From Paenibacillus sp. (GTDB lineage Bacteria > Bacillota > Bacilli > Paenibacillales > YIM-B00363): a stretch of 64,000 bases of DNA. Where the stretch lies: positions 1-64,000 of the forward strand of contig NZ_JAPSKE010000004.1 of the NCBI RefSeq assembly GCF_031177825.1, written 5' to 3'. A model generated the notes under the pieces. It ran no database searches and was not told where the DNA came from. It worked only from the letters and a program-made list of their open reading frames with translations. Positions 1 through 64,000 of the stretch are shown piece by piece (position 1 is the stretch's first letter; every line of letters starts with the position of its first letter). Both the position numbers and the translations under genes were made by a program.

Positions 1-160
1 TTTGCTGCTTAAATTCCGGCGTAAACTTTCGTCTTAACTGCGACAACAGCAATCCGCTCCTTCAACTCTTTCCTGTATTCTATTCCCCCTCATTTTTTCT
101 GTCCAACTAAATGTAGACGATCCAGTTTTATCCAATGTCCATTCTAAGGGGTGCACTCTA
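1..160 (-). mobile_element. IS3-type element end with start of transposase OrfA, cut by window edge
   Basis: Read on the minus strand, a reading frame opens at a TTG at 52 and reads MLLSQLRRKFTPEFKQQ before leaving the window. The core RRKFTPEFKQQ is typical of the N-terminus of IS3-family OrfA, the helix-turn-helix half of the transposase. A Shine-Dalgarno-like AAGGAG lies at 57-62. The non-coding stretch from about 63 to 160 would be the element's terminal region; it carries two GGACA words, but I cannot place the terminal inverted repeat. Family placement rests on only 17 residues. It could also be a dead fragment. Confidence 0.4.
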
Positions 161-182
161 GGCTGCCCCATGGGTTTATTTT

Positions 183-326
183 TTAAGGTTCATCGTGTGT
201 CTCCGATTCATGTCCGGGATGATTTCCATGCTCAGGTCCCTTCATCCCCGCATGATCCGGTTCGCCAGTGTCCCCACACGCTGTGAAAAGAAAAGCAGAT
301 AAAAACAAGAATATCGCTTTTTTCAT
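183..326 (-). CDS. Small Met/His-rich lipoprotein (47 aa)
   Basis: This 47-residue protein starts MKKAIFLFLSAFLFTACGD, a signal peptide with lipobox FTAC, so it should be lipid-anchored outside the membrane. The mature part is only about 30 residues and is rich in His, Met, Asp and Glu (HAGMKGPEHGNHPGHE), which suggests metal binding, copper being the likely ligand given the neighbours. AGGAGC sits just upstream of the ATG, and the gene starts 11 bases after the stop of the YdhK-type gene, so the two form one transcription unit. I know no named family for it. Function is inferred only from composition and context. Confidence 0.6.
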   Translation of the reverse strand: MKKAIFLFLSAFLFTACGDTGEPDHAGMKGPEHGNHPGHESETHDEP

Positions 327-337
327 AAATAGCTCCT

Positions 338-866
338 TTACTCAACGGAAAGTTCGCTCTCAACCACCCACATATGGTTTTTCACCGGGTCGCCGCCGGT
401 TGTCGGCGTATAGTCGACTACATAAACAGTCATTTGCTCAGCAGAATCAATGGAAGCCGTAGCGCCGCTCATGCCTTCCATGTGATTAGCCATAAGCGTA
501 ACTTCATCGCCTTTGGAAAACGGCGTATCCCCCGCATTCTCAATTTCCTCATGGATAACCCACTTATGATTCGTCACTTTTTCTCCGCCTGTCGTCGGGA
601 CGTACGAAACGGCATAAACCGTTGTATCATAAGCTCCGACAATGGTTGCGGTCGCGCCCTTCATACCCGGCATATGATTGTCAAGAATGACGGCTTGGCT
701 CCCGATCGGAAACTTTGGATTTTCAGCTACTTTCAATCCCTCCGGGAGTTCTCCGGAGGAATGGTCTTGACCACTCTCAGCTGGAGCCTGATCATTACCG
801 CAAGCACTTAAGACAACAGCCAAAATTAAAGCAGCCGCGCTAAGTTAGCGCCATTCGTTTTTTCAT
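338..866 (-). pseudogene. ydhK: YdhK-type (DUF1541) lipoprotein with frameshifted signal peptide
   Basis: The mature part has two tandem DUF1541-like repeats with the echoing motifs NHMPGMKGATATI / NHMEGMSGATASI and YVPTTGGEKVTNHKW / YTPTTGGDPVKNHMW. Such proteins are secreted lipoproteins found in Firmicutes copper-resistance contexts. A strong GGAGGG precedes an ATG at 866 that begins MKKRMALT and then hits a stop. One base out of phase the sequence continues as a normal signal peptide (LSAAALILAVVLSAC) with lipobox LSAC. One extra base therefore separates the start from the body. A TTG at 823 could start the body but has no ribosome site and would cut the signal peptide. It is either a recent pseudogene or a sequence error. 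It is followed by the small lipoprotein. Confidence 0.75.
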
Positions 867-1067
867 ATCGTCTCACCCTCCACCGATTGATATTTATTTA
901 TTAAACTACACACCTCAATTTTAAAACACAGTTGTGAAGATCCTGTGAGGGAGTTCACCTTCACTTTGGCAAACGGACAAATCGAGGCGCTTTTCTTTAT
1001 GCAAAGCCGAAAATTAACGCTCTACAGGAATGCTAACGTACCCGTAAATTGAAGAGTACAATTAATA

Positions 1068-1706
1068 TTAATTTGAGATAAATGGCGATTTTTGTACATA
1101 CTTTAGATTTTCAATCTGGTTAATGATAAAAGTCGCTATATCTCGATTCGTTATTTTAGTACCTGGCATATCTGTAAGATTTTCTTTTATAAACCCTTTT
1201 TCTGTGCCATCAACTATAAATGGAAGCCTAATTAGAGTCCATTTAATTAGATTATTACGGTTAAGAATATGCCATTCTCTTTTCTTATCTATCATCATAT
1301 TAGAGTAGATGATTTCAAACATCTTTGCACCAATTCTATTTAAAAAGCTCTTTTTATCCCCATGAATAGTTAGAGAACCACCCGTAACACCAATATAACG
1401 ATCAATTTGTAAATCAGCCATTACTTCAAGTATTTTTTCAGTTACGCTGCTATAAATCGGTTTCTCTTTGAGTGGCTGACCGAAAGTATTAATAACTATT
1501 TGACAACCATTTAATAGTTTTTGAATATCCTCCAAATTTTGTACATTGCCTTCTACTATCTCAATCCTGGCGTCTCTGAAAGTTAACTTTTCTGGATTTC
1601 TAACAAGCATACGGACTAGATACCCTTTCTCTAACGCTCTTGAAGCAATATGACGCCCCACCTTCCCCGTCCCACCGATTATAGCTATCATATTAGAATT
1701 ACCCAT
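1068..1706 (-). CDS. NAD(P)-binding atypical short-chain dehydrogenase (NmrA/YwnB-like)
   Basis: About 212 residues. The N-terminus has the dinucleotide-binding loop IAIIGGTGKVGRHI, then VRNPEKL where NADP-preferring members place basic residues, as in atypical SDR proteins of the NmrA/SDR_a5 type. These act as reductases, flavin reductases or NADP sensors; no catalytic Tyr-x3-Lys pair is evident, so the substrate is open. I start at ATG 1706, which has GGGGGT seven bases upstream, rather than the earlier ATG at 1727. The gene is clearly more AT-rich than the oxidase cluster beside it, which fits separate acquisition. No operon partner. Confidence 0.75.
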   Translation of the reverse strand: MGNSNMIAIIGGTGKVGRHIASRALEKGYLVRMLVRNPEKLTFRDARIEIVEGNVQNLEDIQKLLNGCQIVINTFGQPLKEKPIYSSVTEKILEVMADLQIDRYIGVTGGSLTIHGDKKSFLNRIGAKMFEIIYSNMMIDKKREWHILNRNNLIKWTLIRLPFIVDGTEKGFIKENLTDMPGTKITNRDIATFIINQIENLKYVQKSPFISN

Positions 1707-1805
1707 AATATACCCCCAAATAAACATAATAATATGTATACGGTCAAATCCCCTTATCGATTCAAATATTCTGTTATATAACTAAACTTCCCAGATAGTT
1801 CCATA

Positions 1806-2164
1806 GCGTTAGCCGGCGTTCTAGGGGAAGCAGGCGACCTCAGTAGCTATGCCCATGGAAATGCTCTATTGCGTCACGCAGGCCTTAATCTGACCGAAGC
1901 CAGTTCAGGGAAATGGAAAGGCCAGTTAACGTTGAGTAAACGCGGTCGTCCACGTTTACGACATTTTCTCTACCTAATCACTATGAGCATGGTCATGAAC
2001 AACCCAGAATTTTCGGCTTTGCATCAGCTCAATGTCCAAGTCAAAAAGCTGAAAAAGATGAAGTCCATCATGAAGTTGTGCGGGAAGTTGGCACGCCTTT
2101 TGGTTGGTTAGCGCGCACTGAAGAAGATTAGAATCCAGGCAAGGTACTTGCACTAGCTGCTTAA
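1806..2164 (+). mobile_element. IS110-family transposase remnant (C-terminal part)
   Basis: The frame reads GVLGEAGDLSSYAHGNALL, then RHAGLNLTEASSGKWKGQLT and SKRGRPRLRHFLYLITMSMV, which is the C-terminal Transposase_20 region of IS110-family (RuvC-like, serine) transposases. The N-terminal catalytic half is missing. The frame then breaks near 2109: LARTEED continues one base out of phase, meets an in-frame TAG, and NPGKVLALAA ends at 2164. The copy therefore has a 5' truncation, a frameshift and a nonsense codon, and cannot move by itself. It separates the small lipoprotein/SDR genes from the multicopper oxidase. Confidence 0.8.
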
Positions 2165-2440
2165 TTAAAGCAACTCACGCAAGTTGGCGTATTCGCAGGA
2201 TCGAAAGAAGCACGAAGTATCGGGAGCCGTAAACAAAAGGGCTCAGACCCATTCCGTTAGAAAGACCGACCTCCACCCCTAAGATAGGTGTAACGAAGGA
2301 ATGAAAGGGCTACGACCCGTTGAGACATGGGAGTGAAAATCGCTAAGGGTGTCGTGGAGAATATGTGCGGCATATGCAACGAATTGGGTGAGGCTACCCC
2401 CACCTCTGTTCCCGCACGTTTTCTAACGACAAACCTTTGT
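2165..2440. other. Non-coding tail of the IS110-type remnant
   Basis: About 275 bases with no plausible gene follow the transposase remnant. IS110-type elements keep a conserved non-coding stretch at one end; in the IS1111 group a guide RNA is encoded downstream of the transposase. This tail may be that element end. I found no clear terminal repeat, so the boundary toward 2440 is a guess. Confidence 0.35.
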
Positions 2441-2478
2441 GGATCCTGGCTCTTCCCGTGCCCCGTTCATTAGGGACG

Positions 2479-4569
2479 TTAATCCGGCAGGTTCCCCGAC
2501 CTCGTTCCGACTTCGAAGGATGGAAGCACATGGTCATACATGAGATGCAAGATCATCCCGGTCGCCGCATGGTCAAGATTGTGGCAATGATCCATCCACA
2601 TCCCGGGATTGTTCGCGATAAACGCAATTTCGTACGTTTCGCCGGGAAGCACGTTTAACGTGTCGGTGACCCAAGGCGTCTTCACCTTCTTACCGTTTTT
2701 CTTCAACACCGTCATATGGTGCCCGTGAAGATGCATCGGATGCTCGGCAAGACTTTTGTTCACGAAGGTGGTTTTGACGATTTCGCCTTCTTTCACGATC
2801 AGCGTCGGCACGTGCGGATGAACCTCTCCGTTGATCGTCCATAGAAAATGAAACTTCCCATTATAAAAGCCGAGCTTATTGCCGAGAATCATCGAAAATT
2901 CTCTATCGAATGTCGTTGCGGACGTGACTTCGTTCGCCGCAGGCTTGCCGTAATCGGATGGATCGAATAGTACGGATTCGGATTCGGATTCGAATTCCGG
3001 ATGGGCCGGCGGAGCATCCGAATAGAAAAGTATACTCGGTGCCTTATCGTTTCGAGCATCGCCGAGTTTCAACCTAACGGGATGATCCGGCATCGTGAAT
3101 ACGACATCGTATCTTCCGCCCGCACCTAGCCGAAGCGCCGTCCGATCGGACAATAGCTCCGGGTCTTGAATTCGAACGCCGTCAATGCTTTCTACCTGGA
3201 AGTCGACGCCTTGCAGCAAGTATTTCTGCGATTGCTTATGCGTGTTAATGATTCGCAGCTTTACCCTGCTCCCCGGCTTCACCTGTTTGAATTGCTCGCC
3301 GTCGTGGTTCCCGAAAGCCTTCACATACCCTTGATCCGTCTCCCAACGATGATTGATCAGAGTAAAGTCTTCATCGTAAGCTTCGACATCATGCCTCGGC
3401 TCCACGATCAATGAGCCAAACAATCCTTTCGCCACTTGCTCCGAAGCTTGCTGATGGGAATGGAACCAATAGCTCCCTTCCTGCGCCGCCCGAAATTTAT
3501 ACGTGAACGATTGCCCCGGTTTGACGACATTTTGGGTCATGCCGGGCACGCCGTCCATCGCGTTCGGCACATTGTAGCCGTGCCAATGAATGGAGACGCC
3601 CTTGTCGATATCTTTATTGATCAGCTTCACCTCGACCATATCTCCATGCCGCACGCGAAGCTCCCGAGCGATTTCTCCTCCGTACGTCCATGCATCGATT
3701 CGAGCCCCGGAGGCAAGCCGGACCTCCCCTTTTTGCGCCACCAGTTCGAACGCCGCGTCGGCGGGAGCGGAAATATCCCCCGTCAAGTCCGCCACTTCCA
3801 AACGTTCGGCTCCTCGATTAGCATCATGATGATGAGCATGGCCTTCGGACATCAGCGTCGGCGTGCCTCCGCCTTCATCGATCCGGTTATGGTCCATCAT
3901 ATCGGAGGCTTCCGGCAGCTTGGAAGTATGGACTCCCGCGATCGCATTCGCGACAATGATTGCAATGACGACCAGCGCGGTGAAGCTGCCCGCCGCCATA
4001 AATCTCAAGAATCTTCTGGCGAAATTACGCCGGATCTCTCCCTCCCTCGCCGCTTCAAGATAAATCCTTACGGCAAACCACGCGGGTACGGCGAGGACGA
4101 GAGCAATGAACAGAAGTCTTTGAACGATTTCGAAAAGGCTAGGCAACACCGGCTGCGCAAAGATGTTGCTGACGGCGGCCATGCCGGAAACGAGTGCGGC
4201 CGCATAATAAGTTATCGGCAAGGCGGGATGCGCGATCTCGTTCAAGTCGGCCTCTTCTCGAATGCCTATTAATTTCGGCATAGCCCACTTCACAATACAA
4301 CCTTGAGAGACGGCCATCAGCGGAACGACCGCTTTGAACGTCCCCTCCGCAAACAGCCAGCCGTGGCGAAGCCAAAGATTGATGACGATCAAATACCAGA
4401 GGGCGCCGATCAGCAGCGCGAGATACGTCACCCCAAGTGCGAAGCTTCTTCGCCTTTTCAGATTTCTGCCGTTTTTCGCATAAGGCAAGCCTGCCACCGC
4501 GACGGCGGCAATCAACCATAATAACGTCATAGCGAAAGCCGATAACATATTCGCAATCGTAAGGTACAT
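2479..4569 (-). CDS. Membrane-anchored multicopper oxidase
   Basis: About 696 residues. The first ~215 hold five or six hydrophobic segments, then a His-rich linker (GHAHHHD, about 246-252), then a three-cupredoxin multicopper oxidase. Copper motifs are all present: HWHG (about 328), YWFHSH (about 367), HPMHLHGHH (about 610) and the type-1/trinuclear signature HCHNLDHAATGM (about 661-672), with Met as axial ligand. The enzyme oxidises a substrate, possibly Cu(I), and reduces O2 to water on the outer face of the membrane. The membrane-domain fusion makes it longer than CotA/CueO-type enzymes (about 500). ATG 4569 has GGAG six bases upstream; a GTG 12 bases earlier is less likely. It is divergent from the response regulator at 4737, its likely controller. 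Confidence 0.92.
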   Translation of the reverse strand: MYLTIANMLSAFAMTLLWLIAAVAVAGLPYAKNGRNLKRRRSFALGVTYLALLIGALWYLIVINLWLRHGWLFAEGTFKAVVPLMAVSQGCIVKWAMPKLIGIREEADLNEIAHPALPITYYAAALVSGMAAVSNIFAQPVLPSLFEIVQRLLFIALVLAVPAWFAVRIYLEAAREGEIRRNFARRFLRFMAAGSFTALVVIAIIVANAIAGVHTSKLPEASDMMDHNRIDEGGGTPTLMSEGHAHHHDANRGAERLEVADLTGDISAPADAAFELVAQKGEVRLASGARIDAWTYGGEIARELRVRHGDMVEVKLINKDIDKGVSIHWHGYNVPNAMDGVPGMTQNVVKPGQSFTYKFRAAQEGSYWFHSHQQASEQVAKGLFGSLIVEPRHDVEAYDEDFTLINHRWETDQGYVKAFGNHDGEQFKQVKPGSRVKLRIINTHKQSQKYLLQGVDFQVESIDGVRIQDPELLSDRTALRLGAGGRYDVVFTMPDHPVRLKLGDARNDKAPSILFYSDAPPAHPEFESESESVLFDPSDYGKPAANEVTSATTFDREFSMILGNKLGFYNGKFHFLWTINGEVHPHVPTLIVKEGEIVKTTFVNKSLAEHPMHLHGHHMTVLKKNGKKVKTPWVTDTLNVLPGETYEIAFIANNPGMWMDHCHNLDHAATGMILHLMYDHVLPSFEVGTRSGNLPD

Positions 4570-4736
4570 CTTTTTCTCCACTCCCCGCGGCTATTATCAC
4601 ACCGGACTGCAACGTCCTTAGTACAATACTGCCACCGTAATGTTGCGAACTTATGGAGAACCGATCGAAAGGTTGTGACGCTACTGAATATCAGATAAAT
4701 TGGAAATAGAAATCGTTGATTGTCGGGAGGACTGGG

Positions 4737-5435
4737 ATGGGGATCAAAGTGTTGATCGTGGAGGATGAACTCAAAATCTTATCGCTTATGGAATCGTTCC
4801 TCGGAACGGAGGGCTACGAGGTCGTCACGGCGACGGATGGAGCGGCCGCCTTGCAGCTTTTCGCCGTTAATCAACCGGATATCGTCATTCTGGATTGGAT
4901 GCTTCCGCAGATGAACGGACTGGATACATGCCGCAAGCTTCGCCAGATCGGGTCGCCGGGAATTATCATGGTTACGGCGAAATCCGAAGAAACCGACAAA
5001 ATCGTCGGCCTTGAGATGGGAGCGGACGATTACCTGACGAAGCCCTTCAGCTTGAGAGAGCTTTCGGCGCGAATTCGCTCCTTACTGAGAAGAATGGACC
5101 GAAGCGAGAACGGGAAATCGGACAACGTATTGCGAAGAGGAGAACTTACGATTCAGGAAGACAGCTTGCAAGTATTTAAAAGCGCTCGGGAGTTGCACCT
5201 CACTCCGACCGAGTTTAAGCTCCTGCATCTCCTTGCGTCGAAGCCCGGCCGGGTGTATAGTCGCATGCAACTATTGCAGCACGCTTTCGAAGATGAATTC
5301 GTGATTGACGAACGAACGGTAGATTCCCATATCAGCAAACTGCGCAAGAAGATCGAGGACAGCAACGGGACGACGGACTATATTCAAACCGTATACGGCT
5401 TCGGCTACCGTTTCGGAGCGGGATATGAACATTAG
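4737..5435 (+). CDS. OmpR/PhoB-type response regulator
   Basis: 232 residues. The receiver domain (1-115) has the acidic pair ED at 9-10, phospho-acceptor Asp53 in [12 protein letters not shown] and Lys102 in YLTKPF. A winged-helix DNA-binding domain follows (about 130-230), with [20 protein letters not shown] and the ending TVYGFGYRF typical of the OmpR family. I choose ATG 4737, preceded by GGGAGG, over an upstream TTG. The 3' end overlaps the kinase gene by 11 bases, so the two are translationally coupled. Facing the multicopper oxidase across 167 bases, it probably regulates that gene; copper or cell-envelope stress is a guess. Confidence 0.93.
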
Positions 5436-6783
5436 AACTAAACTGATATTGTCGATGGGCGTATTGCTCGTATTTATCGCACTCTTTCTGCTGGGCGTCG
5501 TTCATATTCAATTTTATATCGAACGCGATCTGGCCTACTCGGAGGATCAAGCGGACTTCGAATCGTTACGGAAGGAGTTCGAGCGCTATTTCGTCGAACA
5601 GGGCCATTCGTGGAACAACGTTCGCGACGCGGAATTCGATTATCGTCCCGACTTCGCCGAAATCGTCCTGGTCGCCGACGGGGAGGCCATGTACCGGCAA
5701 GGTCGTTTGAACGTCGAAGCACTCCGAAACGAAGGGTATCCGTTGGTGCTTTATGCCGATCAACGGAAAATCGGACGGCTCTACGTCATGAATGACGAGC
5801 AGCTCCGAACGTATGAATTCAAAATGATGTGGTACGGCATTATTCCCAATATCGCCAAAGCGTCGCTTCTATTCACCTGTGCAGCGGCACTGCTAACCAT
5901 CTTTTTGCTATCCTGGAGACTGACCAAACCCATATACAACATTATTCGGGGGATCGATGCCGTTAAGAAGGGCGAACCCGCCGTCGGCTTTCCCGTGGAC
6001 AGGAAAGACGAGTTCGGGGCGATCTCAAGAGCTCTCCGAGACATGCACGATGCACTTTCCCGCGCGGAACGAACCCGAAAGCAGTTTCTATCGGACGTCG
6101 CGCATGAATTGAAAACTCCGCTTATGATCATTCAAGGGGAGTTCGAGTTGGCTCAAGAGACGGGAACCTCCCTTTCTCCGTCTAAGCAAGCTTCTATTCT
6201 CGACGAAGTGCTGCGGTTATCTCGATTAGTGCACGAGGTGTTAGATTTATCCAAGCTTGAGGCCGGCATGACGGAGGTGCGTCCGAGAACGGAAAATCTC
6301 GTCGCCATATTGCGGGATCTGGAGGAGAAAACGGAATTCTTGTTCGCGGATAAGCAAATCCGTTTCACGATGCACGGAACCGAGGAAACGATCCATGTCC
6401 CCGTGGAAAAATCCCGAATCGTTCAGGCGCTCTACAATATTTTGTCGAATGCCATCCTTTACACCCACCCTGGCGGACAAGTCCGGCTGACCATAGAACA
6501 AGCTCGCCGACCTGACCTTGCGCAGAGCGAATATGTCAAAATCCGGATCGAGGATAACGGGGACGGCATCTCGGAAGAGGACCTTCCCTATATCTTCGAT
6601 CGGTTTTACAGGGCGGACCGTTCGAGGTCGCGCCCGAGCGGCGGGACCGGGCTCGGACTTGCCATCGCGCAGCAGAACATCCTCGCTCATCAAGGATGGA
6701 TCGAAGTGCAGAGCGAGCTGGGGAAAGGGTCTACGTTCACGATCTATCTGCCTGGAATCGCGAATTACATGCTTAAGCTGTAA
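5425..6783 (+). CDS. Membrane sensor histidine kinase
   Basis: 452 residues. TM1 is at about 8-28, a ~110-residue extracellular sensor follows, TM2 is at about 142-165 ([16 protein letters not shown]), then HAMP (about 165-215). The HisKA box [13 protein letters not shown] carries the phospho-His. HATPase_c motifs are [13 protein letters not shown] (N box), [20 protein letters not shown] (G1/F) and GGTGLGLAI (G2). It phosphorylates the regulator encoded just upstream, whose gene it overlaps by 11 bases. The sensor region has no recognisable domain, so the signal is not known. The 3' end overlaps the tail of an antisense acetyltransferase fragment. Confidence 0.93.
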
Positions 6784-6960
6784 ATGAACTGCTCGCCGTT
6801 GACGCCCTATGAATAGGCAGTGCAGTGAATTGCTCCTGCTCCGCGGGTAATTGAAACAATCTAAGAGCTTCCAAATCTTCATGCTGATAAAATTTCAAAT
6901 TCACCGTATCAGCGCTCACATACCTAACCTCCGGATCATACAATAAGAAGAACATATTAT
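6773..6960 (-). pseudogene. N-terminal scrap of a GNAT acetyltransferase
   Basis: The minus strand encodes LKFYQHEDLEALRLFQLP followed by AEQEQFTALP, which matches the N-terminus of a GNAT acetyltransferase subfamily common in Paenibacillus. After FTALPIH the match is lost and a stop follows about 12 codons later, inside the 3' end of the kinase gene. The acetyl-CoA binding half is absent, so it is a 5' remnant left by a rearrangement at the end of the two-component operon. The remaining bases up to about 7050 hold no other gene I can see. Confidence 0.45.
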
Positions 6961-7057
6961 CGCATTTGGTAAACCGGCTGCCGTAATCCCCATTTCTCAC
7001 CCTGGTAGCCTCTTTTGCGAATCCACTTTACTCCAGTGGAAATGTGTGGTATTCTTT

Positions 7058-7080
7058 GTTTCGATACATCTAGAAATAAC
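7058..7080. promoter_or_regulatory. Probable ArsR-family operator, upstream site
   Basis: GTTTCGATACATCTAGAAAT lies 25 bases before the arsR-like start and is nearly repeated in front of the MFS gene (TTTCGGTATATCTAGAAATA at 7403-7422). The shared core TTTCGRTAYATCTAGAAATA, found only on either side of a repressor gene, is what an autoregulated operator looks like. Confidence 0.55.
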
Positions 7081-7104
7081 GAAGTGAAAAAGGATGAGCC
7101 AGCG

Positions 7105-7386
7105 ATGATCGAGAATACTGCGGACGTTCGGCAAGCCGCCAAAATCTATAAAGCGCTCGGGGAACCGACTCGGTTAAAGATCGCCATGTTGTTGGCCGAC
7201 GAACGGACGCTCTGCTGTTCGGATATCGGGAGCAAGTTGGAAACGGTCGCCGGATCGACGCTTTCCCACCATCTAAAACAGCTGACGGAATGCGGCCTTC
7301 TCGAACTCCGTAAGGAAGGGACGTACATTTATTACAGCGTAAATCGTGAAATCGCAGAAAAATACGCCCCGTATTTGCTCATGTAA
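7105..7386 (+). CDS. ArsR-family helix-turn-helix repressor
   Basis: 93 residues, a typical length. The winged helix spans nearly the whole protein: KIYKALGEPTRLKIAMLL (helix 1-2), SDIGSKLETVAGSTLSHHLK (recognition helix region) and the wing LRKEGTYIYYSVN. A Cys pair (TLCCSD) sits in the helix where ArsR/SmtB proteins place thiolate metal ligands or redox sensors, but the classical ELCVCDL motif is changed to TLCCSD, so the inducer is unsure. ATG 7105 is chosen because homologues start at this point; AAGGATG lies upstream. The next gene is an MFS exporter 70 bases on, behind a palindromic operator, so this is very likely its repressor. Confidence 0.88.
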   Translation: MIENTADVRQAAKIYKALGEPTRLKIAMLLADERTLCCSDIGSKLETVAGSTLSHHLKQLTECGLLELRKEGTYIYYSVNREIAEKYAPYLLM

Positions 7387-7402
7387 TTTTTTTTCACTAG
7401 TA

Positions 7403-7430
7403 TTTCGGTATATCTAGAAATATAGATATA
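7403..7430. promoter_or_regulatory. Palindromic operator before the MFS gene
   Basis: TATATCTA (7409-7416) and TAGATATA (7423-7430) are perfect 8-base inverted arms around a 6-base spacer, the geometry of ArsR/SmtB operators. The block overlaps the sequence shared with the site at 7058-7080. It lies 27 bases before the MFS start codon, so it probably covers or abuts that gene's promoter or leader. Confidence 0.65.
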
Positions 7431-7456
7431 TTACAGTGGAGAGAGGAGTTTACATC

Positions 7457-8653
7457 ATGTCTAACGCTTTAAAGATTTACATGCTAGCCGTCGTCAGCTT
7501 TCTCGTCGGAACGTCGGAGTTCATTATCGCGGGGATCTTGGATAAAATAGCGGAGGATATCGACGTAACCGTGTCCGCCGTCGGGCAGCTAATCACCGTA
7601 TTCTCCCTCGCTTACGCCTTCGGGACTCCGCTCCTTATGGCCCTCACGGCACGAATGGACCGGCGGAAGTTGCTAATTGCTTCGCTTGCGATGTTCGTTG
7701 TCGGTAACTTTGCCGCCGTCCTGCTTCCGGGCTTCCAACTGCTGATTTTGTCGCGGATCGTCCTGGCCCTCAGCACAGGCGTGTTCGTCGTCACGGCGTT
7801 AACCGTCGCTTCCAATATGGCTGACCCCGGAAAACAAGGGAGCGCGATCGCGACGCTCGTCATGGGCTTCAGTACCTCGTTGATCATCGGCGTGCCGCTT
7901 GGCAGGGTTATCGCCTCCGCTTATAGCTGGAAGATGACATTCGGTCTTATTGGCGCCCTCGGCCTGCTCGCCATTCTGGCCATCGCGTTAACGATCCCGC
8001 GAACGGACGGCGAAGAGCCTGTGCCGCTCGGCAAACAGCTGGCGCTCATGAAAGAGCCACGAATTGCCGTCGCCTTATCGATCACCTTCTTCTGGATCGC
8101 GGGTTATTCGGTTGCATATACGTACATTTCCCCGTTCCTGCTTACGGTAACCGGAATGACCGAGCAGGGGGTGAGTGCCGCTCTGTTCGCTTTCGGCATC
8201 GCCAGCCTGATCGGCTCCAAGCTCGGCGGCTTCAGCACGGACCGTTGGGGCGTGGGACGTACCTTGGTCAGCGGCATGACGCTTCACGCGACGGTACTCG
8301 TGCTCCTTTCGTTCCTGGCCCAATCGTCGACCGCCGTGTTCCTGCTTCTCATCTTATGGGCGTTCTCCGCCTGGTCGTCGGGTCCGACGCAGCAATATTA
8401 TTTGCTAACGTTGGCGCCGGGGGCCGCGGGGATCATGCTCAGCTTGAACACATCGATGCTTCAGTTCGCCATGGCGGCTGGCGCAGGTATCGGCGGAGCC
8501 GTCGTCGAGCAAGCGTCGTTGACGGCCGTCACATGGATCGGGGCCGTCTCCGTCGTTCTTGCCGCGGCGACGGCCGCCGCATCGCTCGGCCTGGCCCGTT
8601 CCCGATCGCGACAAGCGGCGAAGGAGAGAGCGCTGCAGGAAGCCGGAGTATAA
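7457..8653 (+). CDS. MFS efflux transporter (DHA1, AraJ/YdhP-like)
   Basis: 398 residues with about 12 membrane segments. It opens with KIYMLAVVSFLVGTSEFIIA, the GTxEF signature of the DHA1 AraJ/YdhP/arabinose-efflux group. The TM2-3 loop RMDRRKLLIAS corresponds to motif A. Such proteins export drugs or small sugars by proton antiport. ATG 7457, with GAGAGGAG upstream, is preferred over the ATG at 7436. The gene follows the ArsR-type repressor and its palindrome, so expression is probably induced by the effector of that repressor. The actual substrate cannot be told from sequence. Confidence 0.9.
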   Translation: MSNALKIYMLAVVSFLVGTSEFIIAGILDKIAEDIDVTVSAVGQLITVFSLAYAFGTPLLMALTARMDRRKLLIASLAMFVVGNFAAVLLPGFQLLILSRIVLALSTGVFVVTALTVASNMADPGKQGSAIATLVMGFSTSLIIGVPLGRVIASAYSWKMTFGLIGALGLLAILAIALTIPRTDGEEPVPLGKQLALMKEPRIAVALSITFFWIAGYSVAYTYISPFLLTVTGMTEQGVSAALFAFGIASLIGSKLGGFSTDRWGVGRTLVSGMTLHATVLVLLSFLAQSSTAVFLLLILWAFSAWSSGPTQQYYLLTLAPGAAGIMLSLNTSMLQFAMAAGAGIGGAVVEQASLTAVTWIGAVSVVLAAATAAASLGLARSRSRQAAKERALQEAGV

Positions 8654-8689
8654 CGCGCAAGATCGAGCCGTAAATTCCTCCAACAAAAA

Positions 8690-8741
8690 AACTGCACCTC
8701 CAAATGTTAGATATTTGATGTCTAACATTTGTGGTGCAGTT
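8690..8741 (-). terminator. Long hairpin terminator
   Basis: A stem of about 21 pairs with one bulged mismatch (AACTGCACC...GGTGCAGTT at the base). On the minus strand it is followed by seven Ts (8684-8690), the form of a Rho-independent terminator for the methyltransferase remnant. It may also stop transcription leaving the MFS gene on the plus strand. Confidence 0.7.
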
Positions 8742-8789
8742 CATTCCCCGCCGGCAGCCTCGTCGTTGTTCGTTAGTCGATTCTATGGA

Positions 8790-9000
8790 AACTGGCGTTC
8801 GATCCAAATCAATCCCTCTCCCCGCCTCCGATTGCCAGTCTTCGAAGCTTCCCGTGATGATATCGACGTCCGTTCCGACAAGGTTCTGACGGGCCGCTGC
8901 TGCGAGCTCGGCGCCAAGTTCTACGCAAGTGATTTGAAATCCGCGTATATTCTTTTTGTACAGCCTGCCTCGTTACAATCCGCCAACGATTAAATCCAAC
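8790..9000 (-). pseudogene. SAM-dependent methyltransferase remnant
   Basis: The minus strand reads RGFQITCVELGAELAAAARQ followed by NLVGTDVDIITGSFEDWQ, the beta-2/helix region of a class I methyltransferase, where the acidic E of VELG binds the SAM ribose. Upstream of it an in-frame TAA interrupts VLDLIVGGL, roughly where the glycine-rich motif I should be, and downstream the match ends after about 40 residues. The gene is dead but still sits in front of its terminator (8690-8741). From 9000 to 9220 I see no gene. Confidence 0.5.
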
Positions 9001-9221
9001 ACGGGGCTCGGACAGTAAATCCCGCGGTGGTTGAATACGAAAGTCTTACAGTGTTCTATGGATTAACTAGTCCGGGAAAAATAAGACCTGCTTTCTTAGC
9101 GGGTTTGAATCGGAGTATGTTCTTTTCGCCCGAGGGGTTATTGTGTGCATTCCCTTGCAGCGATAACGGGTATGTTGAAAAGGTCGAGCATAATTAGCTT
9201 TTCCAACTCGCGTTCGCCGTT

Positions 9222-9246
9222 GCGACCGATCATAATGATCGGTCGC
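9222..9246. terminator. Perfect 12-bp palindrome after the 437-aa gene
   Basis: GCGACCGATCAT and ATGATCGGTCGC are exact inverted arms around a single base, starting eight bases beyond the stop of the minus-strand gene at 9254. There is no T-tract on that side, so it could be a stem-loop terminator, an mRNA stabiliser or a protein-binding palindrome. Confidence 0.45.
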
Positions 9247-9253
9247 ACTTTGC

Positions 9254-10567
9254 TTATTGCTTCTTTCTCTCGAATTCTTTGACCCCGGTCGGCAGCAGCA
9301 CGTTCGCCGGATTCGGCTCCTCCCGCTTGTCCGGCACGATTCGGCCGTCCACTAGAATCGCCATGTAGATATGCTGATTACTCAACTGCGGCGGCGCTTT
9401 CAACGTCTTGCTGAAAAATAGTATCCCTTTTTTCATTTCAAGGAGAAGCGGCAGTCCTTGTCCCTGTACCGCTTCGCCTACGTACCGCGGGTACTCGCCG
9501 AGCTGGCCCTTCTGCTCGACGCCTTGCACATCCTTAAGCATGGCGGGCGTGAGCGGCGTATTCTGGCCATGACGCATATGCACCTGACCGGTCTCCCCGA
9601 CCGGCATATCGCCTTCAACTTCGACCGGCGCGAAGCCGCTTACCGCGTTCTCCAGCATTGTCACAATATGCGCCCAATCCCCATCTTCTTTCGGGGGATA
9701 GACGGTGAGGAATTTTCCGATCGGCCCTTCGGTTTCGGAAATATCGAATTTATGGTATACGTCCCAACTCCTCAGCCGCGGACTGACCGCCTTGGCCATC
9801 GCGAGCCGCTCGACGGCATCGGCAGAACCGACATGCGCTTTCCAGCTTACATGCTTGATTTCCCCGACGCCCCAGGATAAATAATTGCGTCCATCGTCGC
9901 TGTAACTATTTCCCTCCAAATATTCCCTCAGCTTTAAGACGTCGCTTTTTTCCTGCTTTTTCTCCTCTTGTTTGAGGACGGGGACAGGCGCGCCCCTGAA
10001 CGCTTCTGCGCGCCGACGGACTTCCCGCCCGACAGAGGGAGGGGCCTCCGCTTCTTGGATCGCCATTCGCCTCTGCCGGATGCGGTCTAGGATGTGCTCT
10101 ACCTTGGTCAGCTTCGCTTCGTCTTGCTTCTTCTTGGTTTTCCGCTTGTCGTAGCTTGCTTTCCAATCGCCGATAATGACTTCGATCTGCTTCATTAGCT
10201 CTTCCTGCGCCGGATAATCGGTATCGCCCAGCTTCTCGTAAGCGGCTAATGCCTCTTCCAACTTGCCCCACGACGTCTTGCCGAACGCCTTCTTTCCGGA
10301 CTTCAGTCCTTCGCCTTGAAGCTCCTGCTTCGTCGGCAACCCGGGCGCTCGCTGTATGACCGCTGCAGGCGAAGCGGCGGAATTACGTAGCACGCTTCTT
10401 TGCAGAAGGTTCCCTACCATGCGGTTGCCCATCGACCGTTGCAGCTGTTGCCAGTCGCCATAGGGCGCCTCCTGCTGCATCGTCTCGCCGACCTTTCGCT
10501 CTCCGCCCGAGCTTCCGCTCTTCCCCTGCTGCCGTTTGGGAGCCTGATGCCGCCCTCCGATCATCAC
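9254..10567 (-). CDS. Unknown 437-aa protein with DUF4157/eCIS-cargo-like leader
   Basis: No secretion signal and no membrane segment. The first ~40 residues are basic and low-complexity. Residues 42-56 read LQRSMGNRMVGNLLQ, very like the LQ-x3-GN-x2-V-x2-LL motif found at the N-termini of DUF4157 proteins and of many extracellular contractile-injection and polymorphic-toxin cargoes. A charged, coiled-coil-like stretch (about 80-215, rich in Lys, Glu, Arg) follows, then a globular C-terminal domain (about 220-437) that I do not recognise (YLSWGVGEIKHVSWKAHVGS, GQVHMRHGQNTPLTPAML). AAAGGGGG stands before the ATG-ATG start. No sheath, tube or baseplate genes are nearby. It is flanked by gene debris. 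Function not known; a secreted effector is one possibility. Confidence 0.7.
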   Translation of the reverse strand: MMIGGRHQAPKRQQGKSGSSGGERKVGETMQQEAPYGDWQQLQRSMGNRMVGNLLQRSVLRNSAASPAAVIQRAPGLPTKQELQGEGLKSGKKAFGKTSWGKLEEALAAYEKLGDTDYPAQEELMKQIEVIIGDWKASYDKRKTKKKQDEAKLTKVEHILDRIRQRRMAIQEAEAPPSVGREVRRRAEAFRGAPVPVLKQEEKKQEKSDVLKLREYLEGNSYSDDGRNYLSWGVGEIKHVSWKAHVGSADAVERLAMAKAVSPRLRSWDVYHKFDISETEGPIGKFLTVYPPKEDGDWAHIVTMLENAVSGFAPVEVEGDMPVGETGQVHMRHGQNTPLTPAMLKDVQGVEQKGQLGEYPRYVGEAVQGQGLPLLLEMKKGILFFSKTLKAPPQLSNQHIYMAILVDGRIVPDKREEPNPANVLLPTGVKEFERKKQ

Positions 10568-10773
10568 GCAACCCCCTTTACAAGAAATGGTATGTCACCC
10601 CAACTATACCACATCAGGAAAGCGGAGCCGACGCACAAAAAAACGTCGTACCAAGATCATGCGGTTACATGAAGCGCGGGCGAAGTAATACTCCGGCGTT
10701 CCTGAGGAGTTACTGTACTGACAGCGGTTCACGAAACGTCGTCAACCCCTAGCCGCTGCATCGGCGTAAAAGA

Positions 10774-11160
10774 TCACAGTTTAAAACGCGTCGTTTCCTT
10801 CCCCGGATTCCGGTACCGATGCAGCCGATTCGCGGAGTAATGCGCGGAGCTTCCCGCTGGCACCCGATAAATTTCATCCCCGAACCCCAGCTCCAAGCCC
10901 CCCCCCCCCGATGGACGTAAATGTATTCCTCCACGCCCTCGTTATGCGGCTCGGAGGCATGCTCGCAGCCCGGGTCAAGGTTGACTAGGTAAGACTCGAA
11001 TTTCGTACGCAAATTGTAAGGGAACAACGGGTACGCCCGGTACGCCCCTTCTTCTTCCTCGAACGGTTCGAGCTGTCTCCAGCATTTCTTGGAAGCCGTC
11101 TTCCTGGCCGAATCCTCTTCGATCGCGATGACGTCCATGATGAGCGCGATGATGAAAATA
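10774..11160 (-). pseudogene. Cupin-domain part of an XRE-type regulator, frameshifted at a C12 tract
   Basis: The first frame (from about 11160) encodes FEEEEGAYRAYPLFPYNL and LDPGCEHASEPHNEGVEEYI, the start of a cupin domain as found C-terminal to Cro/C1-type HTH regulators. Right after YVHRG it meets a run of twelve Cs (10898-10909). The rest of the cupin, LELGFGDEIYRVPAGSSAHY then SANRLHRYRNPGKETTRFKL, is in another frame and ends at 10774. The HTH half is missing upstream, so the gene is dead even if the homopolymer length is wrong in this sequence. Intact relatives are sugar- or polyamine-responsive regulators. Confidence 0.7.
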
Positions 11161-11194
11161 TATCAATCGATCCGTCAAGAATGGAGTTAGATGC

Positions 11195-13100
11195 TTATGG
11201 CTTCCGTATGTCAACGTGCAGCGGCCGCGAAACGCGGTAACCGCCGTACGTTACCGTAATCACCGACGTTCCGTGCCCGACCGGCGTGATCCGTCCCGAG
11301 GACGAGACGATCGCAACCTCCTCATGATTACTCTCGTAAGTGATGTCCTTCGAGAGCGTTCTGGACGTACCGTCTTCGTACAGAGTCGATACTTCGATCT
11401 GCAGTCCTTCATCGCCTACGGCTAACGTCGGAAAGTCGTTTAAAACCAGCTTCTTTATGGGCTCCGGCGTCAGCGATTCATAGGGAATGGCCTCTCCCTG
11501 ATGAACGTAGACCGGGTTTTCCGCCGGTACCAACGGAACGGGCGACGTCCCGCCGATCGTCACATGCTCGGCTTTGTGCGCGTATCCCGGCAAGGTGAGC
11601 AAGAAGCTGTACGTGCCAGGCGCAAGCGTTACCGACAGATGCGCATATCGCGAAGAATCGGACTCGCGAAGCTCGAAGCCGACCGGCGATCCGGTTTGGG
11701 ATCCGCCGTAAACCGCCTCCGTAACGGCTCCCGTACGATCTTCCGGAACCGTCGCCGAGCGGAATACCTGCAAGCGCAGTCGATCGGGTTCCGCATTCGC
11801 CGGCAGACGATAATCACCGTAAGCGGTCGTCACCGGCAAGAGCCTCAGAATCCGAAGCTCGCCCGGCTGGAACGTTAGCGGCATGCCGCCGTTCATTTGC
11901 GCAGCGGTGTACCGCCCAAGCAGATCGCCTCCGCCGGTTACGTCATAAACGTCGTACTCTGCGGCCGCGAGCGCCATGATCTTGACGTTCGACGTCAATT
12001 GCGGGTACGCGGCATTCATTTGGGCCTGGCTCAAATTCGCGGAACTGAACCACGGTCGGTAATAAGCGAACACGATGCGCTCGTCGCCAAGCGAGCGCGT
12101 CGAGACGCGAACCTTGCCGCTGTCCGCATCCGCCGTACGCTCGAAGCCTCCCCATCCGCTCAGCGCATCGATAAGCCCTTTAGAGTTGTACCAATCCAAC
12201 GTGCCTAGGATCAGCACGACTTCTCCCGCCCCGTAAGACCATCGAACGGCAGCCGGCTTTCCGTTGTCGTATTGGGCAAGCACTGTGAACGGCACGTCCA
12301 TTTGCGGTTCCACATAAACCTGTTCGCTAAGCTTAAGCTGCGAGATGCCTTCGAATACGCCGTTCGCGGGGAGGACCTGCGATTGAAGACCGCTGCCCCT
12401 CGTAGACCAGCTGTTCGCGACGAAGCCAAGCCGGGTTAGCAGCGGACGGCTCGCGCTGCCGGTTTCGAAATCGGTTTTACCGGAATCCGCGAACAAAATG
12501 AGCTTGCCGCCGGCGTTCGCGTAGTCCGCCAGCCGGTCGACCGTCTCGGCTTTCATAATCGTAGAGCCCGTATCCATGATGACGGAATGACGCTCGGGCG
12601 TCATCCAGATCGGATCCGTGTAATCGCTGAGCCAGGAAGGGTAGAAATGCTCGTAATCGTTAAAGTAATACAGCTTCTCGCCGGCGAACGAGCCCCAATC
12701 CAACCATCGGAACGACTTATCACGGTGGGGGAGCCTCTAATCACCTTCACGATCTCCAGCTTGCCGGGCGAGCCCGCTTGAATCCGGGCATAATAATAGC
12801 TGTTGGCCGAATAATTGACTCTGAACGCGGGCCCGGACCATGCCGAGCCTGCGTTCAGCTTTACGTCGACGGACATCCTGACGTTTTTCCACTCGGGAAA
12901 GTCTCCGGGTACAAAAGACAGCAGCGTGTCTTGATCGCCGCTCATGACATATTCGCCGGACACGATGCCGCCGCCGCCCGATACGAGCCGCCAGTCGGAA
13001 GGCTGCGAGCCGTCCGCCCCTTCGAATTCCTCCATATAGAACGAAGCGGCCTCGGCCGCAACGGACGGGACAGGAAGAAATGAAACCGCCCAATCACGGC
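11195..13100 (-). pseudogene. Broken secreted protein with Big2 C-terminal domain
   Basis: The C-terminal frame (11195 to about 12725) encodes a glutamine-amidotransferase-like region such as trimerisation domains of beta-galactosidases have (SVIMDTGSTIMKAETVDRLA, YANAGGKLILFADSGKTDFE), beta-rich domains, and a final bacterial Ig-like (Big2) domain (VSTLYEDGTSRTLSKDITYE). The N-terminal part lies in another frame (about 12720-13090): a signal-peptide end (PSVAAEA) and a laminin-G/concanavalin-like beta-sandwich (VRMSVDVKLNAGSAWSGPAF). The frames change near 12715-12730 and no start codon joins the signal peptide. It was probably an extracellular glycoside hydrolase-type protein. Frame boundaries are approximate. 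Confidence 0.6.
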
Positions 13101-13176
13101 CAAGTCGTCATCAGCACACTGACCTAAAGGATAAGCGAATTAGGTGACGCTCCGCGCAGTTCGTAAAGACAAAATA

Positions 13177-13197
13177 AACGCGCCAGCTTGGCGCGTT
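13177..13197 (-). terminator. Rho-independent terminator of the sugar module
   Basis: AACGCGCCA and TGGCGCGTT pair perfectly over 9 bases around GCT; on the minus strand TTTATTTTG follows. It lies 29 bases past the stop of the Gfo/Idh/MocA gene and ends that operon. Confidence 0.85.
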
Positions 13198-13225
13198 TCG
13201 GCGTTCCAGGTTTTGCTGTTCGTTC

Positions 13226-14206
13226 TCAGTCGGTCACAAGCGTAACGTTCGGCACGTAACCTGCAGCCTGGTAAACCATTTCCGAGAATTTCACGACTTT
13301 GAGCGCGAATTCGCCGGGGACCATGACTTCGTGGCGGCCAAGAATCGCATCGATGAAGCTTTTGTCTTGATTCGTCGCAGGCTCCGGCAGCTTCGGAACG
13401 ACCGGCTCCTCCCCAGCTTTACGCAGCGTGATCTTTCCGTTGTCAAAGAAAATCCCGCCCTTTTCACCACAGAACACGTAAGTTTCATGCCAGCATGGCG
13501 CATGCCCGACGAGGTTCAGTCCAGCTATAGCGCCTTCGGCAAAACGGATAGAGCTGAACGTGTCGATTTCCACTGGCGAGCCCTGTTGGTGGAGTTGTGT
13601 CTTCACTTCGACCGGAGTAAGCCCTGTAGTCCACAGCAGCACGTCAATAATATGGCTGCCCGAATCCATCAGGAAACCGCCCCCGGAGAGCGAAGGATCC
13701 TGGCGCCAGGAGTTCGTGGTCCCCTCTCGCCATTGTTGGTAGAGCGAGGCGGTGATGGAAGTCAGCTTCCCGATCTCTCCGCTTCGGATCGTATCTCGAA
13801 TATAAAGAAACTCAGGCTGACAATGGCGCTGATACGACACCTGCAGAATTTTACCCGACCGCTCGGCCGCTTGAATGAGGTTTTCCGCCTCTATCGATGT
13901 GCACGTCATCGGCTTCTCGATGAGGACATGCAGCCCCCTGTCAAGCACATCGCGGGCTTGCCGGTAATGTTCGGTATGCGGCGAGCAGATGATGACTGCA
14001 TCCAGCACGGCATTGTCCAACATCGTCTGATAATCCGGATAAGCCTCGGCACGATGTAGCCCGTATTTCTCCTTAAACCGTTCGAGACTGTCCGGATTCA
14101 CATCGGCCAAAGCCGCGACTTCAACTTCGGGGAGCTCCAGCAGTTGGCGGGCGTGCCACCCGGCAATGCCTCCGGTGCCGATCATGCCGACACGTAAAAT
14201 TTCCAT
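13226..14206 (-). CDS. Gfo/Idh/MocA-family NAD(P)-dependent dehydrogenase
   Basis: 326 residues, usual family length. The Rossmann fold begins VGMIGTGGIAGWHAR, and the family signature EKPM is at 97-100, where Lys is catalytic. The substrate-side motif SGGGFLMDSGSHIIDVLLW supplies the DxGSHxxD active-site Asp and His. Members oxidise or reduce hydroxyls of sugars, inositols or glycosides. GGAGGG precedes the ATG. It is the last gene of the run YesM-YesN-binding protein-permease-permease, so its substrate is probably the imported sugar or a product of it. The Rossmann and EKP assignments are certain; the substrate is not predictable. Confidence 0.92.
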   Translation of the reverse strand: MEILRVGMIGTGGIAGWHARQLLELPEVEVAALADVNPDSLERFKEKYGLHRAEAYPDYQTMLDNAVLDAVIICSPHTEHYRQARDVLDRGLHVLIEKPMTCTSIEAENLIQAAERSGKILQVSYQRHCQPEFLYIRDTIRSGEIGKLTSITASLYQQWREGTTNSWRQDPSLSGGGFLMDSGSHIIDVLLWTTGLTPVEVKTQLHQQGSPVEIDTFSSIRFAEGAIAGLNLVGHAPCWHETYVFCGEKGGIFFDNGKITLRKAGEEPVVPKLPEPATNQDKSFIDAILGRHEVMVPGEFALKVVKFSEMVYQAAGYVPNVTLVTD

Positions 14207-14268
14207 AAAAAAGTCCCTCCTCGCTTTCTTCCTTATGAATGTAACACGTCAATGTAGCTCCCTTTCAA

Positions 14269-15156
14269 TTACCCCTTGACGCTGCCGAGCACGATACCGC
14301 TCATGAAATACCGTTGCAGGAACGGGTAGACGAGCAAAATCGGCAAGGCGCCGATAAAGATTTGCGCCGCCTTGTTGGTCCGGTTGGACACCTCTTGGAG
14401 CAAGGCGGTATCCTGAATCGTAATCATCCGCTCCAACCCTTGCTGCACGACGACGGTTTGAAGATAGCTTTGTAGTGGATAATTTTCCGTTCGATTCATT
14501 AGGATGATGCCGTCGAACCAGCTGTTCCAGTGGCCTACGGTGGTGAACAGGATTAACGTAGCGATCGCAGGCATCGACAACGGCACGAAGATTTTCCATA
14601 ACGTATACCAGTGTCCCGCGCCGTCGATATAAGCCGCTTCCTCGATCTCCTTCGGCAAGTTCCGGAAGAAGTTGAATAATAGAATGACGTTGAAGACGGA
14701 AACCGCCCCGGGAAGAATCAGCGCGAAGATACTGTCGAGCAGGCCGGTCATCTTGATGACCATATACCAGGGAATGAGACCGCCTCCGAACAAAATCGTG
14801 ATCATGAAAAATACGATATACCCTCTCCGGAAGGAGAGGGTCCGCGCGTCCTTGGATAGTGGATACGCAATAAGGAGCGTAAGCAGCATATCCAGTGGTA
14901 CGCCGATCAGCACGCGCTGGAAGGAGACGATCATCGACCGGATAAATTCCGGCTTGTTCGCTACGTACTCGTAGGCCTTGAAGGTGAAATCGACGGGCCA
15001 CAGCGTGACGAACCCTGCCGCCGCCGCCGTGCCGCTGCTCAGGGAGATGGCGAGCACATGAACCATGGGTAGCAAGCATAATAAGGCGAACCCGACTAAG
15101 ACGATGTAATTGAACGCGATAAATACCGATCGACCGAAAGACAGTTTGTATTGCAT
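14269..15156 (-). CDS. Carbohydrate ABC permease, LplC/YtcP type
   Basis: 295 residues, six predicted membrane segments (first about 12-34). The cytoplasmic EAA loop reads EEAAYIDGAGHWYTLWKIF with the conserved G, the site that docks the ATPase. The end ...GIVLGSVKG is typical of the LplC/YtcP subgroup. It pairs with the permease encoded 15 bases upstream to form the import channel. The ATP-hydrolysing subunit is not encoded nearby; such Paenibacillus systems usually share an MsmK-type ATPase from elsewhere. RBS GGGGGG. Confidence 0.93.
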   Translation of the reverse strand: MQYKLSFGRSVFIAFNYIVLVGFALLCLLPMVHVLAISLSSGTAAAAGFVTLWPVDFTFKAYEYVANKPEFIRSMIVSFQRVLIGVPLDMLLTLLIAYPLSKDARTLSFRRGYIVFFMITILFGGGLIPWYMVIKMTGLLDSIFALILPGAVSVFNVILLFNFFRNLPKEIEEAAYIDGAGHWYTLWKIFVPLSMPAIATLILFTTVGHWNSWFDGIILMNRTENYPLQSYLQTVVVQQGLERMITIQDTALLQEVSNRTNKAAQIFIGALPILLVYPFLQRYFMSGIVLGSVKG

Positions 15157-15171
15157 CGTTCCCCCCCTCGG

Positions 15172-16086
15172 CTATAACACGCGATAGCCCGCGTATTTGT
15201 CGGCCAGCTTATACGATACGACGATGAGGACGACGGAGATGACCGATTTAAACAGCCCGATCGCCGTGGCCAAGCTGTATTGATTTTCGATTAATCCCAT
15301 CCTGTAGACCATTGTATCGATAATGTCACCGGTACTGTATACGAGAGGATTGTACAGATTGTACACTTGATCGAATCCCGCGTTTAAAATGCCCCCGAGG
15401 CTCAATACGGTCATTAAGACGACGATCGGGAGAATGCCGGGCAGCGTGACGTGCCACGTCTGTCTCCAACGATTCGCTCCGTCGACGATAGCGGCTTCGT
15501 ACAGCGTAGGGTCGATGCCGGTCAAAGCCGCCAAATAAATGATCGTTCCGAAGCCGGCCTCCTTCCACACGTGAGTCGTGACGAGCATGTACGGGAACAC
15601 GTCCTCGTTCCCGAGGAAGAAAATCGGCTCGATCCCGAACCAGGATAAAAACTGATTGACGATGCCCTCGGACGGAGACAAAATATCGATTAAAATGCCG
15701 GCGAGGAGCACCCAAGACAAAAAGTACGGAAGATAGATGATCGTTTGGATGCTTCGTTTTACGTATTTCGCCCGCAATTCGTTCAACAGCAGGGCGAGCA
15801 GTACGGGAACGATCAAACCGGCCACGATTTTCATGAACGCGATGAACACGGTATTCCAAAAGACTTGACGCACATCGGGAATCTGCAAGATGAACTCGAA
15901 GTTGTCGAGTCCAACCCAATCCGAACCGAAGAACCCTTTAACGACATTGTACCGTTGGAACGCCATGATCACGCCGATCATGGGCCCGTAGCTGAAGATC
16001 AGGAGCAGGATGATTCCCGGCACCATCATCAGATGCAGCGGGGATTCCCGAATCCACTTCTTCCCTCTCCCTCTTGCAGCCTGCAT
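15172..16086 (-). CDS. Carbohydrate ABC permease, LplB type
   Basis: 304 residues from the chosen start. The N-terminus has the LplB-type motif MMVPGIILLLIFSYGPMIG followed by MAFQRYN; six membrane segments. The EAA loop is YEAAIVDGANRWRQTWHVT. ATG 16086 has AAGGAGGG ending six bases upstream; an open frame extends further but lacks any ribosome site. Partner of the LplC-type permease downstream and of the binding protein encoded upstream. Confidence 0.92.
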   Translation of the reverse strand: MQAARGRGKKWIRESPLHLMMVPGIILLLIFSYGPMIGVIMAFQRYNVVKGFFGSDWVGLDNFEFILQIPDVRQVFWNTVFIAFMKIVAGLIVPVLLALLLNELRAKYVKRSIQTIIYLPYFLSWVLLAGILIDILSPSEGIVNQFLSWFGIEPIFFLGNEDVFPYMLVTTHVWKEAGFGTIIYLAALTGIDPTLYEAAIVDGANRWRQTWHVTLPGILPIVVLMTVLSLGGILNAGFDQVYNLYNPLVYSTGDIIDTMVYRMGLIENQYSLATAIGLFKSVISVVLIVVSYKLADKYAGYRVL

Positions 16087-16181
16087 GGACATCCCTCCTT
16101 GATCCGGTCGCATCCGCAGGGGAGAAAAAAGGGAAGTCGGCAACACCAACTCCCCCCTTTCTTTCCCGCTCCGCAACCGAC

Positions 16182-17873
16182 TTATTGATTCGATTGGTAC
16201 CACTCGTTCACTTCTTTCGTAATGTCGTCCCCGCCCAGCTTTCTCCATTGCTCCACGAAGTTGTCGAACTCGTCGATCGGCGCTTTCCCCATGATAATTT
16301 TCAGGAACGTTTCGCTTTGCATCTTGCCTAGCGTCGCGCCTTTATCGATCATCGATTGGGTCGGCGCGCCATAAAATTCGTTGAAAATCATTTGGTTGTT
16401 TTGATCGATTTGCTCCAGAATCGATTGCGAGCCTCCCGGTCCGAACACGGAAGCGTACCCCCAGCTCTTGACGTCGCCGCCTTCGTACGCGAGCACCTTC
16501 TCATAGTTCGATTTGTCCGTGCTGTTCAGCCCGGTCGGATCTTTCTTCTCCAACGCGCCCCGAACCGCCTGGAAGCTTTCTAGGTTTTGCTTCGGCTTCC
16601 ACACCCGGAACATGGACATCTTGAATACTTCCTTGCCTTCCGACGTCGTGCTGTACTTGTCGTTGTTCGCGTTCGGACCGACCGTGTTTTCAACCCAAAG
16701 ATTGATCATTTTGATCAATGCTTCCGGATGCTCGAAATTTTTGTTGACTACGTGATAGTTCGCGGCCGGGTTGGACACCAGGGATAGGACCGGCTTGTCG
16801 TCGCTTGAAACCGGCGGAATCGGGATCCAGTCGCCGGGGTCTTCGGCGTTTTCTTTGCTCGAGTTCAGCGGCCAGATCGAGTTCCACATCGCCCCGTACG
16901 CGATGCCGATTTTCCCGGCCGTCGTCGATTCGGCCACCTTCGTGCCGTCTTTGACGCCGAATTCCGGATCGATCATCTTCCGATTGTACAGGTCGTTCAG
17001 GAACGCAAGCGTCGTCTTGACTTCGGGTTGAATCGTGCCGCTGACAAGATGGCCCGAATCGTCCTTGATCCAGCCGTTCGGATACGCATGGAACGCGTAG
17101 AAGATCGGTGCGATATCCGCCCACCCGGTGACGTTTCCGATAACGGCGTCTTTATTGAAGGCGAAGCCGTACGTGTCGGCTTCGCCGTTCCCGTCAGGGT
17201 CCTGCGTCACGAATGCTTCGGCCGTCTTGACCAGTTCGTCCATCGTCGTCGGCACCGGCAAGTTGAGCTTCTCGAGCCAGTCTTTCCGAATCCAGATAAT
17301 TTCGACGTTGTCCAACATCGACAGCGTCTCCGGGATCGCCATCAGCTTGCCGCCGATTTTCGCCGTCCCGAGCATGAGGCCGCCGTCGCCTTCGATTACG
17401 CTTTTGGTCAGCGGCGTGGCGTATTGCTCGTACACCTCGGTGAGATCCGCGATGACGTCGTTCTCCGTCAGCAGCTTAAGGTTCTTAATGTCGACGTCGA
17501 ACACGTCCGGCAGATCGTTCGACGCGAGAGCGACGCCGAACTTCTGTTGGTACTGTTCGGACGGAACGACCCATTGATACGTCAGGTTGATGCCGAGCTT
17601 CTCCTTGTATTCCTGAATCCATACGTTGTTATCGATCGTTTCGCCCTGATCGTATTTGTAGTTCGTGCCGAGGTCCGCCCTTACGCTCGTCAGCGTAATC
17701 TCGGGTTCGAACTTATCTAGAGGACCGCTTGCGAGAGCGGCGGACGGCTCGGAGGCGCCTGCGGGCGGATTCGATTCTCCGCCGGTCGGGGAGCCTGTGC
17801 TGCAAGCGGCCGTCGCTGTTGCGAGAGCGGCAATCGTTAACGATATCAATCTTGCGTTGCGCCGTAGCTTCAT
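16182..17873 (-). CDS. Extracellular solute-binding lipoprotein (LplA type)
   Basis: 563 residues. The signal peptide ends in lipobox TAAC (about 21-24), then a Ser/Gly/Pro linker. The body is a cluster-F/LplA type oligosaccharide-binding protein: WIRKDWLEKLNLPVPTTMDE, DPDGNGEADTYGFAFNKDA (also a calcium-loop-like DxDGNGxAD), and PNANNDKYSTTSEGKEV. It captures a sugar or oligosaccharide at the membrane and hands it to the permeases encoded downstream. Strong leader: TATAAT 47 bases upstream and GGAGG before the ATG, with a CcpA box over the promoter. Substrate cannot be told. Confidence 0.93.
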   Translation of the reverse strand: MKLRRNARLISLTIAALATATAACSTGSPTGGESNPPAGASEPSAALASGPLDKFEPEITLTSVRADLGTNYKYDQGETIDNNVWIQEYKEKLGINLTYQWVVPSEQYQQKFGVALASNDLPDVFDVDIKNLKLLTENDVIADLTEVYEQYATPLTKSVIEGDGGLMLGTAKIGGKLMAIPETLSMLDNVEIIWIRKDWLEKLNLPVPTTMDELVKTAEAFVTQDPDGNGEADTYGFAFNKDAVIGNVTGWADIAPIFYAFHAYPNGWIKDDSGHLVSGTIQPEVKTTLAFLNDLYNRKMIDPEFGVKDGTKVAESTTAGKIGIAYGAMWNSIWPLNSSKENAEDPGDWIPIPPVSSDDKPVLSLVSNPAANYHVVNKNFEHPEALIKMINLWVENTVGPNANNDKYSTTSEGKEVFKMSMFRVWKPKQNLESFQAVRGALEKKDPTGLNSTDKSNYEKVLAYEGGDVKSWGYASVFGPGGSQSILEQIDQNNQMIFNEFYGAPTQSMIDKGATLGKMQSETFLKIIMGKAPIDEFDNFVEQWRKLGGDDITKEVNEWYQSNQ

Positions 17874-17919
17874 ACCATTCCTCCTAGATTCTTAGTTACG
17901 TCTTGAGGCCTCTGGTTTT

Positions 17920-17948
17920 ATTATAAAAAGGGATGTAAGCGTTTTATA
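17920..17948 (-). promoter_or_regulatory. Promoter of the sugar-uptake operon
   Basis: A perfect minus-strand TATAAT lies at 17920-17925. Seventeen bases upstream the -35 is TATAAA, only 3 of 6 matches to TTGACA, as expected for an activator-dependent promoter. The transcript would start about 40 bases before the binding-protein gene. The YesN-type regulator encoded upstream is the natural activator. Confidence 0.5.
17934..17947 (+). promoter_or_regulatory. cre site (CcpA operator)
   Basis: TGTAAGCGTTTTAT matches the Firmicutes cre consensus TGWAARCGYTWNCW at 13 of 14 positions. It overlaps the -35 region of the promoter above, the right place for catabolite repression by CcpA/HPr-Ser-P. By eye this is the clearest cre in the window. 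Confidence 0.6.
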
Positions 17949-17993
17949 TATGACGTTTTTTACTTTCAAGCGTTCTGTTTACGTGTTTTACAT

Positions 17994-19652
17994 TTACGTA
18001 AAGGAGTCGCGGTATTCCTGCGGCGTCATCTGAGTCGACTTCTTGAAAAACTTAGCGAAATACGCCGGAGAGTCGAATCCGACGGCGGCCGACACGTCTT
18101 GGATTTTCATTCCTGTTCTGCCGAGCAGCTCCTTCGCCTTATCGATTCGAGCTTGTTGAATCAGATCCGAAATGTTAATCCCGGTCACTTGTTTGAACAA
18201 CCGGGATAAATAGGACGGATTGAAATGGGTCAACTCCCCCAGCTTCACCAACGAAATGTCCTCCGATAAATGCTCAGAAATGTACTTCTGCACACGCAGG
18301 ACCGTGTCCCTCTCCCTGTTCTCGAGATGGCGCGCTTGTACCGCGAAAATGTGTTCCGCGACGGTACGCAACTCATCGACCGCGTCCGCCCAGCTTTCGA
18401 ATTCAAGCCGTGTCAGCCGTTCCAACCCTCCGGTCCATGATTGCGTCTCAGCCAACCCCCAACGGTTAATATACGAGATCAGCTTTAAGGAAAGCGAAAG
18501 ATATACCTCTGACGCGGGGGCGTACCGCATATTACGAACCCTCTTCAAGTAATCCGCGACTTCGGAAAACGTGTCAAAAAAATCGTGCCTGTCCCCGCGC
18601 TCCAAGGCGCTAGCGAGCTTCCCGATACGGTTCAGCTGGATCAAAAGGGTACTGTCCGGCCGCGGTGGACCCGAGGCGCCGCCGTCGAATTCCTCGGAGC
18701 CGGGATCGCCCTCGGTCGCGATAACGCCGCCGCTCGGACCGATTCGGAAGTTAAGCAGCCTCTTTAACCCCTCCGTCTTCGCTGCGACCATGTCCCATTC
18801 GCACTTCCCCTTGGCCAGCGCGAACGACATGCCGACATGAAGCGATTCCGCGCATGCTCTCTGCGCGGTGTCCAGCATTTCCCTAACGTAAAGACACGCC
18901 TGACCCCAGTCGGCAACGGCCTCTGCCGGCTGGAACAACCAGATGAAGTACGGCTCCTCATGAACGAATGCAGTATGCATCCGCTTGAACGCCACATCCT
19001 CGATTAAACTTCTCGCGGTATAGATCAAGCGGTCTTTTTTCGGCCGGTCCGATTGTCTCGAGGAGTTGTCCATTCGCCCGAGCAGCGCATAGACGGGAAG
19101 ATCCGCCCGAAGCGGGAGTTCGGCCTCGTCCAGCTGCGCCTGCGCCACCGGAAGCAGCGCCTGGTCTCCCGAGAGCAAGTTACTTAAATATTGTTTCTGA
19201 AGCAGCGGAATCGCTTTGTTAACCTGCTGTCGAGCCTTGTCCAGCCGCTCCGCATCCCGGAAACTTCTTTCAACATCCGCAATCGCTTTTTCGACCGCGC
19301 CGACGATTTCGTCGTCGGTTTCCGTCTTCAATAAATAGCTCACTCCATCGTGCTTGATCGCCGTATACACATATTCGAATTGGTTGTAGCCGGTCAAAAA
19401 TACGACCTTGCAATCAGGCCATCGGCTCTTGATGTTTTCGAGCAGTTGCATGCCGTCCATGCCCGGCATGTGGATATCGGAAAGCACGATATCGATTTTC
19501 GTTCGGTTCAGCCATTGCATGGCTTGTTCGCCCGAATACGCCCGGTAAATATCCAAGTTCAATCGCGGTAAACCGCCGAACAGACGGTACAGCCAATCCA
19601 CGATTAGCTGCTCGTCGTCCACGATTAGCAGCTTATATATCGTCGCGTGCAA
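17994..19652 (-). CDS. YesN-type response regulator (receiver plus AraC HTH)
   Basis: 552 residues. N-terminal receiver (1-120) with DDE at 12-14, phospho-acceptor Asp59 in IVLSDIHMPGMDG and Lys near 109. A ~300-residue middle region without a clear domain follows. The C-terminal AraC HTH (about 450-552) has ISLVKLGELTHFNPSYLSRL and IQDVSAAVGFDSPAYFAKFF. Its 5' end overlaps the kinase gene by 20 bases. The binding-protein gene starts about 120 bases beyond its stop, so it should activate that operon when phosphorylated by the YesM-type kinase. Confidence 0.94.
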   Translation of the reverse strand: MHATIYKLLIVDDEQLIVDWLYRLFGGLPRLNLDIYRAYSGEQAMQWLNRTKIDIVLSDIHMPGMDGMQLLENIKSRWPDCKVVFLTGYNQFEYVYTAIKHDGVSYLLKTETDDEIVGAVEKAIADVERSFRDAERLDKARQQVNKAIPLLQKQYLSNLLSGDQALLPVAQAQLDEAELPLRADLPVYALLGRMDNSSRQSDRPKKDRLIYTARSLIEDVAFKRMHTAFVHEEPYFIWLFQPAEAVADWGQACLYVREMLDTAQRACAESLHVGMSFALAKGKCEWDMVAAKTEGLKRLLNFRIGPSGGVIATEGDPGSEEFDGGASGPPRPDSTLLIQLNRIGKLASALERGDRHDFFDTFSEVADYLKRVRNMRYAPASEVYLSLSLKLISYINRWGLAETQSWTGGLERLTRLEFESWADAVDELRTVAEHIFAVQARHLENRERDTVLRVQKYISEHLSEDISLVKLGELTHFNPSYLSRLFKQVTGINISDLIQQARIDKAKELLGRTGMKIQDVSAAVGFDSPAYFAKFFKKSTQMTPQEYRDSFT

Positions 19653-21414
19653 TGCGAATCACCGCCTTTAATCCTCCGAGTTCACTTCTGGAAAGCAACA
19701 GTCCGCTGCCGGCGCCGAATCGGTACCGCAGCCTTCGGTGGATGTTTTGCATGCCTGTCGTTTCGACGTCGTCCATGCCGGGTTTTTCGTTCAATGATTC
19801 GTTCATCCGCTCCAACTTTTCGTCGGTCAACCCCGTCCCGTTATCCTCGACGATCACGTCCAGCGCCTCCTCCGATTCGGAAAATGAAATGTTCAACACC
19901 CCGCCGCTCGCCGTATGCGTAAGCCCGTGCTCCAATGCGTTCTCGATGATCGGCTGAATAATGAGCCGGGGTACTTTGATACGCTTGCACGCTTGCGGGG
20001 TGTCCTCGAAGTGGAGCGTCAGCCGATTGGCGAAGCGCATGCCGACGATTTCCGTATAAATCCGCGCATGCTCGACCTCCCTGTCCAGCATGACCTCATC
20101 CTCGCCGCTCCGGGTGATGAACTTCAGGTAATTGCCGAGCAACTGGGAAAACCGGGCCGCGTTGTCGTTATCTTCGTCAATGACCATACGGTGCAAAATA
20201 AAGTAGCTGTTATAAAGGAAGTGAGGGATGATTTGCGTCTGCAGCTGCTTCAGCTGCGCATGCTGCGCAAGAATTTTTTGTTTATACACCTGTTCGATCA
20301 GCGTATTGACTTTGTATACCATTGTATTGAATGCGCCGTACAAATAACGAAACTCATCGTGGGTTTGGTGCGTGATCGAAGCTTCCATTTCCCCTCTCTC
20401 CATTTTCCGGAACGCTTTCACGAGTACGGACAGAGGCTTGTAAATCAATCGATAGGTAGAAATGGAGTACAGCAAAATGAGTAGTACGGACGTCGCGGTA
20501 AACACCCAGAACCAGTAGGAATATTTTTGGAAGTTTTTCAGCACTACGCGTTCGGGGATAAATTTGCATAGGGTAAGACCGAGATAATCGGAGCTCGTAT
20601 AGACGGCCCAATACGTCTCCCCCGCAATCTCGATATTAAAGTAACCGCTCTTCTCGACTGCGGCGGCTTTCCGGATATAGCTCATCATTTCCTGGTTCGT
20701 CTCCGTCCGGCCCGTGCTCGTAAGTTCGAACTGAACGTCGCGGTCGATCATGACGGCTCCGCCGTTTTCATAATCGTTGAACTGCTTCAGAGCGTTCTCC
20801 AGAACCTTCTGATCGAGCTCTACGCCGATGATGTACGCCGGCGTTCTCTTCCCCGCGTTCGCCTCCAACGGCGTATTCGACAAATTCGACACGCTTAAGA
20901 AGATTCGGCTGTTCCAGTAAATCATCTGCGCGTCTATCGAATAATAAGAGTTCGTATCCAACACCTTAAATTCGTCCTTCGGAATAGAGCTCTCGAAGGT
21001 CGCCGAGGTGACGACCCTGTTCATGGAAGGAAAATAAGCGCTAACGCTTTTAATGTACGAGCTGCTGCTGGCAACCGCTTTCAAATATTGTTGAAGCTGC
21101 GTGACCGCAACCGTCTTATCGTAGTCGTCCACCGAATCGGGTTGGTAGGCTAACAGCTGTAAATTCAGGTCGTTCGTGCTGTAAAACTGCAGCAGCTTGA
21201 TCCTCTGAATTTCCTTCTCCAAATTGTCGACGTAAAAATCGACTTGGGAGAGCATCGTGTTGGAAATATCCTGCTCCTGCGTCTCGATCGCCCACTTGTA
21301 AACTTCGATACTTAGAACATATAAGGGAGTGATAATGAGAAGGAACGTGACGACCATTCTGCTGAATATGGACGGATTCAGCCGCGCCCTCACGAGCTTC
21401 CAGGAAATCGACAT
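19633..21414 (-). CDS. YesM-type sensor histidine kinase
   Basis: 593 residues. TM1 is at about 19-40, an extracellular dCache-like sensor spans about 45-295, TM2 is at about 300-323 and HAMP at about 325-378. The His_kinase domain has phospho-His398 in TQIIPHFLYNS (family consensus QINPHFLYN), and the ATPase has the N box IIQPIIENALEHG and VEDNGTGL. It senses an extracellular ligand, probably sugar-loaded binding protein or a sugar, and phosphorylates the overlapping YesN-type regulator. It is the first gene of this module. Confidence 0.94.
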   Translation of the reverse strand: MSISWKLVRARLNPSIFSRMVVTFLLIITPLYVLSIEVYKWAIETQEQDISNTMLSQVDFYVDNLEKEIQRIKLLQFYSTNDLNLQLLAYQPDSVDDYDKTVAVTQLQQYLKAVASSSSYIKSVSAYFPSMNRVVTSATFESSIPKDEFKVLDTNSYYSIDAQMIYWNSRIFLSVSNLSNTPLEANAGKRTPAYIIGVELDQKVLENALKQFNDYENGGAVMIDRDVQFELTSTGRTETNQEMMSYIRKAAAVEKSGYFNIEIAGETYWAVYTSSDYLGLTLCKFIPERVVLKNFQKYSYWFWVFTATSVLLILLYSISTYRLIYKPLSVLVKAFRKMERGEMEASITHQTHDEFRYLYGAFNTMVYKVNTLIEQVYKQKILAQHAQLKQLQTQIIPHFLYNSYFILHRMVIDEDNDNAARFSQLLGNYLKFITRSGEDEVMLDREVEHARIYTEIVGMRFANRLTLHFEDTPQACKRIKVPRLIIQPIIENALEHGLTHTASGGVLNISFSESEEALDVIVEDNGTGLTDEKLERMNESLNEKPGMDDVETTGMQNIHRRLRYRFGAGSGLLLSRSELGGLKAVIRIARDDI

Positions 21415-21526
21415 TCGGCGAAACCTCCCGACGGGTTACTCATCGCTTCTACCTTGTACAATAGCAATCTTCGTAATAAATTAAAATTTATCCCGATAAT
21501 TGTTGCCATGGTTAATTACAACGAAA

Positions 21527-21551
21527 GGCCGACGGTTGCTCGCCGTCGGCC
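21527..21551 (-). terminator. Terminator of the long transporter operon
   Basis: GGCCGACGG and CCGTCGGCC pair perfectly around a 7-base loop, followed on the minus strand by TTTCG. It lies 10 bases after the stop of the family-1 binding-protein gene, closing the run that begins near 38.7 kb. Confidence 0.75.
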
Positions 21552-21560
21552 TCGGAAATC

Positions 21561-22946
21561 TTATGTTTTCTGCAACGCGTTCACTTTCTCGTCGAGCTCT
21601 TTGAGGATATCCTCTAGCGACTTTTCCCCCTTCATATATGCCGCGAAAATGTTTCCGAACAAGGCCGTCTCGGCTTGCCCCGCTGCATTCAAGTACAAGT
21701 CCGTCACCCGAGGAACGTTATACTCGATGTATTTCATGAATGCATCGACGTTTTTGCCTTGGAGCTCCGGTTGTTCCTTCCAATAACTTTCTTGCTGCAG
21801 CGATTTTAATACCGGGACCCCGCCCAGCAAGTTGCTGGAGAACGCCTTGTGTCCTTCTTTGGTCAACGTGTAAGCGACGAAATCGGTCGCTTCCGCCAGA
21901 TGTTTGCTCGCCGGGTTCACGCCGTAGCCGCTTGTGCCGGATCCGATCGCATGTTGCTTCGGCAGCACGGGGAACGACACGACGTCCCACTCGAATCCGT
22001 TGGACTCCGCAGCGCTGATGACTGTACCGACATGGGGTCTTACGCCGAAGAAGAATGCCGCTTTGCCTTCTTCGAACTTCGGATAAGCCTCCGCATATTC
22101 GTTGGCCATGACGCCTTCCTTCATGAGATCGAGCACGATGCGGAACGCCTCCACCGTCTCCGGTCTGGAAAATTCCGCGAGTCTCGTTTCTCCATTCGCC
22201 AGAGGATATCCGCCTAACCCAAGGGCGAACGCGGTCCAGTTCGGCAGCCAATTGGCGTTGCCCGCGTTGCCGGTTTGGGTCACGTTGCCGCTCGCGTCCT
22301 TCTTCGTTACGGCTCGGGAAATGTCCACGAACTCTTCCCAAGTCCATCCGTCTTGCGGCATTTCGAAGCCCTCGTTCTCCAGCAGCGTCTTGTTGACGAA
22401 CGTCACCATCTGGCTATGGTCGCGCGGCGCGAAGTAATAGTTGTCGTTAAACAATCCGTAGGAAAGCATCCCTTCGGATACGTCGTTCAAATCGACGTTC
22501 ATTCGCTGGAAGGCGTCGTTCAGCGGGGCCAGCAATTTTTGTTCTTGGAACATGTTTACGAAGCCGTCAGGCAGCCAGTAGATGTCCGGCGCGTTACCGG
22601 CCGCCGCCATGGCGGGAATGTTGCCCGAGTGAGTGCCGACCAAATATTCGATCGTCACGTGAGGCTGCAGCTTCTTGAATTCGGCCGCAACCGCTTCGAA
22701 GGCTTTCTTATCCTCCTCTCCCAGCGTTCCGATCGTAATCGTGACAGGATCCTTCGATTCGGGCTCCTGCTCGGGAGCAGGCTCCGGATCGGCTGCCGGC
22801 TCCGGCGTCTCATTGGTCGTCGCAGGGGCTTCTTCCGGTTCGGCGTCGGCAGGAGTTCCGGAATTGCCGCTGCAGGCCGCCAATAGAGAAATGACCAACA
22901 TGGCCGCAACAGCGGTAACCAATAATTTCTTAATTCTCTTTTTCAT
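21561..22946 (-). CDS. Family-1 extracellular solute-binding lipoprotein
   Basis: 461 residues. Signal peptide with lipobox LAAC at about 22-25, then an acidic Pro/Glu linker (about 30-70), then a MalE/UgpB-like body: TITIGTLGEEDKKAFEAVAA, GNAPDIYWLPDGFVNMFQEQ, GWTWEEFVDISRAVT (family signature) and GEKSLEDILKELDEKVNAL at the end. It binds a glycoside or sugar for the two permeases encoded directly upstream. GGAGG precedes ATG. It is the last gene of the operon and one of two binding proteins in it. Confidence 0.93.
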   Translation of the reverse strand: MKKRIKKLLVTAVAAMLVISLLAACSGNSGTPADAEPEEAPATTNETPEPAADPEPAPEQEPESKDPVTITIGTLGEEDKKAFEAVAAEFKKLQPHVTIEYLVGTHSGNIPAMAAAGNAPDIYWLPDGFVNMFQEQKLLAPLNDAFQRMNVDLNDVSEGMLSYGLFNDNYYFAPRDHSQMVTFVNKTLLENEGFEMPQDGWTWEEFVDISRAVTKKDASGNVTQTGNAGNANWLPNWTAFALGLGGYPLANGETRLAEFSRPETVEAFRIVLDLMKEGVMANEYAEAYPKFEEGKAAFFFGVRPHVGTVISAAESNGFEWDVVSFPVLPKQHAIGSGTSGYGVNPASKHLAEATDFVAYTLTKEGHKAFSSNLLGGVPVLKSLQQESYWKEQPELQGKNVDAFMKYIEYNVPRVTDLYLNAAGQAETALFGNIFAAYMKGEKSLEDILKELDEKVNALQKT

Positions 22947-23016
22947 AAGTGTATCCTCCTTATTTTTTGATTCTCAGTTCCATCGAGTCATATTGCCGCC
23001 CGCCGGCGCATGAGCA

Positions 23017-23961
23017 TTAATCGCCGGCAAGCCCTGTTCGTTCGATCCCCTCCACCAGATAACGTTGGCCGACCATATATACAAGAAACAGCGGTGCGAC
23101 AATGAGGATGACGGCAGCCATCAGCATCCCTTCGTTGAGGTTGGCGTCTACGCTGCCCTTCAACAAATAATCGTAGTTGATAATTTCTAATTGCCACGGC
23201 ATGGTAAACATCTCGGCTTTGTTGGCGAAATACCGGGGGTAAAAGTTATCGTTCCAATGCCACACGAGCGAAAACACGGCAACGACGAATATCGCGGGCT
23301 TGGCGAGCGGCAGCATGACGCGGGAAAATACGCGGAACGCCCCCGCACCGTCAATGCGGGCGGCTTCGTCCAGCTCTCTCGGCAGCCCTTTGAAGAACTG
23401 TGTAAAGATGAGCGTGAACAACGCCCCGCGAATGCCTTGTGCGAACAGGGCGGGAAGAATCGTCGGCCAATACGTATTGATCAATTCCATATTCGCGTAC
23501 ATCGAGTAGAAAGCGATGATGGTCGTCTGCGGCGGCACGATCAAACAGATGAGCAGCAGCACGAAAATCAAACCCGAGCCTCGGAACCGATATCTTCCAA
23601 GGCCGTATCCCGCAATCGCGCATGATAGCAGCTGACCGAACATCGGGATGACCGAATTCATGAACGTATTTTTAAACGTAAACGGGAAATTCATCTTTTG
23701 ATATGCGTCCACATAATTTTGCCAGTAGACCGTATTCGGAAGCCAAGCCACGCTCTCGTCGAGCAAATCCGGGATGGACATGGTCGATCGGCTTAGCATG
23801 TAGATAAAGGGTAAAAGGAAGATAAACCCGAACTCAAGCAACACAATATAAACCAGACATTGCAGTCCTGCCTTTTTCGCTTTCTGCTTATATCGCAACA
23901 CAATATTTCGCTCGTTAACAAACGCTTTCGCCCGCAAAAACTTAGCCTCAGGTTTTATCAC
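23017..23961 (-). CDS. Carbohydrate ABC permease, MalG type
   Basis: 314 residues, six membrane segments (first about 33-55). The EAA loop is LDEAARIDGAGAFRVFSRVM. The start is GTG at 23961 with AAGGAGG ten bases upstream, inside the end of the preceding permease gene, so translation is coupled (14-base overlap). Forms the channel with that permease and serves the binding protein encoded downstream. No ATPase gene adjoins. Confidence 0.92.
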   Translation of the reverse strand: MIKPEAKFLRAKAFVNERNIVLRYKQKAKKAGLQCLVYIVLLEFGFIFLLPFIYMLSRSTMSIPDLLDESVAWLPNTVYWQNYVDAYQKMNFPFTFKNTFMNSVIPMFGQLLSCAIAGYGLGRYRFRGSGLIFVLLLICLIVPPQTTIIAFYSMYANMELINTYWPTILPALFAQGIRGALFTLIFTQFFKGLPRELDEAARIDGAGAFRVFSRVMLPLAKPAIFVVAVFSLVWHWNDNFYPRYFANKAEMFTMPWQLEIINYDYLLKGSVDANLNEGMLMAAVILIVAPLFLVYMVGQRYLVEGIERTGLAGD

Positions 23962-24793
23962 CGCTTATGAACCTCCTTCCAATCACGAATAGAATCAGAA
24001 CCATGATCAGCACCGACAAGAAATAGATCCAGCCGACGGCGGAGGCGACTCCGAATTCAATCTTCGCCAGGCTCCAATCGTTAATGAGCGCGAGCATCGA
24101 ATTTCCCGGATCCGTGAAGGAGTCGATCAATGCGTATACAATCGTCAAGATGACGATCGGCGCCATCGATGGCAGCGTAATTTTCCAGAAACACTCCCAG
24201 GGGGTCGCTCCGTCGATCTGAGCGGCTTCGTAGAGCGACCGGCTCACGGACTGGAGTCCCGCTAGAAAAATCAAAATTTCTATGCAACTTTTCCACAACA
24301 GTTCTCCCATTCTGGAAAACGTCCCTTCCCCGATCAACTCGGCGATCAGAAACGATGCGCCGCCGAACCGGTCGAGAAGCGAGAACTCGCTTGCTCCGCT
24401 GTCGTTCAAGATCGTGATCATCAATCCGCTGATGATGATCGGCGTGAAGTACACGGTTCTCCAATATCGCTTCCCGGCGATATTTCCGTTCAACAGCACG
24501 GCCGCAATCAACGAAAACACGGAGATGAGCGGCGCATCGATGAGCGAGCGGACGATCTGATCGCTAAAGCTTTGGAAGAAAATCACGTCGGATACTGCCG
24601 TCTTATAGTGCTCGAATCGATTCCAGGTCCCGTTCAACAGATTGCTCACATCGGCATCCGTAAAGCTGATTTTAATGCTTGCATACAGCGGATACAGCAT
24701 GAACAGCAGGAAGCCGACGATCCACACGGAAACGAACATGTACCCTTCAATAACCTTTTTCCGCTCTAAGCTGTATCCCCTACGTCGGTTCAT
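23948..24793 (-). CDS. Carbohydrate ABC permease, MalF type
   Basis: 281 residues. The N-terminus MFVSVWIVGFLLFMLYPLYA and six membrane segments are typical of MalF/UgpA-like permeases. The EAA loop is YEAAQIDGATPWECFWKITL. It overlaps the upstream DUF5696-type gene by ATGA and the downstream permease by 14 bases. Compact coupling with a DUF5696-type gene is the unusual point here. Confidence 0.92.
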   Translation of the reverse strand: MNRRRGYSLERKKVIEGYMFVSVWIVGFLLFMLYPLYASIKISFTDADVSNLLNGTWNRFEHYKTAVSDVIFFQSFSDQIVRSLIDAPLISVFSLIAAVLLNGNIAGKRYWRTVYFTPIIISGLMITILNDSGASEFSLLDRFGGASFLIAELIGEGTFSRMGELLWKSCIEILIFLAGLQSVSRSLYEAAQIDGATPWECFWKITLPSMAPIVILTIVYALIDSFTDPGNSMLALINDWSLAKIEFGVASAVGWIYFLSVLIMVLILFVIGRRFISGDKT

Positions 24794-27057
24794 TCGATCT
24801 CACCGCCTTCGCGGACCGCGTAGCCGAGCGGCTCTACCGTAACGCCTTCCACGGTCGCAGCCTGCTCGTTGTAGTTGACCCAAACGTGCGTGCCGTCCGC
24901 ATAAGTCGTCTTAAATATGCCTTCGGCGATTCGTTCATGCCCCGTCATTCGTTCCGTCGCAACAGGCTTCAGCGCCTGCGCCCAAGCGGCATAAGCTTCT
25001 GATACTTCCGGCATCCAGGTTTCGTACTGCGCGCTGAATAAAAAATCGTAATTCGTGTAACGCAGGTCGGTCGTTGTACGGTACGTCAATTCGAATGCAG
25101 GGATCGCTCCGTACTCGATCGCCTTCAACAGCTCTAGGCGCGCGTCGTCGCTTCGGTTCAGCGCGGAAGAGAAATAGGGTACTCTCCCGTGATACACCAT
25201 TTGCAAAAACGGGATATGCTCGTCGAGCAAATAATTCGGCGAGGATCTGAGCGGAATATCAAGGACGCGATCGGCATGCTTAACAGCGTAAACGTTGCCG
25301 TAATACACGCCGACGGAACCGAGTTTCTCTTTCGCCGAGCCGAGCCATCTTTCATAGTACGCTTGCGTCTCCCAGCGGCGAAGCGGATGCGCGTCGTTGT
25401 AGTCGCTCATCAGCGCCTCACCTACGTAGCGCATATTAATCGATCGAACGTCGACCGAATCAAGCTTCTCGAGACTTTGCGGGAGGTAGTCCTGTTCCGC
25501 CGAATAGGGACTTACTTTGTACCACTCCGAACTCCGGCGATACGAGCCGGCGGCCGAATCCGGATAATGGACGAACACGCGGCCGTCCGGTCTGCGGACC
25601 GCATCCGTTCGAAGCCGGACCCCGTCACGCTCCCTGCGATATACATCCGAATAGTTGTCCTCTAACGACGCCGCAATTCCATTTCGATCCATCCATTCGA
25701 TCAGCTCCGTCAAGCCGCGCTCGCCGCCGAACGCCTCCTCTATGGGAAAACGTCGGGGAAGACTTCCGTAGTACCCTTGATTTTGCCAACCCTTCAATTC
25801 CGCCGAGAAGCTTTCTACCCCGCCCCTCTTTAGCTCCTCCATCATCCTCTGCGCTTCCGAGAACGTGGTCATCGTCTCCATCCGCTTGGAATAGGAGTCT
25901 CCCCTGCTCTCGACGCCGAGGAAAATTTGAATCATCGGAGGCGGCGCTTCACCTACGGTTTTTGTCGTTCCGAGCAGTGCATCCCCGGCAAGCGTTGCCA
26001 AGTCCGCGTAAGCGGTTCGTTCGCCTGAGGCGAAGTCGAATCGAACGACCCGTTCCGAACGAATCAGACTGCGTTCGATGCGTTCGATCGCAGCGCTTTC
26101 CGTAGATTCGCCGTACGAGGTAACGTACTGTTTACGGAAGGCGAATTCGAAGCCGCCTCGGAAGAACGGATTGTTTCGGATGCCCGGCGGACTGACGATC
26201 ACCTTGGCATCGGCCGCCCCTCTCTGAATCGTCTGAACGACCCCGCCGCCGGACTTCACGATGCCGAATGCCGGAACGGCGACCGATTCGCCCAGGGGAG
26301 GACCGTCCATCGGATCGAACGTCGGATCCGCGCCGTAAATCCACTTGAAATATTCCGAACTCGCGGCCTGATTGTGTAACCGATCGAAGTAGACAAGCGC
26401 TCCGCTGCCGTCCGGGACGACCATATACCCTTCCTCCCCTTGCAACGCAGCGCCGAACATCGGCAGCACCTTAATCGATACGAGCGCGCTTCCTTCGTCG
26501 CTCTCTCGAATGCCCTCATCGGGAATTCGAACGTAGAAACCTCCGTCCTCGAGCACGAATTCGGCGATAAATGCGATATTCAACTCCTTCAGTTCGTAAT
26601 GGAACTGAATTCCGTTTTCGATTTTGTAAGCTTTCCACGTCGTCTCGTCATTGTTGACGCCGGTTTGCTGCGTTTTACTGAAATCGGCCGTGTATACGAT
26701 CTCGAACGGCGAACGGATATTCCGCGCAACCAGCGGACGTATGTCTGCGACTCCGGTCGGATCGGGGCTGCTCGCCCAAGTGAGGCCCGAGGCAGCATCT
26801 TTAATCGCGAACTGTTGATTGGCTGCATCCGCTAGCAATTCGAATCGCCCGTCCGACGCATACGTTTGAAATCCTTCCGCCATCGGAAGCTCGCCTCCTT
26901 CAGGCTGCGCCGCGGGTTGGAACGGATCGGAGGAAAACTCGGTTTGCATTCCGGAATCGGGAATGATCCACCACGCAAGCCACAGCGCGGCGGCGCCGAA
27001 CAATAGCAGCTTGACGGATCGTGCAAGCCGTCTGCGGTTCAGGAAGTTAATTGCCAA
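24790..27057 (-). CDS. DUF5696-type membrane-anchored surface protein
   Basis: About 755 residues. A single N-terminal membrane anchor (LLLFGAAALWLAWWIIP) is followed by a long extracytoplasmic region resembling DUF5696 proteins of Paenibacillaceae. Recognisable stretches are YMVVPDGSGALVYFDRLHNQ, YYGSLPRRFPIEEAFGGERG (a glycosidase-like barrel feel, with ASLEDNYSD) and FLQMVYHGRVPYFSSALNRS. I see no assured catalytic residues. I choose TTG 27057, with GGGAGG nine bases upstream; it overlaps the preceding gene by 11 bases. Its place between two permease pairs suggests it acts on, or presents, the imported glycan. Family membership is from memory; function unknown. Confidence 0.75.
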   Translation of the reverse strand: MAINFLNRRRLARSVKLLLFGAAALWLAWWIIPDSGMQTEFSSDPFQPAAQPEGGELPMAEGFQTYASDGRFELLADAANQQFAIKDAASGLTWASSPDPTGVADIRPLVARNIRSPFEIVYTADFSKTQQTGVNNDETTWKAYKIENGIQFHYELKELNIAFIAEFVLEDGGFYVRIPDEGIRESDEGSALVSIKVLPMFGAALQGEEGYMVVPDGSGALVYFDRLHNQAASSEYFKWIYGADPTFDPMDGPPLGESVAVPAFGIVKSGGGVVQTIQRGAADAKVIVSPPGIRNNPFFRGGFEFAFRKQYVTSYGESTESAAIERIERSLIRSERVVRFDFASGERTAYADLATLAGDALLGTTKTVGEAPPPMIQIFLGVESRGDSYSKRMETMTTFSEAQRMMEELKRGGVESFSAELKGWQNQGYYGSLPRRFPIEEAFGGERGLTELIEWMDRNGIAASLEDNYSDVYRRERDGVRLRTDAVRRPDGRVFVHYPDSAAGSYRRSSEWYKVSPYSAEQDYLPQSLEKLDSVDVRSINMRYVGEALMSDYNDAHPLRRWETQAYYERWLGSAKEKLGSVGVYYGNVYAVKHADRVLDIPLRSSPNYLLDEHIPFLQMVYHGRVPYFSSALNRSDDARLELLKAIEYGAIPAFELTYRTTTDLRYTNYDFLFSAQYETWMPEVSEAYAAWAQALKPVATERMTGHERIAEGIFKTTYADGTHVWVNYNEQAATVEGVTVEPLGYAVREGGEIE

Positions 27058-29149
27058 CGTAGAACGCCTCCCTTGCAATCGCCCGCCCGAAGTCGATGAC
27101 GTTCATTCCCAATCCGAAGACCAGCATATAGAGCAGGACGAACACGACGCAGCTGACGGTCGTAAGCCCCAGAATCCCGATCGCTTTGCCCGTTTCGTAG
27201 CTGTGCGTTTCCCTGACGCTGACGAAAAACAGGAACGCCGACCAGAGCACAAGGATCGTCTCGAACAATTGAACGAACTGTTGTTCCTGCCATGTTAACA
27301 AATGAGTTAATGCGTACAACGGGATCGAGAAAAAGATGAATGGCGTAAAGTTGTATGCGGTAGCGATAAACACATCTCTCCAACGACCCTCTCCTTCCGT
27401 AATGGTAGCGATGCCGTAGTTGACGACGCTCCATATGATCCAGAGCAGTATGGGCTGAAGAACGACAAATTCCCATTGTACGAATTGCAGGGGCACAGGC
27501 CGGTAGACGAAGCCGGTGAGCCAATATTTCGAAGACGTCGCAACCGCATACAGAGCGATAAGAAGGAACGCGTGGCTCCATTTCCCTTTGTTTTCGTAGC
27601 GGAGCTCTTCGTATCCCAAGAACGGATGCAGCATCACGCGGTATGCGTACTTCAAGAACCTCAACAGTCGGATCCCAGGGTTTAGGAACCAGTACCGTTC
27701 GATCCGTTCCGGCAGGCGTCCCCCGATCTTGTTGCGGAAGGTAAAGAAAAGATAGAGGAGCGCGAACGCAATCAGTGTGCAGGATGCGATGATGTCGAAA
27801 TGCTCCTTCACGTACTGTCTGCGAAATTCGTAATAGGCTTCCGAGAATCCGTCTTTGTCGTAAGCTTCGCGGAAGGAAGCCATCGCTTCCGCGTAGTCGT
27901 CCTGGCGCATTTCGATTTGTCCCATCGCCTGCAGGGCGAGCTCGTAGAAATTATTGTTATCCCGTACCTGCTGCCAGGGCTCGAACGACTCCTCGTATTT
28001 TCCTTCGCCGTACAGCGCGTTGGCCTCATGAACGGTGGCGCTGAACGCTGTCTTGCGAAATTTCAAAACTGCGTTCAACATCTCGTCGAGTACGTACAAA
28101 TTGCCTTCGGCGTCCGCTTCGACGGCGACCCCCGACAACTTGTTACCGACGCCCTGACCGTTGCTGCCGAAGGCGAACAAGGCGCGTCCGCCGACGTCGT
28201 ATTGATACATGCGGCCGAACGTCTGGTCGAGGATCGTCATGTTCCCCTTCCGGTCGATCGCGACGTCGACGAAGTTTTGCGTTCGATCCTCCCCATGTAA
28301 AGACGGGTCGGTAAAATCGCGTCTCCCTCCCGGGTATATGTCGCCTCCGGCCATATTGAACTTTCGGATCTGTTTTGCGCTTGCCCCCGTAGTACTGGCA
28401 TATAGATACCCATCCGGCGCCAGCGCGACATTATTGAAGGAGTACGGCAAATTGATATAAGCGCCCGCGCGCTGCTCCTGATCGTACAAAAACCGGATCA
28501 GCGCGTCGAACCAAGTCGCCTCCACTCGGTTGCCCCCGAAATACCCCCGAAACTGCCCTTCCCGGTCCAGCATCAGCAGTCCCTTATGGTCGCCGCTGTT
28601 TACGACATAAAAATATTTGCGCGAATCGACGATGACTTTCACCGGTTGATATTTGAATGGGTCGCGAAGGAGCGGCGAAGACGGTTTGCCGACTTCGCGC
28701 AGGAAGCCGCCTTCGGCGTCGTATTGCACGATTCGTTCGCTCAAGCTGTCCGCAACGTATATGCTGCCGTCTTCCTCATCTACGAACACGCCGCGCGGCG
28801 CGGCAAGCGCACCGGGGCCGCCCGCTTCCCCGCCCGCTCCGATGACGAGCAGCACGTTCCCGTCGGCATCCGTTTTGACGACCCTTTTATTCTCCGTATC
28901 GGCGATATACAGGTGATCCTGGCGATCGATGAACAAATCCTGCGGTTTATTGAACGCGCCCGCTTCGTCGTTGTCGAGGGAGATGTACCCGTCGGGAACG
29001 TATGGCGCCGGAATTTTCAATTGAAAATGATCGGGACTGATATAGTAATTCGGGTATGGCGTATCCGCCTTCCCCTGTCCCGGAACCATAGAGACTATAA
29101 ACACGATCGCCAGGAGGGACGTAACGGCACATTGTACGAAACGGCTCAA
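27047..29149 (-). CDS. NHL-repeat propeller fused to Yip1-like membrane domain
   Basis: 700 residues. Signal/anchor at 1-28. NHL-type beta-propeller repeats span about 60-360 (FNKPQDLFIDRQDHLYIADT, LAAPRGVFVDEEDGSIYVAD, LSGVAVEADAEGNLYVLDEM). A TPR-like helical pair (about 375-440, YEESFEPWQQVRDNNNFYEL) follows, one membrane segment near 455-475, then a multi-span Yip1-like domain (about 510-695). The start is TTG 29149 with GAGGGGG nine bases upstream. The propeller would be outside, perhaps as a lectin or scaffold for the neighbouring transporter. Sits 15 bases after a permease gene and overlaps the DUF5696-type gene. Function unknown. Confidence 0.8.
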   Translation of the reverse strand: MSRFVQCAVTSLLAIVFIVSMVPGQGKADTPYPNYYISPDHFQLKIPAPYVPDGYISLDNDEAGAFNKPQDLFIDRQDHLYIADTENKRVVKTDADGNVLLVIGAGGEAGGPGALAAPRGVFVDEEDGSIYVADSLSERIVQYDAEGGFLREVGKPSSPLLRDPFKYQPVKVIVDSRKYFYVVNSGDHKGLLMLDREGQFRGYFGGNRVEATWFDALIRFLYDQEQRAGAYINLPYSFNNVALAPDGYLYASTTGASAKQIRKFNMAGGDIYPGGRRDFTDPSLHGEDRTQNFVDVAIDRKGNMTILDQTFGRMYQYDVGGRALFAFGSNGQGVGNKLSGVAVEADAEGNLYVLDEMLNAVLKFRKTAFSATVHEANALYGEGKYEESFEPWQQVRDNNNFYELALQAMGQIEMRQDDYAEAMASFREAYDKDGFSEAYYEFRRQYVKEHFDIIASCTLIAFALLYLFFTFRNKIGGRLPERIERYWFLNPGIRLLRFLKYAYRVMLHPFLGYEELRYENKGKWSHAFLLIALYAVATSSKYWLTGFVYRPVPLQFVQWEFVVLQPILLWIIWSVVNYGIATITEGEGRWRDVFIATAYNFTPFIFFSIPLYALTHLLTWQEQQFVQLFETILVLWSAFLFFVSVRETHSYETGKAIGILGLTTVSCVVFVLLYMLVFGLGMNVIDFGRAIAREAFYVGN

Positions 29150-29164
29150 GACGTTACGCCCCCT

Positions 29165-30004
29165 CTACGATTTAATACCCGAATGCGCCATTGTGGATAA
29201 CACTTGCCGTTGAAACAACACGAAGATGAACACGGTCGGCACCGTCATCAGGAACGTCGCGGCGGCGTTCGCGCCGCCGCGCGCCACCCCTTGCCCGTTC
29301 ACGGTCGATAAATAATAAGGCAGCGTCTTCATTTGTTCGGACTGCGTAAATAATGCGGAGGACCCGGCATCGTTCCATACCGCGGTAAAGGAGAGGATGA
29401 CGACCGTCGCCCACGCCGGGCGAATTAACGGCAGCGCGATTTGGAGCAATTGCCTCCATTCCCCCGCACCGTCCACCTTGGCCGCTTCGAAGATTTCGTC
29501 CGGCACCTGCTCCAAAAATTGCTTCATGAGAAACAGGCCGATCGGAAAGGCCAACTGCGGCAAAATAAGCGCGTGATACGTATCCATGAGACCTAAGTTG
29601 ACGATGACGAGGTATCGCGGGATTTCCACCACTTCCGGCGCGAACATCAGCGATATGACGATCAGGCTGAAAAACAGGTTCCGCCCAGGGAACTTATGCT
29701 TTGCGAGCGGGAAGCAAGCAAGAGACCCGAGCAATACGGTGAATGCGACCGTAACGCCGCTGACGATCACGCTGTTAAACACATAGCGCACGAGCGGAAT
29801 GCGATCGCCGCTCATCGCAAACAACAAATCTCTAAAATTATCAAGCGTCGGGGACTGAACAAAAAAGCGAGGAGGGTACAGAAACAACTCCTCTTGGGGC
29901 TTGAATGCGGTGCTGACCAGGAAGATCAACGGCAGCATCATGAACAAGCCCAGCAGCGTCAGATACAGGATAATGAACAGTTGACCGGCGTCTATACGTT
30001 TCAA
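29165..30004 (-). CDS. Carbohydrate ABC permease, MalG type (first pair)
   Basis: 279 residues from TTG 30004 (LKRIDAGQLFIILYLTLLG), which has GAGGAG nine bases upstream and lies four bases after the previous stop. The open frame extends further but inside the upstream gene. Six membrane segments; EAA loop FEAAKVDGAGEWRQLLQIAL. Channel partner of the permease encoded immediately upstream; with the 1003-residue binding protein they form the first of two complete import systems in this operon. Confidence 0.9.
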   Translation of the reverse strand: MKRIDAGQLFIILYLTLLGLFMMLPLIFLVSTAFKPQEELFLYPPRFFVQSPTLDNFRDLLFAMSGDRIPLVRYVFNSVIVSGVTVAFTVLLGSLACFPLAKHKFPGRNLFFSLIVISLMFAPEVVEIPRYLVIVNLGLMDTYHALILPQLAFPIGLFLMKQFLEQVPDEIFEAAKVDGAGEWRQLLQIALPLIRPAWATVVILSFTAVWNDAGSSALFTQSEQMKTLPYYLSTVNGQGVARGGANAAATFLMTVPTVFIFVLFQRQVLSTMAHSGIKS

Positions 30005-30008
30005 TGGT

Positions 30009-30923
30009 TTATTCTCCTCTCGAAGAAAACACCGCAAAGCATAATCTTCCGAGACCGAAAATGAAGAAGAAGAGCACGACCGATACGGCTGCGGCATAAC
30101 CCATTTCATACCGGATCATCGCGTAGTCTTGAAGGTGCAGCACGATGGTGTGTCCCGCGTACAACGGACTGGGAAAACCGGCGATCGCCTTACTGATTTC
30201 GCCGACCCGGAACGATCCGACGACGGCGAGCACGGCGCCGAACAGCATCTGGGGTTTCATTGCAGGAATCGTAATATACCAAAGCTCTTGGAAACGAGAG
30301 CGGATTCCGTCTACTTTTCCGGCGTCGTACAGCTCTGAGTTCACCGTTTCGAAGCCTGCGAGAAAAGCGAGAAACCCGGTGCCCAAACTCATCCACAGCG
30401 AGATGACGATAATGACGGGCATGATGTATTCGATGTTTTGAAGCCATTGGATCGGTTCGCTGACGAAGCCGGCTTGCATGAGAATACTGTTTAAATACCC
30501 GTAGCTGTCGTTCGCGAATACGACGAGCCATACGACGGCCATCGCGACGCCGCTCGTGAGCGAAGGAACATAAAAGATCGTCGTATAATACGGGCGGATT
30601 CTTTTCGGAATTTGATGGATCAACCAGGCGAACAGGAAAGCCAAGATGTATCCGATCGGTCCGGTCACCAGCGCGAAGTAGAGCGTGTTCATCAGCGCTT
30701 TGATAAAAATCTCGTCGTCTACGAACAGCGTTCTGAAATTGGACCATCCCGTCCAAACCGGGGGTTGAAGGATGTTATAATACGTGAAGCTCAATACGCC
30801 CGATGCGGCCGTAGGCACGATGATGAATAGTGCGAACAGGAGAAAGAAGGGAGCCAGCATGAGATAAGACGATCTCCACTTCCAGATGTCGCGAAGCAAA
30901 TCCTTCACCGGCTCGACGTTCAA
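30009..30923 (-). CDS. Carbohydrate ABC permease, MalF type (first pair)
   Basis: 304 residues. Begins with a cytoplasmic helix, then SYLMLAPFFLLFALFIIVPT; six membrane segments. The EAA loop is a variant, YDAGKVDGIRSRFQELWYIT, with a three-residue insertion before the usual basic stretch. Stop and next start are four bases apart. It is preceded by the unusual 1003-residue binding protein. Confidence 0.9.
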   Translation of the reverse strand: MNVEPVKDLLRDIWKWRSSYLMLAPFFLLFALFIIVPTAASGVLSFTYYNILQPPVWTGWSNFRTLFVDDEIFIKALMNTLYFALVTGPIGYILAFLFAWLIHQIPKRIRPYYTTIFYVPSLTSGVAMAVVWLVVFANDSYGYLNSILMQAGFVSEPIQWLQNIEYIMPVIIVISLWMSLGTGFLAFLAGFETVNSELYDAGKVDGIRSRFQELWYITIPAMKPQMLFGAVLAVVGSFRVGEISKAIAGFPSPLYAGHTIVLHLQDYAMIRYEMGYAAAVSVVLFFFIFGLGRLCFAVFSSRGE

Positions 30924-30953
30924 GACTGCTCCCCCCTCTCGCCTCGTGTACGT

Positions 30954-33900
30954 TCACCTGTCGGTCTTGTCGTCGATCATCGTCTCGTATTCTTCCCGCT
31001 TGCGCTCCAGCTCTTTATCGATTTCCTTGGCCGCATCCTCTAGCGCAATGCGTTCGTTCTCGCCGAGCAGCACCGCTTCGTTCCACGCATTCGTCAGATG
31101 ACGCTGCGTATAGTACCCGCCTAGAATGACCGGCTGCTCGCGAAGCCAACTCCATTGCTCCCGAATGGCAGCGAGCTGATCCTCGCTCCAAGCCATGCCT
31201 TCCATCGCGGATACATTGGCGCTGTTCCAGCGGGAGCCGACGCCGACTAGACTCTCCACTTCCATGCCGAACCGAACTTGAATGTCCTCCGACATCCACC
31301 ACTTCATGAACTCCCACGCCTCTTCTTTGTACGGAGTGGAGCTCATCATGACGGCCGTCTGAGCGGTCGTGCCGAGTAGAGTGCTCTGCGCTCCTGCTCC
31401 GGACGCGCTGCGGTCGATCGTGCCGTCTTCGCGTTCGGTACCGGGCAGCGGGATCATCTTCCACCTGCCATTAAGCTCGGGTGCTCCCGTAGAGAGCTTT
31501 ACGAAGAAATCGTAGTTGCCGATGCCGATCGGCATCTCGCCCGTCCGGAAGCGTTGATAAAAATCGGCCTGAAGCGGGATTTTATAGTTAATAAACAGAT
31601 TGACCCATTCTTTGAAAGCGCCCAGCGCTTCAGGGGTATCGAGTGCGGACTCGGTTCGCTCCTCGTTATAGAAATCTCCGCCGTGCTGGAATAAGAACGG
31701 CGTATACCCGCCGGAGCCGGCCGGGTAATAAAATTGCATGCCTTCTTCCTGCAGCAGCGGAAGCAGCGCGTACACATCCTTCCATGTCTGAGGCGGCTCC
31801 GCGCCGATGCGGTTCAGGATGTCTTCCCGGTAGAACAGCAAGGTAAAATCCAACGTCTCCGGGATCGCGTACAGCCCTCCCTCGAACTCTAGCGGCACCA
31901 ACGCTTCCTCCACGAATCGGGAGCGAACGTCTTCGATGTCCGCGAACGCGTTCAAATCCGCCAGCGCGCCTCGCACCGAAAATTCTACCGGGATGCTCGG
32001 GGAGACGCCCAACGCGACGTCCGGGGCTTTCCCGCCGGTATACGCGAGCAGGAGCAAATGCTCCGACCCCATCGGGATCGTATTGATATCTACCTTGATG
32101 CCTGTCTTCGGCGTAAACTCCTCCGTAACCAACGTCTTGATCATATCCGTCCACTCGCGCCCGCGCGACACCCATACTCTCAGCACTTTTTCGTCTTCTT
32201 TCACGGTAGCGCGGTCGGTACTTTTCGGTCTCCTGAACGATTCCACGAATTTCTCGTACGTGGCGGCCATATGCTCCGTCATCCTGGATCCTTCCAACGG
32301 ATATGTCGTTCCGGGCTTCGCGACGGTCATATAATCGAAATAAAGCGGCTGCTCCTTCATGCTTTGCAGCATCGTGCCTAGCGCTCCCTGTACGGTGGCG
32401 AGTTCGTTCAACTTATACGGAATTCCCTGCGGATCCCGCGCCATGCTCTTGAACAAGGATGCCGCCGTTTGCAGCGTCTGGCCGTAAGAAGGAACTTTAC
32501 CGCCGTTCACCGCCTTGACATGATCGTAACTGTCCTGAAACACCTGTGCGCCGGTCTCCAACCGCTCAGCCAGATTCGGAATGTACAGTTCCAAATTCCA
32601 ATCCTGATTGCGGTCGGTCGACAGCTTGCCGTTCTGGTCCCGCGAGGAAGCCGTAATTTTCACGACGTCCGTACTCAAGTTGGTAAGATCATCCAACATG
32701 ATTTCGATCTGATAGATAAGGTCGCGTACGGGCCCCATTGCGCCGGTCATCGAGATTTCATGTTTTCCTTTCTCAAGATAAAATAAATACGGTTCGTCGT
32801 CCGCATTTTTCAGCGGCTCCAGGTGCCACCCTCGAATAAAGGGGAAGGCATATTCCTGCATCTCCCGGAAAGGAATTTCGCCGTCGATTTGGATCGCTCG
32901 ATGCGAAACTTGATGGAAGGTCGGGGTCGTGTACCGGAAAGCGATTTCGTATAACCCGTCCTCGGGAGCTTCGAATGCCCAAGTCGCCGTTTGACCGCCT
33001 CGGGTCCATTTGCCGCTGAACATGTTAAACCTCGTTCGGGAAACCGCTTTCGGCTCGGTGTTCGGATCGTCGTTCCAAGAAGGCCGCACCGACAGTTCGG
33101 ATACCTCGAGCGGCGTCTCCGATTGGAACTTCAGAAGATCCGACTGCGCGGGCTTATAGCCCTGAGCTTCGTATTCGGAAGCTTCCTCTTCATAGGAAGG
33201 CAGGATTAGCGGCTTCCTTACGATGACGGAGCCGACGGCCATCGGTTCCCGAAGATCGACGAGACGAAACGTATGCTTCCCTCTTTCCAAGTAAAACCGG
33301 TACGGCTCATGGTAAAATTTCTCGGGTTCTTCGACCGGTTTGATACGCCATCGGAAGATTTCCTGCTGCGCGGATCGAACCTGATTGCCTTCCTCATCGA
33401 ACCGCTGCTCGTCGTCTTCCCGCCAATACCGATGGAACGCGATGCGGGACGCTTCTTCGAACGGCGCTTCGCCGTCGATTAGAAACCGCCGTTCGACGCT
33501 CGACTTCTTCCCTTCCATCGGGAAATATTCGATGTCGATGTTGTACATGGCGGATTCGGGAACGTCGAACGTCCACTCGACCCAGCCGCCGTCCCCGTCG
33601 GTGACGACGGCTGGCTTTCCTTCCACTTCGCGAACTTCGATATTGCCTGAGGAATCCGTATAAGCCGCCGCGTCGACGCGGATGTCCTCCCCCGCGTAAT
33701 CGACATATCCATGCTCCGCATATGTAGCTAATACGGTGCCGTACTTCACTTCCGGATCGAGAACGTAATCCAGCTTCAGCGCCGGTTCGCTCAGCGCATC
33801 CGTACGCTCCGGACCTGCGAATTGATCCCCGCGGGGGGAGGGCTGATTTAATATAAGGAAGGCTGCTCCAATGACGGCTAAGACGGCCGCTGTAGTGACC

Positions 33901-33965
33901 ACGAATTTTCCCCGTATGAAACCGCCGCCGGCGTTCGCCGGAAGACGGACCTCCGCTTTCGCCAT
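30954..33965 (-). CDS. 1003-aa two-part extracellular solute-binding protein
   Basis: A membrane anchor at about 22-41 (not a lipobox) is followed by about 540 residues holding two jelly-roll, carbohydrate-binding-like domains with echoing ends (PYRFYLERGKHTFRLVDLRE and EPYLFYLEKGKHEISMTGAM). The last ~400 residues are a family-1 solute-binding domain: LRVWVSRGREWTDMIKTLVT, GKAPDVALGVSPSIPVEFSV, RFGMEVESLVGVGSRWN. Ordinary binding proteins are 400-560 residues, so this one is about twice the normal size. It probably holds a polymer with the N-terminal modules and feeds the adjoining permeases. GGAAGGGGGG precedes the ATG. Confidence 0.85.
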   Translation of the reverse strand: MAKAEVRLPANAGGGFIRGKFVVTTAAVLAVIGAAFLILNQPSPRGDQFAGPERTDALSEPALKLDYVLDPEVKYGTVLATYAEHGYVDYAGEDIRVDAAAYTDSSGNIEVREVEGKPAVVTDGDGGWVEWTFDVPESAMYNIDIEYFPMEGKKSSVERRFLIDGEAPFEEASRIAFHRYWREDDEQRFDEEGNQVRSAQQEIFRWRIKPVEEPEKFYHEPYRFYLERGKHTFRLVDLREPMAVGSVIVRKPLILPSYEEEASEYEAQGYKPAQSDLLKFQSETPLEVSELSVRPSWNDDPNTEPKAVSRTRFNMFSGKWTRGGQTATWAFEAPEDGLYEIAFRYTTPTFHQVSHRAIQIDGEIPFREMQEYAFPFIRGWHLEPLKNADDEPYLFYLEKGKHEISMTGAMGPVRDLIYQIEIMLDDLTNLSTDVVKITASSRDQNGKLSTDRNQDWNLELYIPNLAERLETGAQVFQDSYDHVKAVNGGKVPSYGQTLQTAASLFKSMARDPQGIPYKLNELATVQGALGTMLQSMKEQPLYFDYMTVAKPGTTYPLEGSRMTEHMAATYEKFVESFRRPKSTDRATVKEDEKVLRVWVSRGREWTDMIKTLVTEEFTPKTGIKVDINTIPMGSEHLLLLAYTGGKAPDVALGVSPSIPVEFSVRGALADLNAFADIEDVRSRFVEEALVPLEFEGGLYAIPETLDFTLLFYREDILNRIGAEPPQTWKDVYALLPLLQEEGMQFYYPAGSGGYTPFLFQHGGDFYNEERTESALDTPEALGAFKEWVNLFINYKIPLQADFYQRFRTGEMPIGIGNYDFFVKLSTGAPELNGRWKMIPLPGTEREDGTIDRSASGAGAQSTLLGTTAQTAVMMSSTPYKEEAWEFMKWWMSEDIQVRFGMEVESLVGVGSRWNSANVSAMEGMAWSEDQLAAIREQWSWLREQPVILGGYYTQRHLTNAWNEAVLLGENERIALEDAAKEIDKELERKREEYETMIDDKTDR

Positions 33966-34026
33966 TGTCCCGCCCCCCTTCCTATACCGTTACCTAAACC
34001 GGCCCTGCCCTGTCGAGAAACCGATG

Positions 34027-35715
34027 TCAGCTCTTCATCTCGATCCAATCCGTTCCCAATACGTTCCCGGTACCGTCCGTCAATCGGTACCATCCGATGA
34101 GGTACCTGTCGTTCAACAAAACAGGCTCGGTATTGTAAACCGTGTCGCCTTTCCGCCATGTACCGCTGATCGGAACGGAATTTTTGACGTACTGGCCGTT
34201 GAACGAAAGTTGATCGATATTCGGATCGTATTCGATGGAGCCTTTCGCATGGTTTCCATTAATGAATACGGGCTGCTTATTGCTGACGACCCGGATCGAC
34301 GTTCCGACATCGGACGCGAGTCGATTGCCGGAGATGTGAGCATTCTCGACAAAATCCACGAGAATATCGTAAACTTTCATGCCGGAGATAAAGTTGCCTT
34401 CGATCGTCGTATTGTTTTGATTCCAGCCGATGCCGATCCCGATCGCTTGCGTATTCGTGCCGCCGTAATGACCGATCGTGTTATGCTCGATTCGGCAGGA
34501 AGCGATGGAGCCCGGTACGCCGAAATTGCCCGCGTAAATTCCATATAAAGCCGCTCCCTCCGTCAGCGCGATCCAGTTATTGCTGATCGTGAGGCCGCCT
34601 TCCGTCGTCAAATAATTGATCCCGTATTTTCTGCAATAGTCGAAATCGCACTCGGTAATAACGCCATAGAGGCATCGAACCCAGTTTACGCCCATATCGA
34701 AGCCGAATGTGAGCGTTTTCGTAATGACGAGGTCTTCCGGCCTGTGCTCCGTATTACCGCCGGGTTCGTAATCGAACGTAGCATCCACGTAGATGGCCAT
34801 AGAATCGCCGCTTCCCGTAATCGTACCGCCGCCCCGAATAATCTGGCAGCTGTCGATGACGTTTTTCACGCTTTGTCCGATCACCTTGATGCCGTTCCAG
34901 ACATCGTTCATGTAACATCCGTAGACTCTGGAATGCCATACGCCGCGCAAGCTCATGCCGGTGCCGTAGTAAGCTATGTAAATGTTGGAAAAGGTAATGC
35001 CCGTCGTTCGTTGCAGTTGAGCCGTACCCGGCACGTTAATGGCCGTATAATTCGCCGCTTCGCTGCCGAATATGGCGAACTTCTCTACCACGACCGGCGA
35101 CAGTCCGTTGGAGACCGTGAACGTCAAGCAATCGCAGGCGGAACCTAACAATTGGGAGGCATAGCCCGTGCCCTGGATCGACGTCAGTTCTGGAATGATA
35201 ACGGTCGATGTGACCCTAAATACGCCTGCGGGAATATACACGGTTCCGGTTCGCGCCGCATTCACGCACTGCTGAATCGCCGCCGTGTCGTCGGTTACCC
35301 CGTCCCCTTTCGCGCCGAACCACTTAATATTGAGCCCGCCTTCGTAAACCCTCATGAATCTGGCCCCAGACGCCGTAACGAGGATCGTGCCCGTATTATC
35401 TAGTGACGTCACATCCGTCTCATCGTACGCGAACACGCCTTCCTGTCCCTTGTCCGTAATATAGTAGACGGTGTTCGGCGAGGGCGTCGTGTTCAAAGCG
35501 CGCAAGCCGGCAATGGTGGTCTGCGGTAGCAGCATCTCGGCTTGTTCCCGTCTCTTCCCCGAGTGCTCGGCGGCGCTTCCTTGGCCGTCCTCCGCCGCAT
35601 GAGCGACTCCGGCCAACCCGCCGGCGGCGGCGGCGATGCCGAACATCCCGATCGACGTCAACAATTTCCTTCTCGTAAGGAACAAATCTTTCTCCGCGTT
35701 CTGGTTTTCGGTCAT
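34027..35715 (-). CDS. Secreted right-handed beta-helix protein (Pectate_lyase_3), Tat-like signal
   Basis: About 562 residues. The N-terminus has [20 protein letters not shown], a twin-arginine-type signal ending near VAHAAED. A Ser/Thr-rich linker region follows, then the Pectate_lyase_3 entry motif [20 protein letters not shown] and a parallel beta-helix (about 150-480). Such proteins are polysaccharide lyases, epimerases or phage-tail-like depolymerases; no catalytic set is visible. ATG 35715 (AAAGGATG upstream) is preferred to an ATG 33 bases earlier. It lies 61 bases before the 1003-residue binding protein and is probably its cognate glycan enzyme. Confidence 0.82.
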
Positions 35716-35744
35716 GGGCTCAACATCCTTTCCTATGTTTAAAT

Positions 35745-36743
35745 TCATTGCTTCAACATGGCGGCGAACGCGCAGCTGTAAATCCAGTGACCGTAGTCGT
35801 TCGGATGGTTAATATTGTTCAGGAGCAAGCTCTCGGGCGTTTTCCCTGAGGATAGCTCTTCTTTCCATAAAGCATGTGCGTCTGCGACGCCGATTCCATA
35901 GTCGACGCCTAGTTTCTTCATCGTATCCGCATACAAATGGGTTGCGCCGCTCGTATGTTTCCAGTGCGGATTCGGCTCGCAAGGCGTGACCAGTAGGATG
36001 TCGCTTCCGCATTCCTTGCGGATCGTCTCGATCATGTACCGAAGATTGCTTCTGAAAAGCTCAAGCGGAATGGTGTTTCCATGGGGATGTTGATTTTGAT
36101 CGTTCATTCCGTAACCGATGGACACCAAGTCCGGCTGCAGCGGAACCACATCGTCAAGGATCCGACTTGCGCCGCCGTCGCTGGCTTCTCCGCCGACGGA
36201 CTTGTTCACGATCTTGATTCGCCCTTTCGGAAACAAGAGCCGCAAGCTTTCCGCGAATCGACCGTAATACGCCAGCCGTTCTTCGCTCGCTTCCCCGCCG
36301 GCGCTGATGCTGTCCCCATAGACGACATACAACGCTTCTTCCCCGAAAGTAAGCTTGCGGGCGATTCGGTTCAAATACGCGGACCGTTCGACGTCCGACG
36401 CGGTAAACCGATCGTCCGTTCGCGGTTCGTCGGTCCAATAATCCGCATATACGGTGTAATTGCGGTTGCTATAATCCGGATATTGCGTATGGTCGAACGG
36501 AGACACGCCGTACATCGGGTGCTGCGAACCGTCCGGAATCCGGCTTCCCTCCGTTCGGCGAATCGTTCCTTGATCGTAGTCGACGATGAAGTCTTTCCCT
36601 TCCTCAAACCGAACGTGCTCAGCGTCCGAAGAGAGCGGACTTTTCCTCACCTCCAGCGCCTGGCCGGCGATCGGCCGATATCGAAGCGGCAGGGGTTCTT
36701 CCTTAACGAACACGAACGACTCGGTCTTCTGCTTGCTCATCAT
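35745..36743 (-). CDS. SGNH/GDSL-family hydrolase
   Basis: About 332 residues. Block [13 protein letters not shown] supplies the nucleophilic Ser, block III is [10 protein letters not shown] with Asn, and block [14 protein letters not shown] has the catalytic Asp-x-x-His arrangement (HPND). A beta-sandwich precedes the SGNH domain, as in carbohydrate esterases of CE2/CE3-like enzymes. No signal peptide, so it acts inside the cell, perhaps removing acetyl groups from imported oligosaccharides. Two starts are possible: ATG 36743 with GGGGAGGG 13 bases upstream, or ATG 36791, which overlaps the preceding gene and lacks a ribosome site. Confidence 0.85.
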
Positions 36744-36772
36744 GAATTCGTTATGTCCCTCCCCTCTTGCCG

Positions 36773-37768
36773 TTATGGCTTGCTCCGCCATTCGAGGACC
36801 ACCCCGAGGAACGGCTCCGACTTTTCCATAATTAGCATCCAGGCATTCTCCGCCTCGGCGGCTGAAAACTTATGAGTAATCAGGGGAAGGGTTTGAAGCC
36901 ATCCCTCATGAATGCCGGCAATCGTCTCGTCCATACGTTGTTTCGTCCACCCGGACGGGCAGTGAAGCGTCATCTCCTGTGCGCGCAGTCGTTGAATATC
37001 GATCGTTCCTTCGGTCCCTAGGAATCCGGCTGATACGAGATGGCTGTTCCATGTCATGGCCGGTTGGATTTCGAGGAACGCGTCCATGTCCCCGACCGTG
37101 TCGACGACGACCGCGATATCCCTCCGACCGCCGAGCCAGCGAGACAACGGCTCTTTCCGCGTATTGAAGGAACGGATCGGCGAGGGAAGCAATGACAGCC
37201 GAGCATCGTGCCGGCCTAGCACCGTAACTTCCGCCCCTCGGTACGAGAGCGATTGGGCGGCCCATTGCCCCACCATGCCGTCGCCGATGACGATGGCCTG
37301 GTCGCCGGGGGTGACGTCCGGGCGGAACCCGCAGTTGTACCCGACCTGCGTTAGCACCGCCCCGCTGTACGCCAGCGGTTCGACCCCTTCGGGAAGCTTC
37401 CAAACCTGGCTTCTGTGCGTAACGGAAGGGTTGATATGCCCGCCCGAATCGAATTTCATTCCGTTGACCTTACTGATGGAGGCGAAAACCCAGTCTCCGG
37501 GCTCGATGTCTGGAACGGATTCGCCGACGCCTCGCACGATCCCGACCTTCTGATATCCGGCCACCTGAGGGAACGGCAATGCATCCCCCGGCCTCGGCGC
37601 TTGTTCCCCGGTAACTCGCTCTCCATACAGGAAGGAGGATTCCGTCCCGTTGCTGATCCATGAATAGACTAAATCGACGACTACATCCTCCGGCCCCGGA
37701 TCCGGAACCTCGACTTCCATAAAGCGGACCTGCCTAACGCCGGTAAATACGACCGCATCAGCTCGCAT
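36773..37768 (-). CDS. MDR-family zinc-type alcohol dehydrogenase-like protein (copy 1)
   Basis: 331 residues. GroES-like N-terminal half, then the Rossmann motif VIGDGMVGQWAAQSLSYRGA at about 146-165. The GHE zinc motif of classical alcohol dehydrogenases is replaced (SNGTESSFLYGER), as in the bacteriochlorophyllide/threonine-like group that lacks catalytic zinc. ATG 37768 has GGAGG seven bases upstream. It overlaps the next dehydrogenase gene by 11 bases. Likely oxidises a sugar hydroxyl during breakdown of the imported carbohydrate. Confidence 0.85.
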   Translation of the reverse strand: MRADAVVFTGVRQVRFMEVEVPDPGPEDVVVDLVYSWISNGTESSFLYGERVTGEQAPRPGDALPFPQVAGYQKVGIVRGVGESVPDIEPGDWVFASISKVNGMKFDSGGHINPSVTHRSQVWKLPEGVEPLAYSGAVLTQVGYNCGFRPDVTPGDQAIVIGDGMVGQWAAQSLSYRGAEVTVLGRHDARLSLLPSPIRSFNTRKEPLSRWLGGRRDIAVVVDTVGDMDAFLEIQPAMTWNSHLVSAGFLGTEGTIDIQRLRAQEMTLHCPSGWTKQRMDETIAGIHEGWLQTLPLITHKFSAAEAENAWMLIMEKSEPFLGVVLEWRSKP

Positions 37769-38738
37769 GTTCATCCTCCGTAAGGGAATCGACGAAATCC
37801 GTCTTGGGGTAAGCGTACACTTTAATCGCTTCTTGCCTCTTCAGAAGCTCAATCGCCTCGTCGTAGCGGTAGAAAGGTACATGGTGCGTCTGAAGGCATT
37901 CGGTATTTAACCCCTTGTTTAACACGAGATCGATGAGTAACGCTTTGTCTTCTTCGCCGAACCGGCGATATTTATAAGATTCTAAAATCGTACCCTTCAA
38001 CCAAAGATGCTGGCCGTAGCGGACTTCGCCCTTCAATACGCCGAAAATCATGAGATGGGAATCGACCTGCTCGAGCAGCCGCTGCACGGAAGCCGAAGCG
38101 CCGACGCAATCGTATCCTAAATCGAAACGCTCCTCCCCGAGCTCATCCGGGTGCTTCGCAGTGCCGATCCCTAAGCGGTTGACGAGCTCGATTCGATCGC
38201 GATTAATTTCTACGGCCGTAACGTTCGACGCGCCGAGCAGCTTAGCCGCCTGCACCGCCAACATCCCCGCCGGGCCGAGACCGGACACGAGCATCGATTT
38301 TCCGGTAATATCGCCGAACTGCAGTAAGCCGATTAACACGCATTTCAGCAACTCGAACGATACCGCTTGCTTCCACTCGATCCCGTCCGGCAGTTTAATG
38401 AGTTCTTGTTCACGGTAATTCAAATATTGCGCATACGCCCCGTTACCGCCGATATGCTCGAGCGCGGCGACCCGATCCCCTACTTTCAAGGAGCGCACAT
38501 TGGTTCCCGCCGCGACGACCGTTCCCGCAGCCTCATGTCCCGGAAAGCCGGGAAGCAAAGGATAGTCGGGCCGCCGATCCGCGTGGAACATGTCCTTGCC
38601 GCCCATCATGTGAATGTCCCAACGCGGACAGGTGGAGACGATTTCGATTTGTACCGTTACTTGATCGTCTTCCGGTTCAGGAAGATGGATGTCGATAATT
38701 TCGTAACGATTCTGCTCGGTAATGTGTAAAGCTTTCAA
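37758..38738 (-). CDS. MDR-family zinc-binding dehydrogenase (copy 2)
   Basis: 326 residues. Catalytic-domain motif FPGHEAAGTVVAAGTNV (GHE with the zinc-ligand His and Glu) and CPRWDIHMMGG near the N-terminus. Rossmann motif VSGLGPAGMLAVQAAKLLGA at about 168-187. It starts at TTG 38738 with AAGGAAG ten bases upstream. This is the first gene of the long operon, 215 bases from the divergent AraC regulator, with the tandem repeat between them. A sugar-alcohol or keto-sugar substrate is inferred from context. Confidence 0.87.
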   Translation of the reverse strand: MKALHITEQNRYEIIDIHLPEPEDDQVTVQIEIVSTCPRWDIHMMGGKDMFHADRRPDYPLLPGFPGHEAAGTVVAAGTNVRSLKVGDRVAALEHIGGNGAYAQYLNYREQELIKLPDGIEWKQAVSFELLKCVLIGLLQFGDITGKSMLVSGLGPAGMLAVQAAKLLGASNVTAVEINRDRIELVNRLGIGTAKHPDELGEERFDLGYDCVGASASVQRLLEQVDSHLMIFGVLKGEVRYGQHLWLKGTILESYKYRRFGEEDKALLIDLVLNKGLNTECLQTHHVPFYRYDEAIELLKRQEAIKVYAYPKTDFVDSLTEDEHAS

Positions 38739-38779
38739 TGGATATCAACTTCCTTTATTTTATTTTTGAATGAGTTGAA

Positions 38780-38816
38780 GTATATTGATCTTGTGACGTA
38801 TATTGACCTTGGTGAC
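38780..38816. promoter_or_regulatory. Tandem direct repeat, probable AraC-regulator binding site
   Basis: GTATATTGATCTTGTGAC (38780-38797) is followed at once by GTATATTGACCTTGGTGAC (38798-38816), two head-to-tail copies differing at one base plus one inserted G. AraC-family activators bind such direct repeats. On the minus strand a TATACT -10-like hexamer overlaps the first copy, so the site could drive or control the long operon starting at 38738. Confidence 0.6.
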
Positions 38817-38953
38817 TTAAGTGTACATCGAGAAGAAAGCGCTGTCTTTGCACTCTGTTACCCTTACGAAAAAACTCAATCGGGAAGATTCGCGAAGTTC
38901 AAGCAATTGATTTGCACATCATAGACTTTTCGGTTGCTGAGGAGGTAAGTAAA

Positions 38954-39802
38954 GTGAGGATTCGACTATGCAGGGAGGGCTCGATCTCGCGATCGGCGGA
39001 GGCGCCCGGCGGAGGAATGCATCCGGCACTCTATGAGATTCTTTATATCACCTCAGGGAAAGTTCGGTTTCGTTGGATGAGCAACGTATGCGAAGCGGAA
39101 GCTCCGGCCGTGTTCATTATGTCCGTCTCCACGCCGCATCTGCTCGAAAGCTTGCGCGCGGAAGCGAAATTCCGTTTCATTGAGCTCGCCGAGTGGGATC
39201 ATTTCACGTTCACGGATAAGCAAATCGACCGATGGAACTTTATGCAAACCCGTAAAGACATTTACACGGGAACATTGGCTGCCGCGATCATTCAATCCCT
39301 GGACTTCGTCCACCACCTCCAGTCCACCGGCGTCGCCGATCAATGCCAAACCCTTGAAGAAGTTTGTTTGCTGGAAATTCAGAAAACGTACAAACTTATC
39401 GAGCATGTGCTGAACAACTCTGGGAAAGGAATGGCGCCAGACGGGGTGCAGAACAAACCGAAACCGAGCGAAATGGCGGACTTGTTGATCGAGTACATGG
39501 ATGCGCACTATAGGGAGGATATCACGCTTCATCGACTCGCCGACGTCGTTCACCTAAACCCGTCTTATCTCGTTCGGATGTTCAAAAAGCAAACGAACAC
39601 GACCCCCTTCGACTACCTGCGCGATCTGCGACTGAAGGCGGCCATCCGCTATTTATCCGTGACCGATCTGCCGATCAGTTCTATCGTGGAAGAAGCCGGC
39701 TTTAAGAGCGTCCATTACTTCTCGAGAACGTTCAAGCAGGAGTATGGTCAGAGTCCCGCCGAGTGGCGCAAGCGGTTTCGAAAAACCGGAGCAATCGATT
39801 GA
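38954..39802 (+). CDS. AraC-family transcriptional regulator with cupin-like sensor
   Basis: 282 residues. The N-terminal half is a cupin-like ligand domain (YEILYITSGKVRFRWMSN, EAPAVFIMSVSTPHLLES). The C-terminal AraC HTH (about 180-280) has ITLHRLADVVHLNPSYLVRM and ISSIVEEAGFKSVHYFSRTF. I choose GTG 38954 because GGAGG stands eight bases before it; an upstream TTG at 38912 has no ribosome site. Transcribed away from the 17-kb operon, with the tandem repeat between, so it is the probable regulator of that operon, sensing a sugar directly rather than through a kinase. Confidence 0.9.
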   Translation: MRIRLCREGSISRSAEAPGGGMHPALYEILYITSGKVRFRWMSNVCEAEAPAVFIMSVSTPHLLESLRAEAKFRFIELAEWDHFTFTDKQIDRWNFMQTRKDIYTGTLAAAIIQSLDFVHHLQSTGVADQCQTLEEVCLLEIQKTYKLIEHVLNNSGKGMAPDGVQNKPKPSEMADLLIEYMDAHYREDITLHRLADVVHLNPSYLVRMFKKQTNTTPFDYLRDLRLKAAIRYLSVTDLPISSIVEEAGFKSVHYFSRTFKQEYGQSPAEWRKRFRKTGAID

Positions 39803-39924
39803 GACGAGGCTTCACCCTTAGAAATTCGCGTTTACGAGTTTATGTTTCTCGCAAGATTTCGGACAACAAGAACTTGACTCTTTTGTTGAAATTGGAACGT
39901 ACATTCGCAATTCATAATTTCCTT

Positions 39925-39964
39925 AGAACCTGCTGCCTTCATAATGGCCGCCGGTTCTGTTTTT
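39925..39964 (+). terminator. Terminator after the AraC gene
   Basis: AGAACCtGCtGCC pairs with GGCcGCcGGTTCT around an 8-base loop, followed by GTTTTTA on the plus strand. It lies about 120 bases past the AraC-regulator stop. Confidence 0.6.
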
Positions 39965-40035
39965 ATGTCTTGTGTTCGGCCGATCATCGAACGAACATCC
40001 CCGATAGTTCAGTAATCGCGCAGCAATACGAAAAA

Positions 40036-40056
40036 GCGGTGGATTGGATCCACCGC
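40036..40056 (-). terminator. Hairpin with T-tract on the minus strand
   Basis: GCGGTGGA and TCCACCGC form a perfect 8-bp stem; TTTTT follows on the minus strand. No minus-strand gene now ends here, so it may be left from a gene disrupted by the adjoining IS110-type scrap. Confidence 0.45.
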
Positions 40057-40061
40057 CTCAG

Positions 40062-40250
40062 CGCGAGTCCTCCAAAACCCGCAAAGGAAAGCGCCGAACA
40101 GCCGTTGCCGTTGCACACTCCATCATGATGATCGCTTACTATTTGCCGACCCGACAGGAAGATTACAAAGACTTAGGCTCGGATTACTTTGAGAAGCGAC
40201 ACCAAGACGCCATCGTAAGACAGACCGTAGTTTCGTATTGTCTTTTCTAG
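40062..40250 (+). pseudogene. IS110-family transposase C-terminal scrap
   Basis: The plus strand reads RRTAVAVAHSIMMIAYYLPT followed by RQEDYKDLGSDYFEKRHQD, matching the extreme C-terminus of IS110/IS1111-type transposases. Only about 60 codons remain, and the match stops after IVRQTV. It belongs to a different IS110 subgroup from the remnant at 1806-2164. The surrounding 39.8-40.4 kb holds no intact gene. Confidence 0.7.
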
Positions 40251-40370
40251 GCCATCAACCGATTATAGATTTCCTCGATACGTCTCTCTCTAAGCAAGAC
40301 GTGCGATAGAGGTCGTACCAGTTCTCCCAGAACGTCCCCGTCTGATCTTCCGCATTGAATGCAACGACTC

Positions 40371-40416
40371 GTTGGCCGGCTGCCCTAGTGCTTTATGAAG
40401 CTATCGTCTCCGTTAC
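40371..40416. repeat. Intergenic repeat, copy A
   Basis: This 46-base stretch, GTTGGCCGGCTGCCCTAGTG at its start and GCTATCGTCTCCGTTACCG near its end, aligns over its whole length with 62139-62184. It runs into the 3' end of the hydrolase gene. Confidence 0.5.
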
Positions 40417-41396
40417 CGTAACCATCCCATAGTTTCATTTTCAATCTCGCTTAAAAAAGAAAGAACAGCAGTTTTCATCTGGTCCAAACCCGGTTGTTCT
40501 ATCGGAAAATGGCCAGCTCCTTCTAGGATTACGCAGTCTTTCTTGCTTTTTAATCTGTTATAAAAAGGTTCACTTAATGCAAAAGGCGTCATTGGATCTA
40601 CTTCAGGATGGACAAGTAATACTGGGCAAATGTCGAAACGTTCAGGTTGAATCAATGGTTTCATATTCATAAAAGTTCTAAGCAATCGAAACGGGACCTT
40701 TGTGCCTGCCGCAAGCGGATCCCTTATGATCAGTTCGGTCAATTCAATGTTGTTCGTAATTAACTCCATCCTAGATACCTTCGACACAGAAATTCGAAAT
40801 GGATCCAATATAAAGGGGAAAACGTCCATTGAGAATTTACCTAGTCGACTAACGAACTTATTTGGGGCAACTCGATCCCGAACTTTTGAATTACTTGTAT
40901 CTACAAATGTCGTGACTACCAATCCTTTAACATGTGTGCTCATGGACGCAGCATGGTAAGCGAGCATGCCACCGATACTTGCTCCTAATAAAACAATCGG
41001 TTTACCGTCGCGCTTCATTTCCTGCTCGATCAAATTTGTAAGTAATTCAATCCAATGCTGGTAATCTAATGATTTCAATGAATCCGTATAAGTTAGACCA
41101 TAAGGAGGAAGGTCAGGGGATAAAACATCATACCCATTTATTTGCAACATTCGTGCATAGGGAGCCAGTAGTCTACCGTTTCCACCCGCACCGTGAATTA
41201 AAATAACTTTCATTTTTGAATCTGGAACAGTCATCCGATCGAGATGAACACGATATTCGTTCCAATCCCACCATTCTTCAGTCGGCAAACAATTCACATT
41301 TAATCGCAGTTCTTCAGGAAAAAATTTTTGATACTTCTTCCAATGCAGCTCGGATTCATTATAGGTTAAAAGTTTCGTGATAGAAATCATATTCAC
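40413..41396 (-). CDS. Alpha/beta hydrolase (lysophospholipase/esterase-like)
   Basis: 327 residues. The oxyanion region is VILIHGAGGNGRLLAPYARM, and the nucleophile elbow GASIGG has Ser at about 148 (PIVLLGASIGGMLAYHAASM). The acid Asp is probably in VHPEVDPMTPFA and the His in LEGAGHFPIEQPG. No signal peptide, so cytoplasmic. The gene is AT-richer than both neighbouring sugar loci and stands alone between an IS110 scrap and a repeat-bearing gap, which suggests separate acquisition. Substrate unknown; lipase-like fold assignment is firm. Confidence 0.88.
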   Translation of the reverse strand: MNMISITKLLTYNESELHWKKYQKFFPEELRLNVNCLPTEEWWDWNEYRVHLDRMTVPDSKMKVILIHGAGGNGRLLAPYARMLQINGYDVLSPDLPPYGLTYTDSLKSLDYQHWIELLTNLIEQEMKRDGKPIVLLGASIGGMLAYHAASMSTHVKGLVVTTFVDTSNSKVRDRVAPNKFVSRLGKFSMDVFPFILDPFRISVSKVSRMELITNNIELTELIIRDPLAAGTKVPFRLLRTFMNMKPLIQPERFDICPVLLVHPEVDPMTPFALSEPFYNRLKSKKDCVILEGAGHFPIEQPGLDQMKTAVLSFLSEIENETMGWLR

Positions 41397-41560
41397 TTTC
41401 CCCCGTGAACTGAACGAACGACTTCACCTCTGAGTTTAACACCTTTAACAGAATATAGTTCAGATTATTCGCGTTAAATGTTTAAAAAGGTAAGTGAGGT
41501 ACCGACAAATAGATGTTTTCCTTGTTCGCCTTCAGCATCTCCACCAACCGCTGAACACCA

Positions 41561-41701
41561 TTATTGGACGGATCCTGTTTTGGGGTCTACTAGCGGGGGT
41601 GTGATGCAGCTGGCCTTAGAATTGCCGTATCTTATCTCGCGGGTTCCCCACGACCTCGGCGATCCGCCCGGTAATTTGCCGGTTTCGTTAACCCATTTCA
41701 T
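41561..41701 (-). CDS. Possible small protein, 46 aa
   Basis: The frame MKWVNETGKLPGGSPRSWGT continues to 46 residues and has GGAGGAAAGG upstream. I recognise no family, and the composition is not strongly protein-like; it may be the remnant of a longer gene. The rest of 41397-41776 shows nothing else. Confidence 0.2.
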   Translation of the reverse strand: MKWVNETGKLPGGSPRSWGTREIRYGNSKASCITPPLVDPKTGSVQ

Positions 41702-41776
41702 CAATCTTCCACCTTTCCTCCAAATCTATAGAGTACCGGAAGTCGTCGTTGTTGCGCGTGCATGCCGTAAAAGAAA

Positions 41777-41818
41777 GAGGCCGTCCCGAAGTAGATGTAA
41801 CTACTTCGGGACAGCCTC
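41777..41818 (-). terminator. Terminator of the polysaccharide-utilisation operon
   Basis: GAGGC-GTCCCGAAGTAG pairs with CTACTTCGGGAC-GCCTC (18 pairs, one mismatch) around ATGTAA; the minus strand continues TTTCTTTT. It lies 49 bases beyond the restored GH88 stop codon at 41867, which supports the frameshift reading of that gene. Confidence 0.85.
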
Positions 41819-41866
41819 AAGCAGCAACCATGGGTCGTTCGCGGTTCGTCGTTCTGCGCTTCCCGC

Positions 41867-43001
41867 TTACCGCTCGTACCAGTATCCGTTGACACCCTTC
41901 GCGACGCGCATCAATGCCTCGACATAATAATAGTCGCCCCAGATCATATAATCGTCGGGGCCTTTGCCGGCCAACGTTATAGGCGCCGTGCCGCAGCAGC
42001 CCCTCGGCATCGGGGTCGTCCAGCGTCGAATACGATTCGATCAGCGCGCGAAGCATCCGCTCGCTCGCTTGGCGAAGCGCGTCCCGCTCCGGGGCGCCTT
42101 CCTCGAGCAGAAGCCCGATTTCGAGAAGCCCGCAGAGCGCGATCGCCGAGGCGGAGCTGTCGCGGTTGTCCGGTCCGTCCTTCGGGACGTCGAAGTCCCA
42201 ATGCGCGCCCCCGTCCTCCGGCAGCCGCGAGAGGAAATACGTCGCCGCCCGCACGGCCGCATCCAGGTACCGCCGCTCGCCCGTGTACCGATAGACGAGC
42301 GCGAAGCCGTAGACCGCCCAGGCTTGCCCGCGCGCCCACGTCGACCCGTCGCGATAGCCCTGATGCGTCTCGCCGCGGACCGGCTCGCCCGTAGCCGGCT
42401 CGAAGCGGAACGTATGATACGAGGAGCCGTCGCCGCGCATCAGATACTTCAGCGAGCGGGCCGCCTGCACTTCGGCCGCCTCCCGGTACGCCGGCTTCCC
42501 CGTCGTCTCCGAGGCCCAGAAGAGCAACGGCAAATTCATCAGGCAATCGATAATGATGCGACCGCCGTGCTCCGCATGCCCCTCCTCGCCCCAAGCCTGC
42601 AGATACCGTCCTGCCGGACGCCAACGCTCCATCAGCGCGTCCGCAGCCTGCACGGTGCGGTCGCGCGCCGCTTCCGCGCCGTCGACGATCCATTCCGCCT
42701 TCGTCGACAGCGAATACAGAAACCCGATATCGTGGTGCCCCATCGCCTGTCGCGCCTCCATGCGGTTGACGAGCCGCGCGGTCAAGCGTCGGGCCGCGTC
42801 GCCGAGCGCCGCGTCCCCTTCGAACTCGTGACCGAGCCACGCCAAGCCGGCATAGAAGCCCTCGATCCATTCATTGTTGGCGTCGCGCCAGTCGTAGCGC
42901 TTCTCCTCCGTAATATACGGGAACCGGTCTCCGTGTCGGAGTATATTCCGCTTCGTCTTCGCGACGGCGTCCCGAAGCGCCTTTTCTACCCGCTCAACCA
43001 T
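41867..43001 (-). pseudogene. GH88 unsaturated uronyl hydrolase with 3' frameshift
   Basis: About 377 residues when repaired. A (alpha/alpha)6-barrel protein of GH88/GH105 type: GRYLQAWGEEGHAEHGGRII with the catalytic-Asp loop IIIDCLMNLPLLFWA, and ETHQGYRDGSTWARGQAWAVYG, the diagnostic GH88 stretch. It removes the 4,5-unsaturated uronic acid left by polysaccharide lyases. Near 41973 one extra T shifts the frame; one base back, the normal end GPDDYMIWGDYYYVEALMRV then AKGVNGYWYER is intact. The shifted frame runs on as Arg-rich nonsense. ATG 43001 has AAAAGGAGG upstream. Loss of the last ~35 residues should destabilise the barrel, unless the sequence is wrong here. Confidence 0.85.
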
Positions 43002-43039
43002 TGTGTCGCGCGCCTCCTTTTCCATATTGCAGATAAAAC

Positions 43040-45277
43040 TTACAGCCGGAACTGACGGGCGCCCTCCTCGACCCGCTTCTTATACATTCCTACGTTCGGG
43101 TCGTACCGCACGCCGTCCGCCGTCGCTTCGCCGTCGTAGCGGACATAACACCATGCGGCTGCGTTCGCGAACGTCCGCACTTCAAGTCCGTCCCGGTAGT
43201 CCAGCGTCGCGTCGCACTTCAGCAGCGTGCTGAACAGACATACCCCGTCCACCTTGACGTAGCTGCCGTTGTGCAGGCTCACCCGCTGCAAGCGGCCCTC
43301 CCCGTCGACGGCGACGCTCGCGAGGAACGCGTCCGTCTCGATTCGCTCGAAGGCGACATGCGAATTCTCGTGCATGACGCGGCCGTCCGCCAGCGTATTG
43401 CAATAGAAGGAGGTTACGCTCCCCTCCGGCTCCCGGACGCGGAAGGCATGCACCCGCTCGTCGCCGAATTTCTCGACGTCGAAGCGTGCGCCGTCCTCGC
43501 CCGGAAGCACGAATACATTCATAAACTTGATCCGCCGATCCGCGGCGCTCGCGCGAACGGACAAATACTCCGCTTCGGGGAATTCGTCCTCCTTGCCGCT
43601 GCTCCGATGGAAGGAGCTGAGGTAGCCCTGCTCCGTCGCGTATGTCTTCCGATCGGGATACAGCGATCGGAGCTCGAGCGTCTCTCCGCCGCTCGCGATG
43701 CGGAACGTATCGCCGTCGCGCGACGTCGTTCCGTCGTAATGCAGCAGCCACTCGAACGCACCGTCCCGATTCGCGTGCAGATCGTCTACCATAACGAGAA
43801 ATCGGTCCGTTAAGATGACATGCCGATAGAAGCGATGGTAGAGATGCATGTAAGGCCCGGTGCAATCCGCCAGTACGTACCGATATCCCGGCGCCTCCAG
43901 CGCGACGGGGATATTCCCTTCGAACTTTGTGCCGTACTCGATCATCTCCGGCGGCTGTCCCTCGCCGTCCAGCAGGACGACGTTATGCGCTCGGGACTGC
44001 CGGTAGTAGCTGTTGTATAGCGGCTTCGAATAGACGCAATACCCGGAGTCCGCGACGAACTCCTTGCCGCCGCTGATCAGCAGGAACGTGCCGACGTCGA
44101 GATGGTTATGATTCCAGCTCTCCCCCGTCTTGATCGCGAACACCGTCTCGCGGCCCTCCCGTTCAGACCGCAGCACGGCGTATCCGGAATGTTCCAGCAC
44201 CGTCGTCCGGTCCCCTGCAGGGAACGGCTGCGGCGCCAGCGCCGGCGGGTAATACAGCAGCTCGAGCGGACCGTCCGGAGCCGGCTTGAAGGCGTGGTAG
44301 AACGTGATCATCTCGCCGCGCCGCAGCAGCTCGCCCAGCCGCAGCCAGACGAATGTGTTTCCTTCCCGATCGCCGACGTCCCCGAAGCCCAGCGTCTTCA
44401 TGCCGTTCTCCGAACGGTATACGGTAGCGATATACGCGTCGGGCACGCCCTCGAGCGCCGGCACACTTCGCAGCAGTCCGTCGTCTCCGGTCCGCCGACG
44501 ATAGAACGACTCGAAGACGACGACATTGCTTAGCGCATAATCGAGATAACTCATCGTCTCGATATAATCGCCGCCGGCGCCGAAGTTGCCCTTCTTGTTT
44601 TGAAGCACGTTGCCCGGGTAGGCGAACCATTCCTTCAGCCCCTCGACGACGGCGTGCAAGTAGGCGTCGTTCTCAGGCCGCTCCTCTTCGAGCGCCATCA
44701 GGACGACGCCCGCTCCCGCCGCGCACACGCTCCACCAGTTATGTCCCATCGTATCCAGCGCGTGGATGCGTTTGGTCGGATGCAGCCAATCGTCGTATAG
44801 CGGCGCGAACGCCTTCTCCCGCAAACACCCGGAGATCGACTCCCGCTCCTCCCCGGACAAGACGGAACGGATCGCGTCGAAGGCGAGCGAGGCGTTCACG
44901 CCGATATCCGCCGTCCATAAATCCGAATTCCGGCCGCCGCCGACTTGGTAGAGCCAAGCGTCCTCCCCGCAGATCGAGAGAAGCAATCGCCGCGCGCCGT
45001 CCGCTGCCCGAGGCTCCGACGTCATTCTGAAATAAAAAGCAAGGCGATGCGCCTCTCTCGAGAGCTCCCTCACGAAATTCCCCAGCGTAAATCGCTTATT
45101 CCCGCCGAGCTCCCTCGCTCGTTCGCGCAGCGTCTCCAATGTGCGCTCGTACGTCGCGATCGCATCCTCGTCGATCGCCCGCACCTGCGCGACGAAGCGT
45201 TCCCACCCTTCCCGAACCGCCGGAAGCGATTCGAGCTTGCCATGGATCTCGGCCAACGCCGATGTATCGTAGAACAT
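43040..45277 (-). CDS. Heparinase II/III-type polysaccharide lyase
   Basis: 745 residues. An N-terminal (alpha/alpha) toroid (about 1-330) is followed by antiparallel beta-sheet domains. The heparinase II/III signature is NHNHLDVGTFLLISGGKEFV followed by ADSGYCVYSKPLYNSYYRQS, with the catalytic-type His and Tyr residues. Such lyases cleave uronic-acid polymers or their oligomers by beta-elimination, leaving 4,5-unsaturated ends, the very substrate of the GH88 enzyme downstream. No signal peptide is visible from ATG 45277 (GGGGG nine bases upstream), so it is probably an intracellular oligo-lyase. It follows the giant beta-helix gene. Confidence 0.88.
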   Translation of the reverse strand: MFYDTSALAEIHGKLESLPAVREGWERFVAQVRAIDEDAIATYERTLETLRERARELGGNKRFTLGNFVRELSREAHRLAFYFRMTSEPRAADGARRLLLSICGEDAWLYQVGGGRNSDLWTADIGVNASLAFDAIRSVLSGEERESISGCLREKAFAPLYDDWLHPTKRIHALDTMGHNWWSVCAAGAGVVLMALEEERPENDAYLHAVVEGLKEWFAYPGNVLQNKKGNFGAGGDYIETMSYLDYALSNVVVFESFYRRRTGDDGLLRSVPALEGVPDAYIATVYRSENGMKTLGFGDVGDREGNTFVWLRLGELLRRGEMITFYHAFKPAPDGPLELLYYPPALAPQPFPAGDRTTVLEHSGYAVLRSEREGRETVFAIKTGESWNHNHLDVGTFLLISGGKEFVADSGYCVYSKPLYNSYYRQSRAHNVVLLDGEGQPPEMIEYGTKFEGNIPVALEAPGYRYVLADCTGPYMHLYHRFYRHVILTDRFLVMVDDLHANRDGAFEWLLHYDGTTSRDGDTFRIASGGETLELRSLYPDRKTYATEQGYLSSFHRSSGKEDEFPEAEYLSVRASAADRRIKFMNVFVLPGEDGARFDVEKFGDERVHAFRVREPEGSVTSFYCNTLADGRVMHENSHVAFERIETDAFLASVAVDGEGRLQRVSLHNGSYVKVDGVCLFSTLLKCDATLDYRDGLEVRTFANAAAWCYVRYDGEATADGVRYDPNVGMYKKRVEEGARQFRL

Positions 45278-45478
45278 CGTCCTCATCCCCCTTACTCTCC
45301 GCCGTAGCCATCGTTCACAGCCCCAATCTAACGGAGCGCGGGCGTCCCGGCAACTATCAAGTTTTGAGGCGGTAACAACGGTTGCGGCCCCGTGCGGCAA
45401 CGGCGTTCCCGGCCCGAGCTAACAGTTCTTGAGCAACTTGCACATCTTGAATATCCGCCGAATCTACCGGGGAAAAAG

Positions 45479-45514
45479 GCGACGCCCCCCGCCGTTGCCG
45501 GCGCGGGGCGTCGC
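45479..45514 (-). terminator. Strong hairpin after the beta-helix gene
   Basis: GCGACGCCCC and GGGGCGTCGC at the base of a GC-rich stem, followed by CTTTTTCC on the minus strand. Sits five bases beyond the stop; it may only partly terminate, setting lower expression of the heparinase and GH88 genes. Confidence 0.7.
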
Positions 45515-45518
45515 TTCT

Positions 45519-48500
45519 TTAGTCGTTCAGGCTCCGCCACCGCGCGATCAGCGTCTCCGCCGTTCGCCTCAAGTCCGTCTCCGCCCGAGGGGTGAGCGAG
45601 ACGCCCTGGGACGGCCGCTCCAAGTGTTTCATGAAATCTTCCAGATGCTTGGCGGCTTGATCGTAGCGTCCCTTCCCGAAGTGACCCTCCGCCGAATCCG
45701 TTCGATTTCGCAGCGCCGCGAGCAGCGGCCGATCCAGCTCGCCCGCGTCCGCGTACGCCTCCAGCTTCGTCCTCAGGCGCTCGAGGCTCGCCATCGGCTC
45801 CGACGCGAGCGTCAGGTCCCCGAACAACGCGGGATTTTTCCCGCTGCCGATTCCGCTCATGTACTCCAGCCAGCCGTGTCGTCCGGCGCCGTCGTCGTCG
45901 TTGACCAAAAACGAGAAGCCGATCAACGAATCCGGCGCCGCTTCGCCCGCCGGGAGCAGCTCCGACCACGGGATGCGAAGCTCGTATGTCGTCGTATCGC
46001 CCTCCCGTACGATCGCCGCCTCGCTGTTCGCCAGCGCCCCGACCGGACGTCCGGATACCGACGCCCAACGCCATTTCACAATCTCGCCCGTATCGGCGAG
46101 CGCGAACAACAATTCGCTGTAGCCCGCACTGCCGGGGCCGTCCCTCCGCGCCGGGTCGATCATGAATTGAATGCCGTCGCCCATCCAAGCCGCGCCGTCC
46201 GTCTGCCCTTGGCGATGGACGTCGTCGCGAACAGTCGCGGCGAGATAGAGGTGGTCGTCGTCCCACAGGACGGCGCCGGTCGCGCTCAGATCGTCGACGC
46301 CGCCCCACGGCGTCGAACCTCCGCTCACCTTCTTATACTGACTCTCCTGCTCGAGTCGGAACGTCATCGCGCCGCTCCACTCCTCGAGGCTGCCGTCGAG
46401 GACCGGCGGCGCCGGCGTCTTCGCCGCGGCCAAGAAGTTCGCGACCGCCTGAGCGGGAACCGTCGAGCCGTCGGCGAGCCTCGCCTCGATGCGCAGCGGC
46501 ACGGCGTGCGTCGGGGACAAGGCTTCCTTCGGCACCTCGACTGTCGCCCGCACGGTTTCGCCGGCAGCCGCCGCGAAGGGAGCCGGCGCCGAGACGAACG
46601 GGTCCGTCACGACGACCTCGCCTTCGACCGCGCCGCCGCTAATGTTCTCGATCTCCACTTCGAGCGCCCACCGCTCCCAATCGTTCGGCTCGACGAGCTT
46701 CGGCGTCGCCGCGTTCACGTTCACGAGCCGATCGAGATCGACGAACGAAGCGATCGAACAAGCTTGATTTTGCGCGTTCGGCGGGCACAAGAGCACTGCT
46801 TCTCCGCCTACGTCCTCATATCGATTTCTTCCTAGCTGCAGCTTCGTCAGCGTACTGCGGTCCACCGCGAAGCCCGAGTACGGCGTCCCCTGAATCGTAT
46901 TGCCGGACACCTCCAGATCGCCCTTGGCGCTCTGCAGCACCGTGATCGCTCCGTGATGATACGTAAGCGGACCGCTGTTCGTATTCGTCAACGTATTGCC
47001 GACGACCCGAACCTTCTCGTGATAAAACGCTTCGCTGGTGTAGTAAAGCAAGACGCCGGCCATATGCGTATCCGAAATATGGTTGTTCGCGATGTCGATA
47101 TGCTGGCCGCTCGCGATCGAGATGCCCGCATGATCGCGGGAGCCCTCGATGCGGTTGCCCTGCAAGCGAACGTATTGCGGCTCGCGCGCGATCGTGCCGA
47201 GCTTGTTCACGTGAATGCCGCTGTCCCGGGAGCCCGCGATCGTCGACCCTTCCACGAACACCTGCCGGCTGCCGACAATCTCGATACCGGCCGTGCCGGC
47301 ATTGTCTACGCGGCTGTCCCGCACGGCGACGCCCGTCGATGCGTCCACGAGCAAGCCCGGACCGCCCGAGTCGATCAAGCGAACGCGCTCGACCTCGATC
47401 CCCGCGCTGGCCGAGACGTCTAGCAGCGCCCGATTATGGCGTTGCGTCGGCGGATCGGCCAGCTCCAAGCGGAGACCGGATACCTTCACGTTGTCCGAAT
47501 CCACGATCCGAATCCCCTGATGATCCTCGGACCGGAAGCGCAAGACGGAGCTTTCCCCGTCGCCCCGGAGTTCGACATCGGCGCGACCGGCAATCAACAG
47601 ATGGTGCCGAATCGCTGTGAACGGGAACGACGAGCGTTCCGCGATCGGCTCCAAATTGTACGTGCCGGCCGGCACGTACAGCACGCCGCCGGACGACGGG
47701 ATCGCCTCCAGCGCGTCGTAGAACGCTTGCAGATCGTTGCCGGTGCCGTCGCCCTTCGCCCCGAACGCCTTGACGTCGACGATCGTCTCTGGCACGGCTA
47801 CGCTCGGCGCCGTCGCCCAGCCGGTCTCTTCCAGCGCGTTCTCCATCGCGTCGTATACGTCGACGAAGGACGGCGCTTCCGCCGTGACCTCGAAGCCTTC
47901 CTTGGCGGGAACCGTCGGCTGCGACACCAGGTTGCCGGCATACGCTTCGCCCGACAACGTCCCGCCGAAGAGCACGCTGTTCGCGTTCCCCAATAAACGA
48001 TTGTTCGCGATCTCCAGCCCTTGAATCGTAGCGTTGCCGTTGATTCGGATCGCGCTCCCCGCGGAGTCGGCGATGTCGTTGCCCCTTACGGCCAGATCGG
48101 TCGCCCGCAGCGCGGACCCCCATGCGCTGAACAAGATCCCGTTGCCCGGGTTGCCGTAGATGCGATTCCCCTCGATCGTCACCTCGTCCGCGAGGTTGTT
48201 CATCGCGACGGCCCCGCGGTACAAGTGGCTCTGATTGAAGTTGTTGTCCGCTCGATTGTTCTGATCGGAGCGAACGATCGTATTGTCCTTGATCGAGATG
48301 CGCTCCACCGGCACGCCGGTTTCGCCGGATTGCCCCAATGAGTTCGTGAAGACGCCCGCGAGCAGCGAGTTCTCGATCCAGTTCCCTTCGATGCGGTGCC
48401 CGATGCCGCCGGCGCTGACGCCCCGGCCCCACGTCGTGCGAACGATCGTGTTATGCAGCGCGAAGTTGTTTTCCGAGACGGGCCAACCGTTCGCGCCCGG

Positions 48501-50441
48501 CGCGTCGGAGACGAAGCCGATCGCGTCGTCATTGATATTTTCCGTATAATTATAAGCCGCTGTCGCATTCACGACGTTGGCGAAGTGAATGCCGTCCGCG
48601 CCCGTGTTCCGCACCTCGTTATCGACGGCCCAGACGTTCCTTGTGCCCTGCCAGAAGACGATGCCGATCGCGCCCTGGTCGATATGGAGGTCGATCGCTT
48701 GCAGGTTCTCTCCGCTTACCCCGAAATTATACGGTCCGTTGATCGAACGCATATCCATCCGAGGCGACCAGGACGTGCCGAAGCTGCGGAACGACACGTT
48801 CTTTCCGTCGATCCGCCAACCGTACGGACGGCCGTTGTAAACGCCGTTCGAGGTGTGATAGAGACGCCCTTCCGGGAGCGCCGCGAGGCCCGGATTCCGG
48901 AACACGATCGTGGTCGCTTCGCCGTCCCCGACGAAGTGGACGTTTTCCAGCGCCCGCTCGCCGGTCCGATCCCAGAATCGGCGGTCCGCCGGCGTCGCGT
49001 CCGGCGCCGGCGGCGCTGCGAAATAATAACGTCCCGCAGGCATATAGACGATGCCGCCCCCGACTTCTTCGAGCGCGGCGATCGCCCGATCGAACGCCTC
49101 GCGGTCGTTCGTCTCGCCGTCGCCCGCCGCCCCGAACTTCGTCACGTCGGCGACGTACATGGACGCGTAATCGATGCGCGGCATCGTCTCCAATCCCGGA
49201 CGCGCATAGAAGCTATCCGGCAGATTCGATACGGTGCCGCGCGGCAACGAGCCCGTGGAGCCACCGTCGGCGACTTCCGCGAGGAAGTAGGGGCGGAGCT
49301 CCGGCTCGAGCGCATCGTCGGAGCGGAAGCGCACCAGCGTATCGGCCGCGCTGTCGTCCGTCATGCGGAACGACGCGGTCGGCGCTCCGGCTTCGACTCG
49401 GTCTTGAACGTAAGACGAGACGTCGAATCGGTACCAGCCGGCTTCGCGCACGACGGCCGTATCCAGGACGACACCCGCTTCCGCAGGCGCGTTATTATAA
49501 GTGATCTCCGTCTCTTCCCACGCGGCGTCCTCGAGGCCGCGAACCGTAATCGGAACGTCCTTGCCCAGCGAGACCGGCAAATAGACGGCAAGCGTGACGG
49601 TTCCGATGTTTTCGGCAGCGCCGGACAGCGAACCGAAGTCCGCCTTCAGGTACGCCTCCCGATGCGTCGGCTTATCGGTTGCGCCGTTCTTCAAGAAGTG
49701 CTTGATCGCGAATTCCGTCCCGCCCGCGACGAGCGACTCCTGATTGACGTCCGCTTGCGCCCCGCCCTGCGTATTCACCGCGGCGGCGACCGGAATGACG
49801 ACAGGCTCCTCCTCGCCAGGCTCCTCGCCGGGTCCGCCGGAAGGCGTATACGTAATAACGGGATCCCAATTCGTATGATCGTTGTTGAGCGTAACGTTCT
49901 TCTGCACGACGAAGGCAATAACGTCGCCAGGCGCGACCCCCACCGTGTCGACACCCGTCGGCGTCGTGGGCTCCGTCGTCGTCAGATGCGCGCTCCACAG
50001 CGGCGCGTCGTTCTTCCGCACGGAGACGAGTACGCCGTCGCCGAGGTTGTCGCCCTTGCGAACGGCGCCGCCGATTGCGATCGTTCCGCTGCCCGGCGCC
50101 GTCCACGCGCGCACGACGTCGTCGGACGCGCCCGGGTGCATCGCCGTCGCCGAGATCCACGGCGTGTTCGTCGTCGCGTCCTTCCACCGCGGGACGATCG
50201 GATTGCCGGTCGGCGTCTCGACGAACACCAGATCGGACAGGGCGCCGCCTCGGTGCTTCCAGTAATGCCAGCCGTTCCCGCCCTGCGTGCCAGAGAATCC
50301 TGCGGACGCCCGGTACGTTACCGGCTCGGGCGCCGAACCCTCGCCCGTCGAAGCCGTCGCCGCTCCGGCGCCGGGAACCGCCGCGCCTCCGAAGAGGGAG
50401 AGCGCGAGCAACAGAGCCAATGAACTTTTCCTTTTCCGCAT
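45519..50441 (-). CDS. Giant secreted double beta-helix polysaccharide-degrading protein (1640 aa)
   Basis: Signal peptide 1-27 (ending GAGA), then a jelly-roll, a DNRLRE/CBM96-like module (about 235-390; AWEETEITYNNAP), a first Pectate_lyase_3 beta-helix (about 425-830; KFGAAGDGETNDREAFDRAI), a second one (about 875-1230; VKAFGAKGDGTGNDLQAFYD with NosD-like repeats), a linking domain, and a C-terminal CBM9-like module (about 1335-1530; VLDGSLEEWSGAMTFRL, MGDGIQFMIDPARR). Two beta-helices in one chain are uncommon. It is expected to bind and cleave an acidic polysaccharide outside the cell. It lies between the binding-protein gene and the heparinase gene. Confidence 0.88.
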   Translation of the reverse strand: MRKRKSSLALLLALSLFGGAAVPGAGAATASTGEGSAPEPVTYRASAGFSGTQGGNGWHYWKHRGGALSDLVFVETPTGNPIVPRWKDATTNTPWISATAMHPGASDDVVRAWTAPGSGTIAIGGAVRKGDNLGDGVLVSVRKNDAPLWSAHLTTTEPTTPTGVDTVGVAPGDVIAFVVQKNVTLNNDHTNWDPVITYTPSGGPGEEPGEEEPVVIPVAAAVNTQGGAQADVNQESLVAGGTEFAIKHFLKNGATDKPTHREAYLKADFGSLSGAAENIGTVTLAVYLPVSLGKDVPITVRGLEDAAWEETEITYNNAPAEAGVVLDTAVVREAGWYRFDVSSYVQDRVEAGAPTASFRMTDDSAADTLVRFRSDDALEPELRPYFLAEVADGGSTGSLPRGTVSNLPDSFYARPGLETMPRIDYASMYVADVTKFGAAGDGETNDREAFDRAIAALEEVGGGIVYMPAGRYYFAAPPAPDATPADRRFWDRTGERALENVHFVGDGEATTIVFRNPGLAALPEGRLYHTSNGVYNGRPYGWRIDGKNVSFRSFGTSWSPRMDMRSINGPYNFGVSGENLQAIDLHIDQGAIGIVFWQGTRNVWAVDNEVRNTGADGIHFANVVNATAAYNYTENINDDAIGFVSDAPGANGWPVSENNFALHNTIVRTTWGRGVSAGGIGHRIEGNWIENSLLAGVFTNSLGQSGETGVPVERISIKDNTIVRSDQNNRADNNFNQSHLYRGAVAMNNLADEVTIEGNRIYGNPGNGILFSAWGSALRATDLAVRGNDIADSAGSAIRINGNATIQGLEIANNRLLGNANSVLFGGTLSGEAYAGNLVSQPTVPAKEGFEVTAEAPSFVDVYDAMENALEETGWATAPSVAVPETIVDVKAFGAKGDGTGNDLQAFYDALEAIPSSGGVLYVPAGTYNLEPIAERSSFPFTAIRHHLLIAGRADVELRGDGESSVLRFRSEDHQGIRIVDSDNVKVSGLRLELADPPTQRHNRALLDVSASAGIEVERVRLIDSGGPGLLVDASTGVAVRDSRVDNAGTAGIEIVGSRQVFVEGSTIAGSRDSGIHVNKLGTIAREPQYVRLQGNRIEGSRDHAGISIASGQHIDIANNHISDTHMAGVLLYYTSEAFYHEKVRVVGNTLTNTNSGPLTYHHGAITVLQSAKGDLEVSGNTIQGTPYSGFAVDRSTLTKLQLGRNRYEDVGGEAVLLCPPNAQNQACSIASFVDLDRLVNVNAATPKLVEPNDWERWALEVEIENISGGAVEGEVVVTDPFVSAPAPFAAAAGETVRATVEVPKEALSPTHAVPLRIEARLADGSTVPAQAVANFLAAAKTPAPPVLDGSLEEWSGAMTFRLEQESQYKKVSGGSTPWGGVDDLSATGAVLWDDDHLYLAATVRDDVHRQGQTDGAAWMGDGIQFMIDPARRDGPGSAGYSELLFALADTGEIVKWRWASVSGRPVGALANSEAAIVREGDTTTYELRIPWSELLPAGEAAPDSLIGFSFLVNDDDGAGRHGWLEYMSGIGSGKNPALFGDLTLASEPMASLERLRTKLEAYADAGELDRPLLAALRNRTDSAEGHFGKGRYDQAAKHLEDFMKHLERPSQGVSLTPRAETDLRRTAETLIARWRSLND

Positions 50442-50524
50442 TATGTAACCCCTTTCAAATCAAGTTATAAAGCCGTCGGACCGCGGGCGGAGCCGATGCC
50501 CCGCCGCTCGCCCGACGCGGTGCC

Positions 50525-52171
50525 TTACTCGAACTTCATCTGATACAGGTCTTCCATGAACAACCAGCTGTCCTTGTTCTCCTGGTACCAGTTCTTATAC
50601 CATTCTTCGAGCTTCTTGCCGCCCGCCGCATCCCATGCGCTGATAACGTCGGCGACGCCTTGATCGACCGTATACGAGTTACCGCTGACGACCGTCTTCG
50701 CCATAATTTCGTTCATCGTGTTCCAGCCGTCGTTGAAGATCGTGTTGAGGTCCTTGTCGAGCGCCGGACGGAACTTCGCGTGCGTGAAGCCCGGATGCGG
50801 ACGATTCGGATCCAAGTAGAGCTTCGTCGCTTCTTCGGCGATCGCGATCCATTCCTGGTCGATCGGATTCTCCGACTCGAGGGAACGATCGTTCACGGCG
50901 CAAGTTTGCAGCAGGTACGTAGGCATGAACATCCGATAGTCGTTCGTATAGCCCATTTCGGCTTTATTCTTGTCGCGGTCGATCGGCTGCGGACAGCCGC
51001 TCGCGGATTCGTTGTAGTGGACGCCTTTCTCGCCGTACGCGAAATGCTTGACCGTGGACTCGGACACCATGAAGTCGATATATTTCATGACCGCGGCCGG
51101 ATCCTTCGCTTTCGCGTTCACCGAACCCGTCAGTTGGAACGGCGGGTTGAAGTCCGGACCGAACTGTCCGAATTCCGACGCCGGGAACGGCATCGCCACG
51201 ATTTCGGCGCCGGGCACGCTACTCTTCAGCGTATCGTAGTTTTTGCTGATGACGGAAGCGTACGCCAAGTAGATGCCGAGCTTGCCGCTCGCGAAGTCCT
51301 GCTCCGCCTTCTGGCCGTTCGTGTCCGTGAGGAAGTCCTTATCCACGATGTTGTTCTCGAACAGGCGGCGCTTGAACTCGTACGCCGGCTTCATCCGGTC
51401 GAACTGGCGAATCAATTCGCCGTCTTGGAGGATGAACATCTCGTTCTGGAACATCGCGTCCACGTAATAGGTCGCGAATTGGCTCAGGTTGATGCCGAAC
51501 GTATCCTTCGTTCCGTTGCCGTCCGGGTCTCCGTTCGCGAACGAGTCGGCGACTTGATACAGCTCCTCGACCGTCTTCGGCACTTGGAGACCCAGCTTAT
51601 CCAACCAGTCCTTCCGGATGACCATCATGCCGAGAATTTCCGGCTTCATGATGCGAGCGACCTCGTACATCTTGCCGTCCGGCTTCGTCGCCAGCTTCTT
51701 GAGCTCCGGGAATTTCTCGAGCAGCTTCTTGTATTCCGTGCTGTGCTCCGCGATCAAGTCGTCCAGCGGGAGCAGCTGCTTTTGGGCCCACAAGGTGTTG
51801 ACGAAAGCGTTGTCATACTCGAGAACGAGATCCGGCGCCTCTCCGGACGCGAAGAGCATGCTGTACTTCTGCTGCGATTCGTTCCGCGGAATCGGCACGA
51901 ATTCGACGTCGACCGGGCCGTTCTCGTTGATCCAACGCGTCCAGCGGTTATCGGAATACGTTCCTTCTTCCTTCGGAATTTGCCCGCGGTCGTAGATCGA
52001 AACCGAAATTTTCCCTCTCGCTTCCGGCGCCTCTCCTCCGGTTGACGGCGTTTCCGCCGCCGGCTCGCTCTTCGGTTCGTTCGCCGCGCTGCCGCAAGCC
52101 GCCAAAATCGACAATGTCATGACCGCCGCCGTCGACAGCGCGACCGTCTTCTTCATCCGATGCTTCTCCAT
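50525..52171 (-). CDS. Extracellular solute-binding lipoprotein (LplA type)
   Basis: 548 residues from ATG 52171 (GGGAGG eight bases upstream). Lipobox LAAC at about 25-28. Body of cluster-F type: VIRKDWLDKLGLQVPKTVEE, DPDGNGTKDTFGINLSQFA (calcium-loop-like DxDGNG), NPIDQEWIAIAEEATKLYLD. This family carries oligosaccharides, for example rhamnogalacturonan or glycosaminoglycan fragments; the lyase and GH88 neighbours point to unsaturated uronyl oligosaccharides. It is followed by the giant beta-helix gene. Confidence 0.93.
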   Translation of the reverse strand: MEKHRMKKTVALSTAAVMTLSILAACGSAANEPKSEPAAETPSTGGEAPEARGKISVSIYDRGQIPKEEGTYSDNRWTRWINENGPVDVEFVPIPRNESQQKYSMLFASGEAPDLVLEYDNAFVNTLWAQKQLLPLDDLIAEHSTEYKKLLEKFPELKKLATKPDGKMYEVARIMKPEILGMMVIRKDWLDKLGLQVPKTVEELYQVADSFANGDPDGNGTKDTFGINLSQFATYYVDAMFQNEMFILQDGELIRQFDRMKPAYEFKRRLFENNIVDKDFLTDTNGQKAEQDFASGKLGIYLAYASVISKNYDTLKSSVPGAEIVAMPFPASEFGQFGPDFNPPFQLTGSVNAKAKDPAAVMKYIDFMVSESTVKHFAYGEKGVHYNESASGCPQPIDRDKNKAEMGYTNDYRMFMPTYLLQTCAVNDRSLESENPIDQEWIAIAEEATKLYLDPNRPHPGFTHAKFRPALDKDLNTIFNDGWNTMNEIMAKTVVSGNSYTVDQGVADVISAWDAAGGKKLEEWYKNWYQENKDSWLFMEDLYQMKFE

Positions 52172-52292
52172 GCGTAAAGCCTCCCTTTTTTCGTCCGTTC
52201 GTTGGTTTGCATAGGTTGCAATAAGCTTATCATGTCCATCCGCAAGCTTCAGCCGAGCCGGCATTCCCCCTTTCCCTGCATCTTCTTTCGCG

Positions 52293-53168
52293 CTAGCCTT
52301 TGATCGAGCCGATGAGCGCGCCCTTCACGAAATATTTTTGCAAGAACGGATACACGATCAGCATCGGCACGACCATGACGAGCACGCCCGCCGACTTGAT
52401 CGACTCCGGCGTGAGCTGCGTGAACGCCTCCGGATCGAGCTGCGCCATCTCCGCGAGCAGCGATTGGCTTTGAATCATGTTTTGCACGAGCACGGACAGG
52501 TTGAATTTCGTCGAATCGTTGATGTACATCAAGACGTTGAAGAACGAATTCCAATGGTTGACCCCATAGAACAGCGACACGGTCGCGATCGCCGGCAAAG
52601 ATAACGGCAGCACGATCTGGCCGATGATGCGCCATTCCCCGCAGCCGTCGATGCGCGCGGCCTCTTCGAGCTCCTCCGGAATGTTTTCGAAGAACGACCG
52701 CAAAATCAGCATATTGTAGGCGCTGACGAGACCGGGCAGCCACAGCGCGCCGTACGTGTTAACGAGGCCCAGCGTCTTGGCGAGCATATAGTTCGGAATG
52801 AGCCCGGCCGTGAACAGCATCGTAAATACGATCGCCAGCGTCAGGCCCCTCCGCGCATAGAAATGTTTCTTCGCGAGCGGATACGCCGCCAACACCGTAA
52901 ACACCATATTCAGCGCCGTCCCGACGACCGTAATCACAAGGCTGTTCCGGAGCGCGTTCATGATGTCCGTCCCTTGGATTAGCTTTCTATAAGCCTCCCA
53001 TGTCGGATCGACCGGCCAGAGCCCGACTTTCCCGAGCGTGATCGCCTCGCCGCTGCTGAGGCTCAGCGCGACGAGATGGATCAACGGGAGCAGGCAGCTG
53101 AGCGCTGCCAACGACAAGATGACATAATTGACGCCGTAAAATACCTTTTCGCCCCAAGTCTGCTTCAT
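52293..53168 (-). CDS. Carbohydrate ABC permease, LplC/YtcP type
   Basis: 291 residues, six membrane segments; EAA loop LEEAARIDGCGEWRIIGQIV; ending FVKGALIGSIKG as in LplC relatives. ATG 53168 has GTAGGGGG six bases upstream. Ten bases separate it from the LplB-type partner upstream. No ATPase gene adjoins, so a shared MsmK-like ATPase is presumed. Confidence 0.93.
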   Translation of the reverse strand: MKQTWGEKVFYGVNYVILSLAALSCLLPLIHLVALSLSSGEAITLGKVGLWPVDPTWEAYRKLIQGTDIMNALRNSLVITVVGTALNMVFTVLAAYPLAKKHFYARRGLTLAIVFTMLFTAGLIPNYMLAKTLGLVNTYGALWLPGLVSAYNMLILRSFFENIPEELEEAARIDGCGEWRIIGQIVLPLSLPAIATVSLFYGVNHWNSFFNVLMYINDSTKFNLSVLVQNMIQSQSLLAEMAQLDPEAFTQLTPESIKSAGVLVMVVPMLIVYPFLQKYFVKGALIGSIKG

Positions 53169-53178
53169 GCCCATCCCC

Positions 53179-54132
53179 CTACCACAAGCCTCTGTCGAAT
53201 TTCCGTGCGATTTGATTCACCGTCAGCACCAGGACGAGTCCGATCAGCGATTCGAACAGCCCCATGGCCGTCGCGTTGCTGAATTGCCCCGCGCCGAGGC
53301 CGACCTTGAAGTTCCACGTGCTGATGACCTCGCCGACGTTGACGATAACCGGATTTTGCAGCACATACACCTGATCGAAGCCCACGTCCATGACGTTGCC
53401 GATGTTCAGAATAAACATCAGCACGATCGTCGGCTGGATGCCCGGAATCGTAATGTTCCAGAGCTGCTTCCACTTGCTCGCGCCGTCCATGCCCGCCGCT
53501 TCGTACAGACTCGGGTCGATCGACGTCAGCGCCGCCAGGTAGATGATCGCCGCCCACCCGGCTCCCTTCCAGATGCTGGACCCGACGAAGATGGCGATCC
53601 AGGACGTCTCGTGAAACAGGAACGGGAACTTCTGTCCGGTCAGCGCCTGCAGCGCGTTGTTGACGAATCCGCTCTCCAGCGCGAACACCATCAGCACCAG
53701 TCCGCCGACGATGACCCAGTTCAGGAAGTGAGGGAGAAACACCAACGTCTGCACCCACTTCTTGAACCACGCCCGCCGCACTTCGTTCAGCAGAATCGCC
53801 AGCACGATCGGGAACGGGAAGCCGACGAACACCGTCAGCGCGCTAAGCGTGAGCGTATTGCGAATAATGTTGAGCGTCTTCGGATTGTTGAACAAGTACT
53901 CGTAATTCGCGAAGCCGACCCACGGACTTCCCCAGATGCCGTCCGCGAAGTTATAGTCCTTGAACGCGATCGCGAGACCCAGCATCGGCGCGTACTTGAA
54001 CAATAGGAAGAACGCGGCGACCGGCAGGAACATCACGAGGAGCGGCTTATTCTGATTCCATTTTCTTCTGCGATGCAGCGACGCGTTCCGAAGAACGCCC
54101 CCGTCCGCGGAAACTTTCCCCATAGTTTGCAT
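53179..54132 (-). CDS. Carbohydrate ABC permease, LplB type
   Basis: 317 residues. VMFLPVAAFFLLFKYAPMLG begins TM1, as in LplB; the EAA loop is YEAAGMDGASKWKQLWNITI. First gene of the transporter set downstream of the sensor-type AraC gene; a sigma-A-like promoter lies about 70 bases upstream. Forms the channel with the next gene's product. Confidence 0.93.
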   Translation of the reverse strand: MQTMGKVSADGGVLRNASLHRRRKWNQNKPLLVMFLPVAAFFLLFKYAPMLGLAIAFKDYNFADGIWGSPWVGFANYEYLFNNPKTLNIIRNTLTLSALTVFVGFPFPIVLAILLNEVRRAWFKKWVQTLVFLPHFLNWVIVGGLVLMVFALESGFVNNALQALTGQKFPFLFHETSWIAIFVGSSIWKGAGWAAIIYLAALTSIDPSLYEAAGMDGASKWKQLWNITIPGIQPTIVLMFILNIGNVMDVGFDQVYVLQNPVIVNVGEVISTWNFKVGLGAGQFSNATAMGLFESLIGLVLVLTVNQIARKFDRGLW

Positions 54133-54200
54133 ACGTCCACCTCTGGTTGATTGTAAGCCGTCCGATCCGCCCGCCGAGCAGCGTCCGTTCGACTGCCCCC

Positions 54201-54230
54201 ACTGTACTCGATGTTTCGTTCAGGAGACAA
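54201..54230 (-). promoter_or_regulatory. Candidate promoter of the polysaccharide-utilisation operon
   Basis: On the minus strand TTGTCT (54225-54230) and TACAGT (54201-54206) are 18 bases apart, fair matches to sigma-A -35 and -10. The gene start is 69 bases downstream. The long leader and imperfect boxes suit activation by the neighbouring AraC protein. Confidence 0.35.
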
Positions 54231-54339
54231 TTCTCAGTTTTGAACCCCCTAACACATTTTGCGAAAATGGCTCCTCCGCCCGCCCCGATGGCCGCTAACA
54301 GATTTTGAGCGCCCCGCATTTCTTGCAGAGCGCGCCAAA

Positions 54340-54370
54340 AGGGCCCGCGGACTTTACGTCCGCGGGCCCT
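54340..54370 (-). terminator. Terminator after the sensor-type AraC gene
   Basis: AGGGCCCGCGGAC and GTCCGCGGGCCCT are perfect 13-bp arms around TTTAC; TTTT follows on the minus strand. It separates the regulator from the transporter operon, which therefore needs its own promoter. Confidence 0.88.
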
Positions 54371-54393
54371 GCCCGATGCATCGTTCACGTCGC

Positions 54394-56619
54394 TTAATGG
54401 CGACTCCGGTATTCGCTCGGCGTCGTCGCCGTCACCTTCTTGAATACCCGATTGAACGTCATATAGTTCGTATATCCGATCGTCGTCGCGATATGATGAA
54501 TCGATTCTCCGGTGTCCCGGAGCAATCGCTTCGCATGCTCGATGCGGACCTTCGCGACGTAATCGACGAAATTTTCCCCGAATTCGTCCTTAAACAATCG
54601 ACTGACATAGCTGTTGCTCATCTGGAACCGCTCCCCGATCAGCGATAACGACAAATTCGGGTTGCTCGCCTGCTCCTCGATAAACCTTCGAACCTCTTGA
54701 ATGACTTGGTGATTGCTCTTGCCTTCCCGCAGCAGCTTCAGCTTCTGGGCGTTCTCCTCTAACAGCCGATGCACGTCTTCGTACAGCTCGTCCACCGTTT
54801 CGAACCGCTCCAACGCCTCGTTCAGCGCAGGCACGACCTCGTCCTTCCAGATGTCTTGGATCTCGCCCGGAAGCTCCATCATCTCCCGGAACAGGTGGTA
54901 GATCAAGTAGTTCATGACGTTGATTAGGTCGTCCTTCGAGATGATGCGGCTTCGGAAGTCGTCGAACATCTCCTTCAGCTGCTCCGCCCAGAGCACCTCG
55001 CCCATCCGGTACGACTGCGCGATGCCGCGAACCATCTGCAGCCCCTTATAGACTTCGCCCTCCGACCTCGAACGAATATCCTGCTGGCCGATGACCCGTC
55101 CGTTCCCCAACACGGATTTGTATTTCATGGCTTCCATGGCGTCGTCGTAACTGAGGTGCAGCTCCGACAACGACGTCGTTCGGCTGCCGATCGAAAGCGT
55201 TACCGAAAATTTCAGGTTGTCCGCCGTCCATCGAACCATATGCTCGCACAGCTCTCGCAGCCGGTCCTCGAAGTCTTGCTCCGAACCGCCTCGCTTCGAT
55301 CGGAAGAGCAAGCCCAGTTGCTGACTGGAAATCCACTCCGGCCACGCCTGCACGGACCGCATCGCGGCGATCTCGACGATGACGTTCGTGAGCGCGTACC
55401 GAAGCAGCTCCTTGCCATTGCCGGAGTACGACCGCTCGAAGGCGGCGTATTTGTCGATCTCCAGCAGTCCGACGGCCGTCTCGTCGAAGGCGGGGTCCAT
55501 GCCGAACCGCCGCAGTTCCTTCCTCCATTCCTCCGGCTCGATCGTTCGGTCGCCCTCCATCAGCTCGTGGAAGAAATGACGGCGCTTGTACACGATATCC
55601 GCCTCTTGCTGCTTCCGGTATTCCGCCGACTGCTGCACGATCTTGCTGAGCGCGGACTCAATGAGCGTAAACTCGTCTTTGGCCGGCGGCGTCTCTTCCG
55701 GGGCGGTCTCAGGGCTCGATAGATCTCGAATCCGCCTTACAAGGCTGACGACCGGGCGATAGTGACGCCGAGACACGAGGATCAGCCATGCCAGCCCGAC
55801 CGCGAGCGTCGCCATGGTCGCTACGATCCACACGTCGGACAACTCCGCGAACGCCCGGAACGGCGACCCGCCGAGCATCCCGCTCCGGATGCGCCAGCCC
55901 GTGTAGCCGGACTCGACGTCGGAGATCTCGCGGCCGACGCTCGCGGACACCGCCTCGAGGTCCTCGCTTTCCGTGCCGAACCACAGCGTCCCGCTGCTGT
56001 CGTAGAGGTGGATGAAGCTGAATTCGTTGCCGATCATACCTCGAAGGAAATCCCGTAATGCGCTCTGCGATACATTCACGACCATCAGCCCGTGTTCGCC
56101 GGTCAAGAGCGGTACCGTGCGCGTCAAGCTGACGACGACCTTCCCTTCCGTTCCCAACGTTCTTGGGTCGGACCAGCCCGTCCTGCCGGGCTGCTCGAGC
56201 ATCTGCGTCAGGAACGCCCGATCCGCGAACTGGTCCGCCGTCTGCATCGACTGGTGCCCTAGGACGACGCCGTCCTGGTGACGGTACAGGTAGAGCGAAT
56301 CGATCAGCGGATTGGACAGCTTGATTTCGTTCAACTTGCGGGATACCTCGTTCGCCGCGATATACGGATTGCCTGATTTTGTAAAAAACGGGATAAATCC
56401 GTTGGAAATAATTTCACGATTCATCATCTCGTTGATCGCGCGCAGCGAATACTCCAACGATTGGGTCGCCTGGCCCGAGAACACCTCGTTCGCCCGGACC
56501 GTCTCCTTCCTCGTCATCTCCGCCGCGCCGAGAAGGAATATAATAATAAGTACCAAGGGAACGATTATGAAAATGGGAATGTAAGATAGCAGCAACCGAT
56601 TGTACCAATTATTCGCCAT
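54394..56619 (-). CDS. Membrane-bound one-component regulator (Cache sensor plus AraC HTH)
   Basis: 741 residues. TM1 is at about 8-32, an extracellular Cache-like sensor at about 35-265 (SRKLNEIKLSNPLIDSLYLY), TM2 at about 268-285 (IVATMATLAVGLAWLILVS). A long cytoplasmic region has a coiled stretch and a degenerate GGDEF-like/YtdP-like middle part. The AraC HTH is at about 640-741 (LSLSLIGERFQMSNSYVSRL, IHHIATTIGYTNYMTFNRVF). It can link an outside sugar signal directly to DNA, replacing a YesM/YesN pair. It is encoded just before the polysaccharide operon, its presumable target. Confidence 0.9.
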   Translation of the reverse strand: MANNWYNRLLLSYIPIFIIVPLVLIIIFLLGAAEMTRKETVRANEVFSGQATQSLEYSLRAINEMMNREIISNGFIPFFTKSGNPYIAANEVSRKLNEIKLSNPLIDSLYLYRHQDGVVLGHQSMQTADQFADRAFLTQMLEQPGRTGWSDPRTLGTEGKVVVSLTRTVPLLTGEHGLMVVNVSQSALRDFLRGMIGNEFSFIHLYDSSGTLWFGTESEDLEAVSASVGREISDVESGYTGWRIRSGMLGGSPFRAFAELSDVWIVATMATLAVGLAWLILVSRRHYRPVVSLVRRIRDLSSPETAPEETPPAKDEFTLIESALSKIVQQSAEYRKQQEADIVYKRRHFFHELMEGDRTIEPEEWRKELRRFGMDPAFDETAVGLLEIDKYAAFERSYSGNGKELLRYALTNVIVEIAAMRSVQAWPEWISSQQLGLLFRSKRGGSEQDFEDRLRELCEHMVRWTADNLKFSVTLSIGSRTTSLSELHLSYDDAMEAMKYKSVLGNGRVIGQQDIRSRSEGEVYKGLQMVRGIAQSYRMGEVLWAEQLKEMFDDFRSRIISKDDLINVMNYLIYHLFREMMELPGEIQDIWKDEVVPALNEALERFETVDELYEDVHRLLEENAQKLKLLREGKSNHQVIQEVRRFIEEQASNPNLSLSLIGERFQMSNSYVSRLFKDEFGENFVDYVAKVRIEHAKRLLRDTGESIHHIATTIGYTNYMTFNRVFKKVTATTPSEYRSRH

Positions 56620-56774
56620 ATGCGTCGTCGCTCCCTTCGGCTTTCATTCTATCCGTAAACCGGGTTGTCGGCAACGGTTCGCAATGAAGTACCGCCGAGC
56701 GTTCAGGAGCGGTTATCGGAAACCCTTTCCCGTTCGGCTTAGCTAGTTTTATCGGGCAGTATATTTCCTGACTG

Positions 56775-57028
56775 TTAAAAGTTGTCGTGATTGGTTCCGC
56801 CGTTGTAGGGAAGGTCAAGCTCCGGCTCCCCTAGCATTTTTCGCATCTCATTAATTACACGCGCATTTGCCGGGAATTTTCTGCTGCAGCAACGAGATGT
56901 ATGACGATCGGTAGCGCGTTTTCTGAAATCTGATACTTTATGAGTCTGCCAAGCACTGCCCCGTTCGCCCCTCTTATGGTTTTGTCTTCTGCTCGAGCAT
57001 AACCGCGCGAGTCAAAATTTCTATCCAT
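56775..57028 (-). pseudogene. Unidentified decayed reading frame
   Basis: The largest gap without a gene (56620-57100) is mostly this. A 57-codon frame from ATG 57028 (NFDSRGYARAEDKTIRGANG and LGRLIKYQISENALPIVIHL) stops at 56855; out of phase, NARVINEMRKMLGEPELDLP runs to a stop at 56775. Both parts look protein-like, suggesting one gene with a frameshift. I do not recognise the family and see no ribosome site. Confidence 0.25.
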
Positions 57029-57100
57029 CCGCCAAGGCTTACGATATGCTTTACTAACCGTCCATCCATCCCTTCCGTCTTCTTGAGGGGGCGGCCCGTT

Positions 57101-57667
57101 TCATTGCGGCCGGGTTATCGGATGCTCCAGGTCGACATGGCCCATTAACGATTCTACCTGTCGGCCGTCCACGGTCAGTTCGATGTGCTTGACCTCGTCG
57201 AATTGGAACATCGTGTTCTTGAGCGCTTCGAGGGCTAACGCTTCGCCCCCGGCCCCAAGCCGGGCTTCATCCGGTAAACTGATATTCATCGACAGTCCGC
57301 CATTCTCGGCGACAAATGTAATGCTGTTAAGATCGACGTTTTTCCAGAGGGCTGTGACCCCGCCATCTTCCGACTGCAGAGCCTTGAACGCGCCCTCATA
57401 CTTCGAATGCTCGGGGGAAACCTCAATCTCTCGGACGAATGGATGCAGTTCCATAATATCGTCGTCCGTGTAATAAGCCTGAATCGTCATCTTATTGGAC
57501 GTAGGAGTCGGTTTCGCTACGCCGGCGCCGTTATGGCCGCCGTTGCCGCCGTCCGACACCGTTCCAATGTGCCCGTTCCCCTCGGGCGAGGCTGAAGGGT
57601 TGACGCCGCATCCCGCAGCAAGGCTAAGCAGGGCGAATAACGCCAACGCGTACCCGATTTTTTTCAT
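57101..57667 (-). CDS. GerMN-domain lipoprotein
   Basis: 188 residues. Lipobox LAAGC at about 15-19, a Gly/Asn/His-rich linker, then one GerMN domain (about 60-170): AYYTDDDIMELHPFVREIEV, GGEALALEALKNTMFQFDEV, IELTVDGRQVESLMGHVDL. GerMN domains occur in GerM, LpqB and spore or cell-envelope lipoproteins and probably bind peptidoglycan or partner proteins. The family's usual GerM has two such domains; this has one. ATG 57667 follows GGGGGAG closely. It lies 33 bases after an amidase gene on the same strand, as in other Bacilli where GerMN proteins accompany cell-wall hydrolases. Confidence 0.85.
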   Translation of the reverse strand: MKKIGYALALFALLSLAAGCGVNPSASPEGNGHIGTVSDGGNGGHNGAGVAKPTPTSNKMTIQAYYTDDDIMELHPFVREIEVSPEHSKYEGAFKALQSEDGGVTALWKNVDLNSITFVAENGGLSMNISLPDEARLGAGGEALALEALKNTMFQFDEVKHIELTVDGRQVESLMGHVDLEHPITRPQ

Positions 57668-57700
57668 GACGCTCCCCCTTAACGTTAGTTTCAACTCCTA

Positions 57701-59056
57701 TTATAAACTTAAATAATCCTTGATGCCTGCGACAATGCCTTCGGCAACGCGCTGCTGGAAGGCCTCGGTATACATAAGAGACTCGTCGGTCGCATGGCTG
57801 AGATATCCGATCTCGAGAAGAACAGCCGGCATCCTCGTCTCCCGGGTGACATGCAGGCTAGCCTGCCTTACTTTCCGATCTGGCAGGCCCGTAGCCGCCA
57901 ATAGATGGCGATGCATCGCCTCGGCTAACGGCAAGCTCCCGCTCCGGGTATAGTACGTTTCCGTCCCGCTTGGGTTTGCCGGGGGATTGATGCTGTTGGC
58001 GTGAATGGACACAAACAAGTCGGCGTTTGCGTCATGGGCGACCCGCACACGCTCCGCCAGGGATAAAGCGAAGTCTTCCTTACGGGTCATAACGACTTCG
58101 AGCCCCGGTTCTTGCTTTAGCAATTGTTCCACTTTCAAGCCGAGCGCCAGGGTAAATTGTTTCTCCAACTTCTTGGTCACGCTGATCGCCCCCGGATCGC
58201 TGCCTCCATGGCCCGGATCGATGACGACGATCGATTTCCTGTCTTGCTCCTGCGGGTCTTCCGTCAATACGACCGTCAGAAGCCCGTCGCCGTTGTCGGT
58301 CAGCGTGTACGAGGCGCTGCTGCGCAAATCGACGACGACTCGCACGGTAGAAGGGTCGGCGTTGAACAGCGCGTATCTGATCTTCGTTACGTTCGCGGAA
58401 TCCGCGACGTCGAACGAACCGCTTTGCTGCGTGTCCAACGGCAGTCCGTCCGCCAACGCCTCGGCGAACTTCGCTTGCGGCAGATCGACGACAAGCCGGT
58501 TCGGGTCGCTAAGGGGAAACACATGCGGCGTAACGCGTTTGTCCAACGCAATGACTAAACGGTCGTCGCCGAAGCGGATCCCGTTAACCGTAGCCAAATC
58601 CGTGCTTGCCGGCGGGAGCGGCGATTCGGACGGCGACGTTACATACACGGCTCTTTCAGCCTCGGACCAATCTACAAGGAGCCCCATCTGCTCACTGACG
58701 AACCGAATAGGCACGAGCGTAGTATCCGTCGCGACGATCGGTGCGGCCGACAGGGTAACCTCGGCTCCGTTCACGAAAGCCGTCCGTTCGTTTACGCTCA
58801 GCAGGAGTGTGGTCCCGCCGCGACTTATGGTGATTGTACCCGTCTGCTCCCAGTCGACATAAAAACCCAGCCCCTCGGCGACGACCCGTAAAGGGATCAT
58901 CACCCGGTCATTTACGATTTGGACTTGCCCGTTCTTGGGTAAGACGAGCGCTTGTCCGTCCAAATAAACCGTTGTGTCGCCCGCGGACGCATGTCCCGGT
59001 TGCGCGAATAGAACTATCAGCACGAAGAAGATTGCGGCCAAACCGTAGTGTTTCAT
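57701..59056 (-). CDS. N-acetylmuramoyl-L-alanine amidase with stalk and AMIN domains
   Basis: 451 residues. Signal peptide 1-25 (QPGHASA). A copper-amine-oxidase-N-like beta domain (about 28-140; VMIPLRVVAEGLGFYVDWEQ, repeated as LVPIRFVSEQMGLLVDWSEA), an AMIN-like domain (about 155-265), and a C-terminal Amidase_3 (about 275-450). Zinc ligands and catalytic residues are seen in VIDPGHGGSDPGA (His), VEQLLKQEPG..TRKED (Glu nearby), SIHANSINP (His) and PAVLLEIGYLSH (Glu). It cleaves the amide between N-acetylmuramic acid and the stem peptide. It is co-oriented with the GerMN lipoprotein. Confidence 0.92.
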   Translation of the reverse strand: MKHYGLAAIFFVLIVLFAQPGHASAGDTTVYLDGQALVLPKNGQVQIVNDRVMIPLRVVAEGLGFYVDWEQTGTITISRGGTTLLLSVNERTAFVNGAEVTLSAAPIVATDTTLVPIRFVSEQMGLLVDWSEAERAVYVTSPSESPLPPASTDLATVNGIRFGDDRLVIALDKRVTPHVFPLSDPNRLVVDLPQAKFAEALADGLPLDTQQSGSFDVADSANVTKIRYALFNADPSTVRVVVDLRSSASYTLTDNGDGLLTVVLTEDPQEQDRKSIVVIDPGHGGSDPGAISVTKKLEKQFTLALGLKVEQLLKQEPGLEVVMTRKEDFALSLAERVRVAHDANADLFVSIHANSINPPANPSGTETYYTRSGSLPLAEAMHRHLLAATGLPDRKVRQASLHVTRETRMPAVLLEIGYLSHATDESLMYTEAFQQRVAEGIVAGIKDYLSL

Positions 59057-59262
59057 CCGTTACCCCTATTAATCTTGTATTGTCTCCGAAGCCGAGGAAC
59101 TTGCGCCCTTCGACATCGTCCGACAATATCTTTGACGCGCGCATGCTGTTTTTGTTGCGATTTCATACAATTTTCAATGAGCCTTGACCGTATCGGGTCA
59201 TCGAAACGACATGATGAGAAATCGTATCCGTCGTGATTCCTATTCCAACGATTCAGAGATAG

Positions 59263-60256
<994 letters not shown>

Positions 60257-60478
60257 TACGAACTCCTTATACACCTTTTTATTGTAATATCAACAAAATC
60301 GGAATGATAATAATTCACCCTCATTTTATTGTATTTGCAACATAAAACGTTCCCGAATTAGTCCTTCATTGTAAGCACTACTCCCCAGTTAGCGGAGCGC
60401 GGCGAGAAGCATTAAAACAAGCAATAGATCGGCTAATTATGGTACGGTTCACCGAGCTGTCTATAATGGCAAGTTAAA

Positions 60479-60499
60479 GGCCAGCCTTCTCGGCTGGCC
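60479..60499 (-). terminator. Terminator after the CD3324-like gene
   Basis: GGCCAGCC and GGCTGGCC pair perfectly around five bases, with TTTAACTTG following on the minus strand. It is 11 bases past the stop at 60511. Confidence 0.75.
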
Positions 60500-60510
60500 G
60501 ATTTCATGCT

Positions 60511-61197
60511 TTAGTTAACAAAAAATAGTACGGTTCCAAAATGATCCATAAACCTTGAATAATCGGTGCTCTCTCGTAATACGATGATGGCCGGATAGGA
60601 ATTTACCTTGCGTTGTTTCAAACCTGCCAAAATCCCCCTTTGTTCAGTACAGTGGAATTTTCCTTGGTTGTACTCGACGATAAGAGGTGGAAGGACAGAA
60701 CCATGGTTATCGGCTTCGTTGGCATAGGCGTCACCGATATCGAGCTCATCCCGTTGTATGAGACGCAATGGAAGCTTTACGATACCGAAATAGAGCTGAT
60801 TTAAATCGCAATCCAGTGAACCGGCCGTCGCCGTCCTGGAAAGCTGCCAGTAGCAGTTCATCCATTCTTCGAGCATCCCGTCATTCGCATATTTCAAAGC
60901 CGACTCGATTGTCGCTGCGTATGCATGAGAATCCTGTTTCTTCGAGTAAAAGATCTTCTTAATCGAATCCAGGGACAAGAAGTATTCGTCAGCAAGCTCA
61001 GAAACCGTGCGCCCGTGGGCATACTTATTTCGAATCATCCGATTTCTTCGCTGCAGCTGCTCCCGATAACCCGAGGCTTCACCCCACGCTCTCTTTCCCT
61101 CCCCCGAGGGAATGTAGAGCAGTTTGCCCGCGGCGTATTTTTGAACTTCCCTTGATAGTTCCTTTGGAAGGATCTCAATTGCATTTTCATATTTCAT
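60511..61197 (-). CDS. CD3324-like HTH protein fused to a ParB/Srx-like C-terminal domain
   Basis: 228 residues. The first ~90 match the small CD3324/Mor-type family: NAIEILPKELSREVQKYAAG, then RRNRMIRNKYAHGRTVSELA and LSLDSIKKIFY, a helix-turn-helix. Stand-alone members end about there. This one continues ~135 residues, ending in SVLPPLIVEYNQGKFHCTEQ, which recalls ParB/sulfiredoxin-fold domains (VPPI..GKF.I..G..R) but with the usual DGxHR replaced by TEQRG. Function unknown. It follows a truncated phosphotransferase gene by 11 bases, so they are cotranscribed. Confidence 0.7.
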   Translation of the reverse strand: MKYENAIEILPKELSREVQKYAAGKLLYIPSGEGKRAWGEASGYREQLQRRNRMIRNKYAHGRTVSELADEYFLSLDSIKKIFYSKKQDSHAYAATIESALKYANDGMLEEWMNCYWQLSRTATAGSLDCDLNQLYFGIVKLPLRLIQRDELDIGDAYANEADNHGSVLPPLIVEYNQGKFHCTEQRGILAGLKQRKVNSYPAIIVLRESTDYSRFMDHFGTVLFFVN

Positions 61198-61208
61198 CCA
61201 ATCACCGT

Positions 61209-61913
61209 CTACAAGGCGTATATTCGATCTTTCAGTTCGCTAATGGATTTCACAATGGTTGTGCAGGACTCTGCGTCGTCGATCGACGCATGCCAACGCA
61301 AAACGTCGATCCCCTTGTAATACGCCATACATAAGAATCTTTCTTTAAACTCCGGAATGATGATTTCCCTCTTCTTGCAGTACTCCACGAGCAACTCCGG
61401 TATTCGTAAATAAGGCTTATTTAAATCCATGATCGCGAAGTCGATAAGGAAGTCCCCGATGCCGGAGAAGCTCCAATCGGGAAACCCGACCGTGGTCTTC
61501 CCATCCGTAATCATGTTGACGAAAAACGTGAAGTTATTCACCAAATAACGCTTTCCCTCGCAATAATGAATTCGCTTCTCCATCTCCTTGTAATACTGCT
61601 CAAAGAAATCGCGTTGTAAGAGTGTCGTACCGAACATTTCCCTCCAGTTATACCAATACCCTTCCTTATCCTCAGCGAACGTGTCGATCAAAAACTCCCT
61701 GCAAGTCTCATATTCCGGTTTATAATTCCCGTTGAATCGGCCGTAGCCATCTACTCCCGATATATCCGAAGCATGAATTTCTAATAAACTGTCAAAAAAC
61801 AACTCGTGGCAATTCCAGAACTGTTCGGGAGTTAATTGATCTGCTACAAATCCATTCGGTGTCATACTGACTTTCTCAGATAGCATCGATCTTAAGAAAT
61901 TATCTTTGCTCAT
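61209..61913 (-). pseudogene. Degenerate aminoglycoside phosphotransferase-fold protein
   Basis: 234 residues from ATG 61913 (GGAG upstream). It corresponds to the C-lobe of hygromycin/aminoglycoside phosphotransferases: DISGVDGYGRFNGNYKPEYE, FEQYYKEMEKRIHYCEGKRY, NMITDGKTTVGFPDWSFSGI. The ATP-binding N-lobe is lacking; upstream sequence shows no missing part in frame beyond a few codons. The catalytic loop, HGD-x4-N in the family, reads LVNNFTFFVN, with no His or Asp; only the Asn and the metal Asp of PDWS remain. It cannot work as a normal kinase. Either a pseudogene or a binding-only protein. Confidence 0.7.
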
Positions 61914-62138
61914 CTTATTTCTCCTTTGCTCGATTCTCAACTCACTCATCAGGTGCGCATCTAATATGTGAAAATCATAACATTGGATCAGGGTTGCGAT
62001 ATATGCAATGTATGGCTTAACCCAACTTTGCACAACCTTAAAACTTGCCGTAATTTATGGTATGGTTCACATCGCTATACCCAAAAACATTTCAGCCACT
62101 AAACTTCCAATTACTTCAACGGAAAACGGAAACCGATC

Positions 62139-62184
62139 GTCGGCAAGCTGCCCTGGTGACTTACGGTGCTATCGTACTCCGTCG
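62139..62184. repeat. Intergenic repeat, copy B
   Basis: GTCGGCAAGCTGCCCTGGTG followed by GCTATCGTACTCCGTCG; full-length counterpart of 40371-40416. The bases just before it (TTACTTCAACGGAAAACGG) resemble those before the palindrome at 63459-63488. The rest of 62034-62416 has no convincing gene; a dead start MPFNSIELTL follows a GGAGGG at about 62276. Confidence 0.5.
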
Positions 62185-62416
62185 TATTATGAGTTCAGCC
62201 AGTTTTTAAAGGGTTGATTACGAAGCGTGGCTCTAAACAGTTGAGGATCGGATGAAAAGGCTTCCAACACTTAATGGAGGGTTATTTGATATGCCATTTA
62301 ACAGTATAGAGCTTACTCTTTAAGAACTTAAGAGAAAAATGTTGACAAGCTATTAGCTGGTATTAGCTTAATCATTTTCTTCATCCTTGGTTAAAACATC
62401 GCTTTATCTCTGCTAA

Positions 62417-63352
62417 CTAATCCATAATCATGTCAACGACTTGTTTCGCGAAAGCAGCATAGGGTTCGACCAGATCAGGACTTCGATCAATAGCCCACCT
62501 GAGGTTATCGAAAGCCCTCAATAGCAGAAAATGCCTCGTGACAGAAAGTTCTTTTTCACTTATTCCGTACCCGACCATAAACGATGTAAATTCCTCAACA
62601 TTTGGGCTTTCCTCAATACCCAATATTTGGTAATGCATCAATCGAGCAACTGTTGCATGCGGTACCACGTTTACTTCTGCATTCCAATCCAGCAATATAA
62701 CTTGGTTTGCCTGATTGACAATAGCATTCTTTATAGAGAGATCTCCATGGTCTAACCCGAAGCGGAACGGTTCACTCTTCAAATTTTCAAACAGTTCTTT
62801 TACTCTCTGCGATTCCATCTGAGTGATTACTCCAAGCTCAATCAAGCGATCATTCTCAGTCAAACTATTAATATTATACTGCACATACCCTTGCCAACTG
62901 CCGTCTGATCCGGCATGAGAAGGTGACTGAAACTCACCATCGACTGGATTAATCAGGTTCCCTCCATATCCTTTCACTTGAATAGAATGAATAAGCCTGG
63001 CATATTCGCCCAGTTTCCTCCAAACATCGGACTTGGGAACAGTGCTGTCTAACCCGTTGACTCCCTCAACAAAGGCTTGAATCATATATGCGGTTTCATC
63101 AACAATTCCAATAGACAACACTTCAGGTCCAGGAATGCCAACTGCGACTGCTTGCTCGATACACCATTTTTCTTTGATAAAGCTTGGATATGTATCTTTA
63201 TCGTTCATGCGGACAACGACTTTATGGCTCTTAGTTTCGACAACGCAAACCTGATTTGTGATACCTTTACCTATGATTTGATAAGATGTTATTATTTGTT
63301 CTCGTAGAAAATCGCCTGCAATTCGTTCTGCTTGCATAACAAAGTCCTTCAT
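62417..63352 (-). CDS. Aminoglycoside phosphotransferase/choline-kinase-fold protein (APH)
   Basis: 311 residues, full kinase. N-lobe ITNQVCVVETKSHKVVVRM with the ATP-site Lys/Arg region. Catalytic loop HGDLSIKN (His202, Asp204, Asn209) and metal Asp in LLDWNAE (Asp222). The family phosphorylates aminoglycosides, macrolides, choline, homoserine or similar small molecules. No close match to a named resistance gene is evident, so resistance should not be assumed. AT-rich like its neighbours; stands alone. Confidence 0.88.
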   Translation of the reverse strand: MKDFVMQAERIAGDFLREQIITSYQIIGKGITNQVCVVETKSHKVVVRMNDKDTYPSFIKEKWCIEQAVAVGIPGPEVLSIGIVDETAYMIQAFVEGVNGLDSTVPKSDVWRKLGEYARLIHSIQVKGYGGNLINPVDGEFQSPSHAGSDGSWQGYVQYNINSLTENDRLIELGVITQMESQRVKELFENLKSEPFRFGLDHGDLSIKNAIVNQANQVILLDWNAEVNVVPHATVARLMHYQILGIEESPNVEEFTSFMVGYGISEKELSVTRHFLLLRAFDNLRWAIDRSPDLVEPYAAFAKQVVDMIMD

Positions 63353-63440
63353 AGTTTCTTTAAACCCCTCTAGTTTCGTTCTTCGATCAGTCTACCACAC
63401 ACTTTTTTTGAGAAATACTTTTTTAACTAATCAATCCTGC

Positions 63441-63490
63441 CAGTTATTTCAATGAACAACGGCAGCCGAATGTATGGCCGGCTGCCGTCG
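63441..63490. repeat. Palindromic intergenic repeat
   Basis: ACGGCAGCCG (63459-63468) and CGGCTGCCGT (63479-63488) are exact 10-base inverted arms around ten bases. The entry TTATTTCAATGAACAACGGC resembles the sequence before copy B. No T-tract on either side, so it is more a repeat-family hairpin than a terminator. Confidence 0.5.
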
Positions 63491-63560
63491 TGTCGTGAAG
63501 GAACTTTCGATTCCCGTTGGTTCAAATTTAGCTTCATAGTAACTGTATCGTTCACTTATA

Positions 63561-64000
63561 TCAATCAAGTGAATGACTCAATAACCATGAATACAACTCA
63601 GGATTTGCATATGTTTCCGTCCAAGAATCGTGGCCAGCTTCGGGATATACAGTTAATTTTACATTTCCGCCACACGCTTGCAGAGCGTTGACCATATTTT
63701 CTGATTCTTCAAGCCTTACCACATTGTCCTTCGCACCATGAAACGCCCACACAGGCGTATTGACCAACGCCTGCACTCGATTCGGATTGCCGCCTCCGCA
63801 AATGGGCACTATAGCTGCAAACTTTTCTGGGTGTGACGACGCCAGATCCCACGTACCATAGCCTCCCATACTTAGTCCGGTAAGATAAACCCGCTTTTCG
63901 TCTACATTGAAACTCGTCGTTATTTCATCGAGTAATGCCAGCAGAGCATCTTTCTCTGCATTCCAGAATGAGTCCTCAGCACACTGCGGCGAGACAGCGA
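63561..64000 (-). CDS. Esterase/peptidase of the PHB-depolymerase/prolyl-oligopeptidase type, 5' end outside window
   Basis: About 145 C-terminal residues; the start is beyond 64000. The nucleophile elbow is GLSMGGYGTW (Ser), in RVYLTGLSMGGYGTWDLASS. The Asp is probably in VWAFHGAKDNVV and the His in YPEAGHDSWTETY. This layout is that of predicted peptidases/feruloyl-esterase-like hydrolases common in Firmicutes. Upstream residues AVSPQCAEDSFWNAEKDALL also fit. Domain architecture of the missing half cannot be told. Confidence 0.85.
   Translation of the reverse strand, partial: AVSPQCAEDSFWNAEKDALLALLDEITTSFNVDEKRVYLTGLSMGGYGTWDLASSHPEKFAAIVPICGGGNPNRVQALVNTPVWAFHGAKDNVVRLEESENMVNALQACGGNVKLTVYPEAGHDSWTETYANPELYSWLLSHSLD

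Follow-up and report, generated by a model that had tools for sequence, protein, structure and literature searches.

The window, a stretch of 64,000 nucleotides from Paenibacillus sp. (contig NZ_JAPSKE010000004.1), was found to hold the run of twelve same-strand genes with overlaps or short gaps that a first-pass annotation had described. All 12 of the 12 ORFs of 21561..38738 were present on the minus strand in the ORF list of the window, with successive gaps of -17, -19, -4, 61, 30, -101, 15, -32, -4, -14 and 70 bases, of which the values -101 and -32 hinge on the choice of start codon. The run is headed by a zinc-type alcohol dehydrogenase family protein (37758..38738), followed by a dehydrogenase-like protein (36773..37774), an SGNH/GDSL hydrolase (35745..36791) and a Pect-lyase/beta-helix protein with a Tat-like leader (34027..35748). 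The seven core genes come next: a 1003-aa binding protein, SBPbig (30954..33965), the permeases PermB1 (30009..30923) and PermB2 (29165..30109), a 700-aa NHL-Yip1 protein (27047..29149), a 762-aa DUF5696 protein (24790..27078), and the permeases PermA1 (23948..24793) and PermA2 (23017..23961). A conventional lipoprotein-like SBP_bac_1 binding protein of 461 aa, SBP1 (21561..22946), completes the run. The seven core genes make up a cassette that occurs in multiple copies, and the other five genes of the run are accessory.

An AraC-type regulator (38912..39802, plus strand) adjoins the operon divergently, and this neighbourhood was kept in a relative taken to be P. thermotolerans. Downstream of the operon, domain matches placed a histidine kinase (19633..21414) and an AraC-type response regulator (17994..19652), both on the minus strand; this pair was not seen within the 6.7 kb that follow the operon in P. 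thermotolerans. Promoter and terminator scans of the region gave results at chance level and were uninformative.

The proposed protein families were for the most part confirmed using Pfam and NCBIfam. The two permease pairs were of sugar-importer type, all four proteins being BPD_transp_1 members with an EAA coupling motif; the motif of PermB1 is slightly degenerate (YDAGKVDG), and in same-genus alignments of 27-32 sequences the motif was kept in all four. The true start of PermB2 possibly lies downstream of the listed ATG, which is the source of the 101-base overlap. An extracytoplasmic sugar-binding component was present twice, as two SBP_bac_1 proteins as unlike as the annotation had stated (461 vs 1003 aa). 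SBPbig carries a membrane-anchor-like segment at its N-terminus, a region of weak CBM35/golvesin likeness and a C-terminal SBP_bac_1 domain to which Lin1841 was closest; CBM35 matches were obtained in 7 of 30 SBPbig members. The GDSL/SGNH hydrolase match agreed with the esterase assignment, and the Tat-type beta-helix protein matched Pect-lyase/beta-helix models and showed the sequence TRRKLL, which we take to be a Tat-like motif. Of the two dehydrogenases claimed, 37758..38738 was a clear zinc-type alcohol dehydrogenase, and 36773..37774 was without a Pfam match at E 0.001. Translational coupling of the two middle genes to the permeases likewise held in part: NHL-Yip1 and DUF5696 overlap, as do DUF5696 and PermA1 (by 4 bases), and PermB2 is separated from NHL-Yip1 by 15 bases.

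The NHL-Yip1 fusion was recovered with both domains within a single 700-aa protein, arranged as a leader, an NHL propeller, a TPR-like part, a TM segment and a Yip1 membrane domain. The two parts were fused in 70 of 115 loci and split into two adjacent genes in the remaining 45.

Conservation was assessed using home-made profiles built from same-genus loci. Since the ORF caller missed core genes lying under longer opposite-strand ORFs in GC-rich loci, order counts were drawn from a six-frame search. The seven-gene order was found in 75 of 80 named loci; these were the best 80 of 548 relatives by match to the window's alignment and are therefore biased to near relatives. It was also found in 34 of 37 same-genus loci (the remaining 3 truncated by contig ends). 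Of 20 order-level loci 19 showed it, a contig end truncating the other; of 20 phylum-level loci it was seen in 12, and 3 more had the genes in permuted order. The order- and phylum-level sets comprised 20 loci each, one per genome, picked among the matches listed, and the locus sets overlap (L077/L057, L083/L195, L131/L159, L143/L172). Of 568 adjacent pairs of core genes, 556 were separated by 50 bases or fewer, a count that takes in only pairs detected by the ORF caller. Chance clustering of the genes was ruled out by the same order at other loci.

In this survey the two middle genes stayed with permeases at every examined locus not cut by a contig end, and NHL-Yip1 and DUF5696 co-occurred in an identical set of 33 of the 348 phylum-level genomes. 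The refuting outcome named in the annotation, two middle genes not conserved alongside permeases elsewhere, was not observed. A DUF5696 match over the Pfam cut-off was obtained in 123 of the 198 genomes at order level and in 35 of the 348 at phylum level; two of these 35 were borderline, one being a PF11308 protein. The SBPbig/PermB set was less constant. At five of the 20 phylum-level loci, of which 3 lie on short contigs, the core had no good set next to it, and the set was missing at the named locus L132, so the two halves of the cassette can part. The cassette was present in several copies per genome in the host bacterium and its relatives, with up to 14 copies. Distance correlations among core proteins were 0.83-0.95; these do not prove contact, because they are not clearly above the values obtained with the flanking conventional SBP (0.81-0.91).

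The DUF5696 assignment was secure (532 bits). The protein has an N-terminal TM anchor, an ectodomain of about residues 60-762 and, in the predicted structure, a GH129-type fold across all three domains, at about 16% identity to NagBb of GH129 and the GH129-like DagB. At E 0.01, 55 DUF5696 members gave no match to PF11308 (GH129); they matched DUF5696 only, save one that also matched a GH97 model. PF11308 was matched in 1 of 398 phylum genomes, and a search of 20 relatives gave no match, although control genomes were equally silent, so absence is not implied. According to PMC5698469, the strand-4 catalytic acid is D435 in NagBb and D486 in DagB, and E517 is the residue number of the second catalytic acid in DagB; the second acid was taken as the strand-5 end. 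Residues were mapped from a sequence alignment and predicted strands, not by superposition. By this alignment the window protein has R550/Y551 in place of the strand-4 end acid, and no acid at 592-596, the strand-5 end. Among the 55 relatives, D or E was found at 549-551 in 28 and a strand-5 acid at 592-596 in 27, with both together in only 12. The suggestion that the system trims glycans was thus not upheld for DUF5696, and a narrow preference is given, from sequence, to the window protein not being a GH129-type hydrolase. This preference is kept modest in view of DagB, whose case shows that the fold tolerates different catalytic residues: PMC5698469 reports it as an active enzyme that shares only one of NagBb's two catalytic residues, the second not being conserved. 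R568, W431 and N641 are conserved residues of DUF5696. Other acids are kept in the family (D559 in 51 of 55, E655 in 53 of 55 and an acid at 619-620 in 53 of 55) and, given the activity of DagB, DUF5696 might therefore still be catalytic.

The genes beside the cassettes bear on function. Flanking glycosidase families include GH26, GH2, GH113, GH43, GH95, GH30 and GH9, with GH32, GH76 and GH35 beside cassettes in the bacterium's own genome, and these neighbours vary from copy to copy. A conventional SBP was near 72 of the 80 named loci and a MalK-type ATPase near 35. An ATPase gene was absent from the window operon; the same genome encodes five OB_MalK proteins over cut-off, three adjoining other cassettes, and the ATPase for the window copy is presumably supplied in trans. 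The capture and import of a glycan proposed at first pass is supported by the binding proteins, the weak CBM-like domains, MalK near many copies and the varied adjacent glycosidases, and carbohydrate import is very probably the function of the cassette. The substrate of the window copy may be an acidic plant-type glycan, because a pectate-lyase-like protein and an esterase adjoin it.

With a probability of about 0.6, we consider the region to carry a single copy of a conserved cassette of seven genes for glycan import, which provides Gram-positive polysaccharide utilisation loci with their transport core. SBPbig, through an N-terminal helix tether, and the tethered GH129-fold DUF5696 protein would keep glycan chains at the outward-facing side of the membrane, and the NHL-TPR-Yip1 protein would act as a membrane scaffold positioning both above the permeases. 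The two permease pairs would import oligosaccharides supplied by SBPbig and the conventional SBP, powered by a MalK-type ATPase encoded beside some copies, and the substrate would be set by the enzyme genes adjoining each copy. That the core proteins form one co-assembled machine is put at slightly under even odds.

The same genes could instead encode two ordinary, independent sugar ABC importers in one operon, with no joint complex. In that case DUF5696 would trim oligosaccharides as an active exo-glycosidase whose catalytic acids have been relocated, and NHL-Yip1 would be its partner. The predicted three-domain GH129-type fold, the conserved acids D559, D619/E620 and E655, and the precedent of DagB, active with only one catalytic residue in common with NagBb (PMC5698469), speak for this, as does the NHL-Yip1/DUF5696/PermA sub-module that stands without SBPbig/PermB at L132 and L181. 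We regard it as fairly unlikely, since by alignment the window protein has no acid at either catalytic strand end, few relatives have both, and the order fixed at nearly all named loci is not needed by independent importers.

A role outside the uptake path is much less probable. NHL-Yip1 and DUF5696 might report fragments of glycans or of the cell wall, as a sensor or a unit for envelope surveillance, and control transport, given two-component and AraC genes close by and a propeller whose matches among NHL propellers include the PknD sensor domain. Neither protein, however, matched a kinase, phosphatase or DNA-binding domain at E 0.001, their genes are placed between permease genes and not with the regulators, and the kinase/regulator pair was not seen downstream in P. 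thermotolerans. Slighter still are the chances that the cassette recycles the cell's own envelope polymers and not food glycans; several copies per genome and surface anchoring would suit such a role, but the adjoining catabolic glycosidases are varied and differ between copies, and 315 of the 348 phylum-level genomes lack a strong match.

If the glycan-import cassette reading is right, a part in glycan uptake can be given to DUF5696 and NHL-Yip1, which are without assigned function, and polysaccharide loci can be recognised by a DUF5696 gene. A bolder form of it is rather improbable: a distinct Bacillota glycan importer, in which a double MalFG-like transporter surrounds an NHL-TPR-Yip1 scaffold, with a non-hydrolytic GH129-fold chain-holding receptor beside a CBM-bearing tethered SBP, the whole being a functional counterpart of SusCD that is copied and paired with different enzymes. 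Its odds are low because several inferred steps are joined and because the case of DagB shows that loss of catalysis does not follow from the absence of canonical acids; if true, the cassette would be a sequence marker for finding polysaccharide loci. A mechanistic question is also raised, namely what keeps two permease pairs together, phylum-wide, with a glycosidase-fold protein whose catalytic acids are poorly conserved. A description of the cassette was not found in a literature search judged by titles and abstract openings among the matches listed, and a search on DUF5696 found nothing. In these bacteria the cassette appears to be a widespread, scarcely described route for feeding on polysaccharides.

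Several known systems resemble it in part. A gpPUL is defined in PMC12827396 by an enzyme, a transporter and a regulator within one locus, and the same source describes a xanthan cluster of Paenibacillus taichungensis with two binding proteins and permeases. By domain the window holds Pect-lyase/beta-helix and SGNH proteins, two ABC permease pairs, and AraC and histidine kinase/response regulator genes; unlike a gpPUL in general, the cassette is a fixed seven-gene transporter core repeated with changing enzymes. With CUT1 importers (MalEFGK2-like) it shares paired BPD_transp_1 permeases with an EAA motif, SBP_bac_1 proteins and, at many copies, an adjoining MalK-type ATPase, but each unit has two permease pairs and a binding protein of 1000 aa anchored in the membrane, and always includes NHL-Yip1 and DUF5696. 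DUF5696 shares the predicted three-domain fold of GH129 (NagBb, PDB 5WZN; GH129-like DagB/ZgGH129, PDB 5OPQ), but is without a PF11308 match, lacks the canonical catalytic acids in the window copy by alignment, and is TM-anchored and tied to ABC permeases. In Bacteroidota, SusCD loci have a diagnostic repeated transport core whose adjoining enzymes differ by locus. No TonB-dependent receptor (SusC) or SusD was found among the twelve window proteins at E 0.001; the cassette uses ABC importers in contrast to SusCD, and like SusCD it is a repeated transport core with changing neighbour enzymes.

The interval 21561-38738 of the window was filled by twelve minus-strand genes, encoding in order of transcription a zinc-type dehydrogenase, a dehydrogenase-like protein, an SGNH hydrolase, a pectate-lyase-like beta-helix protein, SBPbig (a binding protein of 1003 aa), permeases B1 and B2, NHL-Yip1, DUF5696, permeases A1 and A2, and a conventional binding protein. 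Two dehydrogenases had been proposed in the first-pass annotation; the zinc-type enzyme was confirmed, while the second protein, described here as dehydrogenase-like, had no Pfam match at E 0.001. A divergent AraC gene was located upstream of the operon (38912-39802). All twelve genes and the AraC gene were also found in Paenibacillus thermotolerans (L077/L057/L199), whose DUF5696 protein was 71% identical to the window copy. The histidine kinase and response regulator downstream of the window operon were not seen within 6.7 kb downstream in that species.

The core of the cassette is seven genes, SBPbig-B1-B2-NHL-Yip1-DUF5696-A1-A2. This order was complete on one strand in 75 of 80 named loci (the best 80 of 548 by DUF5696 alignment). 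The SBPbig half was placed after the other half in L083 and L141, with intervening genes in L141; L132 was without it, and L092 and L155 were broken off by contig ends. Complete cassettes were present in 34 of 37 loci from this genome and five of the same genus, the remaining three lying at contig ends, and in 19 of 20 order-level loci (one cut). NHL-Yip1-DUF5696-A1-A2 was kept in 20/20 phylum-level loci, immediately preceded by SBPbig-B1-B2 in 12 (including L179, partly cut); the latter followed the rest of the core in three (L188, L191, L195) and was missing or weakly matched in five (L180, L181, L185, L186 and L192, the first, third and fifth on short contigs). The core thus comprises two sub-modules that are almost always together. 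In every surveyed locus not cut by a contig end the two middle genes stayed with the permeases; the lack of such conservation, named in the first-pass annotation as refuting its hypothesis, was not observed. Swapped halves (L083, L141, L188, L191, L195; genomes outside Paenibacillus) mark the sub-module boundary; L083 and L195 are probably one and the same place.

Strong DUF5696 matches (E < 1e-100) were obtained in 33 of 348 phylum-level genomes, and NHL-Yip1 matches (E <= 1e-40) in the identical 33 plus one fragment in genome G261; in nine more genomes all DUF5696 matches at E 0.001 were weak. Spacing was <=50 bases in 556/568 adjacent core pairs counted, including 97/97 DUF5696/PermA1 and 100/106 NHL-Yip1/DUF5696 pairs. 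Across 115 loci, NHL-Yip1 was a single protein in 70 and was split in two in 45; 42 of the split versions were interrupted at profile positions 469-498, directly after the TM helix behind the TPR-like part; this pattern suggests that the NHL and Yip1 parts work together. Distance correlations within the core were 0.83-0.95 (110 cassettes), which is no proof of contact because the flanking conventional binding protein scored 0.81-0.91 against core proteins (54 of the 110).

N-terminal TM-like segments were present in 26/30 SBPbig and 49/55 DUF5696 members. SBPbig, whose binding domain was closest to Lin1841, gave weak CBM35 and weak golvesin-like matches (7/30 each); the window copy had the golvesin match only, below its cut-off. 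In NHL-Yip1 a hydrophobic leader was followed by a propeller with matches to NHL structures (the PknD sensor domain among these), a TPR-like stretch, a TM segment at 453-471 and more segments inside the Yip1 part. An EAA-type coupling motif was kept in 4/4 permeases, from which both pairs should, on sequence grounds, be expected to engage an ATPase.

Eight DUF5696 matches were found in this genome, six intact genes plus two partial ones, at the C19 end and C22 start (L046, L045), that may be one gene broken by assembly; related genome G005 had 14. NHL-Yip1 adjoined DUF5696 in 7/7 own-genome loci extending to the upstream side. Ten flanking proteins from six of these loci were scanned. GH32 lay by one copy, GH76 together with GH32 by the contig-start copy, and GH35 alongside a LacI regulator; also seen were a response regulator, an SMP-30-like protein, an MGH1-like protein that carries F5/8 domains and is encoded on the opposite strand, and a protein that matched nothing. 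Beside the window copy lay the pectate-lyase-like protein and the SGNH hydrolase. Flanks were scanned in every other one of the 75 complete named loci (38 loci; 46 upstream and 75 downstream proteins): SBP_bac_1 occurred in 23 upstream and 13 downstream proteins and OB_MalK in 13 upstream. Downstream, among 25 of 72 families listed, were GH26 (5), GH2 (3), GH113 (2), GH43 (2), and GH95, GH30, GH9 and SOGP phosphorylase (1 each). MalK lay near 35 and a conventional binding protein near 72 of the best 80 of 548 loci. Three of five own-genome OB_MalK proteins adjoined cassettes (C17, C24, C47); none lay beside the window copy, which presumably uses a shared ATPase from elsewhere, e.g. OB_MalK on C39.

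Further minus-strand genes were noted in the window. GH88-like and heparinase II/III-like genes (41817-45400) suggest that a pathway for an acidic glycan lies next to the cassette. The gene at 45519-50441 codes for a protein of 1640 aa in which pectate-lyase-like and beta-helix domains are combined with CBM96, CBM9 and FIMAH; binding-protein and permease genes adjoin it (50525-54132). An additional importer-like set (13226-17873) held a MocA-type oxidoreductase, a permease, and 276-aa and 563-aa ORFs, the latter binding-protein-like, both without a Pfam match at E 0.001. A 437-aa ORF (9254-10567) matched RamC_N at 28.7 bits, a borderline score against the cut-off of 27. Elsewhere, a protein at L158 (25-2535, plus strand) was the sole one matching PF11308, the Pfam GH129 model, in 398 phylum-level genomes; it also scored slightly above the DUF5696 cut-off.

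From the computed domains, order, co-occurrence, copies and predicted fold, we infer that SBPbig and DUF5696 would hold glycan chains at the surface, that NHL-Yip1 may organise these two proteins, and that the two permease pairs would import pieces handed over by SBPbig and the conventional binding protein. The main rival is that of two ordinary importers plus an active enzyme, DUF5696. In its favour, a sub-module can stand alone without the SBPbig half, and PMC5698469 offers a precedent in the GH129-fold enzyme DagB, reported to be active though it shares just one of the two catalytic residues of NagBb; the fixed gene order of the cassette argues against this rival.

In its permeases and binding proteins the cassette agreed with CUT1 importers. 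Gram-positive polysaccharide utilisation loci are defined in PMC12827396 by an enzyme, a transporter and a regulator in one locus, and by domain alone the window locus has all three. DUF5696 was not assigned to GH129: PF11308 gave no match at E 0.01 in 55 members, and the canonical acids were absent from the window copy by alignment. No description of the cassette was found in the non-subscription literature searched. At the core of SusCD loci stands a transport unit that recurs with different enzymes around it; the cassette works in a similar way, but it has no component in common with SusCD.
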